Below, one piece after another: positions 1-64,000 of a stretch of 64,000 nt of DNA (its first letter is position 1; every line of letters begins with the position of its first letter). A model generated the notes under the pieces. The model was given only the letters and a program-made list of their open reading frames with translations, did no database searches and was not told where the DNA came from. The DNA comes from Crambe crambe (lineage: Eukaryota > Porifera > Demospongiae > Poecilosclerida > Crambeidae), in the NCBI GenBank assembly GCA_963924555.1, contig OZ004582.1:9271927-9335926 (forward strand). Reading direction: 5' to 3'. A program made the translations under genes and the position numbers.

Positions 1-229
1 AAGCTAATAATTAGATGTATCTCTGGCAGTGCTCGTGAACTTCAAACCAGAAACTCTCATTTTTAATTCCAAGATGCCTCTTTTTCCTTCCAGGATGAAT
101 AACAATAGCCAATTTTTCAAATCACGTCACACAAAAATAGCGCCAAGTAGAATTTCCCCCGGAAAAGTACCTGGTAGGAACACTATTAGCAAGAAGGGAT
201 GACGTGAGCGAATGCCGAGAATAGCCTCC

Positions 230-247
230 ATTGGCCTCCTATATAAG
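230..247 (+). promoter_or_regulatory. TATA-box core promoter of the first small gene
   Basis: TATATAAG at 240-247 follows an ATTGG (inverted CCAAT) at 230-234 and lies about 160 nt before the ATG at 406. The other small genes of this array have similar TATA boxes, so this is likely the core promoter. Confidence 0.55.
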
Positions 248-405
248 AACTTTTTCTCTGATATGGCAACACACCATTTCATTGGAACTAAACAGTCTGA
301 AAGTCATTTGACCTTGCTGTGCCTGCTTTATTCCTCCTGAGTTCTACACAACTTAGATTTCTCCTGAAGTTTATTTGATGCTAAACTCAGCCACTGTTGA
401 AGAAG

Positions 406-812
406 ATGGCTTACTTTTTTGGTGGAAGTAGTGACTATGCTGACCAGCTACAAGATCAGGTTTGGCCGTATGCACAGTTATGGGAAGACAAAGCACGCCA
501 AGTGCGAGCCTACCTTATTGAAGTCTGGAAGGACAATAATCCACATCATAACGTGGAATCTACACTTGAGAATGTTATAAGGGAGAAAAATCTTGTATTA
601 GAGGTAGGTAGCAAAACACTATAGAATGATAATGGAGTTGTGACTTATTTCAGTGGTGGTGGAGTGAGAGATATGGGAGGTCCACACCACTGGACACTAC
701 CAGTGGAGCATTTGGTCAGTACCTATTAGATGAATATTGTGATGCACAAGGCTTGACCAAACCCGACAAGAGAGGAAAAGGACCTCGGCAATTATACCGA
801 ACATTACATTGA
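406..812 (+). CDS. small Trp-rich protein, family member 1 (118 aa, two coding exons)
   Basis: Exons 406-603 and 654-812 are separated by a 50-nt GT-AG intron in phase 0 and give a 118-aa protein. I chose the ATG at 406 because it follows the 5' UTR of the TATA promoter. The protein has no signal peptide or membrane span. It is rich in Trp and Tyr, with an N-terminal block (VWPYAQLWEDKARQVRAYL) and exon 2 opening with WWWSERYG. It ends in a basic KPDKRGKGPR tail. The same layout (Trp/Tyr helix-like block, intron, then [WY]W-x-x-K/R-Y, basic Pro tail) recurs in the genes at 1437, 3154 and 5628, so these are tandem paralogues. I recognise no known family. The function is unknown; an intracellular small protein is inferred from the lack of a signal. 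Confidence 0.7.
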
Positions 813-990
813 TTGATAGAAGTGACAGAACTGTAGCATAGCCTTACCATTTATACACACACCAAACAACCCTCATGACACTATAATACATTGAGTGTTT
901 TTAACATTTGAAAAAAAAATAATTTTTTTTTGCTATAATTTTGGATGAACGCTAGGGATTGAAGTTATTCCATTCCAGATATAACTCAAG

Positions 991-1257
991 GTGGAACCAG
1001 ATCACACAGAACTAGCTTTGGTCTCTACACCACAAGATTCCCATGACCTTTATGGGATTGAACTGACTGTGTATGGTACAATGAATAGGCTAAGACAGAG
1101 AATCGATTCATTATCAGTTAGCTTGGATGTGCATTATTGTAGCTCAGTTGCTTTGGAGGGACAACTATCGATGAATATGAAATTCTTATTAGAGCTACGT
1201 CATGTCGTACCTCGAAGGGTACTTTTCCATGGGAAATTGATGAGTCACTCTGCCTAG
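991..1257 (+). other. doubtful ORF of 88 codons between small genes
   Basis: An open frame lies between genes 1 and 2. It has no clear ATG context of its own, no recognisable domain and no resemblance to the neighbouring family. Just downstream is a direct repeat of a GGGCAGGC(G/A)TA motif at 1259-1292. It may be chance or an eroded mobile sequence. The rest of 813-1295 shows nothing I can name. Confidence 0.15.
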
Positions 1258-1295
1258 AGGGCAGGCGTATGTTCTAGGGGGCAGGCATACGTAGG

Positions 1296-1303
1296 TATAT
1301 AAG
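1296..1303 (+). promoter_or_regulatory. TATA box of the second small gene
   Basis: TATATAAG lies about 140 nt before the ATG at 1437, the same spacing as for gene 1. Confidence 0.5.
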
Positions 1304-1436
1304 ATGAGGTCCCACGGCAGAGAGACCTATCACTTTATCGAGGGTGCAAATAAAGTTTGTGCTGGGTAAAGTTTCAATTGTGTGCAGTAATTTTAGCTAG
1401 AGCTAGAACTTGGAATTTGAAAGAATTTGAAAGAGA

Positions 1437-1880
1437 ATGTCTTCTGTAAGTGCAACATACAGTATTATATTATAACATGATGGAAATTATTAACAACTTC
1501 AGTACTATGAGTTGCGAGATGAAGCATGGCACTATGGGGATTACTGGGGTGATAAAAGACGTTATGTGAGAGACTATTTGAAGAGGGTTTGGGTGGACAA
1601 GATGGACTGTGAGGACTCAGGCGACAGTGGCACTGAGGAAGCAGAACTTACCCTTCCAAATGTTAAGAAAGAAGCCATAGCTATATTGAAGGTATGCTAT
1701 TAATATTATTATTATTAATTTTTATTTCAATTTGTACTTCAGTGGTGGTGGACAGAAAAGTACGGGAAAAAAATTGAAAATTTTAATTACACTGCTAATT
1801 TTGGAGAGTTCTTGCTCCAGAGCTATAAAGATGCTCAGCGTGTGGATCTACCTAAACATGTTGGTCCAAAACCACGCTAA
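1437..1880 (+). CDS. small Trp-rich protein, family member 2 (111 aa, three coding exons)
   Basis: Exons are 1437-1445 (M-S-S), 1503-1691 and 1743-1880. All introns are GT-AG, about 50-57 nt, in phase 0. The start is a 9-nt coding exon after the TATA box at 1296. Exon 2 opens with YYELRDEAWHYGDYWGDKRR and carries RDYLKRVW, matching RAYLIEVW of member 1. Exon 3 opens with WWWTEKYGKK and ends VGPKPR, matching the WWWSERYG opening and basic Pro tail of member 1. A central acidic stretch of Asp, Glu, Ser and Gly is specific to this copy. There is no signal peptide. Similarity to member 1 across two exons shows duplication. The function is unknown. Confidence 0.72.
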
Positions 1881-2098
1881 AAGTAACTGATGGAAAGGAC
1901 AAAACAATTAGTTTATTAGTGTATTTCTTATTGGTCTCATTTTTAAAATTAAATGTCTATTTTCCACTATTAATCTTATACCGGACTCCGATACCAAACC
2001 CGCTTTAGATTCAGAACAAATAATCATGCAACAGAGGAATCACCGGATTCTAGATCTTAATTCCTCTTCCTCTTCCTCCTACGTGCCCCATTCATAAT

Positions 2099-2106
2099 TA
2101 TATAAG
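2099..2106 (+). promoter_or_regulatory. TATA box of the third small gene
   Basis: TATATAAGCC lies about 130 nt before the ATG at 2235. Confidence 0.45.
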
Positions 2107-2234
2107 CCGAGGGAAAGCAGTTCCACTTATGAATTAGTGGCTAGAAAAAAAGAAGTCATTCTAAATATTGAGAAAATCTTAGTAACTTGTTGGATTCAGC
2201 TGTTTTCTCTTTCACTATCATATCTTCGTGCATT

Positions 2235-2433
2235 ATGCCTCCAAAAGAGGTAAATTATTCCTAACAAATATAATATAAGTCCTTGTTTTTTTTGTTTTTT
2301 TTTTGAGCAGCTGTACATAGCCCTAGCCCTAGCAGCCCTAGCCGCCCTAGCCCTAGCCCTAGCTGGTAGCAGCACTCATGGACCAGTAGCTTCCAAACCG
2401 GATCACAGGGGAAAAAATCCAAGGACCAAGTAG
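2235..2433 (+). CDS. 45-aa protein with an Ala-Leu membrane segment encoded by a GCCCTA repeat
   Basis: Exon 1 at 2235-2249 encodes MPPKE and has a gtaaat donor. Exon 2 at 2311-2433 follows a T-rich acceptor in phase 0. Exon 2 reads LYIALALAALAALALALAG, a near-perfect 18-residue Ala/Leu hydrophobic helix made by GCC/CTA hexamer repeats. It is followed by a short tail containing KPDHRGKNPR. That tail matches the KPDKRGKGPR tail of member 1 and DHRGRGPR of member 4, so the gene seems to be a family member whose middle became a low-complexity membrane segment. It could be a tail- or signal-anchored micropeptide. A decayed pseudogene with an expanded repeat is the alternative. Confidence 0.5.
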
Positions 2434-3033
2434 TGACCATGCCAGAATGAAAAGACATAGTAAAGAATTCTTTAGTCTCCCCCTTGAAATTGTAAATTCA
2501 TAGCTAGCAATGGCTGAAAAACACTGACAGTATAGTTCATATTATACTTGTACTTTTTATAATGCTGCAATGTCTTGCTACAAAAAAAAAGTTCTCTTCA
2601 TATCGGCAATTTACTTCAGCGCTTCAGTGTAAATTAATTACTGGACGGGGAAATACTATTATAGCTAATTATTCATTCTCATTCCAAATAACCATTTCAA
2701 TTCCAATTGCTGATCCCAATATCAGTGTGAGACTGAATACAGTTTCTTAATATGGACTGAATATACATATGATAATGAGTCTATGGACGAGCACAACGGT
2801 TGTTCTATGAGGAGAAGTAGTCAGTAGAATAACAAGTGGCGAAGCTTTTGGATCGGAAGTGATGAGTGAAACTGGCGGGATTGGTGACCATGTGTTGTGC
2901 ACATGTCCCAACGAAGACTCCTCCCTACATTTCACAATAGTATCTACGTCATGACAGTCCGGAAACTCCCGAGGTCTTTCCCGTCTGCTATTATTAGCAA
3001 AAGGTAGGTGACGTGATCCTAACGCTACGTTGC
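2434..3033. other. intergenic stretch, no gene seen
   Basis: There are only short chance ORFs on either strand. An ATTGG box lies near 2880. Confidence 0.4.
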
Positions 3034-3035
3034 CG

Positions 3036-3045
3036 ATAAAAAGGA
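3036..3045 (+). promoter_or_regulatory. TATA-like box of the fourth small gene
   Basis: GATAAAAAGG lies about 115 nt before the ATG at 3154, the position seen in the neighbouring genes. Confidence 0.35.
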
Positions 3046-3153
3046 ACGCTGCCAGCTGCTCTACAAGAAGCCAGTCACAGCCTTCGTTGTTAGCATAAAA
3101 GCTGAAAATTTGTGCTGTTGAGAAAATTACTGTGGAATAATAAAAAAAAAAGA

Positions 3154-3646
3154 ATGTCTGATGTGAGTTGATTAGTTACTGCAAAATTTAATGCTCAAAA
3201 TTGCCCACTGCAGTACATTGACCCAAACACTGACCCCTTGCAGTACATTGACCCGAACACTGACCCCTGGGGGGCCATTTCAGATGCAGTCTGGGGCTGG
3301 ATGAGGAGGGAGTGGCTAGCTCACACCAATACAGTTTCTGTTCCAGATACTTACGAAAATAGGATTAAGGAATATCGTAATATCACTCAGGTGAATATAT
3401 GCTTTGCTTTAGTATATCACTCAGGTGAATATATGCTTTGCTGTAGTAGTTATCATCCTGTTCTAGCTACAACAATTAGTTGTTTAAAAAAAATTATTTT
3501 TCTAGTATTGGAATCAGAAGTACAAGTCAGCCACGGGAAATTACTACACAGCGGGACTTGATCCACTGGTATCTTGGCTGGGGACCGAGTACGATAGAGT
3601 TCGATTGGCTCCCCATGATCATCGTGGACGAGGACCACGCTTTTAA
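3154..3646 (+). CDS. small Trp-rich protein, family member 4 (about 99-109 aa, three coding exons)
   Basis: Exon 1 is 3154-3162 (M-S-D). Exon 2 starts at 3214 or 3244 and ends at 3390. Exon 3 is 3506-3646. All junctions are phase 0. Exon 2 reads YIDPNTDPWGAISDAVWGWM; exon 3 opens YWNQKYKS and ends DHRGRGPRF. The exon 2 acceptor region is duplicated in tandem (30 bp, 3211-3240 and 3241-3270), giving two in-frame acceptors ten codons apart. The donor region is also duplicated, with tcactcag followed by gtgaatatatgc at about 3383 and 3417. No signal peptide or known domain is present. Confidence 0.65.
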
Positions 3647-3904
3647 AGATGGCTAAGAGAAAAGGAAGAAGGAGCATGCTTTTTACTGCATACTGTACTT
3701 ACAGTTTTTATACATATTTATCCCCCTATTGTGTTCGTATTTTTATTGCTATTTTTAAAACCATTTTGTTTCTTAATGAAATCACTAAAAGCTGCAGTAT
3801 TGACATGTATATAACACATCAAGAGCTAGAGAGTTGGTCATAAGAAGAAAAAAAAAGGGTCAACCCAAACAGAGATTTGGTTGGCAGAAAATATGACCAG
3901 AATA

Positions 3905-4040
3905 TACCTCTATGGACCTACCCCCAGCCCTGGCCCTTAATAGTCCCATCCCTCCATAGCCCTAGTTCCAAGCCCTGGGCCTTAATAGTCCCATCCCTCC
4001 ATAGCCCTAGTTCCAAGCCCTAGGCCCTAGCAATCTATCT
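3905..4040. repeat. tandem duplication rich in CCCTA
   Basis: A unit of about 54 bp containing cctccatagccctagttcc occurs twice in tandem. It resembles the GCCCTA repeat inside the exon at 2311. Confidence 0.6.
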
Positions 4041-4508
4041 TTCAATATTGATTTTAATTAAAGCCAAGCTCTTTCAAAAGAGAGTTGACTGGCAATTCCA
4101 TTCCTTTGATGTGGTAGGCGGCTCCCTTTGATGTGGTCAATGGAATGTCACTACTAAACCACATCACCTGACCCCGATGTCTGTATCATACCCAAAAACT
4201 CATCAGATATGAGAGTGGCCATTGGCAGTGTTGGGAAACATGGTTAATTAGATGCATAATATCAGCATTGGAAACATGGTTAAGTTCAGCCATTGCAAGG
4301 TCTAAAAATATTTAAGAATCTAGTGCTTGCTCATCAGATATGAGATGTACAGTAGCCATTGGCAATGTCAGGGAACATGGTTAAGTTCAGATAATAGAGT
4401 CGTTTGCAAGGTGTCATCCAAATAAAAAGACCTAAAGCTTTGTTGAGATGACAGACTCTAGGCTAGCTCCATTTTTTATAGTCAGTCCAGATTTTATGAT
4501 GTAAATAC

Positions 4509-4974
4509 CTTAAGGTGGGTATTATTGGCAGCTACTAATTTTAGCGTTTTAAGGAGATACTGTATTTGGCGGGTATTAATTTTAGCTATTTTGAGCTTTG
4601 TGATTTTTTAAATGTAGGTTCGCTTCAGGCACACACAATATAATGCATTAGTTTAGCAAAGAGAATCTTCATTGGGAATAGTGATACTTCCATCTATGGC
4701 AAGAAAAAGTATGAGTCCTTGGTTTTGATGGGGAATTTGAAGATGCTACTGCTGCCTCCATGAAATCAGATGATAATGAAGTATCTGAAACAGACCATGA
4801 TGAAGACAACAGCGATCTAGCTAGCTAGCTAACTCTGCCAGGACACTCAAACAGCTAGCCTAGTTTGATACAGCTTTTACTTCTAATTATACAAAATTTT
4901 ATTATTAGCGCGTGCTAAAGGCCTACTCGCTAAATTCGCTAAATTAACAGGTCGCCAATAATACCCACCTTAAG
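4509..4974. mobile_element. non-autonomous DNA transposon with 21-bp inverted ends
   Basis: The left end (4509-4529) begins CTTAAGGTGGGTATTATTGG, and the right end (4954-4974) is its exact inverted copy. ATAC flanks both sides (4505-4508 and 4975-4978), a likely target-site duplication. The 466-bp interior holds only a short acidic reading frame near 4720-4830, with GFDGEFED and DHDEDNSD segments, perhaps a transposase scrap. Confidence 0.75.
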
Positions 4975-5238
4975 ATACATGTGTTAAATATAACACAAGA
5001 AGATGGCCAGTACTAATGTACTAGTGATAATGATATGCAGGTTCATGATTACCACCTTTTAGTTCCAATGACTTAGAAAAAAATTTTTTTTAAATAGTAT
5101 TGAAGTTTTTCTGCTACCACATGGTCACCCAAGTTGGCCACACCCATCTCAATTTATGAGGATGAGTTATTATTACCCGAGGACAGCCCTCGCCCTCCAG
5201 GCTGAGTTGATAATGCAAAGGTCATATAGCTAACCACG

Positions 5239-5360
5239 AGATGCAAAGAGACCAATCAGAATGAGTTACAAATCTGACCAATCAAATACAGCCAAAAACT
5301 GACCAATCAGACGGGAGTCATTAACCCAACACAAAGGTGCGCTGCTATTGGTGGAACTAT
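5239..5360. promoter_or_regulatory. cluster of CCAAT boxes upstream of the fifth small gene
   Basis: Three ACCAATCA motifs lie at about 5250-5320, followed by an ATTGG at about 5347, all within 110 bp and about 300 nt before the ATG at 5628. CCAAT is the NF-Y site; a regulatory role here is inferred. Confidence 0.4.
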
Positions 5361-5627
5361 ACCACCAGCCGCCTGTGTGTGCAAGCATGCAGGGTATGAA
5401 TAGGATCACAAATCCTCCCCTCCAGAGAATTCATCGGCTGGTAAAGACCTTGGGAAAACAGTGACGTCTGAAGGATTTCGCAATGATAAGACTTCAATTT
5501 AAGTTGCTAGTGATGCAAGACAGCAAGAGATTCTAAAGTGAGTGACATTTCAAGTTACTGCAGTCAGACTTAAAAAATCACTAGTGAAAAGATTAACTTA
5601 TCTTTTTTTTTTTCCTGCAATTGCAAA

Positions 5628-6034
5628 ATGGGCTTTGTAAGTAGTTCTATATCTAGTCGCTAAATTAATGACAAAATGAATTCTAAAATTTCCAGACTAT
5701 TAATCCGAATAATGAGCCCTGGGGGCATAGGACAGAGTGGATCTGGTCATGGATGGCACAAAAAGCTGATTTATATGAAAGTGATCATCACGGCATTACT
5801 AAGGTAAATTACATCCTAAACATAACAGCAATAACTGATTCAAAATTCAAAATTAGCAAGCTGAAGTGTCTCAATCATATTAGAGCTAGCAATTTCATTC
5901 TGTAATGTTTTTTTTTTGTTTGTTTTTTTGCATTTTTGCAGTATTGGTCAAAAGAATACATGAAATCATGTGGTGATAAGCCAGAAAAAGAAGACCTTAT
6001 ACGATGGTGCGAAGACCAGTATGACTCAAAGTAG
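5628..6034 (+). CDS. small Trp-rich protein, family member 5 (69 aa, three coding exons)
   Basis: Exons are 5628-5636 (M-G-F), 5696-5803 and 5942-6034, all joined in phase 0 by GT-AG introns. Exon 2 reads TINPNNEPWGHRTEWIWSWM, closely matching YIDPNTDPWGAISDAVWGWM of member 4. Exon 3 opens YWSKEYMKS and ends EDQYDSK without the basic Pro tail. At 69 aa it is the shortest Trp-rich member. No signal peptide or known domain is present. A possible noncoding upstream exon ends at a gtgagt near 5538. The function is unknown. Confidence 0.68.
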
Positions 6035-6181
6035 TAACTCATCACTTGTTAAGAACATTTTATACTACACCAGTTCATGCATAGTTTTCCCTCATTTTTT
6101 TTAAGCATCACTAATTTTTTTACAGCAGCTTAGTAACATATATTATAGTCTGGTTATTCATTATAGACACTTGCAGATTGT

Positions 6182-6185
<4 letters not shown>

Positions 6186-6230
<45 letters not shown>
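6186..6230. repeat. (CT)n microsatellite
   Basis: About 22 CT units. From 6235 to 7700 I see no gene: AT-rich tracts at 7020-7110, a dispersed sequence around tttgatgtggt at 6550 shared with 4100, and ATTGG boxes at 7395-7560. Confidence 0.85.
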
Positions 6231-6234
<4 letters not shown>

Positions 6235-7019
6235 TTCAGTAATACTTTTATAGCAGTTATTTTTATTCTTGTACTTTTTTATCACCTTTACTATAATAAT
6301 ATTAGCAATAAATTTAAAATACTGCAACTTATTTCTTGTTTGAACATTCTTCAGATATTTTCAATTAGCATATTTTGAACTGAAATATCATACATGGACA
6401 AATTAAACAATATAGAGTATATTAATTTCCCAATATTTATATCTAGACTGTTTGGATGAATGTGGTGTGGGCACACAAAATTTAACGCTCTCTTGTGAAT
6501 TCCAATTAAAGCCACCAAGTCTGAGCACGTTACTAACAGTCAGCTTCTCCTTTGATGTGGTGAATGGAACACCACTAAACCACATCAAAAGACTATCCAT
6601 GATGCCTGCACTATAACTATCCACAAAGCCTGCACCATATTATAATGCTTCTATCCATAATGCTTACACTATAACCCTGCACCATATCATAATGTCTCTA
6701 TCCATAATGCTTACACTATCACAAATAGCTCATTAACAAGCTTAATACAGTATAACCTGCCGATATTGTCTACTTGCATTCAAGCACCTAGAATAGGTAC
6801 TGCCTGGATTCAGTCAGGGAACGTTCGATTAAATATCACGAATGCATTAACTGCCAAGGAAACGTCAATAGATGTTTGTAAATTACTCCTGTGTGGAGCT
6901 GCCAACTCTACTTAGTTCAGGGACTAGAACAGCAAAAGATGGCATTATCCAAATGAAGCTACATCCACGGATCCACTGATTGATGACTTCTAGTTCCAGT
7001 TACAGAATTATTATTATGG

Positions 7020-7051
<32 letters not shown>

Positions 7052-7393
7052 ATATATTTTTATTTATTATATTATACTTATTTTTATATATTTACATTAT
7101 TAAATTATTTTTTGGAATCTACATGTCCTTCCCACCACACATAAAACAACTTCTGAAGTTCTTCAATTAAGTATATTCATGAGTCTGGGGATTTGGCAGA
7201 ACCATGGGACTGCTGAGGGCAGGACAAATACCTACTGTCCTAACCGACTTGTTTTGGAGTCCCCTGAGGGCAGATCCACCCAGAGGGCATAAAAAAAGGA
7301 AATAAAGCCAATAGAGTATGAATGCATTAAGAGAGACAAACTCAAAAGGTTGGGCCTATGAGCCTGTATAAACTATTTTAATTTCTCAATTTA

Positions 7394-7665
7394 TCACAGA
7401 GTTCTGATTGGTTGGTTGCTGTGAGATTTCTGATTGGCTGTTTTTCTGCATACCATATCCGCTACAGACTGGATAACTATGTCTGTGGCTGGTTAATTAG
7501 GAGGGAAGGGGGGGAATGCATACTCTAATCTGATTGGTCAGTCAAATCCAGTGCTGTCATTGGAGAGTTATTCCTCGTCAGGTCTGCTGCCTTCCATTCA
7601 GATGTGGAGACGGGAGGGAGGTCCTTGGAGTAAATTAGTTGCTTTAAGACATCAACCAATCAGAG
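7394..7665. promoter_or_regulatory. cluster of ATTGG/CCAAT boxes upstream of the CTIM gene
   Basis: TGATTGG-type motifs lie near 7400, 7432 and 7532, an ATTGG near 7558 and a CCAATCAG near 7655, ahead of the duplicated TATA region at 7730-7907. They probably serve the gene whose coding start is 8287. Confidence 0.4.
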
Positions 7666-7729
7666 CTTAGCTCGTGTCCAGCATGCGGTTGGGGGGATAA
7701 GGGTGGTGGTGTATATATCATTCCAACAC

Positions 7730-7907
7730 GAGATCCAAAGAAACACGTGCACAAGATATTGCGAAATCTGTGTGGATATAAATAGATCCGATAATGCAAA
7801 ATCATCCACATAGATAGAGAGATCCAAAGAAACACGTGCACAAGATATTGCGAAATCTGTGTGGATATAAATAGATCCGATAATGCAAAATCATCCAAAT
7901 AGATAGA
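7730..7907 (+). promoter_or_regulatory. tandemly duplicated core promoter (2 x 89 bp)
   Basis: An 89-bp unit, gagatccaaagaaacacgtg onward, occurs at 7730-7818 and 7819-7907 almost unchanged. Each copy holds an E-box CACGTG and a TATAAATA (7777-7784 and 7866-7873). A noncoding exon ending at 8156 follows, so the duplication likely doubles the promoter of the gene coding from 8287. Confidence 0.6.
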
Positions 7908-8244
7908 TCCACGTCTTCAAGGATTGACGTCATGATTGTTATCCTCTCCCGGGGAGAGCACCGAAAAAAATCCCTAATCCTTCTGGTCTTCTCACGAGAT
8001 CACCAAAATATCCCCCCTGCCGCTATGCGGGTCCATTAAAAGAGGTGGTACTATTGATGGCAGATCTATCTTTTTGGTGACCGGGAACATATTGCTTGCG
8101 ATCCACCAAGAATCCTTGAAAGCGTCGAAAGGCTCTCCTTCGTCTTGATATAACAAGTAAGTGCGCAAGAAAGTTAATTAATGAGGTAGAGATATAATGG
8201 AAGATGATTTAAAAAAAATTTTTTTTTAAATTTTGTCTTTACAG

Positions 8245-8799
8245 TTTTTATCTTTTTTTCTCTGCGAATAAAGACTGAAACAAGACATGGGGGTGAGTGA
8301 ACTCATACTTAATTAAATCATTCGTAGCATAGTACACCCTGTACGATTCACTGCAGCCACTAAAACACATTTTCACATCCAAAAAGAAATTAAAAATCCA
8401 TCAAAGAGTGCCACTATGACAGTACAAACACACTCACATACAAGAATTTACAAACATACACACAATGTCATGAAGACAAAAGATTTTAGAGACTTTGTCA
8501 TCTGGATCTCCATTCACTTAGAATCTCTTTCTTGGCTTTTCCTTTTGCATTAGAATGAGACTGATCTAACAACTGGATCTTCCAAACCCCCGACCAATCC
8601 ATCACCGGTAATGTCATAACATATAGACACGCCATTAAAACATCTAATGTGACTCATCAATGCTCCGTCCCCTTCCCACACACCAAAAAACCTCTCTCCC
8701 CTCACACAAACACCACAGATTGGCACACAAGTGATCCACTACGGCAATGAAGGTGGCGACCCCCGTCCATGGTGGCGCAAGTATTGCACAATCATGTGA
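8245..8799 (+). CDS. 46-aa protein ending in a CaaX box (CTIM)
   Basis: A 5' UTR exon ends at 8156 before gtaagt. The next exon is 8245-8292 with the ATG at 8287 (M-G), then coding exons 8554-8607 and 8719-8799; all coding junctions are phase 0. The 46-aa product has a Thr/Ser/Pro-rich middle (NETDLTTGSSKPPTNPSP), then a Trp-Trp motif and basic residues (PWWRKY). It ends C-T-I-M. Cys-aliphatic-aliphatic-Met at a C-terminus is the farnesyltransferase CaaX signature, and the basic residues before it are typical of membrane-targeted prenylated proteins. Prenylation is inferred from this motif. There is no GTPase or G-gamma domain, so it is not a known prenylated family. Confidence 0.6.
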
Positions 8800-9212
8800 A
8801 CGCTGAGAAGGACTTTAACTCTTAACACTTCAACCCTTTATTAAGTTTGTTACAAAATTATTATTAGTAGGTCATACAGAATGAAGAGAAAACTATACCA
8901 CTTCAATATTCATCACACTCACTTTTATTAGGCTATAAAATTAATCATAAACTTTACACACCACACATGCACCATCATTTTAGAATATTTTCTAATTGTG
9001 ACATCATTAGATTACCATTGGAGGATTAATGGACAGATCATTCTCTGATAGTTAAATAGTTTAGTTAGTGCAGAAAACTAGCATGAGTGGGCTGCCCTTA
9101 GATGAAGCATTTAATTGAACTAACAGCTCAAGTGTCTTGACAGTTATGACACCATTAGTAGCATGGATGTTCTCTAGTTAACATGGCTGGTAGATCAGGC
9201 TGGAAGAAGTCG
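8800..9212. other. intergenic stretch, no gene seen
   Basis: AT-rich, with no supported ORF, after the CTIM gene and before the TATAAATA at 9213. Confidence 0.4.
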
Positions 9213-9445
9213 TATAAATAGCTTGGCACCATTAGCATTAGGGAATGGACAAATATTCTCATTTGAGCAACAAACCTCTTCATAATGAAGTGGCTATGAC
9301 ACTTTGTTATGAGGCAGGACTAACGCTTCCTCAGTTTACTCAAGAGACATTACAAATGAAGTGTCTGGCATCCAGCCAAAGGGGGTGGACAAGAATTCTC
9401 ATCTCAGAAATTATTTACTCCATGGCTGATATAAGGACCAGCTGA
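9213..9445 (+). CDS. possible 66-aa small protein with a TATA box
   Basis: TATAAATA lies at 9213-9220 and the ATG at 9245, with an open frame to 9445. The spacing to the ATG is short (about 25 nt). The product has no recognisable motif. A 20-nt sequence around its start recurs near 9386, suggesting an internal duplication. It could instead be a 5' exon of the locus that ends at 10424-10516. Weak call. Confidence 0.25.
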
Positions 9446-10289
9446 AGCAGGCATGCACTCACCTCTAATTGAGTTAACTCTCTTGCTACAAACACTTGAG
9501 TCAAGTGGCTGTAGCAACAACTCTCTTCTCTTCAGAATTGAAGCCAAGAGAGTTGATGCCACTACTAGCTTTTGCACGACAATATCAAAATGTATGAATT
9601 CATCAAAAGGCCAAGTGACCATGGCAACACTCTCTCATACCAATCTCTCTCACACTAACAAACAAACATACATAGCATACACACAAATATATACACAGCA
9701 GTGAGTGATAAAAAAATTAACACTCTCTTAGTGAGTGACCTCTCCAGGAACCTTGTGACACAGAGTTTTGACCTCCGTGGAGTTCTTCACCAAACCAAAG
9801 GAATGAGCTGAATTGCTGCCGGCATGTTCTTGTACAAACTTGGGAAAGGAAAAAGGCATAGCCGATATGTGACCTGATTTGTGACCAGATGTGTTTGTGG
9901 GTTAAGTGAGAAGAGATAACCCCAATGGGATTGAGATAGACAAACAGACAGACAAGGTCCTCTTGTCTTCCTTCTCCTCCCAGCATACCTGACAGATGTT
10001 GTATAGATAGCATTCTTGATTTCTCTCTTTGAATCTGTCCTTCATTTTGAGGTTTGTGTTTGTGGGTAAGTGGCTGGTGAGAAGCTCTACATCTGCAGAA
10101 ATGAACTTGCTGCAGCAAATGCATACACACTTCAGGGGAAAAAAAATTTTTTCTCTCCAATTTTTTGAATTGAAAATAGTACTAAAGTACAGGAAGATCC
10201 AAGATGAATAGAAGACAAAACAGACTTTTCAAAACAATATTGTTACAAACATACAACATACACACCTACATACACACACACACAATTTG

Positions 10290-10421
10290 GACTGTACTAT
10301 ATGCACAAGATAATATGTTTTGCATCCCATTTCCCCTCTCCCTCTCCCCCTCTCCTCCCTTCCCCCTCTCCCCCTCCCCCTCTCCTCCCTTCCCCCTCTC
10401 CCCCCCTCTCCTCCCTTCCAT
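10290..10421. repeat. pyrimidine-rich minisatellite ending in a splice acceptor
   Basis: Imperfect repeats of ctctcctcccttcccc run from 10328 to 10420 and merge into the polypyrimidine tract of the acceptor at 10421-10423. Confidence 0.7.
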
Positions 10422-10423
10422 AG

Positions 10424-10516
10424 ATCTGCCCAGTGTGTTTGCTACCTCAACGTCCATGTGGTGACAATAGTGGAGGAAGCACTAATGACTGCTGCTCTTG
10501 TTGCTGCATTCTCTGA
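10424..10516 (+). CDS. terminal exon of a Cys-rich CaaX protein (CCIL)
   Basis: After a long polypyrimidine tract and TAG acceptor, a phase-0 frame of 30 codons reads ICPVCLLPQRPCGDNSGGST and then a Cys run ending C-C-I-L before TGA. The last four residues fit the geranylgeranyl-type CaaX box, and the extra Cys residues could be palmitoylated. Exon length and phase match the CTIL exons at 19333, 19771 and 20146. I could not identify the matching ATG exon; candidates lie between 9245 and 10205. Both modifications are inferred. Confidence 0.5.
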   Translation: MCPVCLLPQRPCGDNSGGSTNDCCSCCCIL

Positions 10517-11301
10517 ACAAACTGATGAGAAAGGTCATAGGGGTCATGCATAAACTTCTTACCATTGGTTTGAAAAGCACACACATTTAGTATTATCCAC
10601 TTCTTATCCCATTAATAATAACTCCATCTTTATCATATATGCATCACATCACAAGATTTTATTGTCTACAATAAAGATTGTTTTAAGTTTCTCTATTATG
10701 TATAATAAAAATTACATCATTTTTATTAGATTGAAGCTTGAAAGATGCATAACTCCAAATTAGTGACTAAATCTAATGTTATAAAGATATAGGGAAGAGG
10801 TTCCCTCAATTCATTTCTGGCCTACACTGATCAATTGAGATGCTGCCTTGGGCTAACAAGATATGTACATCTTCATGGAGGTGAAAGGTCAACCTTCCCC
10901 CCCAAAGCTTAAAGATATAAAATTCTGGCCATTGAAAGTCAATCAAGGAAAGTTACTCTTGAGACGTCAGCTCCCCTTTCTGTATTATCCACTGGCCAGG
11001 TTGAAACACAATGCATTATCATAATTCATGCTACCACTATAACCTTCTACCCCATAATGCGTCACAATCATCACATTTCATGACTGCTTATAGCTTGGCA
11101 CAGCTACCTTATGCTACACTTGTCACTATAGTTTATGCTGAATCATCCACTACATGACTTTGTTGATTTTCACTTTGTTTGTTTTTATAAGTGCATATGC
11201 ACAGAGTTTGGCTCATTTGCAGGGGAAGTTAGTTTTGCTTGACAGAGAAGTCGGCCTTCTTCTGCTCTTGCTCTTGTGTAAAAACAGTATAAAAGTAGAA
11301 G

Positions 11302-11570
11302 ATGCTAGTAAGTGAATTTAAATACTGAAACTATGATTATAAATAGGGCACCAGTGCTGTAGAAAGGTTATTAGTCGATGCAATCTCTCTACTTGATGTG
11401 CAGGAGTGGCTCTGGAATATTATAAACTGGTTTTGGGAGATATATGATCCAGGAGGCATCCCAGAACACTGGGACAGTTATTTGCCATCATAGGAATAAT
11501 TCTCAGTCTACTATCATGTATTTTTTGTTGTTATAATAAACTCACACAACCAAATTGCAGATACTATTAA
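11302..11570 (+). pseudogene. membrane micropeptide gene, copy 1, frameshifted
   Basis: Exon 1 at 11302-11307 (M-L) ends at gtaagt; exon 2 starts at 11404. It reads EWLWNIINWFWEIYDPGGIP and meets a stop at 11491-11493 after about 31 residues. Against copy 2, one nucleotide is missing near 11483. Past that point the other frame still encodes the membrane segment (IAIIGII...) to a stop at 11570. Either it is a recent pseudogene, or a 31-aa amphipathic Trp-rich peptide is the real product. Confidence 0.5.
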
Positions 11571-12131
11571 TATTTTATATCTTTTTTATAACCAAATTAG
11601 TTTCTATATTGCACATTGGGTTCTCTAATTAGTGCTGGGATTCTCTTATTAGTGCTATCAATGACTAAATCTATATGTCCTAACAGACATGGTTACTATG
11701 CAACTATATAAGGAAGAGGAAGTCTATATCTTCTGGATCGAAGTCTATATCTTCTGGACCGACCTCTGGATAACAGGTCAAAGGTCAAACTAATATTAGT
11801 AAGAAAAAAGCTCACTCCTCTTTCAGTATCAACCACTGGCCAGGTTGAAGCACACTGCAGTATTATAGTTACATAGCCGTTACCGCTAGCATACCCCATA
11901 TGCTAGCACTGCCCCGTGCTACCCCATATGCTACATACTGCTACATATCTTATGCTACAGTTGTTACTCCTATAATAATAATAATAATAATTTTATTCAT
12001 GACTGCTTCTCATTCACCCAATGAAAGGTGTGTACAAGAAAATAGAATTAACAGGGGAATAAGTTGGTTTTGTTTGCTTGACAGAGAAGTCAGCCTTCTT
12101 TCTGAGAGAGACTACAAATAGCGAGTAGAAG

Positions 12132-12539
12132 ATGCTTGTAAGATATCTAAAAATACTTAAGACTATAAGGGGGCCAGACTACTGAGATTATAAGGGGGCA
12201 ATTCAGGGACCCAGACTACTGAGATAAATCTGGTTAGGGGGTATGCCCCCCTGACCCCCCACCTATGGGTCAGTGATGAGAGTAAGTTAGTCATACTCGT
12301 GGATCCCTTCTGTGCTAAGTTAATAACCCAATGAGCTGACCTAATATACTACTCTACTTGATGTGCAGGTGTGGTTCTGGAATATTATAAGCTGGCTTTT
12401 TGAGATATGCGGCATCCCAGAAGAATGGAAACAGTCTATTGCCATCATAGGAATAATTTTCAGTCTACTATCATGTATTTGTTGTATATTCCAATGTTGT
12501 AATGAACTCAAACAACCAAAGTATCGCAGATCCTATTAA
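12132..12539 (+). CDS. 58-aa single-span membrane micropeptide
   Basis: Exon 1 at 12132-12137 (M-L) ends at gtaaga; exon 2 is 12369-12539, phase 0. The product is 58 aa. It starts with an amphipathic Trp-rich stretch (VWFWNIISWLFEI), then a transmembrane segment (SIAIIGIIFSLLSCICCIF). A Cys cluster and a short basic tail ending KQPKYRRSY follow. The juxtamembrane Cys residues could be lipidated. It has the same minute-first-exon layout as its neighbours. No known family recognised. Confidence 0.6.
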
Positions 12540-15500
12540 TATTTTATATCATTTTTTGTATGATCTTAGTAGAACTGTGGGTATTGTTTTTGCTTCCAGC
12601 TCATGTATTTTAATCGTTGTTTGATACACTCATGAAAAAAATAATTAACAGAGTTTCTTTAATTAGTAAAGAGGGTACTGGATTCTTAATATAGGGTCAT
12701 TCACCCTAGGAAAGGTGTGGCTAAAGGGGGTAGGTGTGGTTAATTAAAGGGGAGCTTCACCCTGTGAAATTACATCATTATAGCACTACATTTCACTACT
12801 TCACTTATATCCAGCTGCCAGTAGGTCCAGAGTTCAAAGGGTAACTAATTGAATTACAAAAAAGTACTAGGAATTGTCTGAAAAGTGCTTAAAATGGAGG
12901 TTCCAATGTTCTACTGTACTTCTTCACCAGTTAGCAGTTCTGTTGTGACAAGCAGCTCTTCCAACATAAACTACTAGAGTCTATTACATTAGTAAACCCT
13001 TTCTTCAGTCAGCTGGCTTTGAGAAACTCACCATAATCAAATTAAGTCACTACAGACATTCAAAATATCATGTCCTTATCAAAATTAGTCACCCAATACA
13101 ACTCATGGAGGTTAGTCAGCTGTTAGGTCAGTGTTCTTCTCTGAGTTGGGTGAGGGGAGTGTCTCTCAAGGACTTTGATAGCCTATCTAATCAATGAAGT
13201 TGTCATTTTTACAAACCACTTTGGTTCAATTTGAATTCGGCAGTTATTTTAAAGAAATTAAAGAAATGCATGGGCGCCCTCACACTTGGCACACTCGCAT
13301 AGCACACATGACACCAAGCACTCTTGTGAGTCAGGCCGTGGCAGACGCTTATCTCTAACTAACCCTCAAGTGAGTACACCCCAAATAGGTTGGAAGATAA
13401 GGGCCGACCTCTGTAGTCATAGCAACACAGACTGTCGAGATAGAATAGATTCCAGAGAGCTCTCCAAAGAGACTCTAGAAGCATCTCAAATATAGCTATG
13501 ATCCCTCTCTCACCACCCCCCACTTCTTAGATTAACACTTTCATAAAGGAAAGCTCCTTTTAAGGGGTTTAGATATTTAGAATGAAGGAGAGTAAATTAA
13601 CTAACTTGATTGGAGGGTATGTGATGAGAAATTGACTTGATTGATTATTAACATGGGTAAGTACACTAAAAAACTATCACGTCAAAATGCCACTTTCAAG
13701 AGGAATATGTACACATTCAGTTATCAAAACACACATGTTGGTTTAAACTTTGTCACAACAATATGAAAGGAGCTACGATACACACCAAGAGGTCCTCACA
13801 CTATAGACTCCTATACAATAGCCCAAGTCAGATAATTAACCACTTGATGGAAACAGTGATAATTCAAATGTTTCTAGGAGCTAGGGCTAGGGATAGGGGG
13901 CTAGGGCTAGGACCAGGGAGGCTAGGGCTAGAGCTGGCTAGAGCTAGGGCTAGGATATCATGTGTATGATTAAGGAAGTAGTAGATGGTTCAGGCAACTC
14001 AGGCCAAGGCCTGACAAAAAAAAAAATTCATATCAAGCAGCTTAATTGTTTGAAAGAAATACTTAATTATAAATGAGTTAACAAGTCAAAAATAGCAGCT
14101 ACCAGTCTGAATCGAGTACCAGAGAATTAAGCAAGACAACCAAAGTAATATTTTAGGGTGCATGATGGCCTGACCTAACAAATTTTGCTTAATCCTACAA
14201 CCCTGCATTAGCAGTGCAGGTAGCTGTAGAATGCATACCAGCATTCCAGTACATGCTGGTGCTTTTAATGGTATGGAAGTATTAACCAGCTATGCATTTA
14301 ACCTTTAAGTACACTTACATCATACTTGCACTACAGGGACTCCCCAGGGGAAGCCCTGGGGGAAACCCCAGGGGATGATAATCTTGGCGATTGATCACGG
14401 GATAAACAGCAACAGGTATAACCATAATCATATTTCCCATGATTATGCTTTCATTATTCATAGCAGCTGCCTGAGCGACAAACACAAACCGCACACAAGG
14501 GCTGCTGCTCTTTCTTCTTGGAAGCCCAGGTATGAATGGTGATTCTCTAGAAACCATGCACATGGAGTTAGCCGCCATTACAGAACAGTCCTTATACAGA
14601 CCTACTCCTAGTAACTCCTAGTATAACCACACATATTCAAAGAACCCAACACTTCTCTGGAAAAGTATATCCTTTAGGAAGAAAGATTACATTCAAAGAA
14701 GGTTTCTGAGAAGATGCAACTGATGATTAGATGAGTAGCGCTTGATATTTGATGAGAAGCGCTTGATGGCATGATGGATATTACTACTTAACATACAGAC
14801 ACTGCTACTAATATTACTGAGAACTAGTTAGAGAAATTCATATTCTTGTTTGCGCACACACCCAATCTCTAAATAACATAACATATGACCACCCGTTCAA
14901 TCTCGCATTACCCTAATGAGACTGTCTCTCCATTCAGGATTAGGTCCATTGGGTTGCTATGGACCTTTCACTGTAACTATGCACACCCAGTAATTATGGG
15001 GATGTTCCTTTCAATATAGATTGTTCTAGAAGAAATTCTCTAAAAGCCATTTATTGCAAAATCAACATAATCATTGTGCAATACATAGTTGGCTGAGTAT
15101 ACACAACATAACAATAGAAAATAGCTTATGCACCAAAGCAGCTCTTTAATAGGACATACAAATCTCTATTAGGACAAATATATCACAATAGGACATACAA
15201 ATCTCTATTAGGACAAATATATCCTAATCTAATACATAATAGGATACATAAATCTATCTGTTAAATATATCTGTCAATTAGGACAACAACTGCTTATTAG
15301 GACATATTGGGATGAAGTTAATCAAGAAGGAGCTAGGTTTTCCTCTCAGTTTAGATGTGTTCCGATGTGTAATGGATGCAATTAGTATGGGGGTTGGTTG
15401 GTTGGGGTGGATGGTACATTCAGTGTTAATTGTTGTGGATTGTAGGGATGAGCAGGGGTGCATTAAAGTAGAAAGAGGAATTTAGAGTGGTGGGGGGTGT

Positions 15501-16675
15501 ATTATAATAATTATATCAAGTGTTATGAACCATGACCAGATCCCATTATATCAAGTGTTATGAACCATGACCAGACCCCCTAGCTGACAATTCAATCTTT
15601 AGCTGAAACTAAAGAAGTCCACGAGAAAAGAATCACTGACTAGTTCACAAGAATTATCAGGGTTTCGATCCCCAGTGAAACGGTGCCTGAATACCAGATC
15701 AAAGGATTTTGATATTCTTTTGGCTATTAAAATACATTGTTTTAACCACATGAAAGAAAAATGGGTCAGAGTGGTGCTGCATGCACCTCTCTAACACCCT
15801 TTGGGGAGAACCCTGATTACATTACTAGCTATTTCACATGAGAAAGGCATTTTACTAGGGCCACAATGGTGTCTATAACAAGGCTATTACAAGCTAGTTA
15901 CAAGGTATTATTCATGCAGACTCACATTCGAAGACTCATATTTGTTTTCCCTGTCACCATAACAACAGTCAATCACCCAATTAGGTCCCCATGGTAACCA
16001 CTATATTTTTCTCCCTAAAGGATAAAATAATAATACTTAAAGACCTCCAGTGTCTGTATTCCATGCAGGCCCACTTCTTGATACATTGAAGTCATTGATT
16101 CTTCCCATAATGGACAATATTCATTAGTTATTCTGATAAATGAAAAAAGTGGGTGGGTGGGTTTGATAGTGAGACCTGTTTACTGTGACCACCAGAACAA
16201 GCGGCCTTGATAATTGTAGGCAAGTGGTCTAGCTTCTTAATAGCCAAAGTGATATCCTTAACAAGCTATGTATGGGCAAGTGATTTCTTTCTGTAGGGTA
16301 GAAGGGAAAGAAGTATTTTCAGTCTCATGACCTTTGACCTGCCATCCCTACATAGAGAGTTAAGAACCTGAAATGGGTGCAATGGAGCACATAGAGAGGA
16401 CTCAAGAGAGAGGTGGTCTCATTTTAGACTTGCTTCACTGAAGTACCACACAGCAACCTAACACAATATTAAGTAACAATGATCAATTGAATTCAGTGCT
16501 GCACTGGTGGCCTTACTTACCTCATGCTGGTAGAAGATTAGAAGCACTTCCTCTATTGATCACTTCCTCTATTGATCACATGACCTTGTAACTCTTCAAT
16601 TTTTCACTCCATAAAGAATCTCATTCCTTTAAACAGAGAGAAAGCAATTATGAATTTAGAAGAAATATTCATCAT
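12540..16675. other. long stretch without a supported gene
   Basis: ORFs are short and lack motifs. Notable features are a CTAGGG-rich stretch at 13878-13957, a GC-rich palindrome around cccctgggg at 14340-14375, and two small tandem duplications near 15150-15225 and 15510-15580. The minus frame at 14315-14578 (87 codons) has no recognisable domain. Confidence 0.4.
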
Positions 16676-16854
16676 CTTCTTGTATTTTCTCTTTTATATT
16701 CAGCTCAAAAATTCTTTTTAACCAATATTTTATTAAATTTTTGTTTATTTAATTTTTATAATCATCATAAAACCCTGAAGAAGGCTAGAGACATAGCCGA
16801 AATATTGGTTAAAAAGAATTTTTGAGCTGAATATAAAAGAGAAAATACAAGAAG
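16676..16854. repeat. 54-bp inverted repeat enclosing a hammerhead-like sequence
   Basis: The arms at 16676-16729 and 16801-16854 are perfect inverted copies. Between and overlapping them is CTGAAGA (16775), then stem GGCTA/TAGCC with a 6-nt loop, then GAAA (16799-16802). This is the core order of a hammerhead ribozyme, with one extra A before stem II. A related motif sits in the Penelope-like remnant at 41868-41949, so this is probably a terminal fragment of such an element. Confidence 0.5.
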
Positions 16855-16946
16855 TTTAGAATGTCAGCTGATAATGGATATTCATCATGTTAATTGTTTT
16901 CCCCTTTTTTCAGAGTTTGGAACATTGTGAAAGATTAATAGATGGC

Positions 16947-16949
<3 letters not shown>

Positions 16950-17005
<56 letters not shown>
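16950..17005. repeat. (TC)n microsatellite
   Basis: About 28 CT units in a row. Confidence 0.85.
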
Positions 17006-17011
<6 letters not shown>

Positions 17012-17337
17012 GTTGATTCCAGCAGTGAACAATCAGCTATAATTCAGCTATAATTATTTATATTGTCAGCTGCACAAGCACTTTATGATAAATTTATTTT
17101 AAAAAATAGATTTAAAAATTGGAATGAGAAGCCATTGAATGATTAATAATCATATTCATGAGCTACTTGAGCCTGAGGGCAGAAGAGGGGAGAAGGGGGG
17201 AGGGGACATGGGGAGAGGGGGGAGGGGATATATAGAAAGTCCAGTGAGTGTCCACCCCGGAGGGAGGAGGAGGAGGGGCCAGTCTTCAGGCTACATACCA
17301 TCCCTTATCGGCTTCAAGTGATTGAAAAGATCTGACC

Positions 17338-17515
17338 AATAGCAACACTCTCACTCAAGGAGCATTCTGATTGGTCACATCAGAAAGATTTCCACAAAGG
17401 CATTTGATTGGCTGAATCTTGCAAAGGATCTGATTGGATGGATGAGACAAAGAGTTAGACACACATACAACACACACAGAAGCAATCAGACAGACACAGG
17501 ATTGGTAGTATGCGG
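17338..17515. promoter_or_regulatory. cluster of CCAAT/ATTGG boxes
   Basis: One CCAAT (17336) and several TGATTGG-type motifs (about 17370, 17406, 17430 and 17500) lie just upstream of the TATAAAAA at 17550. Confidence 0.4.
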
Positions 17516-17549
17516 TCAACTGCATAACAGTGGCATGGAAGGGAAAGGA

Positions 17550-17666
17550 TATAAAAACACAGAGAGAGCCGCTATGCATGCATAAGGTGGATTAAAAATC
17601 AGAAGAGCTCCAGATAAATCTAGTGAGCAAGCAATTCAGCATGTCTGGCTATAGTATAGCTTCAAG
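17550..17666 (+). CDS. TATA box and candidate first coding exon (MSGYSIAS)
   Basis: TATAAAAA at 17550-17557 is followed by an ATG at 17641 in a frame MSGYSIAS that reaches a donor-like gtacaatt at 17667. The block agcctcaaggta is repeated three times (17660-17730). A possible second exon begins at 17796 after ctgctcag and would add about 17 codons. It resembles the other minute first exons, but no downstream exon is convincing. Confidence 0.3.
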
Positions 17667-18002
17667 GTACAATTAAATAGTAGAGCCTCAAGGTACAATT
17701 AGATAGAAGAGCCTCAAGGTAGAAAAGCATCAGTACTAAACCAGTCAAATTGGAATTAATTGATGAACAGGCTTGCTTAATTGGTCTCTGCTCAGATCAC
17801 ATCAACGGCTGGTGACTTTTCCAATTAACAATGATGGAATGAGATAATGATCTATCCACTCTTGGAACCGGAATGTAACTTAATAATGTAAATAGAGCAC
17901 GTGTCCGGCAGCTGTATGTGTACACTGGAGTCAGTCGGACCAATCAGATGTCTCATCCTAGCAAATGCCACGTCGCTAACTAACGGGACGTGGGGAGGTT
18001 GC

Positions 18003-18154
18003 GATAAAATGAGATTTTTTGCGGCTCAGCCGCAGTTGCAGCTCCCGCCATAACCACCCAAAAGAAGATACATCTCGCTGGAGATTAATTTCTGAGCCTG
18101 ATTGGAGGAGGGTTAACCTAATTTCGGAGAACATCTGAAGAAACCTTGTACAAG
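18003..18154 (+). promoter_or_regulatory. promoter and noncoding exon of the alternative-end CTIL locus
   Basis: A GATAAAAT box near 18004 and a CCAATCAG at about 17940 precede a noncoding exon that ends at 18154 before gtgagt. The next exon starts at 18429 after a (CT)n tract and carries the ATG. Confidence 0.4.
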
Positions 18155-18368
18155 GTGAGTGAGTGAGTACAAGAGACCTAACGAACTCTAGAATGGATAG
18201 CCAGTTATGTACCATAGTCAAGGCTCTTTTTTTGTTGAGCTTCTATCATAATTGTTCATTTATATTACCATTGGGTTTGATTTCTGCTATGTGCAATCTG
18301 CTTGCCAACAGAATAATACCAAAGCAGAATTTTCAGACTCATGGGAATTATTACAAATAGTTGTCTTA

Positions 18369-18427
<59 letters not shown>

Positions 18428-18428
18428 G

Positions 18429-18485
18429 TTTCATATCTGAATATCGCAAGTCATGGACCCTGTCAAAAAAGTACTAGACAGTGTG
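18429..18485 (+). CDS. shared ATG exon MDPVKKVLDSV
   Basis: The exon runs from the TAG acceptor at 18426-18428 to the gtaggt donor at 18486. The ATG at 18453 gives eleven codons ending in phase 0. Five possible terminal exons follow (18529, 19033, 19333, 19771, 20146), all opening in phase 0 after AG. No other ATG exon or promoter is visible between them. The simplest reading is one first exon with alternative last exons. Separate genes with unseen first exons remain possible. Confidence 0.55.
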
Positions 18486-18528
18486 GTAGGTCAAAAATAA
18501 CTTAAAAATACTCTATTTCTCATTTTAG

Positions 18529-18645
18529 CAAAATCATCAAACAAAATCATGCCCACCAAAGCCGAAACCAAACCCACCAAAGCCAAAGCCAAATCCACCT
18601 CGTCCTAATCCTTACCCTGGTCCTGGTCCAAAGCCACCCAAATAG
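18529..18645 (+). CDS. terminal exon A, Pro-Lys-rich without CaaX
   Basis: After a 43-nt intron, 38 codons encode a Pro/Lys/Asn repeat (PPKPKPNPPKPKPNPP then RPNPYPGPGPKPPK). There is one Cys and no CaaX box, so the product would be soluble, unlike the other ends. It would make a 49-aa protein with the shared first exon. The Pro-Lys repeat looks like a polyproline-type SH3 or WW ligand; this is inference. Confidence 0.5.
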   Translation, partial: QNHQTKSCPPKPKPNPPKPKPNPPRPNPYPGPGPKPPK

Positions 18646-19032
18646 GTCTCTTTACTGCTGCATTTTCCCAGACACCTTTTTAATGTATTTATGCTCATGC
18701 AGTGCCAAGCTTCATGTTTTAATCTCGTCAACTGAAACAAAACAGCATCCCCAAATTCCAAAGCATCTGTACTAAAAACTTCTATTTATTCATTTGTACT
18801 AACACAAGAGGCAGTATTTAAAGTCCCTATACACTTTTATGCATACGTATCATTTGTGTTTGAAGCATAGTCACTGCACTGCTGTAGTCATAGTCACTGC
18901 ACTGCTGTAGTCATAGCTACTGCACTAAATTTTACTGAGTAATACAATTTTTAAATCAATAAAAGATGAGCTTTAACTAAGAGATAGAAAAAAAAATTTT
19001 TAGCTGCATTTTATGCATTTTTAAATCTCTAG

Positions 19033-19124
19033 ACTAGTCATGGAGATGATCCTGACCCTTACCACCTCCACCTAAACCAGATAAACTTCAAGGAGAATCG
19101 TCATCCTCCTGTACCATCCTCTAG
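19033..19124 (+). pseudogene. terminal exon B, CTIL type, frameshifted
   Basis: It opens TSHGDDPDPY like exon C, then loses frame: relative to exon D four nucleotides are missing in the Pro run. The other frame still ends S-S-S-S-C-T-I-L at 19122-19124. In the joined frame it would read on to 19166 with an unrelated tail. Confidence 0.5.
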
Positions 19125-19332
19125 AGGAACAACCCTCAAGCTTACCCTAGACTACCCTAATTTTTAACTCGTTAAAATAGAAGTCACTGTATTTATGTTC
19201 ACTGCATCCCCTAACAACACAAAATAAAACTATCATTTTGTGCCCTCATACTTTAAAAAAAAAACTACATAATAACATGGGAAAATTTTCTTCTTTTTCA
19301 TTTATGTGTCTTTTTAATCTTAAAATCTCTAG

Positions 19333-19425
19333 ACTAGTCATGGCGATGACCCAGATCCTTATCCACCGAGAAGAGACAAAGATTCCAAGCTTAGCGAGTC
19401 AGCTTCCACCTGCACTATCCTGTGA
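19333..19425 (+). CDS. terminal exon C, CaaX CTIL
   Basis: Thirty codons open TSHGDDPDPYPP, continue through a charged segment (RRDKDSKLSESAS) and end C-T-I-L before TGA. Leu at the last position is typical of geranylgeranyltransferase I substrates. Joined to MDPVKKVLDSV it makes a 41-aa protein. The acceptor ctctag is identical to that of exon B. Confidence 0.58.
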   Translation, partial: TSHGDDPDPYPPRRDKDSKLSESASTCTIL

Positions 19426-19702
19426 ACAGACACATCCCAGCAAGCTGTTAACTCATCTATAATCTCTCTATACTAGTCAACTCTAAAATAACAGTGTGTC
19501 CTCTAAAACTAGTTCAACTGAACTCTAAAGTAGCAATGTGCTCTCTTCGTCTGTACTCTCTCTAGTGAACTCTAAAGTAGCAGTATATTCTCTAAAACTA
19601 GGTAGATCATTCTCCCTCCATAGCATATTATTTCATCATGTACATAACATAACTATGGCAACAACAGAATAAAATGCTTTAATCTACTTGTATATGAAGT
19701 TT

Positions 19703-19741
<39 letters not shown>

Positions 19742-19770
19742 ACACACAAACACACACACACACACCACAG

Positions 19771-19866
19771 ACTAGCAATGGCTGGAATCCAAACCCTTAC
19801 CCACCACCTCCACCTAAACCAGATAAACTTAAAGGAGAGTCTTCGTCCTCCTGTACCATCCTCTGA
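19771..19866 (+). CDS. terminal exon D, CaaX CTIL
   Basis: It follows (CT)n and (CA)n tracts and a cacag acceptor. Thirty-one codons open TSNGWNPNPYPPPPPKPDK, then a Ser-rich linker, ending C-T-I-L. With the shared exon it gives a 42-aa protein. The intact reading frame and conserved CaaX against a diverged middle argue for function. Confidence 0.58.
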   Translation, partial: TSNGWNPNPYPPPPPKPDKLKGESSSSCTIL

Positions 19867-20145
19867 ACAACTACTAACCCAAGAAACATTTAGTTTTTAA
19901 TTCAAAAACATTAAAAATAAAAAAACAGAATGAGGTAGTTCACTGTATGAATATATACATATATGCTATCTTCATTGATTTTATAAAGCTCATTTTTGAA
20001 ATTTTATATTCTTCAAAAAGACTAAGCTTTAATGGCAATAATAAATCCATTGTGGAAATCAATGAAAGGTCTATTGTTCATCAATTTTATCTTGAATGAA
20101 AGGACATGGTGTACTTTTTATTTATTTTTGTATGACTCTCTGTAG

Positions 20146-20232
20146 ACTAGTCATGGAGGTAGTCTACCCCGGAAAGATCCCAAGGACTCGAAAAGCACCA
20201 GTGGATCAACATATCAGTGCACCATTTTATAA
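20146..20232 (+). CDS. terminal exon E, CaaX CTIL
   Basis: Twenty-eight codons open TSHGGSLPRKDPKDSKSTSG and end Q-C-T-I-L before TAA. The acceptor is ctgtag. The N-terminal TSHG and C-terminal CTIL match exons C and D; the middle differs in sequence and charge. Confidence 0.57.
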   Translation, partial: TSHGGSLPRKDPKDSKSTSGSTYQCTIL

Positions 20233-20689
20233 ACACAACCTTCCCAACGGAATACCACGGACAGATAATGCTTAAGAAAATGGCTTTTAGTTTGAAGTGA
20301 CATATTAGTTTTTGTTCCTATAATTTTCGTTGTCATTAGCTTCTTGTTGTTGTTGTTGTTCTTGTTGTTATTCTTGTTGTTGTTTTAATGGATGAATACT
20401 TTGGATACTATATATATCTCAGGATATTATGAGTGTTATGCAGTCAGGGAAAAATAGGGGAGGAGTAGATGGGGGAGGGGCTTACTTATCACTACCATGT
20501 CCCAGCAAATAACTGCTCAGCATGCAATTAAAAAAAATTATTTTTTTTGAAAATTGAGCTTTAGGATATTCATAGATTATGTAGGCCTGAGGGATATTAT
20601 TTAGCTGCGGACAAGAGGCTGGACTGCCCTAATCTGACTACATCACATACTTGCCCCATACCACACAATATTTACACCACACACCACCA

Positions 20690-20890
20690 CCTGATGGATC
20701 ACACTGTCTAGAAGTGGATGGACCAATCAGATCACTGGATTTCTGTCTTGAAGTAGATGGACCAATCAGATCACTAGATTTTCTATCTTAATGTTGATTG
20801 ACCAATCACATCACTGGATTTCCTACCCTAAAGTTGATGGACCAATCAGATCACTGGATTATTGACCAATTAGATGACTGGATTTCTTTA
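20690..20890. repeat. tandem repeat carrying CCAATCA boxes
   Basis: Four to five imperfect units of about 47 bp, each containing gaccaatcagatcactgg, precede the locus at 21747. A related piece lies at 32820-32900. The repetition of an NF-Y-like site could be regulatory. Confidence 0.6.
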
Positions 20891-21455
20891 TTCTTTAATG
20901 GACTCCTTTCCTTAGCAAAAGGAACCCAATCAAAGCTACCCATTTGCCCCAGGGTACGGGTGTGCATCAATTACTTGGTTGGGGAATTAATTAAAGTACC
21001 ATTTAGCCACTCTCCTAGTCCCGCCTTCCCCTCCTGTTGAGGTGACAGAGAAAATATCCGGATGTGCTTAAAATAGTTATCATAACTCATGACGCACACT
21101 TGAATAGACCGATTGTTCTGATTGGACACCTGTTGTGCACTTCACACGCACAGGGCGATTAAAAAGTCATGATCGATGAATTTCCATCAGAGTTATCGTA
21201 CGCTGGGATTTCGTCACCTCATGTGACTGCATTTGAAATTTCCCCGTATCTGATCTGAAGGATGACGAATGTAGTTCCCCCGAAAGTTGTTTGCAGTGTT
21301 TTTAGCACTAAAGTACGCAAGATTCCGAACATTTGAGCATATTCATGCAGCCTTTCGGTCAAAGTTGAGTTTCGTAGGACTCTACGTCATGTTAGCCTAG
21401 CTATTATTAGAGACTAGTATTGCACAAGTCACTGTCGCAGAGATGAAGTAACGAG

Positions 21456-21566
21456 TATTTAAAGTGATTAACGAGATGCAGTTATGAAGAAGACCATTCG
21501 TTGAGAAAAGAGAAAAGACGACTCGGCTAAACGAAGAAACTTTACTACTACCCAGAAAAATACCAA
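21456..21566 (+). promoter_or_regulatory. possible promoter and noncoding exon of the Cys-His locus
   Basis: TATTTAAA at 21456-21463 is followed by an exon that would end at 21566 before gtgagt. The next acceptor is at 21746. Confidence 0.35.
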
Positions 21567-21746
21567 GTGAGTATTGCAAATATTTAGCAGTTAGCAGTCA
21601 GAGCGTGCTTCTGCAAAAAAGGCACAATAGAATAGAAGTCTGATAGACCAGTGAATTAGTTTAAAAAAATTTTTTTTGCATGTTGTCCAACCAAGAACAC
21701 TACAAAGATTTTTTTTAATGCTTTTTTTTTTTTTTTTGCACAACAG

Positions 21747-21786
21747 ATAGCACAGACTCTTCATTTCTCTCGGTGTCATGTCTGGG
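21747..21786 (+). CDS. shared ATG exon MSG of the Cys-His locus
   Basis: The exon runs from the acacaacag acceptor to the gtaagt donor at 21787. The ATG at 21778 encodes M-S-G in phase 0. Four phase-0 terminal exons follow at 22469, 23140, 23788 and 24308. No other convincing ATG exon lies between them, so alternative last exons are proposed. Confidence 0.5.
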
Positions 21787-22088
21787 GTAAGTGTCAGCAG
21801 AATAATGCACTTAGGCAACTACCACTGATAAATAATCAACCTCTAAGTGCCAGAAGTGCATACAAATCCTTTTTTCAAGGCAGTGGCTGACCTTTACCAG
21901 TGCAATATAAATATAGAATACTTACATGACCAATTAAAATATTGATATTGAACAACCAAATTACTGGTAAAAGATGTAACAGTTTTTAATTTGTGGCATA
22001 ATTCATCAAGAAAAGTCCATATGATGGGAAATAGCTGTGGCTTTTATTGTGTGTACCTCAGTGGAATGTAATTCAGTCATGAAAAATG

Positions 22089-22119
<31 letters not shown>

Positions 22120-22468
22120 CTCACTGATAATTTGTAACTACATCTGGATCACTATGGATCAACTCACTTCATTCAGCACTTGTCAATCAGAGCAACAGGA
22201 GAAGAAGCAGTCCAGTTGTACAACTCAATATCTTTGGGGGGAAAAAAAGAAATAAGGAAATAATTATTATAAAAAGGGGGAGGAAGGGGAGGAGAGGGGA
22301 GGAGGGAGGGGAGGGAAAGGAGGGGGAGGGGAGAGGAGGGGGAGGGGAGAGGGGGAGGACATGGTAACAGGACTAACATTGCACTTCATAGCCAGATATC
22401 ACCATGCCAACATGGTTGTATAACAGAGAAAGCTTATAATTAGTGCATACTAATATATTATTTGCTAG

Positions 22469-22753
22469 ATAAGATGCCACTTTGGTGACAGTGACCCTAT
22501 CTTCATAAGAGCCAAGTATATATGCGGACATGAATTCGACTTGTGTGAAAGGCATTATTACGAGTATGAGTTCTGTCCAAAGCGTGATAGGGGACACTTA
22601 AAGTACTGGCACTTGGAAGGCTTACCATTAAAACATAAAGTGGAATATACCTGTGGGCATGTGGTATCCATGAACAAGGACAACTTCACGAAGAAATGGA
22701 CTGAGTCCTGTCCTATCCATCCTAACGATGATGGTCAAAAAAGACTCATCTAA
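22469..22753 (+). CDS. terminal exon F, two-part Cys-His domain
   Basis: After ttgctag, 94 codons run to TAA. The first half has YICGHEFDLCERHYYEYEFC and the second has GHLKYW then VEYTCGHVV and CPI. Each half has a C-G-H followed by further Cys/His, a likely zinc-binding pattern, though not a RING or any Zn finger I can name. It shares its layout with exons G and H (about half the residues) and ends DDGQKRLI. The soluble location is inferred from the absence of a signal or membrane span. Confidence 0.6.
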   Translation: MRCHFGDSDPIFIRAKYICGHEFDLCERHYYEYEFCPKRDRGHLKYWHLEGLPLKHKVEYTCGHVVSMNKDNFTKKWTESCPIHPNDDGQKRLI

Positions 22754-22759
22754 GAGAGC

Positions 22760-22790
<31 letters not shown>

Positions 22791-22914
22791 AGAGAAACAT
22801 GATGAATTTTTACCCTTTGTTTTCTTAATATATTATTTATGATAAGGGACCATAGTTCATTGAAGTAATTTAATGTGCCACACTGAATCGGACTGGTAAA
22901 GGGTTATCACACAT

Positions 22915-23030
22915 ATGGTAAAGGGTGAACATACATGTGGTAAAGGTAGCTAGGTATACATACATATGGTAACACATATGGTAAAGGGTAGACATACACA
23001 GTATCATACATATATATGGTAAAGGGTTAA
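22915..23030. repeat. short repeats of catatggtaaaggg
   Basis: Four or five imperfect copies separate exons F and G. Poly-A (22090-22118) and GA (22757-22790) tracts and a purine-rich stretch (22275-22360) flank exon F. Confidence 0.6.
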
Positions 23031-23139
23031 AGTGTCATCAACTATATACATACTTGTGATGCGTCCATTAGTCTTCGTAGTGATACTCGATATATTTCAG
23101 CCTATAAGAAAATGATTGCAAGTCCTTCCACAATTATAG

Positions 23140-23442
23140 TGTTACTATGATGACGGCAACGCTGTGTACACAGTTGGGACCTACCTGTGTGGACATAGGA
23201 TAGACTTATGTCAATTCCACTTTGACCAAATCAAGCTTCACCACCATGATTACTGTCCGATACCCAACAGTGCATGTCACCAGAAAGGGCATTGGAAAAA
23301 TTGGCGACGTGGTGGCCCACCATATGCAAAGGAAGATGTCGAATATTCCTGTGGACATGTGGTTAGTTATGCATCTTATGCAGACTATCAAAGCAACAGG
23401 TATTGTCCGATCCTTAATGATGGCGGAGAGAAAAGGCTCTAA
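23140..23442 (+). CDS. terminal exon G, two-part Cys-His domain
   Basis: It opens CYYDDGNAVYTVGTYLCGHR after an attatag acceptor and has 100 codons in phase 0. It carries the shared pattern: YLCGH, then LCQFH, YCPI, GHWKNW, VEYSCGHVV, CPI and DGGEKRL at the end. An AATAAA follows near 23510. Conservation of the Cys/His set against variable loops suggests selection on the fold. Confidence 0.62.
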   Translation, partial: CYYDDGNAVYTVGTYLCGHRIDLCQFHFDQIKLHHHDYCPIPNSACHQKGHWKNWRRGGPPYAKEDVEYSCGHVVSYASYADYQSNRYCPILNDGGEKRL

Positions 23443-23787
23443 CTACTGTATGAGAACTGGCTACAGAAGAATTAACTTTAGTAAATAATTACTTTGTATA
23501 GAATGTACTAATAAAAAAGAGTGATTCTTTTTTTTATTTTTATTTTTTAAATTATTATTATTATTATCATTATAAAACTACTCACCTTGTCCACAATCAC
23601 ACTTGGGACTCAAACACTTCTTGAGAGACAGCTATATAAAGTAATAACAGACCTGTTACTAATAAAGATACCTATAGTGCCTAATCATGTGGATACAAGA
23701 TGAACCTGTCACTGTCAAAATGAGTACCCAATAACAAGAAACTGGGAACATTTTTATTAATTAATAGTATTTTTACATTCTTAACAG

Positions 23788-24057
23788 ACATGTGATTTTG
23801 ATTCCAACTCGTATTACACAACTGGTGAGTACACTTGTGGAGACACATACAGGATATGTAAGAGCCACTATGATGAAGAATACTGCCCCTCAAATGACAA
23901 AGGCCATTGGAAGTACTGGCAGTTAGCCGATACTCCGAGAACCCATAAGGGAGTTGAATATACATGTGGGCATGTGGTTGATATGTCCGAGAAAGACTAC
24001 AAGAAGAACAAAGATTGCCCCATCCTTTCTGACGATGGTGGAACAAAAAAGCTCTAA
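23788..24057 (+). CDS. terminal exon H, two-part Cys-His domain
   Basis: Following cttaacag, 89 codons open TCDFDSNSYYTTGEYTCGD and continue ICKSH, YCP, GHWKYW, VEYTCGHVV, CPIL and end GGTKKL. The first C-G-H is C-G-D here. GHWKYW and the VEYTCGHVV block are the best conserved parts of the family. Confidence 0.62.
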   Translation, partial: TCDFDSNSYYTTGEYTCGDTYRICKSHYDEEYCPSNDKGHWKYWQLADTPRTHKGVEYTCGHVVDMSEKDYKKNKDCPILSDDGGTKKL

Positions 24058-24307
24058 CTGATAACTGACCCAGTGAACAGGATATATAGCTAGTTGATAA
24101 TGACTTTGATATTCAGTTGAATTATATAGAACTCACATTTTATCTTGTACTGGATGGGTAACTAAAAGGCAGCTATTTTTCAGATAAAGGTCATCACTGT
24201 ATAAACTATAGATCTGGTAAGGGTCATCATGTCTGGTAAAGGTCGTCACTTATATGAACTTGATATATATAATAGGCATTCACTTTTTTCATCCCCAACC
24301 TCTGCAG

Positions 24308-24520
24308 AAGTCTACTGAAAACCACTCCCCAAGCCACACCCAACAGTCTCCAGGGGCAGCAGCAGCCCCGTCCACACTGCCTCCCTGTCCTGGGTGCAAG
24401 AAACGTGTCCCCACTAAGAATTTCAGCGACTTCCAATGCGGGACACACCCACTTTGCGAGGACTGTCGGAACAGACCTGAATGTCCTCAGCACATCGGAG
24501 CACGCAGAAGATTTTTCTAA
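24308..24520 (+). CDS. terminal exon I, minimal RING-like finger
   Basis: It starts after tctgcag in phase 0 and has 70 codons. A Ser/Pro/Ala/Gln-rich linker leads to CPGCKKRVP and then CGTHPLCEDCRNRPECPQH. The spacing C-x2-C-x12-C-x2-H-x2-C-x2-C-x5-C-x2-H resembles a very short RING with His as the last ligand, and the protein ends ARRRFF. RING fingers usually recruit ubiquitin-conjugating enzymes; whether this one can is unknown. Decayed or partial copies lie at 42732-42945, 32935-33000 and 27003-27050, next to the TRIM-NHL genes. Confidence 0.55.
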   Translation, partial: KSTENHSPSHTQQSPGAAAAPSTLPPCPGCKKRVPTKNFSDFQCGTHPLCEDCRNRPECPQHIGARRRFF

Positions 24521-24720
24521 TCTATGTCAAGTTTGCTCACACAGATACTAGCCATCATGTCACCATGCAAACCATCACCAGCAAAACAATAGAAGTTTAT
24601 CACCAGCCAACATCTAATACATCCTTCACAATACATCCATGCATCACTGAAATATCATGTCCACTTAAATACACACACACCAATTGTATCACTTCCACTT
24701 CCATTACATGTACTAGCTAT
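24440..24720. repeat. four-copy dispersed segment (RING-like exon end plus 3' flank)
   Basis: This segment recurs at about 27003-27270, 32935-33215 and 42850-43110, each time including gaatgtcctcagcacat and a later tcacttccacttccattac. It marks segmental duplication shared by the small-gene array and the TRIM-NHL cluster. Confidence 0.7.
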
Positions 24721-24764
24721 CACTACATCATACTACGGGTAGCATTCCACCATAGCACTCCACC

Positions 24765-24895
24765 ATACATGAGCCGTTACCATCACTACAGGTAACACTC
24801 CACCATACGTGCACCATCACTACAGGTAGCACTCCACCATACGTGCAGGTAGCACTTCACCCATCACTACAGGTAGCACTCCACTATCACTTCAC
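24765..24895. repeat. founder of the tacaggtagcactcc minisatellite
   Basis: Three to four copies of the 34-bp unit expanded at 38445-38875. No gene is seen between 24896 and 25398. A ttattagtttctcaa near 24914 resembles the inside of the terminal repeat at 56158. Confidence 0.6.
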
Positions 24896-25398
24896 TTCAT
24901 TCTTTTGTTTGTTATTAGTTTCTCAAGCCCGCCTGCATCATATTTTTCATGGACAAACAATTTTTATATTAAATTAGTGGTTCAATTATTATTGCACATG
25001 CGCACTGGATTTCATTAGCCTGCTCTTCTGCTATGCTTTGTCTACCAGGATATTAATCCAGTTTTCGTCCAAGACTACTCTCACTAGAGACTGGAGGGTG
25101 GTCAACGTTCCAGGTGAGAATAGCATGTCCTTGCGTGCTAATAAATAAACAATTTTTTAATGAGCAGAAGTGGGTGTGGTTTCAATAAAAATAAAATAAA
25201 AATGCTGAAATAAATTGCCTGGGAAACTAAAAATATTTTGTATGGCCTAATGCTGTCAAAAAATATTCTCATTGTAGCAAAATTGTATCTACAACTTTAC
25301 TACAACTATCAAGTTTGCACTAACACAATAAATGGTAACCTAACACAGAATAAATGACCAAAATAACAACAGATTATAATATAAGTAGCCAAAAATAA

Positions 25399-27002
25399 CT
25401 AAAACACTTGAATACGATTATTAAAATTATCACACACATACACCGCTCCACTGTCATCCACTGCCACACCACAAGGAGAATTAAATTCTCCTGGACCCAC
25501 CCCCTCTTCACCAAATGATGATACAAATTGACCCTTGGAGGTGAACACAGAAACACGATGATTATCAATCTCGCTGACATACACAACATCACTACTGTCA
25601 ATAGCAATACCCCAAGGATCTTTGAGTTCTCCCCTACAAGTACCACACTTCCCAAATATCTGCAAAAACTTCCCATCAGCTGTGAAGACTTGGATACGAT
25701 GGTTTTCAGCATCAACCGCATACACGTTCCTGATGCTGTCACAGGATATACCACACATGAAATCAAACTGACCACTGCCACTGCCTTTCCTCCCAAAGAT
25801 GTTGGAGAATGTAAGGTCAGAGTTCAGAACTTGAACACGAAAATTAATAGTATCTGTGACATATATCTTATTATTGGTAGCATTGAATGCAATGTACATA
25901 GGGTTATTGAACTGCAGAGGTCCTTCACCTCGTGTACCCACTGCACAGAGGAACAGACCGTTTGCTGTGAATTTCTGTATGCGATCATTGCCAGTATCTG
26001 TCACAAGGATATTGCCATCACCATCCACTGCAATTCCCCAAGGATAAGAAAACAGTCCTTGATGAGAACCACAAGAGCCAAATGATTGAAGCTTCCTACC
26101 ACTGGGACTAAACACTGAGACATTATTACCATTCATAACCATCACGTCCCCCCTCTGGTTCACTACCACTCCCCTTGGTGTATTCACCCCATCAATAGTC
26201 AGGATAGGAGTGCCTAGCTTCTCAACAGGCAATTTCACCCTTACACTAAACAGACTTCCTGAGATGTGTGTGTCTCCAACATTGATGTGTAGCTGGTGCT
26301 TCCCCTTGATGGTGGGGCAGTAACTGATCTTGTATCGGTTCTGTCCTTTGTATTCAACATTGCCTCTCTCAGTGGCACCTGTTATCTCAGATGTAAGCTC
26401 ACACTGCAATGAACTGATCAACTTTACACATGACTTGCCCTCAAAGTCAACAGCGTGCACAATAGCAGTAGACTTTTCTCCAACCACTGCTTCCTCCAAA
26501 CCCTCACCTGTGGCCTGGTATGACTGTGGTGAGAGAATTTGTCCATAGTTCTGACACTTGGCAATCAGATCTTGCAAAACTGAAAACGTCATGTCAGCTT
26601 CTTCATTAGGCTCAAGCATACATGGTTGGAAAGGTGAGGTCAGTTCCTTCACTTGGTTCACAATATTCGTCTTCATCATCAGCACTTCACCCTGATTGCT
26701 CGTCTTCAAGTTTTCCCCGACAAAGTCCAGACAGCTGCTCAGTTGTGCCAGGATGGTCTCCATCTGGTCCCTCTGGACAGCAAGGTCTTTCAACTTTCTT
26801 TGGGTTATTTCGTGTAGCTGGCCGATGAGCTCAGTCTTCCTGACATCGAGGGTTTCATGGAGTCACCTGGTGGTGTTGGCTTCAATGGCTACTTGGTGGT
26901 CGGATATCTCCCCACAATGCTTGTCCAACCGTGCCAGCGCTTCCTTGACAGCCACCAGTTTCCCCTCCAGTGGCTCGAGTGAGGGTACAATTTCTCCTTT
27001 GT
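25399..27002 (-). pseudogene. TRIM-NHL copy 1, 5'-truncated with a nonsense codon
   Basis: Reading leftward, it retains part of the coiled coil, the filamin-type domain and six NHL repeats, ending NNRIQVF. RING and B-box are absent. At about 27002 the TRIM homology stops and a fragment of the RING-like exon (cccactctgtaagg) begins. In the coiled coil an Arg codon conserved in the other copies is TGA (near 26864-26866). The remaining 464-codon frame from 26793 stays open. The linker is like copy 6, but the last NHL repeats match copy 5 (FGKCGTCRGELKDPWG), which suggests gene conversion. Confidence 0.8.
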
Positions 27003-27574
27003 ACCCACTCTGTAAGGACTGAATGTCCTCAGCACATTGGAACATACAAAATATTATGTGTCATGTTTACTCACATGGATACTACCAATGCCTCCAATCC
27101 CATCACCATGAAAACCATCACCAGCAAAGCAATGAAACTTCATCACTAGCCAACATCATTCACTACCTTAACAATACATCCATGCATCACTGATATATCA
27201 TGTCCACTTAAATACACACACACCAATTGTATCACTTCCACTTCCATTACACATTACATGCACCATCACTATGTGCAAATATAATGTGACGTAATGTTAC
27301 CAGATGATTGTCGCAGAGAAAAACCATGAACGTACAAAACACATAAATAATATATAAATATATATAATATATATATATGAATCTCTCAGCCGACTCGCTA
27401 GTGTGGGGCTTGCTCAGGCTCACCCCAATTATCAAAGTAGCAAAAATATTGACAATAGTACAATTATTATATCTCTTATAGCTTACCACAAATATTGAGT
27501 GTGCACTAATTAAGTGAAACACAACAGATACCTCATCATAACACAAAATAAATTACCAAAGTAGCCGAAAACAA

Positions 27575-29677
27575 CTAAAACACTTGAATACGATTATTAA
27601 GAGCATCACACACATACACTACTCCACTGTCATCCACTGCCACACCACAAGGAAAGTTAAACTCTCCTGGACCCACCCCCTCTTCACCAAATGATGATAT
27701 GAATCGACCCTTGGAGGTGAACACAGAAACACGATGATTACCATACTCACTGACATACACAACATCACTACTGTCAATAGCAATACCCCAAGGAACGTTG
27801 AGTTCCCCTCTACCACTACCATACTTCCCAAACATCCTCAAAAACTTCCCATCAGCTGTGAAGACTTGGATACGATGGTTATTACCATCAACCACATACA
27901 CGTTCCCGATGCTGTCACAGGCTGTATCACACATGCCATCAAACTGACCACGGCCACTGCCTTTCCTCCCAAAGGTGTTGGAGAATGCAAGGTCAGAGTT
28001 CAAAACTTGAACTCGATTCTCATCATCTGTGACATATATCTTGTTATTGGTAGCATTGAATGAAATGTACCTAGGACGATTGAACTGAAGAGGTCCTTCA
28101 CCTTGTGCACAGAGGAACTGACCACTTACTGTGAATTTCTGTATGCGATGATTGCCAGCATCTACCACAAGAATATTGCCCTCACCATCCACTGCCACTC
28201 CCCAAGGACGCTCAAACTGTCCTTGACCAGAACCACAAGAGCCAAATGATTGAAGCTTCTTACCACTGGGACTAAACACCGAGACACTATTACCCTCTGT
28301 AACCATCACCTCCCCCCTCTGATTAGCTACCACTCCCCTTGGTCTATTCACCACATCAATTGTCAGGATAGGAGTGCCTAGCTTCTCAACTGGCAATGTC
28401 ACCCTTACACTAAACGGACTTCCTGAGATGTGCGTGTCTTCAACTTTGATGTGTAGCTGGTGCTTCCCCTTGATGGTGGGGCAGTAACTGATCTCGTATC
28501 GGTTCTGTCCTTTGTGTTCGACATTGCCTCTCTCAGTGGCACCTGTTATCAAAGACACAAGCTCATACTGCAATGAACTGATCGACTTCACACATGACTT
28601 TCCTTCAAAGTTAATAGCTTGCATGACAGCAGTAGATTTCTCTCCAACCACTGCTACCTCCAAACCCTTACCTGTGGCCTGGCATTTCGATGGATCAGGT
28701 GACCCTGGTGAGAATATTTGTCCATAGTTCTGACACTTGGCTATCAGATCTTGCAAAACTGAAAACTTCATGTCAGCTTCTTCATTAGGCTCAAGTACAC
28801 CAGGTTGGAAAGGTGAGGTCAGTTCCTTCACTTGGTTCACGATATTCGTCTTCATCATCAGTACTTCTCCCTGATTGCTCATCTTCAAGTTTTCCCCGAC
28901 AAAGTTCAGACAGCTGCTCAGCTGTGCCAGGATGGTCTCCATCTGGTCCCTCTGGACAGCTAGGTCTTTCAACTTTCTTTGGGTCATTTCATGTAGCTGA
29001 TCGATAAGCTCGGTCTTCCTGACATCAAGGGTTTCGTGGAGTCGCCTGGTGGTATCATGTATATTGGCTTCAATGGCTACTCGGTGGTTGGATATCTCCC
29101 CACAACGCTTATCCAACTGTGCCAGCGCTTCCTTGACAGCCACCAGTTTCCCCTCCAGTGGTTCAAGTGATGGTGCAATTTCTCCTTTGTATCGCTCAAA
29201 TGCTTCATCCAGAACATAGTGATCATGAGTTTGATGCTTGCCTCCTTTAATGGCACATTTTAGACAGATCAGGTCACCACACGTCTCACAGTAAAGCTCT
29301 CGTTCTTTGTCTGTGTGTTCTGAACAGTTAGCAATGACCTTCCTTGGAGGTTTGGGGTGTGTCACAACACTCTTTGCCCCCTCCTGACTGGCTGCTGTAT
29401 CTTTAGGTTTCTTGTGCTCTTCCAAGATCTCCAACAAGGGGTTGACTTGAAATGCCGACTGGAGACCTGCCACTCCATCGTCTGGAACCGGTGTGGCCTG
29501 ACGACAGGTTGGACAAGTCAGGATGAGTTGTCCCTGCTGGTCTCTGACCACGAGTTTCACAAGGCATTGCCTGCAGTAGATATGGAAGCACTGGAGAAGC
29601 TTAGGGTCAGTATAGGTGTCCAGACAGATGGCACAATTCAGCTCTTCCTCGAGTTTCTTGATGGTATTCTCAGCCAT
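27575..29677 (-). CDS. TRIM-NHL protein, copy 2 (700 aa)
   Basis: Intronless CDS, ATG at 29677, starting MAENTIKKLEEEL. RING finger: Cys15, Cys18, Cys30, His32, Cys35, Cys38, Cys55, Cys58. One B-box follows at about 112-150 (CSEHTDKERELYCETCGDLI). A coiled coil spans about 155-290, a filamin/ABP280 Ig-like domain about 355-450, and six NHL repeats run from about 455 to the C-terminus. The order is that of TRIM2/TRIM3/TRIM71, which are RING E3 ubiquitin ligases whose NHL propeller binds RNA or proteins. At 700 aa it is near TRIM2/3 length. It is cytoplasmic by family. Orthology to one vertebrate gene is not implied. A secreted-protein gene and an NHL scrap lie 0.5-1.5 kb upstream. Confidence 0.92.
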   Translation of the reverse strand: MAENTIKKLEEELNCAICLDTYTDPKLLQCFHIYCRQCLVKLVVRDQQGQLILTCPTCRQATPVPDDGVAGLQSAFQVNPLLEILEEHKKPKDTAASQEGAKSVVTHPKPPRKVIANCSEHTDKERELYCETCGDLICLKCAIKGGKHQTHDHYVLDEAFERYKGEIAPSLEPLEGKLVAVKEALAQLDKRCGEISNHRVAIEANIHDTTRRLHETLDVRKTELIDQLHEMTQRKLKDLAVQRDQMETILAQLSSCLNFVGENLKMSNQGEVLMMKTNIVNQVKELTSPFQPGVLEPNEEADMKFSVLQDLIAKCQNYGQIFSPGSPDPSKCQATGKGLEVAVVGEKSTAVMQAINFEGKSCVKSISSLQYELVSLITGATERGNVEHKGQNRYEISYCPTIKGKHQLHIKVEDTHISGSPFSVRVTLPVEKLGTPILTIDVVNRPRGVVANQRGEVMVTEGNSVSVFSPSGKKLQSFGSCGSGQGQFERPWGVAVDGEGNILVVDAGNHRIQKFTVSGQFLCAQGEGPLQFNRPRYISFNATNNKIYVTDDENRVQVLNSDLAFSNTFGRKGSGRGQFDGMCDTACDSIGNVYVVDGNNHRIQVFTADGKFLRMFGKYGSGRGELNVPWGIAIDSSDVVYVSEYGNHRVSVFTSKGRFISSFGEEGVGPGEFNFPCGVAVDDSGVVYVCDALNNRIQVF

Positions 29678-30079
29678 ACTTCATAAGAAGCTTTGCGTGT
29701 AGTCTCTATGTAGCCTTACTTGGTAAAGGTATTTTTTCATGTGGGGTTATGAAAACATTTAGCAGTAAACAAAGTGCACTATCTTCACTTTATATTCTTG
29801 AGCACCATATGCAGCTGCTGTTCTGTCAGATCTGTGTTGAATGGTCATTGAGTTGTCTGGTTTCTGGTCCCTGGAGAGGGACATATCTAATACTTGCATC
29901 AGGTTTATCTTGAATCTAGTGTCCCCTGGAGATGCCTCACAATTATTAGCACACTAGGTATAATAATTCACTATAACAGAATAGCATGCAACTGAAAGAA
30001 TAACATAAAGTGACTTTATCACAACATAAAAAAAATTATCAAAGAGCAACAGATGATATAAGTAGCCAAAAACAACTAA

Positions 30080-30242
30080 AACACTGATTAAAACAATCAC
30101 ACACATACACCACTCCACTGTCATCCACTGCCACACCAAAAAGTTCTCCTGGACCCACCTCCCCTTCACCAAATGATGACATGAATTGACCCTTGGATGT
30201 GAACACAGAAACACGATTATTACCATACTCGCTGACATACAC
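30080..30242 (-). pseudogene. NHL-repeat fragment
   Basis: About 50 codons match the last NHL repeats (YVSEYGNNRVSVFTSKGQFM and VAVDDSGVVYVCD), with small deletions and a frameshift at the end. It is a remnant of another TRIM-NHL copy between copy 2 and the secreted gene. Confidence 0.8.
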
Positions 30243-30484
30243 TACATTACTTCAATGGACTTCCTAATGTGGGGTTCACTACATGTACTCGACCTCTATG
30301 TACTATAGTATGTACAGTATCTAGTTGGAGGTTTGAAGTCTTCCTTACGTAGTTTATAAATCTACATTGCTTATTGGCACTCTTTCAGCAGTAATAATTC
30401 TACAGCCACACATTCAACTACATTGTTCTCAATGTCCATATAACTATAACCATTCTAACAGTACTAATGATACTTTCTCTGTAT

Positions 30485-31176
30485 TTAGTTCCTGTTCGTC
30501 ACGATCTCCACTTGAAAGTAGTAGAAGTCGTACACCTCCGCTGCATCACTCCTCCTTACCACGAGACTGAGGCCCTTGGTGATGTCCAGCTGTGCGTTGA
30601 ATGTCCCGGCATTCACATACCCTCCATTCTGTGCCGTGCGACAGGTTCCATACCTCCGATAAGGCTGGAAGGTCAGGGTCACTTCTGAATATGGAGGAGT
30701 ACTTGTAGGAACTCGCGTATTTTCATGGACTCCATTGATGAGACGACAAGGGGAGTAGTTTCCATAATTTCCTGTATCAACTATTTGAAATTCATTGACT
30801 GTAGTACCATCAGAAAGACCGATGAGAGGGTCACTATCCACCCTTTTTGGTTTCAATCCAACCGTGATTCTTATCACAGTATCCATTGTCAGTTTACTCG
30901 GTCCAGCTAGAGGGACTGTCAGGAACCTTGCACTGGCTGTCCCTGCACCAACGTGTATGACTCTACTGTTGATCGAAACTGTAGGATCTACCATCGAAGC
31001 ATAAAATCGAAGGTTGTTTGGAGCCAAGAAAAAACTGTTTGATGTTTTCTGAAAGTCATAAAAATTAATCACCACTAGCTAACAAAATAATTTTTTTTGT
31101 GAAATGCACTTACAACTGGCAGTCCCATTGAGATGGAGACCAGAGCAAGAAAGATCAAACATACACGAAGTTCCAT
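30485..31176 (-). CDS. secreted beta-rich protein, copy 1 (218 aa)
   Basis: Exon 1 is 31176-31114 and exon 2 is 31078-30485, with a 35-nt GT-AG intron in phase 0. Exon 1 is almost exactly a signal peptide (MELRVCLIFLALVSISMG). The mature part is about 198 aa, strand-rich and low in Cys (SPC and GTCRTAQNGG). It has motifs VGLKPKRVDSDPLIGLSDG and FYYFQVEI. It looks like a beta-sandwich or lectin-like domain, but I cannot assign a family. TATATAAAG on the minus strand at 31268-31276 is about 95 nt upstream. It is duplicated at 36223-36914 with the adjoining TRIM gene. Confidence 0.75.
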
Positions 31177-31267
31177 CTCAGATGTACTTATGTCACAAGA
31201 GATATTCGTCTATATTCTTCGTAGGTAGTTGTCTGTAGTTATCTAGCTAGCTGGTATGGAATTGCTT

Positions 31268-31276
31268 CTTTATATA
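31268..31276 (-). promoter_or_regulatory. TATA box of secreted gene copy 1
   Basis: TATATAAAG on the minus strand, conserved in copy 2 at 37006-37014. Confidence 0.6.
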
Positions 31277-31437
31277 GCAAACCAAGCCATATATTCCACA
31301 TACTAGTTAATCATCCATAGCTAGACTCTGGACTTATAGCAAACTAAGCAATTAATCATGAATGGGCTACAACTCTAGACTCTGGACTTAGCAGTTAATC
31401 ATGCATGGGCTACTACTTACACTATAAAAACAAATGT

Positions 31438-31512
31438 GTAAAAACAACCCATTTTTAGGTTATCTGAGTTGCAAATTGGAACTCAAATAACCTAAAATGG
31501 GTTGTTTTTACA
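31438..31512. mobile_element. hairpin MITE-like element
   Basis: Two arms of about 31 bp, starting taaaaacaaccca and ending in its inverse, with a loop of about 10 nt. This near-perfect fold-back lies in the secreted-gene upstream region and has no counterpart beside copy 2. Confidence 0.6.
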
Positions 31513-31704
31513 ACTCTGGACTGGACTCTGGATCACTAATTTACGCATGCATACTTATGTAAAAATATTTCTATACTTCCAAAAAAGGCAGTACTACAAT
31601 GTGGCAGATCAGATGGCTTTCTTGTGGTAGAAATTTTCAAGGGCATTTTAGATTCCAGAACTCTTTTATCCCTCCCCTACTGCAATGTGCCAGTGCACAC
31701 ATGC

Positions 31705-32392
31705 AGGGCTGTAGCCAGGATTTTAGAAAAGGGGTGGCTGAAGGGTATCTGTGCACATGTGTGCAGAAAATTTTCACGGCCATGCCCGCTTTTGCCAAAC
31801 CACACTCACTGATGTTTTGCAAGCAGATATGAGGCAGGCAGGGAAATTATGAGGATGGTCCACTTCTTCACTATAAATAAAAGGACTTGTACATTAGAAA
31901 ATTGTCAGATCATATGGCCCCTATGTCAGACGATGCCATGTCATACATTGTTCTGGCCAGCTAGGCTAAAGGAGAGCAGCGGTATACACAAACACACATC
32001 TTCAATTCTGTGGAATGTACCCTAAGTGCTCACCACGAAAACCTCAGGAGAGTGTGTAGCTATAATGCCTGTAGTTGATGGGTTTAGTCTGGCCCTTGAT
32101 GTGTCTGGTCTCTCGAGGAACTAACTCGAATGACCCATTCAGTGATCAGTGCTTGTGGCAACTGAACATGAATGGTGTTAAGGACTTGCATACGTAAGCT
32201 ATATTTCATCGGTGATAGATGAATTGCTGATGTTGATTCAACTTTCAAGGAATTGTTAGATTGGTCATGATTATCAATTCCTGGAAAGTTGAATCGATTC
32301 ATCTATAGATCTATTATACATATACAATTATTTTCCTGAATCAAAGGGGAGGGGGCTCAAGCCCGCTGAGCCGCCTGCTGGCTACAGGCCTG
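31705..32392. mobile_element. hAT-like non-autonomous element with 8-bp target duplication
   Basis: The left end reads agggctgtagccagg and the right end ctggctacaggcctg, inverted copies. ACACATGC flanks both sides (31697-31704 and 32393-32400). Eight-bp duplications and (C)AGG-type ends fit the hAT superfamily. There is no transposase inside. A longer relative lies at 56481-57669. Confidence 0.75.
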
Positions 32393-32399
32393 ACACATG

Positions 32400-33430
32400 C
32401 ACACTAATTTCTTTACTTATGGTTGAATTGCAATACTGTCACATGCCAGTGCACTTGCACAACAATAGGAGTGCAATACTGTACCTCCAATATAATATGG
32501 AGAGTTGCCCATGAACACATGTGGCCGAATAATCCTGAAGGAGGCAGGGCTAGTACACGAATGCATGGGTAGGTTACGGAGGAACAAGCAGAAGTGACAA
32601 CCAGGTGCAGTTAGAAATCTGATGAGGAAGGACTCTCTCGTCCTGTTATTAGTTTTGGATGTTAGCTATTCTTGTTGTCATCTTTCTATTTTTGAATCAA
32701 TATGCCCATTGTTATCGTTGTTGTTGTTATTGTTGTTGCTATTCATTTCCTACAGTTTCTTACTTTGGTATACTATCTCAGGTTCTAGCCATGAGTGCCA
32801 AAAATAACCACCTGATGGATATCACTGTCTTGAAGTTGATGGACCAAGAAGATCGATCACTGACCAATCAGAATCACTGGATTTCTGTCTTGAATGGATT
32901 TTCTACCTCAATGTTGATTGCCCAACTACTTCCAATGCAGGACACACCCACTCTGTAAGGACTTCCAAAATAGATCTGAATGTCCTCAGCACATTGGAAC
33001 ATACAAAATATTGTGTCATGTTTACTCACATGGATACCCTAATCTCATCACCATGAAAACCATCACCAGCAAAACAATCATCACTAGCCAACATCATTCA
33101 CTACCTTAACAATACATCCATGCATCACTGAAATATCATGTCCACTTAAACACACACACACCAATTGTATCACTTCCACTTCCATTACATGCACCATCAT
33201 TATGTGCAAATATAAAATTATTTATATCTATCTATATATATATATATTTATTTATTATATATTTATATTTATATTATATATTTTATAAAATATATATTTT
33301 ATAAATTATTTATATTATAAAATAAAATTCTCTTATAGCTTACCACAAATATCGAGTGTGTACTAATTAAGTGAAACACAACAGATACCTCATCATAATA
33401 TAAAATAAATTACCAAAGTAGCCGAAAACG
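32400..33430. other. duplicated intergenic DNA, no gene
   Basis: It contains a TTG-repeat stretch like those at 20340 and 37540, a CCAAT-bearing piece like 20690-20890, the RING-exon fragment at 32935-33215 and an AT-rich tract at 33215-33330. Confidence 0.5.
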
Positions 33431-33431
33431 A

Positions 33432-35543
33432 CTAAAACATTTGAATACGATTATTAAGAGCATCACACACATACACCACTCCACTGTCATCCACTGCCAC
33501 ACCACAAGGAAAGTTAAACTCTGCTGGACCAACCCCCTCTTCACCAAATGATGATATGAATCGACCCTTGGATGTGAACACAGAAACACGATGATTGCCA
33601 TACTCGCTGACATACACAACATCACGACTGTCAATAGCAATACCCCAAGGAGCATTAAGTTCTCCTCTGCCAGTACCATACTTCCCAAACATCCTCAAAA
33701 ACTTCCCATCAGCTGTGAAGACTTGGATACGATGGTTGTTACCATCAACCACATACACGTTCCCGATGCTGTCACAGGCTGTATCACACATGCCATCAAA
33801 CTGACCACGGCCACTGCCTTTCCTCCCAAAGGTGTTGGAGAATGTAAGGTCAGAGTTCAGAACTTGAACTCTATTCTCATCATCTGTGACATATATCTTA
33901 TTATTGGTAGCGTTGAATGAAATGTACCTAGGATCATCGAACTGCAGAGATCCTTCACCTTGTGTACCCACTGCACAGAGGAACTGACCACTTGCTGTAA
34001 ATTTCTGTATGCGATGATTGCCAGTATCTGTCACAAGAATATTGCCCTCACCATCCACTGCCACTCCCCAAGGGAACTTTAACTGTCCTTGATCAGAACC
34101 ACAAGAGCCAAATGATTGAAGCTTCTTACCACTGGGACTAAATACTGAGACACGATCACACTCCATAACCACAACCTCCCCCCTCTGGTTGACTACCACT
34201 CCCCTTGGTCTATTCACCACATCAATAGTCAGGATAGGAGAGCCCAGCTTCTCAACTGGTAATTTCACCCTTATACTAAACGGACTTCCTCTGATGTGTG
34301 TGTCCTCAACTTTGATGTGTAGCTGGTGCTTCCCCTTGATGGTGGGGCAGTAACTGATCTCGTATCGGTTCTGTCCTTTGTGTTCAACATTGCCTCTCTC
34401 AGTGGCACCTGTTATCAAAGACACTAGTTCACACTGCAACAAACTCATCGACTTCACACACGACTTGCTCTCGAAGTAAACAGCTCGCACGACAGCAGTA
34501 GACTTCTCTCTAACAACTGCTTCTTCCAAACCCTTACCTGTGGCCTGGCATTTCGATGGATCAGGTGACCCTGGTGAGAATATTTGTCCATAGTTCTGAC
34601 ACTTCACTATCAGATCTTGCAAAATTGAAAACTTCATGTCGGCTGATTCATTAGGCTCAAATAAACTTGGTTGGAAAGGTGAGGTCAGTTCCTTCACTTG
34701 GTTCATGATGTTTGTCTTCATCATCAGCACTTCTCCCTGATTGCTCATCTTCAAGCTTTCTCCGACAAAGTTCAGACAGCTGCTCAGCTGTGCCAGGATG
34801 GTCTCCATCTGGTCCCTCTGGATGGCAAGGTCTTTCAACTTTTTTTGGGTCATTTTATGTAGCTGGCCAATGAGCTCTGTCTTCCTAACATCAAGGGTTT
34901 CGTGGAGTCGCCTGGTGGTGTCATGTATGTTGGCTTCAATGGCTACTCGCTGGTCGGATATCTCCCCACAACGCTTATCCAACAGTGCCAGCGCTTCCTT
35001 GACAACCACCAGTTTCCCCTCCAGTGGTTCGAGTGATGGTGCAATTTCTCCCTTGTATCGTTCAAATGCTTCTTCCAGAACATAGTGATCATGGTCATGA
35101 TGTTTACCCCCTTTAATGGCACATTTTATACAGATCAGGTCACCACACGTCTCACAGTAAAGCTCTTGTTCCTTGTCTGTGTGTTCAAAACAGTTAGCAA
35201 TGACCTTCCTTGGAGATTTGGGGTGTGTCACAACACTCTTTGCCCCCTCCTGACTGGCTACTGTATCTTTAGCCTTCTTGTGCTCTTCCAAGATCTCTAG
35301 GAGGTGGTTGATTTGAAATGCTGACTGGAGGCCTGCCACTCCATTGGCTGGAACAGGTGTGGCCTGACGACAGGTAGGGCAAGTCAGGATGAGGTATCCC
35401 TGCTTGTCTCTGACCACAAGTTTCACAAGGCATTGTCTGCAGTAGATATGAAAGCACTGGAGAAGCTTAGGGTCAGTATATGTGTCCAGACAGATGGCAC
35501 AATCAAGCTGTTCCTCAAGTTTCTTGATGGTATTCTCAGCCAT
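33432..35543 (-). CDS. TRIM-NHL protein, copy 3 (703 aa)
   Basis: Intronless CDS from ATG 35543. RING has all eight ligands (CAICLDTYTDPKLLQCFH onward), a single B-box (CFEHTDKEQELYCETCG), coiled coil, filamin-type domain and six NHL repeats ending NNRIQMF. It shares with copy 2 a one-residue-shorter third NHL repeat (TDDENRVQVL), so this pair is the closest over that part. NHL repeat 1 is distinctive (VMECDRVSVF where others have GNSV or GHNV). Putative cytoplasmic E3 ligase by family. Secreted gene copy 2 lies 0.7 kb upstream. Confidence 0.92.
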   Translation of the reverse strand: MAENTIKKLEEQLDCAICLDTYTDPKLLQCFHIYCRQCLVKLVVRDKQGYLILTCPTCRQATPVPANGVAGLQSAFQINHLLEILEEHKKAKDTVASQEGAKSVVTHPKSPRKVIANCFEHTDKEQELYCETCGDLICIKCAIKGGKHHDHDHYVLEEAFERYKGEIAPSLEPLEGKLVVVKEALALLDKRCGEISDQRVAIEANIHDTTRRLHETLDVRKTELIGQLHKMTQKKLKDLAIQRDQMETILAQLSSCLNFVGESLKMSNQGEVLMMKTNIMNQVKELTSPFQPSLFEPNESADMKFSILQDLIVKCQNYGQIFSPGSPDPSKCQATGKGLEEAVVREKSTAVVRAVYFESKSCVKSMSLLQCELVSLITGATERGNVEHKGQNRYEISYCPTIKGKHQLHIKVEDTHIRGSPFSIRVKLPVEKLGSPILTIDVVNRPRGVVVNQRGEVVVMECDRVSVFSPSGKKLQSFGSCGSDQGQLKFPWGVAVDGEGNILVTDTGNHRIQKFTASGQFLCAVGTQGEGSLQFDDPRYISFNATNNKIYVTDDENRVQVLNSDLTFSNTFGRKGSGRGQFDGMCDTACDSIGNVYVVDGNNHRIQVFTADGKFLRMFGKYGTGRGELNAPWGIAIDSRDVVYVSEYGNHRVSVFTSKGRFISSFGEEGVGPAEFNFPCGVAVDDSGVVYVCDALNNRIQMF

Positions 35544-36100
35544 ACTTGATAAAGAAGCTAGAAATTCAGTATTCTGGTTATGACTTAAGGATGGTCTGAC
35601 ATAGCAACCGCATGGTCACTAAGAATGCAATATAATGTACCCATAATTTCCAGAGTTTCTGTGTGAGTACGTTGTCTACAGAACGAAGTATTACACTTAA
35701 GCTAAGAAGCTATCATCTTAATAGGTGAACAAAATTAAAAAACATTCATGCATATAGATAGCAAGCTGTATCATGAATATCATATGAAAAGTAAACAAAA
35801 GCTTTTGTAACAAGAAAATGGTTGATCAAATATCTTGGGTAAGAATTGTTTTGGCTTCCTTGGCAAACCATAGGTTGGTATGAATGCCAGACCACCATTA
35901 ACAATGTCACTCTTAGTGGTAAACAAAGTAAAATGATAATTCACTTTAGTGATAGCTATAAAATAGCACCCTCAATGGACTCTCTAATGTGGGGCTCACT
36001 ACATGCACTCACCTCAATGACCTTGTATAGTATGTACATTTAGTTGCAGTATCTAGTTGGAGGTTTGAAGTCTTCCATACATAATATGAGTTTATAAATC
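35544..36100. other. spacer, no gene
   Basis: Upstream DNA of TRIM copy 3. Short homology around ctaatgtggggctcactac matches 30255, showing the same ancestral TRIM plus secreted-gene unit. Confidence 0.4.
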
Positions 36101-36222
36101 TACATTGCTTATTGGCACTCTTTCAGCAGTAATAATTCTACAGCCACACACTCAACTACATTGTTCTCAATGTCCATATAACTATAACCATTCGAACAGT
36201 ACTAATGATACTTTCTCTGTAT

Positions 36223-36914
36223 TTAGTTCCTGTTTGTCACGATCTCCACTTGAAAGTAGTAGAAGTCGTACACCTCCGCTGCATCATTCCTCCTTATCAC
36301 GAGACTGAGGCCCTTGGTGATGCCCAGCTGTGCGTTGAATGTCCCGGCATTCACATACCCTCCATTCTGTGCCGTGCGACAGGTTCCATACCTCCGATAA
36401 GGCTGGAAGGTCAAGGTCACTTCTGAATATGAAGGAGTACTTGTAGGAACTCGCGTATTTTCATGGACTCCACTGACATGAAGGCAAGGGAGGAAGCTTC
36501 CATAATTTCCTGTATCAACAATCTGAAATTCATTGACTGTAGTACCATCAGAAATACCAATAGCAGGGTCACTATCCACCCTCTTTGGTTTCAAGCCAAC
36601 CGTGATTCTTATCACACTGTCCATTGTCAGTTCACTTGGTCCAGTTAGAGGGACTGTCAGGAACCTTGCATTGGCTGTCCCTGCACCAACGTGTATGACT
36701 CGACTGTTGATTGAAACTGTAGGATCTACCATGGAAGTGTAAAATCGAAGGTTGTTCGGAGTCAAGAAAAAACTCTTTGATGTTTGCTGAAAGTCATAAA
36801 AATTAATCACCTCTAGCTAACAAAATATTTTTTTTTGTAAAATGCACTTACAACTGGCAGTCCCATCGAGATGGAGACCAGAGCAAGAAAGATCAAACAT
36901 ACACGAAGTTCCAT
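36223..36914 (-). CDS. secreted beta-rich protein, copy 2 (218 aa)
   Basis: Exon 1 is 36914-36852 (signal peptide) and exon 2 is 36816-36223, with the same phase-0 intron and length as copy 1. The protein is nearly the same; changes are scattered, for instance SFLPCLHVSGVHEN in place of NYSPCRLINGVHEN. The reading frame is intact in both, which favours two working genes. TATA box at 37006-37014. The domain is unrecognised. Confidence 0.75.
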
Positions 36915-37005
36915 CTCAGATGTACTTATGTCGTAAGAAATATTCATCTATATTCTTCGTAGGTAGTTGTCTGTAGTTATCTAGCTAGCTGGTATGGAAT
37001 TGCTT

Positions 37006-37014
37006 CTTTATATA
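37006..37014 (-). promoter_or_regulatory. TATA box of secreted gene copy 2
   Basis: TATATAAAG on the minus strand, about 92 nt upstream of the ATG. Confidence 0.6.
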
Positions 37015-37719
37015 GCAAACCAAGCCATATATTCCACATAGTAGTTATGGTTGAACTCTGGACTAAGCAATTAATCATGCATGGGCTTGACTCTGGACTG
37101 GACTTACAGCAAACTAAGCATTTAATCATGAATGGGCTAGACTCTGCATGGACTGGACTCTGGACCACTAATTTACAAATGCACGCTATTAACATTTCTA
37201 TAAAATAGTTTACTTCCAAGAAAGGGGTGGATTGCAATACTGTAACATGCCAGTACAATTGCACAATAGGAGCACAATACTGTCTCTTCTTCTTTTTTAC
37301 CTCCAATATATGGAGAGTAGCTCATATGTGCACATGTTGCCGAATGATCCTGAAGGGGGCAGGGCTAGTACATAAATGCAAGCAAGCAGGAGTAACAAGG
37401 CAGTTTTTAGGGCAGTTTAAAATATGATGAGGAAGGACTTTAATAAATTCTTTTCATACCCCAACATTTAGGCCTGGTGCTCAGGCCTTCCTCAGGGGAT
37501 ACAGTAGCTGAGAGTAGTAACAAGGACTCTGTCGTCCTGTTATTAGTTTTGGTTATTATTCTTGTCGTCATCATTGTTATTCTGATCTTTTTGTTCATTT
37601 TTGTTGTTGTTATTGTTGTTGTTTATTTCCTACAGTATGAATACTTTGGCATACTATCTCAGGTTCTAGCCATGAGTGCCAAAAATAAGGGGGAGGGGTA
37701 GAGGGAGGGGATTATTCAT

Positions 37720-38274
37720 CATAGGCGGAGGAAGATGATTTTGAATATGAGGGCAATACTGATAAGGTTATCCATAACGTGCGGCCAGAGGCCGCTGTGA
37801 GGGGGAGAGTGGGCGAAGCCTTGGGTATTATTGAATACTGGATGCCCATTTCAGACTATATACAAAAAGCCAAACAACAATTTTAATATCAATAAGGAAA
37901 TTTAAAAAATGTAGGGATGACCACTGCTCAAAAAAGTAAGGAATCAAGAAGGATGGAAATGGGATCAATCTTTGTCCTGTATATCCAGCCAACAATCCCT
38001 ACATATATGTCGGGTAGCTTCAGATTATAGTGTATGTATATGTAGGGATTGTTGGCTGGATATACAGAACAAAGATTGATCCCATTTCCACTCCCTACCC
38101 TACTTTTTGAGCAATGGTCATCCTTTTCATTTCACGGAAATGTTTTTTCCCTTACTTATTCCTGGTCTTTTTTTCTCTCTCTTTATGTATGTATACATAA
38201 ATGTATTATGTCACACCTGTATTTTGTATGGGGGCAAATGCCCCCACTGCCCCGATGGTTCCTCCGCCTATGAT
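37720..38274. mobile_element. MITE with inverted ends and a nested long hairpin
   Basis: The ends are cataggcggagga and its inverse tcctccgcctatg, flanked by attcat on both sides. Inside, arms at about 37915-38003 and 38041-38126 form a second inverted repeat (from gatgaccactgctcaa to caacaatccctac). Confidence 0.65.
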
Positions 38275-38444
38275 TCATCATACTGAAATAAGGGGGAGTA
38301 GAGGGAGGGGATTATCCATCGTAGTGAAATAAGAGAAGCAGATCTCATATGGAAGTAACTATGGAAAAAAACAATAAAAAAAACAACTAATTCTGTAGGC
38401 CTGAGAGAGCTACAGACTGCTCTAATCTGACTACAATACATAGT

Positions 38445-38875
38445 TGTACCACAGGTAGCACTCACGCCATACGTGCACCATCACTACAGGTAACACTCCA
38501 TCATAAGTGCACCATCACTACAGGTAGCACTCCACCACACGTGCACCATCACTACAGGTAGCACTCCACCACACGTGCACCATCACTACAGGTAACACTC
38601 CATCATAAGTGCACCATCACTACAGGTAGCACTCCACCACACGTGCACCATCACTACAGGTAGCACTCCACCACACATCACTACAGGTAGCACTCCACCA
38701 CACGTGCACCATCACTACAGGTAACACTCCACCACACGTGCACCGTCACTACAGGTAACACTCCACCACATGTGCACCGTCACTACAGGTAGCACTCCAC
38801 CACACGTGCACCGTCACTACAGGTAGCACTCCACCACACGTGCACCATCACTACAGGTAGCACTCCACTATCATA
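38445..38875. repeat. 34-bp minisatellite, about 12 copies
   Basis: The unit caccatcactacaggtagca plus ctccaccacacgtg is repeated head to tail with few changes. Related short arrays are at 24765-24895, and single units near 43120. Confidence 0.9.
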
Positions 38876-39060
38876 TCACTAGATCACTTCATTCTTTCTT
38901 TTGTTTGTTAATAGCTACTGTCAATAAATATTCTCATTCAAATAACAATATTGACAATTGTATAAACAATCAACTCTTACAACTTTACTACAAATAGCTA
39001 GCTATCAAGTTTGCAATAAAATTAATGGTAACCTAACACAGAATGAATGTATAAGTAGCC

Positions 39061-41157
39061 CTAAAACATTTGAATACGATCATTAATGCCATCACACACA
39101 TACACCACTCCACTGTCATCCACTGCCAATCCATAAGGCCCCACCCCCACTTCACCAAATGATGACACAAATTGACCCTTGGAGGTGAACACAGAAACAC
39201 GATGATTACGAAACTCGCTGACATACACAACATCACTACTGTCAATAGCAATGCCAAAAGGACCTTTGAGTTCCCCTCTGCCACTACCATGCTTCCCAAA
39301 CATCCTCAAAAATTTCCCATTAGCTGTGAAGACTTGGATACAATGGTTGTAAGTATCAACCACATACACGTTCCCTGTGCTATCACAGGCTATACCACGC
39401 ATGCCAACAAACTGACCACGGCCATAGCCTTTCCTCCCAAAGGTGTTGGAGAATGTAAAGTCAGAGTTCAGAACTTGAACACGAAAATTCTTATCATCTG
39501 TGACAAATATCTTATTTTTGGTAGCATTGAATGCAATGTACATAGGGTTATTGAACTGCAGAGGTCCTTCACCTTGTGTACCCACTGCACAGAGGAACTG
39601 ACCACTTGCTGTGAATTTCTGTATGCGATGATTGCCAGTATCTGTCACAAGAATATTGCCCTCACCATCCACTGCCACTCCCCAAGGGCAAGAAAACTGT
39701 CCTTGACCAGAACCACAAGAACCAAATGATTGAAGCTTCTTACCACTGGGATTAAACACTGAGACATTATCAACCTCTGTAACCACCACCTCACCCCTCT
39801 GGTTAACTACCACTCCACTTGCTGTATTCACCCCGTCAACGGTCAGGATAGGAGTCCCTAGCTTCTCAACTGGCAATTTCACCCTCACATTAAACGGACT
39901 TCCTCTGATGTGTGTGTTCTCAACTTTGATGTGTAGCTGGTGCTTCCCCTTGATGGTGGGGCAGTAACTGATCTCGTATCGGTTCTGTCCTTTGTGTTCA
40001 ACATTGCCTCTCTCAGTGGCACCTGTTATCTCAGATACAAGCTCACACTGCAACAAACTGATCGAATTCACACATGACTTGCCATCAAAGTTAACAGTTT
40101 GCACGACAGCAGTAGACTTCTCTCCAACCACTGCTTCCTCCAAACCCTTACCTGTGGCTTGGCATTTTGGTGGATCAGGTGACCCTGGTGAGAGAATTTG
40201 TCCATAGTTCTGACACTCGGCAATTAGATCTTGCAAAACTGAAAACTTCATGTCGGCTTCTTCACTAGGCTCAAGTATACCTGGTTGGAAAGGTGAGGTC
40301 AATTCCTTCACTTGGTTCACGATATTTGTCTTCATCATCAGTACTTCTCCCTGATTTCCCATCTTCAAGCTTTCCCTAACAAAGTCCAGACAGCTGCTCA
40401 GCTGTGCCAGGATGGTCTCCATCTGGTCCCTCTGGACGGCAAGGTCTTTTAACTTTCTTTGGGTCATTTTATGTAGCTGGCTGATCAGCTCTGTCTTCCT
40501 AACATCGAGAGTTTCGTGGAGCCGCCTGGTGGTGTCTTGTATGTTGGCTTCGATGGCTACTCGGTGGTCGGATATCTCCCCACGATACTTATCCAACAGT
40601 GCCAGCGCTTCCTTGACAGCCACCAATTTCCCCTCCAGTCGCTCGAGTGATGGTGCAATTTCTCCTTTGTATCGCTTGAATGCTTCATCCAGAACATAGT
40701 GATCATGGTCATGATGCTTACCTCCTTTAATGGCACATTTTAGACAGATCAGGTCACCACACGTCTCACAGTAAAGCTCTTGTTCTTTGTCTGTGTGTTC
40801 AAAACAGTTAGCAATTACCTTCCTTGGAGGTTTTGGGTGTGTCACAGCACTCTTTTCCCCCTCCTGACTGACTGCTCTATCTTTAGCCTTCTTGTGCTCT
40901 TCCAAGATCTCTAGGAAGTGATTTACACAAAAAGCTGACTGGAGACCTGCCACTCCATTAGCTTGAACAGGTGTGGCCTGACGACAGGTTGGGCAAGTCA
41001 GGATGAGTTGTCCCTGCTGGTCTCTGACCACGAGTTTCACAAGACATTGCCTACAGAAGACATGGAAGCACTGGAGAAGCTTAGGGTCAGTATAGGTGTC
41101 CAGACAGATGGCACAATTCAGCTGTTCTTCGAGTTTCTTGATGGTATTTTCAGCCAT
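39061..41157 (-). CDS. TRIM-NHL protein, copy 4 (698 aa)
   Basis: Intronless CDS from ATG 41157. RING (FHVFCRQC variant), B-box, coiled coil, filamin-type domain and six NHL repeats. The last NHL repeat is shortened by five or six residues (VGVGPYGLAVDDSG, where others have GEFNFPCGVAVDDSG). It differs from the others in several NHL loops (FRNHRVSVF, GYGRGQFVGMRG). The open frame and ligand conservation indicate a working gene. Confidence 0.92.
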   Translation of the reverse strand: MAENTIKKLEEQLNCAICLDTYTDPKLLQCFHVFCRQCLVKLVVRDQQGQLILTCPTCRQATPVQANGVAGLQSAFCVNHFLEILEEHKKAKDRAVSQEGEKSAVTHPKPPRKVIANCFEHTDKEQELYCETCGDLICLKCAIKGGKHHDHDHYVLDEAFKRYKGEIAPSLERLEGKLVAVKEALALLDKYRGEISDHRVAIEANIQDTTRRLHETLDVRKTELISQLHKMTQRKLKDLAVQRDQMETILAQLSSCLDFVRESLKMGNQGEVLMMKTNIVNQVKELTSPFQPGILEPSEEADMKFSVLQDLIAECQNYGQILSPGSPDPPKCQATGKGLEEAVVGEKSTAVVQTVNFDGKSCVNSISLLQCELVSEITGATERGNVEHKGQNRYEISYCPTIKGKHQLHIKVENTHIRGSPFNVRVKLPVEKLGTPILTVDGVNTASGVVVNQRGEVVVTEVDNVSVFNPSGKKLQSFGSCGSGQGQFSCPWGVAVDGEGNILVTDTGNHRIQKFTASGQFLCAVGTQGEGPLQFNNPMYIAFNATKNKIFVTDDKNFRVQVLNSDFTFSNTFGRKGYGRGQFVGMRGIACDSTGNVYVVDTYNHCIQVFTANGKFLRMFGKHGSGRGELKGPFGIAIDSSDVVYVSEFRNHRVSVFTSKGQFVSSFGEVGVGPYGLAVDDSGVVYVCDGINDRIQMF

Positions 41158-41308
41158 ACTTGATAAAGAAGCTGAATTTTTCAGAGCTAGGTCTATATGT
41201 TAGCCTTATTTGGTAAAGATATTTCACATGTGGGTTATTGATATGATAAACAAAGTCATTAATGATAATTCACTTTCACAAGTTAATTTCTCAATAGAAT
41301 TAGTTTTC

Positions 41309-41949
41309 ATAAAATTAGCTTATGAAACAAACCACCAACGTTTTGACCAGAATACTCTAGCCTTCATCAGGGTGATACAAAAAATGCACACAAAAACGTT
41401 CTTATATAGTTACGCTTGTTATCTAGACAACGCACATGCATACACCTATGGATATTATGTTATAGCATGTCATTACCCGTAGTCATCAACACTATTTCCT
41501 TAAGGCTCTAAGCATAGAAAACCCAGCAACCTTGAAGTTCTAGACCTACATCCCTATTAAAACACTGCTCTTCTGAAGTTAAACTAATGTTAAGCGCTTC
41601 TTTTAGAAGCAGCTCCTTCCTAGTCCTAGCCTGATCTACAACTGAAGCTTCCTTCCATAATGACTACTCCAGGCATGATCAGCAACTGCAGACTTTTCTT
41701 ATTCTCCTCATAGGCAAGCTTCCTTATGCTCCTTCAGTCTAGTTTCCAGCCTTCTCACCGTTCCACCAATGTAAAATTTTCCACAACTACAACGTACCCT
41801 GTAAACAACATTAGAATTTTGGTCAGACGGCAACTTATCCTTAACCTTAGAAAGTTTGGATTTCTTGTGCATTTTTTGTATCACCCTGATGAAGGCTAGA
41901 GTATTCTGGTTGAAATGTTGGTGGTTTGTTTCATAAGCTAATTTTATGC
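41309..41949 (-). mobile_element. Penelope-like element remnant with fold-back ends
   Basis: The arms at 41309-41393 and about 41868-41949 are inverted copies (cataaaattagcttatgaaa onward). The interior on the minus strand encodes a broken GIY-YIG nuclease: VVYRVRCSCGKFYIGG, then RRLETRLKEHKEAC, stops, and SAVADHAW (about 41860-41640). That arrangement is typical of the endonuclease of Penelope-like retroelements. The right arm carries CTGATGA, a 7-bp wobble-containing stem and GAAA, a hammerhead-like core. The GIY-YIG frame has at least two stops. Confidence 0.7.
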
Positions 41950-42731
41950 TTTTAAGCTTAGCTGAGAAAAATAAGCAGAGTTAATTTCTCCTCTGAAATC
42001 TTCTAGAATAATCTACAGGTTTAGTTCGTTCAATGCTTATGAGTTGTAAGTTCAACTGATTAAAGAGAGTGGGCTTTAATAAAGCAAGCCTTTATAAAAT
42101 CTATTGTAAGGAGTGGGGCTTTGATGTGGTTTATGAAAAGATAAATGGTTGAATGTATGCAAAGAACTGTCAGTGACTCACATAAAACCATCTTGCTTAT
42201 AATTACAACGTATAACTCACTTTTTAGAAGGTTGTAAGAGGAGATCTTCTCTGAGCCAATTCTAAGTGGTCTCACAGTCAACAGGAGAGCACCATCAATC
42301 ATATACTTCTCCTGGACACCAGGTTGACTACATCGAAGAATGAAATTCACATTTCCAGGGATGGTCTAGCTGGAATAATGTCACTTACAGCTGACTTTGT
42401 TTGGTTCATCTGCTACAGGTCCCACTAGTATCATATCCACTGTCAATCGCCTATGGCTCTCCTTATCAGCACGTAGGTGTCCCAAGATCTTCACATTGGC
42501 CTATAAGATATAAAGGATTACACGTTTAATTTTCCTTCAGTTTTCATATTGCAAGTGTGAACCATAATATCTGTGAATTTATCCATAAGATTGATGAAAA
42601 ATCTGTGCAAGATCTCTAGCTCTCGTTCCTGGTAAAGGTTGTCACTGATGTGAAATTTAATATCTGGTAAAGGTCGTCTCTTATATAAACACTTCTAATA
42701 AACCTTTTTTCCACCCTCAACCTCTCTGCAG

Positions 42732-42945
42732 AAGTCTACTGAAAGCCACTCCCCAAGCCACACCCAACAGCCTCCAGGGGCAGCAGCAGACCTGCCCACA
42801 CTGCCTCCCTGTCCCGGGTGCAAGAAACGTGTCCCCACTAAAGAATTTCAGCGACTTCCAATGCGGGACACACCCACTTTGTGAGGACTGTCGGAACAGA
42901 CCCGAGTGTCCTCAGCACATTAGAGCACGCAGAAGATTTTTCTAA
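42732..42945 (+). pseudogene. copy of the RING-like terminal exon, +1 frameshift
   Basis: Nearly identical to 24308-24520, but one extra A in the stretch after cccacta (near 42840) shifts the frame before the CGTH motif. It is inserted within an intron of the channel pseudogene. Confidence 0.75.
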
Positions 42946-43721
42946 TCTATGTCAAGTTTGCTCACACAGATACTAACCATCACCAACAAAACGGAAGTTC
43001 ATCACTAGCCAACATCTAATATATCATTCACAATACATCCATGCATCGCTGAAACATCATGTCCACTTAAACACACACCAATTGTATCACTTCCACTTCC
43101 ATTACATGCATCATCTGGCACTACAGGTAGCACCACTCACCTGGTTGATGTGGTGGTTGACACGAGTATATATGTCATCAGGATAAGTAAGGATGTAATA
43201 GTTGATGTAAAACTCTTCTTCCTTCACCACATCTTCATTACGATAGAAAGGGTGGAAGTTGATGGTATAAACCTGCAGAAATAGTGGGAGTGAGATAAGG
43301 CATCACCAGAATGAATAGCCCACCCAAACTATTTTGCAAAGTACTCAAGAATAAGATTACAGGAAATATTTTCACTAGATCCTCCAAAGATTTCTGCATA
43401 ATCATAACCAGAATCTCTAAAACCTCATTAGAGCATTATTCATAGCATCCCAGTAATTATGAATACAATTATAATATCAAAGTGTGGCTATACCAAGAAC
43501 CTCAAAATCATTACTCATAGAATTATGAGCTCAACACAGACTGGAAAATATCCAAACTTCTGAATGTTATTATTATTACCTTCTTGAAAGCCAAGATGAG
43601 GGCATAGCCGATTTGCCAAAGGAGAGGTCCAAAGCCACTCCACAATGATTGTGATCATTACTAGAGACTCCACAAATTCTCTTGCAATGAATGATTTATA
43701 CTGAAAGGAGGTTTAGCCCCC

Positions 43722-43728
43722 CCCCCCC

Positions 43729-43823
<95 letters not shown>
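43722..43823. repeat. (CA)n microsatellite
   Basis: About 45 CA units after a run of C. It creates a spurious Val-Cys ORF on the minus strand. Confidence 0.95.
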
Positions 43824-43825
<2 letters not shown>

Positions 43826-44246
43826 TAAATGGAGGCACCTATGGAGGTTGCCAAGGTGAGGCTTGAAATTATTATACCCTCTTGGGGTTGTCATGTTATG
43901 ATATCTCATAAGTCTCCGTACAACTGTCAAAAATTGCATCTCATTTTGCAATTGCAAACTATGAATGATAAGTATCACTTTCACATTGCATTGTTTTCAA
44001 TCTGTTCTTAAATGTACATCATGATGAAAAAAACCTTCATGGAGACACATTCACCGGAATAAGCCACCACATGAAGTGAAAAAGAGAACACGTCAGCCAT
44101 CCCAAGTCGTTTTTAAATCACCATTATTTAATCATAATTTTATGATCATAAAAAATAAGGTAACTACAACTAATACAAGAGATGCTTCATCACAACATAA
44201 AACAAATCACCAAAGAGCAAAAGATGATATAAGTAGCCGAAAACAA

Positions 44247-46313
44247 TTAAAACACTTGAATACGATGATTAAAACCATCACACACATATACCACTCCACT
44301 GTCATCCACTGCCATGCCAAAAAGAGACTTAAACTTTCCTGGACCCACCCCCTTTTCACCGAATGATGACATGAATTGACCCTTGGAGGTGAACACAGAA
44401 ACACGATGATTATCACACTCGCTGACATACACGACATCACTACTGTCAATAGCAATACCCCAAGGATCTTTGAGTTCTCCCCTGCAAGTACCACACTTCC
44501 CAAATATCTGCAAAAACTTCCCATCAGCTGTGAAGACTTGGATGGAGTGGTTGTCATAATCAACCACATACACGGCCCCCAAACTGTCACAGGCTATACC
44601 ACATAACTGACCACTGCCACTCCCAAAGGTGTTGGAGAATGTAAGGTCAGAGTTCAGAACCTGAACACGAGAATTCCCATAATCTGTGACATATATCTTA
44701 TTATTGGTAGCATTGAATGCAATGTACATAGGATCATTGAACTGCAGAGGTCCTTCACCTCGTGTACCCACTGCACAGAGGAACTCACCACTTGCTGTAA
44801 ATTTCTGTATGCGATCGTTGCCAGTATCTGCCATAAGGATGTTGCCCTCACCATCCACTTGCCCAAACTGTCCTTCACAATAACCAACAGAGCCAAATGA
44901 TCGAAGCTTCTTACCACTGGGACTAAATACTGAGACACTGTGACCCTCCGTAACCACAACCTCCCCCCTCTGGTTGACTACCACTCCCCTTGGTCCATTC
45001 AACCCATCAATAGTCAGGATAGGAGTGCCTAGCTGCTCAACTGGTAATTGCACCCTTACACTAAACGGACTTCCTCTGATGTGTGTGTCCTCAACTTTGA
45101 TGTGTAGTTGGTGCTTCCCCTTGATGGTGGGGCAGTAACTGATCTCGTATCGGTTCTGTTCTTTGTGTTCAACATTGCCTCTCTCAGTGGCACCAGTTAT
45201 CAAAGACACAAGCTCACACTGCAACGAACTGATTGACTTCATACACGACTTGCCCTCGAAGTAAACAGCTTGCACGACAGCAGTAGACTTCTCTCTAACC
45301 ACTGCTTCTTCCAAACCCTTACCTGTGGCTTGGCATTTCGATGGATCAGGTGACCCTGGTGAGAATATTTGTCCATAGTTCTGACACTCAGCAATCAGAT
45401 CTTGTGGAACTGAAAACTTCATGTTAGCTTCTTCATCAGACTCAAGTATGTACACCTGGTTGGAAAGTTCCTTCACTTGGTTCACAATGTTCGTCTTCAT
45501 CATCAGCACTTCTCCCTGATTCTTTGTTTTCAAGTTTTTCCTGATAAAGTCCAGACAGCTGCTCAGCTGTGCCAGGATGGTCTCCATCTGGTCCCTCTGG
45601 ACAGCAATGTCTTTCAACTTTCTTCGGGTCATTTTATGTAGCTGGCCGATAAGCTCAGTCTTCCTGACATCGAGGGTTTCATGGAGTCGCCAAATGGTGT
45701 TGTGTATGTTAGCTTCAATGGCTACTCGGTGGTCAGATATCTCCCAACGTCGCTTATTCAACCATACCAGTCTATCCTTGACAGCCACCAGTTTCCCCTC
45801 CAGTGATTCAAGTGAGGGTGCAATTTCTCCTTTGTAGCGCTCGAATGCTTCGTCCAGAACATAGTGATCGTGAGTTTGATGCTTACCCCCTTTAATGGCA
45901 CATTTTATACAGATCAAGTCACCACACGTCTCACAGAAAAGCTCTCGTTCTTTGTCTGTGTGTTCAAAACAGTAAGTGATAACCTTTCTTGGAGGAATAG
46001 GGGGTGGCACAATACTCTTCGTCCCTTCTACTGTATCTTTAACTTTCTTGTGTTCCTCCAAGATCTCCAACAAGGGATTGAGATGAAATGCTGACTGGAG
46101 ACCTGCCACTCCATTGGCTGGAATAGGTGTGGCCTGACGACAGGTTGGGCAAGTCAGAATGAGTTGTCCCTGCTGGTCTCTGACCACCAGTTTCACAAGG
46201 CATTGCCTGCAGTAGATATGGAAGCACTGGAGAAGCTTAGGGTCAGTATAGGTGTCTAGACAGATGGCACAATTCAGCTGTTCCTCGAGTTTCTTGATGG
46301 TATTCTCAGCCAT
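44247..46313 (-). CDS. TRIM-NHL protein, copy 5 (688 aa)
   Basis: Intronless CDS from ATG 46313, with RING, B-box (YCFEHTDKERELFCETCG), coiled coil, filamin-type domain and NHL repeats. It is the most diverged copy. The linker after the B-box lacks several residues, the coiled-coil end is shorter (VKELSNQVYILES), and NHL repeat 2 has lost the PWGVA core (CEGQFGQVDGEGN). NHL repeat 4 is also shortened (FGSGSGQLCGIACDS). The frame is intact throughout, so the propeller may be distorted but the gene is probably expressed. The last repeats match copy 1. Confidence 0.88.
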   Translation of the reverse strand: MAENTIKKLEEQLNCAICLDTYTDPKLLQCFHIYCRQCLVKLVVRDQQGQLILTCPTCRQATPIPANGVAGLQSAFHLNPLLEILEEHKKVKDTVEGTKSIVPPPIPPRKVITYCFEHTDKERELFCETCGDLICIKCAIKGGKHQTHDHYVLDEAFERYKGEIAPSLESLEGKLVAVKDRLVWLNKRRWEISDHRVAIEANIHNTIWRLHETLDVRKTELIGQLHKMTRRKLKDIAVQRDQMETILAQLSSCLDFIRKNLKTKNQGEVLMMKTNIVNQVKELSNQVYILESDEEANMKFSVPQDLIAECQNYGQIFSPGSPDPSKCQATGKGLEEAVVREKSTAVVQAVYFEGKSCMKSISSLQCELVSLITGATERGNVEHKEQNRYEISYCPTIKGKHQLHIKVEDTHIRGSPFSVRVQLPVEQLGTPILTIDGLNGPRGVVVNQRGEVVVTEGHSVSVFSPSGKKLRSFGSVGYCEGQFGQVDGEGNILMADTGNDRIQKFTASGEFLCAVGTRGEGPLQFNDPMYIAFNATNNKIYVTDYGNSRVQVLNSDLTFSNTFGSGSGQLCGIACDSLGAVYVVDYDNHSIQVFTADGKFLQIFGKCGTCRGELKDPWGIAIDSSDVVYVSECDNHRVSVFTSKGQFMSSFGEKGVGPGKFKSLFGMAVDDSGVVYVCDGFNHRIQVF

Positions 46314-46439
46314 ACTTCATAAAGAAGCTTTGCATGTAGTCTCTATGTAGCCTTATTTGGTGAACTTAATTCATGTGTGGGTTATGAAAACAATATCACT
46401 TCTAGCAGTGAACGAAGTGCACTCTCTCTAGTGGTAACT

Positions 46440-46765
46440 ATAATGTATTCTTGAGCACCATACAGCTGCTGTTCTGTCAGACCTGTGTTGAATGGTGGAA
46501 CAGTTGTCTGGCTCCTGGTCCCCAAGGATCTCCCCCCCCCCCTCCCCCCACTGCCACACTTCCCAAACATCCTCAAAACTTCCCATCAGCTGTGAAGACT
46601 TCGATATGAGCGTTACTAACATAAATCACATACACATTCCGATGCTGTCACAGGCTATACCACATAACTGGCCACTGCCACTCCTAAAGGTAAGGTCAGA
46701 GTTCAGAACTTGAGCACGAGAATTCCCATAATATGACATATATCTTATTATTGGCATCACTATCA
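46440..46765 (-). pseudogene. NHL fragment and scrap of the channel gene 3' exon
   Basis: 46540-46765 matches NHL repeats 3-4 with gaps and frameshifts. 46440-46530 matches the terminal exon region of the channel gene (as at 51965-52060), as does 29805-29890. These scraps show that TRIM plus channel-gene ends were duplicated together. Confidence 0.7.
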
Positions 46766-47728
46766 CTTCACTAGATCATTGTTTGGTATCTGAATAATGA
46801 TTTTTTTTTACTGTCGAGAAAATATTCTCATTCAAATAACAAAAGTAGCACAGCTTTACTACAACTATCAAGTTTGCACTAACACAATAAATGGTAACCT
46901 AACACAGAACAAATGATCAAAATAACAGCAGATTATAATATAAGTAGCCAAAAAATAACTAAAACACTTGAATACGATCATGAAGACCATCACACACATA
47001 GCGTAGGCATGCCTATTATCGCCACCTTGCGTGTTCGTCCTATTATCGCCATTCTGCTGTAACTGCTCAGTAATTGCTGCTAATCAATTTTGCACATGCT
47101 CAGTAGTAGCGATTTCAGACCTAACTACTTCCATATATTGACAAATTGGATCGCCAAAAGCAATAATACCAACTTAAATTGTCCTGAATTGCACTCTCTA
47201 CTTCATGATTAAAGTTGTTTGAATTATTGGTTAAGCGGTTTTTAAGATAATTGCGGTAGAATCATGTTTCAAAGAAAAAGCCATACAAAACAAATACGAA
47301 TATTTGCGTACGTAGTGCGTTAATTAGAGTGGTGGCACCGCTTACCTCAGCGAAGTTTTGATCCAAGTCACGACCAACGCGATAAAGTAAGTGGATTCAA
47401 TTTGTCCCAGGGAAAGTGGGGGCGCTGATTTCAAATCTGAGGTCAGTTTTGTGTTCTAAAACGCAGAAGTCGAAGTCTAAGAGAGAAACCAAACCTTATT
47501 ATTTGTTGCTAGCCTAAGGTGAGTTTTGTACAACAATGTTACAGGTAGTTATATTACTCTAGTGCTAGGTACTAATCAATCAACTGTAGATAAGGCAGTA
47601 AAACTCAGCGGAAATGCGCGGATTTTAAACTGTGCTATTGCATGACATTAGTGTGCATTAATTTAAAACGATCATTGTGCAAATTGCTAGTATGTTATAA
47701 TAGTTCAAATATTTTGGCATAGGATACA

Positions 47729-48136
47729 ATGGCCACACGATTAGACCTAGGAGTTCACTGCAGGCAGGCTGGTATTTGTGAAGAAGATTTGGTAGCAGCC
47801 AACCAGCCAAAGTTAACCAAGCCTGTGAGTAAGGGTGTAGCATATGAACTAAATATTTACAGGAAAAAAAATGAATACTCTTGGAACATATTTTATGAAT
47901 GGTTAGAACAATTATCGTGTGAAGCACTACCACCATTAGCAACCGTTCGAGTTTCTATTTCTAGATTGCAAAAAAAGAGATCTGAACTATCTCGCAATAA
48001 ACGGCATAATGAAATAGAAGAATTATTTCAGGAGCCATTTTTTCCTGCCATTCCAAGCCGGAAGACTATATCCCGTTCTGTTTCTTCCCACAATGGAAGT
48101 GAGTCTGCCAGTCAATTAGAAACCGTCGTGAATTGA
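47729..48136 (+). CDS. unknown 135-aa ORF inside the pogo-like element
   Basis: ATG at 47729, open to 48136. The protein is charged and helix-rich (ISRLQKKRSELSRNKRHNEI), with no motif I recognise. An upstream gtgagt at 47520 suggests a noncoding first exon. It may be an accessory element protein, or the first exon of the transposase gene continued at 48863. Confidence 0.45.
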   Translation: MATRLDLGVHCRQAGICEEDLVAANQPKLTKPVSKGVAYELNIYRKKNEYSWNIFYEWLEQLSCEALPPLATVRVSISRLQKKRSELSRNKRHNEIEELFQEPFFPAIPSRKTISRSVSSHNGSESASQLETVVN

Positions 48137-48862
48137 AACTGTCTGTTCATTTGTGTCTTCCTTTTGTATCTGGAAGTGTATGTTCAGTTTGTGTAATGAG
48201 ATTTTGACTAATAGTGAAATATAATGTATTATTTCCTGTTAAACAGGAAGTGGGTGTGGTTATATGCTGGCTATCTACTCAGTGAAATGTAATAGTTCAT
48301 CCCTCCAAATCTTGTATCCTGATTGTACACCAAAAAGGAGTTATGGTCTTCTAATATCTTTGTGGTATCTTAGGTATACTATCATATTACAGTACCATTG
48401 TTTATATGGAGTTTGCTGTGTAAATTCTGTACAGGAAATCTATGACATTGATATCTTTATTTTTGCATAACTCTCCTTAGGAACAAGGTATTGGTATGAT
48501 TCTTGCACTAATGTGTTGTGTAGGAACCAAAGAACACAGCTGCATAAAAATCAAGGCAAAATTTAAAAAATAAAAAAAAAGTCTGACATCGCTATCAGTA
48601 GTTAGAGAAGAGCACGTGCTTCATTTTGGCGCCTGTTTGATGTTTTAAGCTGCAACTGGTGAGAAGCTATGGCGATCAAAGCTAACCGATGTTTGTTTTT
48701 GAACTGACTTCGAGGTTGGCGATAAGATATATCTTCTGAAAAAGCCTGTTAGTGAAGGTAGGTGTTTCAATAGGCAAAACTGATAGGCTCAAACTATCAC
48801 AGTGTACAGGAGGCTATTTTGGTTGTAAAACTAGCCAGTTAACTGGCATATTTTTTCACAGA

Positions 48863-49309
48863 ATGCCTGGAAAACGAAAGCGTTGTGTATGGAACGATGA
48901 AGACATGGTTTTGGCAATGGAGGATGTTAAAAGAGGGAAGATGAGTGTCAATGCTGCTTCCAAGCTCCATAATGTACCACGAAAGACTTTGGATGACAGG
49001 ATAAGGGGGCGGGTGAGGCATGGTACGAAGCCAGGACCCAGCACTATCCTCTCGCTAGATGAAGAAAAAGCTCTTACCTCCTACCTTGTATACATGGCAC
49101 AACGTGGTTTTCCACTCACTCGAACAATGGTAAAGGCTTTTGCTTGGGCGATTGCCAAGCGTTCAGGCAATGGGGATCGTTTTAGTACTGAAAATGGACC
49201 TGGAGAACACTGGTGGCAAAATTTCAAAAAGCGACATCCCAAGCTGTCGCTAAGACAGACTGACTCACTTGATCGTAGTCGTGCTGAGGCCTTAAGTATC
49301 GTCTTTTGA
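48863..49309 (+). CDS. CENP-B/pogo-type DNA-binding protein, catalytic domain missing
   Basis: An acceptor tttttcacag ends just before the ATG at 48863. The 148-aa protein opens MPGKRKRCVWNDEDMVLAME, a Psq-type helix-turn-helix (AASKLHNVPRKTLDDRI). It then has a CENP-B-type DNA-binding half (FPLTRTMVKAFAWAIAKRSG, WWQNFKKRHPKLSLR). In pogo transposases a DDE domain of about 200 aa should follow; here a stop comes at once. The next 34 codons (49310-49411) encode VDCDKCGCWVHNYC, the start of a PHD-like finger found at the C-terminus of such transposases. An internal deletion is therefore likely. Confidence 0.8.
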   Translation: MPGKRKRCVWNDEDMVLAMEDVKRGKMSVNAASKLHNVPRKTLDDRIRGRVRHGTKPGPSTILSLDEEKALTSYLVYMAQRGFPLTRTMVKAFAWAIAKRSGNGDRFSTENGPGEHWWQNFKKRHPKLSLRQTDSLDRSRAEALSIVF

Positions 49310-49755
49310 GTCGATTGTGACAAGTGTGGCTGCTGGGTACATAATTATTGTGCTTCTAATAAGAAGAATGACGTTACCTGTGGTTATGTGCTCAAGCTGC
49401 ACATAGCTTAACAGCCAGTGTAGCTATTTCTTGTTCAATATTGATTGATTGAGTTTTTTAATTGTAGCTATATTAGCTAAAAATAACAAATTGGCTATAA
49501 TAAGAACTGTTGTCCAATTATCGCCAAGGGCTGGGCGATAATACCCTGTAGAACCTATTTATCGCCAGTTTTGGAGTCAATAGTGCACTTTAGTTTATAA
49601 TTCGAGAAAGGGTGTGGCTGGCTCTAAATAATTTCCGGATATGATAGAAGGGACTCTTCCCTTTGAACAGCAGTACAGAGTTCGAGCGTTCACCGTTCCA
49701 CGGCTGTGCTGCAGATTAAATGGACCGGATAGTGGCGATAATAGGCGTGCTTACG

Positions 49756-51807
49756 CTACACCACTCCACTGTCATCCACTGCCACACCACATGGACGCTT
49801 AAACTCTCCTGAACCCACCCCCTTTTCACCAAATGCTGACACAAATTGACCCTTGGAGGTGAACACAGAAACACGATGATTACCACACTGACTGACATAC
49901 ACAACATCACTACTGTCAATAGCAATACCCCAAGGAACATTGAGTTCCCCTCTACCACTACCATACTTCCCAAACATCCTCAAAAACTTCCCATCAGCTA
50001 TGAAGACTTGGATACGATGGTTATTACCATCAACCACATACACGTTCCCGATGCTGTCACAGGCTATACCACACATGCCATTAAACTGACCACGGTCACT
50101 GCCTTTCCTCCCAAAGGTGTTGGAGAATGTAAGGTCAGAGTTCAGAACTTGAACACAAGAATTCTTACTATCTGTGACATATATCTTATTATTGGTAGCA
50201 TTGAATGCAATGTACACAGGCTTATTGAACTGTAGAGGTCCTTCACCTTGTGTACCCACTGCACAGAGGAACTGACCACTTGCTGTGAATTTCTGTATGC
50301 GATGATTGCCAGTATCTACCACAAGAATATTGCCCTCACCATCCACTGCCACTCCCCAAGGAATCTCAAACTGTCCTTGACCAGAACCACGAGAGCCAAA
50401 TGTTTGAAGCTTCTTACCACTGGGACTAAACACTGAGACATTATGACCCTTTGTAACCACAACCTCTCCCTTCTGGTTGACTACCACTCCCTTTGGTATA
50501 TTCAACCCATCAATAGTCAGGATAGGAGTGCCTAGCTTCTCAACAGGCAATTTCACCCTTACACTAAACCGACTTCCTCTGATGTGTGTGTCCTCAACTT
50601 TGATGTGTAGCTGGTGCTTCCCCTTGATGGTGGGGCAGTAACTGATCTCGTATCGGTTCTGTCCTTTGTATTCAACATTGCCTCTCTCAGTGGCACCTGT
50701 TATCAAAGACACAAGCTCACACTGCAATGAACTGATCAACTTCACACATGACTTGCCCTCAAAGTCAACAGCGTGCACAATAGCAGTAGACTTTTCTCCA
50801 ACCACTGCTTCCTCCAAACCCTTACCTGTGGCCTGGCATGACTGTGGTGAGAGAATTTGTCCATAGTTCTGACACTTGGCAATCAGATCTTGCAAAACTG
50901 AAAACTTCATGTCAGCTTCTTCATTAGACTCAAGCATACATGGTTGGAAAGGTGAGGTCAGTTCCTTCACTTGGTTCACAATATTCGTCTTCATCATCAA
51001 CACTTCACCCCGATTGCTCGTCTTCAAGTTTTCCCCGACAAAGTCCAGACAGCTGCTCAGCTGTGCCAGGATGGTCTCCATCTGGTCCCTCTGGACAGCA
51101 AGATCTTTCAACTTTCTTTGGGTCATTTCATGTAGCTGGCTGATGAGCTCGGTCTTCCTGACATCGAGGGTTTCATGGAGTCGCCTGGTGGTGTGGTGTA
51201 TGTTGGCTTCAATGGCTACTCGGTGGTCGGATATCTCCCCACAACGCTTGTCCAACCGTGCCAGCGCTTCCTTGACAGCCACCAGTTTCCCCTCCAGTGG
51301 CTCGAGTGAGGGTACAATTTCTCCTTTGTAGCGCTCAAATGCTTCGTCCAGAACATAGTGATCGTGAGTTTGATGCTTACCCCCTTTAATGGCACATTTT
51401 ATACAGATCAGGTCACCACACGTCTCACAGTAAAGCTCTCGTTCTTTGTCTGTGTGTTCAAAACAGTTAGCAATGACCTTCCTTGGAGGTTTGGGGCATG
51501 TCACAACACTCTCCTGACTGGCTGCTGTATCTTTAGGCTTCTTGTGTTCTTCCAAGATCTCCAATAAGTGGTTGACTTGAAAAGCCGACTGGAGACCTGC
51601 CACTCCATTGGCTGGAACAGGTGTGGCCTGACGACAGGTTGGACAAGTCAGGGTGAGTTGTCCCTGCTGGTCTCTGACCACAAGTTTCACAAGGCATTGC
51701 CTGCAGAAGATATGGAAGCACTGGAGAAGCTTAGGGTCAGTATAGGTATCAAGACAGATGGCACAATTGAGCTGTTCTTCAAGTTTCTTGATGGTATTCT
51801 CAGCCAT
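49756..51807 (-). CDS. TRIM-NHL protein, copy 6, C-terminus cut by a transposon (683 aa)
   Basis: Intronless CDS from ATG 51807: RING, B-box, coiled coil, filamin-type domain (linker ILSPQSCQATG as in copy 1) and NHL repeats. The frame ends DDSGVV followed by TAG at 49758-49756, formed by the duplicated TA and the first base of the transposon. The lost end (YVCDGLHDRIQVF and stop) lies beyond the element at 46959-47000. Thirteen residues are missing, which removes the closing strand of the last NHL blade. The product may still fold partly, so it may be a functional or dominant variant or a young pseudogene. Confidence 0.85.
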   Translation of the reverse strand: MAENTIKKLEEQLNCAICLDTYTDPKLLQCFHIFCRQCLVKLVVRDQQGQLTLTCPTCRQATPVPANGVAGLQSAFQVNHLLEILEEHKKPKDTAASQESVVTCPKPPRKVIANCFEHTDKERELYCETCGDLICIKCAIKGGKHQTHDHYVLDEAFERYKGEIVPSLEPLEGKLVAVKEALARLDKRCGEISDHRVAIEANIHHTTRRLHETLDVRKTELISQLHEMTQRKLKDLAVQRDQMETILAQLSSCLDFVGENLKTSNRGEVLMMKTNIVNQVKELTSPFQPCMLESNEEADMKFSVLQDLIAKCQNYGQILSPQSCQATGKGLEEAVVGEKSTAIVHAVDFEGKSCVKLISSLQCELVSLITGATERGNVEYKGQNRYEISYCPTIKGKHQLHIKVEDTHIRGSRFSVRVKLPVEKLGTPILTIDGLNIPKGVVVNQKGEVVVTKGHNVSVFSPSGKKLQTFGSRGSGQGQFEIPWGVAVDGEGNILVVDTGNHRIQKFTASGQFLCAVGTQGEGPLQFNKPVYIAFNATNNKIYVTDSKNSCVQVLNSDLTFSNTFGRKGSDRGQFNGMCGIACDSIGNVYVVDGNNHRIQVFIADGKFLRMFGKYGSGRGELNVPWGIAIDSSDVVYVSQCGNHRVSVFTSKGQFVSAFGEKGVGSGEFKRPCGVAVDDSGVV

Positions 51808-51997
51808 ACTTGATAAAGAAGCTTAAATTTTTCAGGGCTACTTTGTGTGAGGTCTATATGATAGCCTTATTTGGTAAAGATATTTCATGTGTGGGTTATG
51901 AATAAAATGACTCTTAATGATAAACAAAGTCATTAATGATAATTCACTTTAGTGGTAGCTATAATGTATTCTTGAGCACCACACAGCTGCTGTTCTG

Positions 51998-54900
51998 TCA
52001 GACTTGTGTTGAATGTTGGAACACAGTCCTTGAGTTGTCTGGCTCCTGGTCCCTAGAGAGGGACATATCGGGTGCCACATTCTTCTCCCGCAATCTGATC
52101 CGAGAGGCAGCGCTACTAGTGCCAGCAGATCGTGGCGATTCTTGATCAGGTTCTGAAATGATTTCTTCATCTTCCCGTTCAGAAGGAGGTGTCCCATAAG
52201 GAATATCATCAGAAGGTAGAGTCTCTGTTGTTGCAGCATCAACATTGCTCATTGATGATGCAGCACAAGCAGGGTCAGAGTGCAAATCGTTGTTTTGAAT
52301 AGTCGGACTGAACAAGCCTGAGTCTGGTGATCCATGTGAAGTTCCACAATCATTCTCCATGTCAACGGCAAATTCTCCAGTTCGCACCCTACTATCACCA
52401 CCACCACCAATTCCATCACCATGATAACCAGGATTGTCTTCAGTGGTAACCACAAGCCCACCACCATCACCATCCTTGGAGTCGTCTTCATGCAGCCCAC
52501 CTCCAATGAATCGATAAGCTTCAAACTCAAAAATGCAGGATACTCCACCACACACGACCTTGTAACCTTTCTGGCCGTCAACATAGCGACAGAGTTCAAG
52601 CTGTTGTTTAGGAGTTAGTTTTTCTTCTGAAATCCTCTTGAATAATCTACATGTTTTGTTTTGTTCAATACTTATGAGTTATGAGTTTAACTGACCTGAA
52701 TCTAGCACAGCAAACCCTTGATAAGGAGACTGGGCCTTTATACAGAATGTACAGCAAACCTTTTATAAGGTTTCTACACAGCAGTGACTCTAGCACAAGG
52801 AGTGGGTCCTTGATTTGGTTAATGGAATGTAACTTTGATGAAGGCATGCAGTTAAAAAGGAAGGAAATTGTTCAATGTTATAGAAAGATCTTGCATTTGA
52901 TAGAATCACACAAAACATACTCACACTCACTTATGTATAACTCACTTTTTAGAAGGTTCAAATTTGTAAGAGGAGATCTTCTCTGAGCCGATTCTGAGTG
53001 GTCTCACAGCCAGCAGGAGAGCACCATCACTTATATACTTTTCCTGGACGCTGTTCAACAACAGGTTGACTACATCGAAGAATGAAATTCACATTTCCAA
53101 GGATAATCTAGCTGGAGTGTCACTTACTGCTGACTTTGTTTGGTTCATCTGCTACAGGTCCCACTAGTATCATATCCACTGTCAATCGCCTATGGCTCTC
53201 CTTATCAGCACGTAGGTGTCCCAAGATCTTCACATTGGCCTATAAGATAAAGGATTACATGTTTAATTTTCCTTCAGCAGATCTCTAGCTCTCGTTACAT
53301 TGTGATGGGACAGTTCCAACTCACCTGGTTGATGTGGTGGTTGACACGAGTATAAATGTCATCAGGATAAGTAAGGATGTAATAGTTGGTGTAAAACTCT
53401 TCTTCCTTCACCACATCTTCTTCATTGCGATAGAAAGGGTGGAAATTGATGGAATAAACCTGCAGAAACAGTCGAGAGTGAGACAAGGCATCACCAGGAC
53501 AGTAATGAACCCCACCCAAACTGTTAAGTTCTCAAGAATAAGGTTACAGAAATACATGGAAATGTTTTTCACAAGATCCTCCAAAGATTTCTGCATAATC
53601 ATAACCAGAATCTCTAAAACCTCATTAGAGCATTCATAGCATTCCAGTAATTATGAATACAATTATAATATCAAAAGTGTGGCTATACCAAGAACCTCAA
53701 ATCATTACTCATAGAATTATGAGCTCAACACAGACTGGAAAATATACAAACTTCTGAATGTTATTATTATTATTATTACCTTCTTGAATGCCCTGGCCAA
53801 GATGAGGGCATAGCCGATTGTGCCGAAGGAGAGGTCCAAAGCCACTCCACAGTGATCATAGGTCATGTGATCATTGCTGGGGACTCTGGCCTTCCCATAC
53901 TTGCAGATGAACAAGTAAATCATGTCTCTCATTCCACGCAAGTTCTCCTGCAGTAAATGATAAAAATATCCAACAGCTATTCCACACACACAGTTGGAAC
54001 CCCTCTATTCCAACCCCCTGAAATGGAGACACCTCTGTATACTATTCTAACATGCCTCATATAAATCCAGGTTGCCAAGGTGAGGCTTGAAGTAAACATA
54101 AGCTATCCTCTCAGGGTTATCATTAAACTCTGAATTGGCAAAGATGTCACGAAAGTCTCGATACATTCGACTTATAGGCTGCTCATTGGTAATGTCATCT
54201 ATGAAAAAGAAAAACAAAAGATACTTAGAAGAAAGCAGTACACAGTACACTAATATGATTCGCTACCTCTTAATCTTCGCTTTTTGATTTTTTTCTTCTT
54301 GAAGGCACAGCAGCACAAGCTGAGTACGACCTGGGCACAGAGACGTGTCCAACACCCACAAATCTCTTCCGTATTGGAAGACTGATCCCCCACATGAACA
54401 GCAAGATCATTTCCTCTGTGAGTGGCGGTGCTCCTTCTTCGCCGTAAACTTTCTCCATTATACTCGCTGTTACTAGGTGCCATCTGGCGCTCTTCTAGGT
54501 CACCATGCCCCCTAGCTCTGATCTGAGAGTCTTCTTCTTCCAGACTTTCCTGAACCACTCGCTTCTTCCTCTTGAAGCAGCAACAAATCACACTCCAACA
54601 GTTCTTGACCTTAATTTCTTCTTGTGTCTCTTCTTCCTTCATGAAGAAAATTAATCATTACTGTCTTGTTGGAACTGGTTAATCCAGACTTACCAGAGAG
54701 GGAGCATCTATTCCGTTATTATCTTGTGAATAGTAGGCCATATCATTCTGGATGTTGAGGTAGAGATGAAGCATTTGATGGTCACGACCAACAAGCTGCT
54801 TCAATTCTTTCTTGACCTGCAGAATAAATAAAAAATATATAAATAAATATAAATAAAATGTAGACACTAACTATACCTGAATGTTTTTGAATACTTTTCC

Positions 54901-55986
54901 ATGACTGGCATCAGCTCGAAACAAGCGCATGAGGAGAAAGTCGAGATCATTGAGAATCCTTGGAGTGAAACAGTTCCTGACAGAGAAGCTGTGTACTCTG
55001 TGAGTTAAGAGCCAGAGCATATACTTAACGCAGCCATTCATCTCGTAGTCCTCTTGGAGGAGTTTCAAGTATTTTCTCCCACTGAATCGGATGACTGGAG
55101 GGAAAGAGAAGACTTCAGGTTTGAGGCAGCTTTGAAATGCAAATTTAGCAATTTGCTGGCAACCAAGCTGTTCTGTGTGCCTGACAACACACCAGAATAA
55201 GCCGTAAAGTATCAAAATGGCAGCTAGACAAGTCAAAATGAAGTCGGCAATTCTCGAGATTTCCAAGATGCGCAGTGTGGTATAGATGCAAGGGACAGTG
55301 ACGTTTAGGGGCCACCCGTCTGGAATGACCCCATCTTCCTCAAGGCTCCTCGGACAATGGAAAGCAAACGAAAAATCCATTAACACTCCTGCACTTATAC
55401 CTATAGACACGCCACAAACCATCAGTTGAATTAATAGTTTACCAATGTATGAGATGAAAATCCTCTGATTTTCATTGCCATATTCCTTCTCTAGTTTCTT
55501 CACACGGTCGAAGTTCTCCTCACTGTACTCCCCAGTCTTAGAGCTACGCAGACGATCAATTTTAGAGATGATGGAGAAGAAGCTATCGAAATCACCTCTA
55601 AACACGGCACCCCAAACATAATGTGGAGTAAGCAGTAATAGACCATGGACAAGAATGTAAATGGGGAAATATTCAGTTATAGGGATGCTGCTAAAACAGT
55701 ATTTGTTGATAAACATTGCCTGGTCCCTAGCAAACTCGTAAATGGCTATGGCGTCCATTCCAGACTTAGATGGAAGCAATGAAACAGTATCTGCTGGATG
55801 GAAACATGCTACACCTCCATCTCTGAAGAATTCCACTGAGATATCGAAAATGGTGAGCGCGAGGATGGCGGAGCTGATGTAGCTGACAAACTGGTCCCAG
55901 ACGAAGTCCTTGGGTTCCACAGCTTCTTTGTCCTTTTTCCCATCAGGATTTATAACGTTCAGAATTGCCTTCAAACTGTCAGTCAT
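51998..55986 (-). CDS. pannexin/LRRC8-like four-transmembrane channel protein with a novel C-terminus (about 977 aa, nine exons)
   Basis: Coding exons: 55986-54877, 54816-54694, 54636-54267, 54198-54056, 53947-53780, 53459-53325, 53239-53128, 53069-52946, 52646-51998; phases agree at every junction. The fourth intron seems to use a GC donor (GAG then gcatgt). The first 280 residues have four membrane spans, at about 33-52, 108-128, 180-202 and 255-275. Both outer loops carry paired Cys (VACF, KYCFSS; FHCPRS, VPCIY), the pattern of pannexins and LRRC8 volume-regulated anion channels. VHGLLLLTPHYVW and the DFLLMRLFRAD region near 350 also fit LRRC8. There are no leucine-rich repeats. The remaining 600 residues include a Cys-rich CCCFKRKKR segment, an unrecognised folded domain and an acidic Gly/Ser tail. 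Plasma-membrane large-pore channel function is inferred. Confidence 0.72.
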
Positions 55987-56289
55987 TTCCCAACAGTCTC
56001 AAACACTGCTGCAGCTGCCTCGTAGACTTCCAAGTTTTATCACAGCTGAGGGATACAGATCTAGAGTACGCCCCATTGTGGTCCCTAGTGGTCGAGGGGA
56101 ATCTTTTTTTTTTTTGCATCCCAAAAAAGGCAGGTATGCGCACGCGCATCTATTGTAAGGCCACTATTTGTTGATCATTAGTTTCTCATCAGCGCCCGCA
56201 TCAACATTCTGCACCCGCCTACTTTGGCCATTATTGATAATGCGCATGCGCAAATCAATTAGAGAAGAAAAAAAGTCCCACAAAAAAAA

Positions 56290-56480
56290 AAAAAAAAAAA
56301 AATCAGAGAAGCAGCTGGCCTGGATGCCGATACTCAACTATTCAGTGTACTGCAAATCCTCGAGCAGGAGTCTGCTTAGCTGGAGAATTGCATCTGTTTC
56401 ACCACCGGATGCAACCTTTAGAAGCTTTTTTAATACTTCTGTTGTGGATAAACTCCATACGACTCGAGAACTGCACTCCA
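56290..56480 (+). pseudogene. 5' part of the transposase gene
   Basis: The frame ...NTSVVDKLHTTRELHS reaches 56480, where the hAT-like element interrupts it. It resumes at 57675 as STFVGSIKDKLDLVDSNLKI. Poly-A at 56282-56302 precedes it. Confidence 0.55.
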
Positions 56481-57669
56481 GGGCTGTAGCCAGGATTTTA
56501 GAAAAGGGGTGGCTGAAGGATATCCGTGCACTTGTGTGGGGAAAAATTTTTTCATGGCCATGTCCACTTTTGCTTAACCACACCTAAAGCACATCCACTG
56601 ATATTTTGCAAACAGCTGATATGAGGCAGTCCCCAAACCACCTCTGGCCTGAGGAGGATCACAAGCCAGAATAAATTTTTAATAGCTTATTAAGTCTGTC
56701 AGCTAAAATGTTCATTCTCCGAGGGTGGTGTTGACAGTCTTGCAATTAATGATCCTCTCTGTTTTTTATGCATCATATCACTGTAGTTATGGTATCATGT
56801 AGTCTCATGAGCCAGACGTATTGTGGAAGAAGGGGAAGGGGGAAGGAGAAAATACATCAGGCATGCAATACATCTGGCTCACAAGACTAGGTATCATGTA
56901 GGTTATAACTGATCAGGCATGGTGAACCTCTATAGCTAGAATATAGAAAGTGGTGATAATAGTGTGCAGGGTTTCATCTAGGAATTTCACCTTGGGGGGA
57001 AGTTCACCAATCACGTGGCCATAGGCCACGGTGAGGGGGGGGGGGGGTCTTATAATCCAGGGATTACTGTCATGTGCATGCATGCCTTCAACCAGATCAT
57101 ATGGCCCCTATATCAGACGATGCCATGTCCAGCCAGGCTAAAGGATGTCTAGAGAAGCGTGCACAGAAACATGAATGTATAAGGATCTTAGAAGTCCGTA
57201 AATTCCGTGGAATTCTAAAGGTAGTACCCTAAGTGCTCACCATGAACTTGACCCTCAGGAGAGTGTGTATAATACCTGTAGTTGATCGGTTTAGTCTGGA
57301 AATGTTTCTGGTCTCTTGAGGAACTAATGGAACATCAGAATCCTCAAATGACCCATTTAGTGATCAGTGCTCGTGTCCACTGAATATGAATAGTGTTAAG
57401 TAGCTATATTTCATCCAGGAATCGTTGAGTAGATTGGCCGTGATTATTGACTCAATAATTCCTGAAAAGTATTAGCAATTCATCTATCACAGATGAAATA
57501 TTGATTAGAATGTCAGGATGAAAGTGAAAGTCATGGTGTTCACGCATATGCATCACTAGCACTCCACATGCTGACAACTGTGCTGATCAATAATTTCTTA
57601 TGCTATGATTATTTCCTAAATCAAAGGGGGGGCTCAAGCCCCCTGAGCCACCTGCTGGCTACAGGCCTG
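56481..57669. mobile_element. hAT-like element inserted in the transposase gene
   Basis: The left end gggctgtagccagg and right end ctggctacaggcctg match the element at 31705-32392. The flanks gcactcca (56473-56480) and gcactcta (57670-57677) are an 8-bp target duplication with one change. Precise removal restores E-L-H-S-T-F-V-G. It is 1189 bp with no transposase. Confidence 0.78.
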
Positions 57670-60600
57670 GCACTCTACATTTGTTGGAAGCATCAAGGAC
57701 AAGCTGGACTTAGTGGACAGTAATTTGAAGATTACTGATGTTACTACAGTATTTGGACCGTTCGTGAAGTTTCTTGTTGAAAACATTAGCCCTATTCCAC
57801 CAACAGGTAGTTGTATGCTATAAGATAGGCTAGCCTGAGTCCTGTAAATACCCTATTTCTTTTGTTTGTTTTGTTTTGTAGGGAGAAATGCTTCTGAAAT
57901 TTTAATGGCAAGTTCTAGACGCCTCTATGCTCCTTCATTGCCATGTCGAGTAGAGATTCGTAATAAAAAGCATAAACTCCGAAATGACCTGCTTGACTTT
58001 TTTGATGAAAAAGAGCTTGTGATCCCTTCAGGTCAAGTTTCCAAACTTTTGCTTAACCACACCTAAAGCACATCCACTGATATTTTGCAAACAGCTGATA
58101 TGAGGCAGTCCCCAAACCACCTCTGGCCTGAGGAGGATCACAAGCCAGAATAAATTTTTAATAGCTTATTAAGTCTGTCAGCTAAAATGTTCATTCTCCG
58201 AGGGTGGTGTTGACAGTCTTGCAATTAATGATCCTCTCTGTTTTTTATGCATCATATCACTGTAGTTATGGTATCATGTAGTCTCATGAGCCAGACGTAT
58301 TGTGGAAGAAGGGGAAGGGGGAAGGAGAAAATACATCAGGCATGCAATACATCTGGCTCACAAGACTAGGTATCATGTAGGTTATAACTGATCAGGCATG
58401 GTGAACCTCTATAGCTAGAATATAGAAAGTGGTGATAATAGTGTGCAGGGTTTCATCTAGGAATTTCACCTTGGGGGGAAGTTCACCAATCACGTGGCCA
58501 TAGGCCACGGTGAGGGGGGGGGGGTCTTATAATCCAGGGATTACTGTCATGTGCATGCATGCCTTCAACCAGATCATATGGCCCCTATATCAGACGATGC
58601 CATGTCCAGCCAGGCTAAAGGATGTCTAGAGAAGCGTGCACAGAAACATGAATGTATAAGGATCTTAGAAGTCCGTAAATTCCGTGGAATTCTAAAGGTA
58701 GTACCCTAAGTGCTCACCATGAACTTGACCCTCAGGAGAGTGTGTATAATACCTGTAGTTGATCGGTTTAGTCTGGAAATGTTTCTGGTCTCTTGAGGAA
58801 CTAATGGAACATCAGAATCCTCAAATGACCCATTTAGTGATCAGTGCTCGTGTCCACTGAATATGAATAGTGTTAAGTAGCTATATTTCATCCAGGAATC
58901 GTTGAGTAGATTGGCCGTGATTATTGACTCAATAATTCCTGAAAAGTATTAGCAATTCATCTATCACAGATGAAATATTGATTAGAATGTCAGGATGAAA
59001 GTGAAAGTCATGGTGTTCACGCATATGCATCACTAGCACTCCACATGCTGACAACTGTGCTGATCAATAATTTCTTATGCTATGATTATTTCCTAAATCA
59101 AAGGGGGGGCTCAAGCCCCCTGAGCCACCTGCTGGCTACAGGCCTGGCACTCTACATTTGTTGGAAGCATCAAGGACAAGCTGGACTTAGTGGACAGTAA
59201 TTTGAAGATTACTGATGTTACTACAGTATTTGGACCGTTCGTGAAGTTTCTTGTTGAAAACATTAGCCCTATTCCACCAACAGGTAGTTGTATGCTATAA
59301 GATAGGCTAGCCTGAGTCCTGTAAATACCCTATTTCTTTTGTTTGTTTTGTTTTGTAGGGAGAAATGCTTCTGAAATTTTAATGGCAAGTTCTAGACGCC
59401 TCTATGCTCCTTCATTGCCATGTCGAGTAGAGATTCGTAATAAAAAGCATAAACTCCGAAATGACCTGCTTGACTTTTTTGATGAAAAAGAGCTTGTGAT
59501 CCCTTCAGGTCAAGTTTCCAAACTTTTGCTTAACCACACCTAAAGCACATCCACTGATATTTTGCAAACAGCTGATATGAGGCAGTCCCCAAACCACCTC
59601 TGGCCTGAGGAGGATCACAAGCCAGAATAAATTTTTAATAGCTTATTAAGTCTGTCAGCTAAAATGTTCATTCTCCGAGGGTGGTGTTGACAGTCTTGCA
59701 ATTAATGATCCTCTCTGTTTTTTATGCATCATATCACTGTAGTTATGGTATCATGTAGTCTCATGAGCCAGACGTATTGTGGAAGAAGGGGAAGGGGGAA
59801 GGAGAAAATACATCAGGCATGCAATATATCTGGCTCACAAGACTAGGTATCATGTAGGTTATAACTGATCAGGCATGGTGAACCTCTATAGCTAGAATAT
59901 AGAAAGTGGTGATAATAGTGTGCAGGGTTTCATCTAGGAATTTCACCTTGGGGGGAAGTTCACCAATCACGTGGCCATAGGCCACGGTGAGGGGGGGGGG
60001 GTCTTATAATCCAGGGATTACTGTCATGTGCATGCATGCCTTCAACCAGATCATATGGCCCCTATATCAGACGATGCCATGTCCAGCCAGGCTAAAGGAT
60101 GTCTAGAGAAGCGTGCACAGAAACATGAATGTATAAGGATCTTAGAAGTCCGTAAATTCCGTGGAATTCTAAAGGTAGTACCCTAAGTGCTCACCATGAA
60201 CTTGACCCTCAGGAGAGTGTGTATAATACCTGTAGTTGATCGGTTTAGTCTGGAAATGTTTCTGGTCTCTTGAGGAACTAATGGAACATCAGAATCCTCA
60301 AATGACCCATTTAGTGATCAGTGCTCGTGTCCACTGAATATGAATAGTGTTAAGTAGCTATATTTCATCCAGGAATCGTTGAGTAGATTGGCCGTGATTA
60401 TTGACTCAATAATTCCTGAAAAGTATTAGCAATTCATCTATCACAGATGAAATATTGATTAGAATGTCAGGATGAAAGTGAAAGTCATGGTGTTCACGCA
60501 TATGCATCACTAGCACTCCACATGCTGACAACTGTGCTGATCAATAATTTCTTATGCTATGATTATTTCCTAAATCAAAGGGGGGGCTCAAGCCCCCTGA

Positions 60601-61002
60601 GCCACCTGCTGGCTACAGGCCTGGCACTCTACATTTGTTGGAAGCATCAAGGACAAGCTGGACTTAGTGGACAGTAATTTGAAGATTACTGATGTTAGCT
60701 ACTACAGTATTTGGACCGTTCGTGAAGTTTCTTGTTGAAAACATTAGCCCTATTCCACCAACAGGTAGTTGTATGCTATAAGATAGGCTAGCCTGAGTCC
60801 TGTAAATACCCTATTCCTTTTGTTTGTTTTGTTTTGTAGGGAGAAATGCTTCTGAAATTTTAATGGCAAGTTCTAGACGCCTCTATGCTCATTCATTGCC
60901 ATGTCGAGTAGAGATTCGTAATAAAAAGCATAAACTCCGAAATGACCTGCTTGACTTTTTTGATGAAAAAGAGCTTGTGATCCCTTCAGGTCAAGTTTCC
61001 AA
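56566..61002. repeat. tandem triplication of a 1.48 kb unit
   Basis: Units are 56566-58044, 58045-59521 and 59522-61002 (1479, 1477 and 1481 bp). They are almost identical, differing in a G run, a short insertion (gctac near 60695) and a few bases. Each unit runs from inside the hAT-like element, through its right end, to the transposase exon ending QVSKL. Both junctions share acttt, suggesting a microhomology or slippage origin. Confidence 0.9.
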
Positions 61003-61012
61003 ACTTTCGTAG
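57866..61012 (+). pseudogene. triplicated transposase exon
   Basis: The exon after tttgtag reads RNASEILMASSRRLYAPSLP and on to DFFDEKELVIPSGQVSKL; it occurs at 57881, 59358 and 60839. In units 1 and 2 it runs into hAT sequence and stops. In unit 3 the frame shifts right after it (near 61005), then continues as FLGQYIDGHHHIFNERS. Confidence 0.7.
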
Positions 61013-61029
61013 CTTCCTTGGTCAATATA

Positions 61030-63690
61030 TTGATGGTCATCACCATATTTTCAATGAACGAAGTCATAAAATCCCAACAATCTTTGAAAAATTTACGGGG
61101 TATAATACCCCAGAAACTTCTAAACATCGTAAACGCTCGATTCAAAACATGTCAGGATCCATCCTTCGTGAGTATTCCAATGATTTATATTCATGTTTAC
61201 AAAGTTCTTTTTTGGCGACAAGTAATTGGAAAAATCTGAAATCTGTTAGCAGAATCTATTTCAGACTATGCAACTTATCTCATTGATCACAATGAAAAAA
61301 TAAGACGTTTGCACTTATCAATACAGCCCCCTCGCAATGTTTCAGATAATCTTGTCTTTCAGTTCCTTCCATGTATTGATTCCAGCCATCATATTTTGGA
61401 TCAGCTTTCTTCAAAGCTTCAATCAAAAGAAAACTATAATTTTCTTGTAGTGGAAGAGGTGTGTCCGTCTGAACCACGTAAGAAGTATGAGTATCTAGAA
61501 AAGCTCAAAAGTGGTCTTTCAAATGTATGTGTAGCAATGCTTACCTACACACATGGTAACAATGTTGGTAATGTTCACTTTGTGTGGAAAGTGCCTGACT
61601 ATAGCTCTGAAGCCTTCTCTCAGAGTTTGCGTACAGTTGAAAAGGCCAAGGAATTCATTCCTGTCTTTCACACCCGGAGCATGAGAAATGCATTAATGGC
61701 AAAATATGGAAGAGTAGCTCCCACTATGAAGAAGTGTATAATGCGTAAATGGTATAGAGATTTAACTGGTGATACTTCTGGTGCATCAAACACTCATGAA
61801 GCCGAGATAGATGAAAGGGTTCGACTCATTTTGGAGATGGAAGACCCAACTGTTGTGCTTGATTTAAGAGCACTGAATACTGGTGCAAAGACCCAATATG
61901 ATTCGTTCTGGGAGGAGTGCCAAAAGTTTCTAGATGAAGGTATGACATCTGTAGATGACAGACGTCATTGCCAGGTAATGCACCTTGCTAAAGCTATATC
62001 AGTGCGAGATCTTCGGGAACAAGTCAAGACTCGGTGCCCTGAAGGCATAAAAATACCCTCAGAATCATGGCTCCGCCTTCAGTTCTGGCCAAAATCACAT
62101 CACTTCCACTCTAAGATACATTATACAGGCAAACTAAAAGTGAAATTTATGATTCAAGCAAGGCAATTTCGGAAGAGTCATCCAGATTCCCACTACGCTG
62201 CAGCCATATTCCGGTATCAGCGTGAATTTGCTGTGAGGTTCAAGTCATATAGTAATTTCATATGTCTTGATGGCAAACATCGTGCAAAGGTTGGTGAACC
62301 CAACTTTCCTGTTGCGGCAGTTGAGAGAGGAAGAAGAGTTATAGTTGGACTAAACAGCTCAATGGAGGTGGGTGATCATGATTTTACTCGATTTAGTGTG
62401 ATTCCTTCAGTTTGCTTTATAGTGGATATACCAGATGTAGTTGATGAATCGTGGTATGGTGGTCAAGTGGTAGTTGTGGTAAAGGATAGAGCCTCGAGCC
62501 CTATCCGACATAGTACTGAACCATGTAATATCATGACCTCTAAATCATTGGATGCTAAACCTATCCTATTCCTGTACACTGATGGTGGGCCTGACCATAG
62601 GCTAACTTTTTTATCTGTATCTGTGCAACTCTCTCTTATTGCTTGTTTCCTGAGGTTAGATCTTGATTTTTTGTGCGTGTGTTGCACTGCACCCTTCCAT
62701 TCATGGCGAAACCCAGTGGAACATACGTATAATGTCAGTATTAAACCTAGGCATGCAATCAATTGGACTAATGAGAAAAGAAATGGATGATTCTTATGAG
62801 TCTATCATAGCCCGATGTAATAGTGTTAGTCAGGTGAGGACAGCTACAGAAAAAGATCCCTCAGTGAAAGAAAATACTCTGGATAGTATTGCCCCAGTGA
62901 AAATACTTATGTCTAATATTTTCACTAGACTAAAACTGAAAGGTAAGGGATTAGAGTGTTATTCAGCTGCTACTGAAACAGAAATCGAAGATGTCTTGAA
63001 TAGCTTGTTGTCAATTGATGATACTGTTTCACTGGATAAAAAGTGGGTCAAAGCAGCTCTACAGAAGCATCCAAAGCTTGTGCAATATTTGGAACATTGC
63101 TGTCATCGACAACATTATGTATTTTGCGTCAAAAAGTGTGGTAAGCCAGACTGTGAAATGTGTAAGCCTCCTCGTCTGCCATGTGATGTGTTTGATGAAA
63201 TCAAGAATTTACCTGATCCAATTCCTGATACCAATGGGCACTATAAATCATTTGAAAGTGTTTATGGCACAGTTACAACAGAGGAACACCGTCCATCGCT
63301 TAAGAGTCGTCCATCAAGAGCAAAGTCGCTGCCTTTTGTTGCTAGTGTCCAACATGCTCGCAACACCAATTTGATGGTATAGTGTGAAGAATGCGAAATG
63401 TGGTGACTTATTTATTCCAGACACAAACTGACCTCATCTGAACTGAAACAAGTTACTAGCTCTCTTGAGGATTATACATACACATGTGGTGCCTCCTTTT
63501 CAGATCTGGGTCTACAAGACTGGCTGAAGTATGTGTTTGAGATGTTCAGTGTTATTCTCCCCTAGAAAAACTTTATTATGCTCTCAACAAGGAACAACTT
63601 TGTATATACTGCTGCAGTAATAGTGACTTAACAGCAGCAGAAGGCTGCTATCCGCAATGTGTTCGGTGTACTGCCAAACCAAACATATCA
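61030..63690 (+). pseudogene. DDE-like transposase core, frameshifted
   Basis: The main frame (61309-62790, open from upstream ISDYATYLIDHNEKIRR) has three acidic motifs in DDE order: FICLDGKHRAK (about 62262), FLYTDGGPDHR (about 62570) and FHSWRNPVE (about 62695). Just after NPVE, four extra bases (near 62730) shift the frame. The other frame continues MSVLNLGMQSIGLMRKEMDD to 63382. It carries a Cys-rich segment (FCVKKCGKPDCEMCKPPRLP), and further pieces to 63690 end in CIYCCSN and CYPQCVRC. I do not recognise a named superfamily. Several breaks make it inactive. Confidence 0.75.
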
Positions 63691-64000
63691 AAGAGAACTT
63701 AAAATAATCTTTTTAACTTAAATATCTTTTATATAGCTATATATACATTCCAGACACTATACTCTTTTTAATTGAATTATATACGTGTACATGAATAGTT
63801 ATATAAACAAACATTTCCTGTATGAAGCAATAATGGCATAATGGTGTACAGCTATATTATACCGCCCTCCCGCATCACCTGTGGGGAAATTCCTGATGAG
63901 AAACTAATAATCAACAAATAGTGGCCTAATACTGAAACTGTAGGTTCATTTTCAGAACACTACAACATGCTAATGAAAGAATATAAACATTATAATAAAA

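Follow-up and report, generated by a model that had tools for sequence, protein, structure and literature searches.

The small genes in this stretch of Crambe crambe DNA raise the question of whether they form one cassette system for making diverse small proteins, as an earlier note had proposed, or a cluster of separate genes. The row of little-known genes, most of which begin with a minute exon, spans ~32 kb of chromosome, from a 5' limit ~7.1 kb upstream of the window (the whole 64,000-nt stretch analysed, whose numbering we use) to a 3' limit near 24.5 kb within it, and all modelled array genes are on the + strand. The row is better described as a cluster of small lineage-restricted genes than as a single cassette system, and as an explanation of the whole we favour, at a probability of roughly 0.6, a tandem-duplication cluster in which two loci, CX and CH, have alternative last exons.

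Gene plan and families of the array

The minute start exons listed by the earlier note (MSS, MPPKE, MSD, MGF, MG, ML, MDPVKKVLDSV, and MSG) were all recovered in place, ML twice, which gives 9 coding start exons of 6-33 nt, each followed by a GT donor that matched 6 or 7 of 9 donor consensus positions. The modelled genes possess one tiny exon each and other coding exons of 21-303 nt; the note's plan does not extend to position 406, where the MAYFF gene has no tiny start exon. Upstream of the window the same plan continues in MS, MPS, MEEY, an ATG-only exon, and a signal-peptide-like variant. The genes outside CX and CH are as follows.

406-812 (exons 406-603, 654-812), + strand: MAYFF, Trp-rich gene; frame in common with MSS and MEEY
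1437-1445 (start exon), 1503-1691, 1743-1880, + strand: MSS, Trp-rich gene; homologous to MAYFF and MEEY
2235-2249 (start exon), 2311-2433, + strand: MPPKE gene; start exon without independent support
3154-3162 (start exon), 3214-3390, 3506-3646, + strand: MSD, Trp-rich gene; family homology
5628-5636 (start exon), 5696-5803, 5942-6034, + strand: MGF, Trp-rich gene; start exon without independent support
8287-8292 (start exon), with 8554-8619 (weak) or the CaaX exon 8719-8799 ending CTIM as candidate last exon, + strand: MG locus; open frames and acceptors only
11302-11307 (start exon), 11404-11493, + strand: ML1; DNA alignment to ML2
12132-12137 (start exon), 12369-12539, + strand: ML2, hydrophobic Cys-rich peptide; alignment to ML1

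Comparisons among these genes revealed that groups described as unrelated are partly one family, such that MSS, MPPKE, MSD, and MGF belong together. The MPPKE exon consists of a Leu-Ala stretch from a CCCTAG-type repeat (2318-2363 matches telomere-type repeat arrays) followed by the C-terminal motif of the Trp-rich family, and its non-self matches in 134 kb were the C-termini of MAYFF (E 0.05), MEEY (E 0.24), and MSD (E 0.47). The last exon of MSD matched MEEY (E 0.001) and MAYFF (E 0.009) in the 134-kb search, and MGF exon 2 matched MSD (E 2e-5). The MAYFF exon 2/3 junction lies exactly where a public predicted protein, P0001, has it (96 of 114 residues identical), and read-through there would run into a stop. 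The source of P0001 could be an intronless copy. Between MAYFF and MSS no constraint was seen beyond that of shuffles (31/200), and ML1 is truncated via a frameshift relative to ML2, whose genome-wide search returned only ML1 and ML2 itself below E 0.5. The possible CaaX exon at 8719-8799 had been missed by the earlier note; CaaX motifs as such are not enriched over the array, with 10 on the + and 10 on the - strand, where an equal length of sequence elsewhere has 8.1 and 7.5, respectively.

Whole-genome protein searches with CX, ML, CH, and Trp-rich members matched this locus only, all other matches having E of at least 0.006, in a search insensitive enough that the CX4 query missed CX1 and CX5 and the MSS query missed MS, MPS, MSD, and MGF. 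A Pfam search of the array proteins gave nothing over the cut-off, and public protein searches returned few or no relatives. Within the sensitivity limits of the whole-genome search, the array therefore consists of tandem duplicates without relatives beyond a narrow lineage. It resembles known tandem arrays of taxon-restricted (orphan) genes in its local duplication, its decay, and this scarcity of Pfam and public matches, and differs from them in holding several families at one locus with one gene style. Tandem duplication and decay would have built up such a cluster of small-protein genes, with ordinary splicing making each product, mostly from a minute first exon and one or two short ones after it.

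Splice phase and start regions in relation to the proposed exon exchange

Uniform phase 0, the basis on which exon swapping had been proposed, held at 29/29 modelled joins (20 in the window, 20/20 of them GT-AG, and 9/9 added upstream) but is partly circular because the models were built to be open. Frames are fixed independently at the start-exon ends of MS, MPS, and MSS, at the MAYFF exon 2/3 join, and, by homology, at the acceptors of CX3-5 and CH1-3; MS, MPS, and MSS have the exon end and donor TCT|GTAAGTGCAA in common and differ by one in-frame codon. The chance rate of an ATG with up to 11 codons and a donor in phase 0 is 0.92 per kb and strand. Thirteen loci, chosen for having a phase 0 candidate, were scanned over the 1 kb preceding the first acceptor; 17/26 distinct candidates were in phase 0 compared with a 36% background (p = 0.002), and without the 13 modelled exons the figure was 4/13, equal to background, so that the start exons of MG, MPPKE, and MGF have no individual support. 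Phase 0 is also the commonest phase in sponge genes, at 52% of 285 coding introns in Amphimedon ribosomal protein genes (PMC3412847). Since about half of sponge introns are in phase 0 and chance alone produces a tiny ATG exon almost once per kb, uniform phase is weak evidence, and equal phase inside one locus is what tandem exon duplication yields. Among the neighbours, modelled by eye, an ordinary BORCS5/LOH1CR12 gene apparently has an ATG-only start exon too, and a transporter-like gene has no tiny start exon.

Schistosome micro-exon genes offer a likeness in their very short whole-codon exons within fast-changing small proteins (PMC10526429). Those genes carry many micro-exons (3-81 bp) in series, separated by long introns, and their products are secreted, whereas genes of the array have a single tiny exon before ordinary exons, and a signal-peptide-like exon occurs in one modelled gene only. 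None of the array gene models has a coding sequence made up mostly of many internal micro-exons.

We compared start regions in 105 pairs, scoring each against 60 shuffles and examining the best 20 of the 105. Among these 20, similarity was clear within families, for MS/MPS (z 54), ML1/ML2 (z 20), MPS/MSS (z 6.5), MAYFF/MGF (z 4.9), and MPS/MEEY (z 7.2), the last lying mostly far upstream of the start. The top cross-family pair, MAYFF/ML1 (z 3.1), scored 147 against a shuffle maximum of 137 in 60 shuffles, as is to be expected now and then among 105 pairs. A common start cassette was thus rejected, clear start-region homology being confined to families among the best 20 of 105 pairs. TATA-like boxes at -119 to -166 of MAYFF, MSS, MPPKE, and MSD were likewise set aside, being missing within 400 nt in 7/15 start regions and having an overall frequency of 0.92 per kb.

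These results bear on the proposal that exons from different loci are joined in cis or trans to make many proteins, which we consider highly improbable. Every modelled phase agrees and all genes share a strand, as it would have them, and Drosophila mod(mdg4) does use trans-splicing onto alternative 3' exons (PMC12692577). Against it, start regions of different families have no clear homology, phase 0 is common in sponges anyway (PMC3412847), and public protein searches, a weak test, gave no product combining two loci. What survives of the cassette idea is a likely choice of exons within the CX and the CH locus.

Last exons at the CX and CH loci

Each of these loci has one start exon facing several same-phase acceptors with their own stops, five at CX and four at CH.

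18453-18485, + strand: CX start exon MDPVKKVLDSV; no other tiny ATG exon, whatever its phase, within 1 kb upstream of 18529
18529-18645, + strand: CX1 last exon, proline-rich, no CaaX; 13-residue core like CX4 (E 3e-4 in 134 kb)
19033-19167, + strand: CX2 last exon, frameshifted; 4-nt gap versus CX4, CTIL falling in another frame
19333-19425, + strand: CX3 last exon, CTIL end; homologous to CX4 and CX5
19771-19866, + strand: CX4 last exon, CTIL end; homologous to CX3 and CX5
20146-20232, + strand: CX5 last exon, CTIL end; homologous to CX3 and CX4
21778-21786, + strand: CH start exon MSG; no other tiny ATG exon, whatever its phase, within 1 kb upstream of 22469
22469-22753, + strand: CH1 Cys/His last exon; homologous to CH2 and CH3, constraint
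23140-23442, + strand: CH2 Cys/His last exon; homologous to CH1 and CH3, constraint
23788-24057, + strand: CH3 Cys/His last exon; homologous to CH1 and CH2, constraint, no candidate start exon upstream
24308-24520, + strand: CH4, possible last exon with RING-like Cys/His spacing; pattern read from sequence

We read CX and CH as putative alternative-last-exon genes with a constant part of only 3-11 residues. Last exons would have been duplicated behind a single start exon, and splicing together with 3'-end choice would select one of several. Exon choice within each locus is likely because one start exon faces same-phase acceptors and a candidate start of their own is lacking for most of the downstream last exons, two scans having found none before CX2, CX3, CX4, CH3, and CH4 (5/7). 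Protein-level constraint marks most compared exons, with pN/pS below that of codon-shuffled partners in 8/9 exon pairs (at most 9/200 shuffles as low). The CTIL and stop codons of CX3, CX4, and CX5 have silent differences only, such that the C-terminal C-a-a-X is under selection and forms a putative prenylation signal; the choice of last exon would then also set this signal, present in CX3-5 and absent from CX1.

That the downstream last exons are instead leftovers, tandem gene duplicates whose start exons were lost, with CX1 and CH1 alone or none in use, is unlikely but has support in the frameshift of CX2 and the truncation of ML1. Polyadenylation hexamers (AATAAA or ATTAAA), common in AT-rich DNA, lie within 400 nt after 5/5 CX exons and 1/4 CH exons (CH2), and their lack after CH1, CH3, and CH4 also fits decay. 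Retained frames, acceptors, and mostly low pN/pS in CX3-5 and CH1-3 speak against such decay, as do the silent CTIL codons. Plain tandem genes, in which every last exon has its own unrecognised start (a weak donor, or a longer or untranslated first exon), are a still more doubtful account: one weak candidate precedes CX5, five candidate ATG|GT sites lie in a simple repeat upstream of CH2, and TATA-like matches occur in some intervals at about background frequency, but the five exons without a candidate in either scan argue the other way.

In Amphimedon (PMC4432959), exon skipping is rare and alternative terminal exons rank second among the classes of splicing events (22.1%). Of the alternative first or last exons there, 98% are backed by at most 2 assembled transcripts, which counts against the reading favoured here for CX and CH. 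The proposed arrangement at CX and CH is like that of Drosophila mod(mdg4) and lola, where a single 5' part faces several same-phase last exons. Those two genes have a long constant domain; here the constant part is 11 (CX) or 3 (CH) residues, and neither locus has a substantial constant N-terminal domain. Genes such as CDC42 have alternative CaaX-coding last exons, so that the last exon sets the lipid anchor, as proposed at CX; unlike them, CX products have ~40 residues and no known domain. Spliced CX forms searched against public proteins (24 candidates) gave 0 matches at E 10 or better. Of related CaaX arrays elsewhere in the genome, 2/7 weak outside matches were inspected by eye and both judged chance.

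The spacing in CH4, C-x2-C-x13-C-x2-H-x2-C-x2-C-x5-C-x2-H, is one we take to fit the eight-ligand RING consensus, with His in last place. CH4 had no Pfam match over the cut-off, and a PDB sequence search gave an unrelated protein as its best match (E 0.27); the best for CH1-3 was E 0.81. An AlphaFold2 model of the Cys/His exon from three sequences was too poor for a fold (mean pLDDT 51.8).

Implications for small-protein genes in the sponge

From sequence, we infer that the array genes may be transcribed, with alternative last exons used, some products prenylated, and some function served. Because the start exon supplies just 11 (CX) or 3 (CH) residues, last-exon choice would replace nearly the entire protein. 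It is possible, and we offer it tentatively, that one promoter and a 3- or 11-residue start exon serve a choice of last exons, whereby one gene would make several small proteins with almost nothing in common and with the lipid anchor on or off, and that repeat DNA may supply the bodies of new exons, since the hydrophobic segment of MPPKE came from a telomere-type hexamer repeat. If true, alternative splicing here would exchange the whole protein rather than an isoform's end, and the array would offer a compact setting in which to study gene birth, with a promoter, start codon, and donor already in place being put to use again for exons newly duplicated or derived from repeats.

Setting and families of the array

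The window (C3:9271927-9335926, in a genome of 143.1 Mb and 119 contigs) places the array among animal genes. Upstream lie a BORCS5/LOH1CR12 gene and two genes that look transporter-like by eye, and on the minus strand there are TRIM-type proteins carrying RING, B-box, filamin and NHL domains (Pfam on one). The first 10 kb upstream of the window held array-type genes, namely MS and MPS (a clear duplicate pair), MEEY, a relative whose start resembles a signal peptide, and a threonine-rich gene. The second 10 kb (L031) held ordinary genes, so that the array, all of it on one strand, spans about -7.1 kb to 24.5 kb.

Window 25399-51822, minus strand: about six similar, clustered TRIM-NHL reading frames, one checked with Pfam
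L032:2901-3995 (window -7100 to -6006): threonine-rich gene whose start exon consists of ATG only, followed by three threonine-rich exons related to one another, with phase 0 throughout
Window 8719-8799: possible CaaX exon, an open frame behind an acceptor that closes with CTIM and matches the phase of the MG start exon

Other features of the window are a minisatellite (38448-38914, unit about 34 nt), a unit of roughly 1.48 kb present in three tandem copies (56570-61000, by eye), a reading frame encoding Psq and Tc5-type transposase DNA-binding domains (48740-49306), and a minus-strand reading frame (54874-55989) with a weak likeness to the LRRC8 pannexin-like region, just under the Pfam cut-off (23.9 against 25 bits).

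The array genes, mostly named by their start exons, fell into (a) a Trp-rich family of MS, MPS, the signal-peptide relative, MEEY, MAYFF, MSS, MSD and MGF, with MPPKE included by its C-terminal end; (b) ML1 and ML2; (c) the CaaX exons of the CX locus, possibly with 8719-8799 behind MG; (d) the Cys/His exons CH1-3 of the CH locus, plus the RING-like CH4; and (e) the upstream threonine-rich gene. MPPKE had been counted in the earlier note as an unrelated membrane peptide, whereas here it is placed tentatively in the Trp-rich family. Within 134 kb its exon matched, apart from itself, only the PDHRGKNPR-like C-termini of MAYFF (E 0.05), MEEY (0.24) and MSD (0.47); the evidence for the placement is thus three weak matches that agree in family position. 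The Leu-Ala stretch of MPPKE (window 2318-2363) is coded by CCCTAG-type hexamers matching long arrays near contig ends; it is a short piece of the telomere-type hexamer found at those ends, apparently taken into this predicted coding exon.

Terminal repeats of the contigs

At the contig ends sampled, the terminal repeat was TAGGGC and not TTAGGG (0-1 per 2 kb), in telomere-like arrays and telomere orientation. C-rich units filled the first 2 kb in 7 of 9 large contigs (C3, C5, C6, C8, C9, C10, C11) and G-rich units the last 2 kb in 6 of 8 (C3, C5, C6, C8, C9, C15). Counter-cases were C1, with 10 units at its start and none at its end, and the C12 start and C10 end, which carry about 206 units in reversed orientation; the ends of three short contigs sampled (C2, C4, C7) had no TAGGGC units. 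The vertebrate telomerase RNA model gave no match at E 10, and among the papers listed by a literature search none was recognised as reporting a TAGGGC terminal repeat. Passages of PMC8480181 report an Amphimedon telomerase RNA.

Relatives, sequence constraint and intron phase

Whole-genome protein searches placed relatives of the array families only at this locus, bar ten weak matches (E 0.006 or worse) from three of the queries (seven, two and one), five other searches giving none elsewhere; the method is insensitive, since CX1 and CX5 escaped the search with CX4, and MS, MPS, MSD and MGF that with MSS. The threonine-rich gene had no relatives elsewhere below E 0.25 in such a search, and Pfam gave no match over cut-offs for 14 array proteins. 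Searches of the public protein set gave no relative of CH1 or of CX, and with a Trp-rich profile they yielded three proteins, all encoded on contigs 2374 bases long. In one predicted protein (P0001), a MAYFF relative with 96/114 residues identical, exon 2 runs into exon 3 at precisely the junction that the gene model predicts, where reading through the 50-nt MAYFF intron would meet a stop; the protein derives from spliced RNA or else from a copy lacking the intron; another (P0002), likewise from a 2374-base contig, retains the MEEY intron. MS, MPS and MSS have their start-exon end and donor in common, and a single in-frame codon sets them apart. Against codon-shuffled partners aligned identically (200 shuffles per pair), at most 9/200 shuffles gave a pN/pS as low in 8 of 9 exon pairs, the exception being MAYFF/MSS (31/200).

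Phase 0 accounts for 52% of 285 coding introns in Amphimedon ribosomal protein genes, according to passages of PMC3412847, and at that background seven or eight independent introns (a count by our judgement) would all be phase 0 with a probability of about 0.01 to 0.005. Among candidate tiny start exons around 13 loci, chosen for having one, 17/26 were phase 0 (p = 0.002), and 4/13 once the 13 modelled exons were left out. The tiny phase-0 start pattern is at best modestly enriched, and the start exon of an ordinary gene immediately upstream of the array likewise seems, by eye, to be ATG alone.

Probable alternative last exons at CX and CH

Five phase-0 acceptors follow the CX start exon (18453-18485) and four follow that of CH (21778-21786). 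CX3-5 have a common TS[HN]G start and the CaaX ending CTIL, whose codons, like the stop codons, vary silently only; CX1 is without CTIL but has a proline-rich core in common with CX4, and in CX2 a 4-nt gap puts CTIL out of frame. Two scans found no candidate start exon before CX2, CX3, CX4, CH3 or CH4; one weak candidate precedes CX5, and five, inside a simple repeat, precede CH2. Copies of the CH4 region lie among the TRIM-NHL genes.

Window 27103-27251: CH4-region copy at 27.1 kb, 91% identical
Window 32928-33191: CH4-region copy at 32.9 kb, 81% identical
Window 42660-43108: CH4-region copy at 42.7 kb, 86% identical, frameshifted (by eye)

For the combinatorial cassette system proposed earlier, matching phases and a single strand are the sole support. 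The process would be an ordinary one, with young genes duplicated locally in a gene-dense genome; its outcome, as read from the sequence, seems to be an unusual gene form, namely alternative-last-exon loci in which hardly any of the product is constant.
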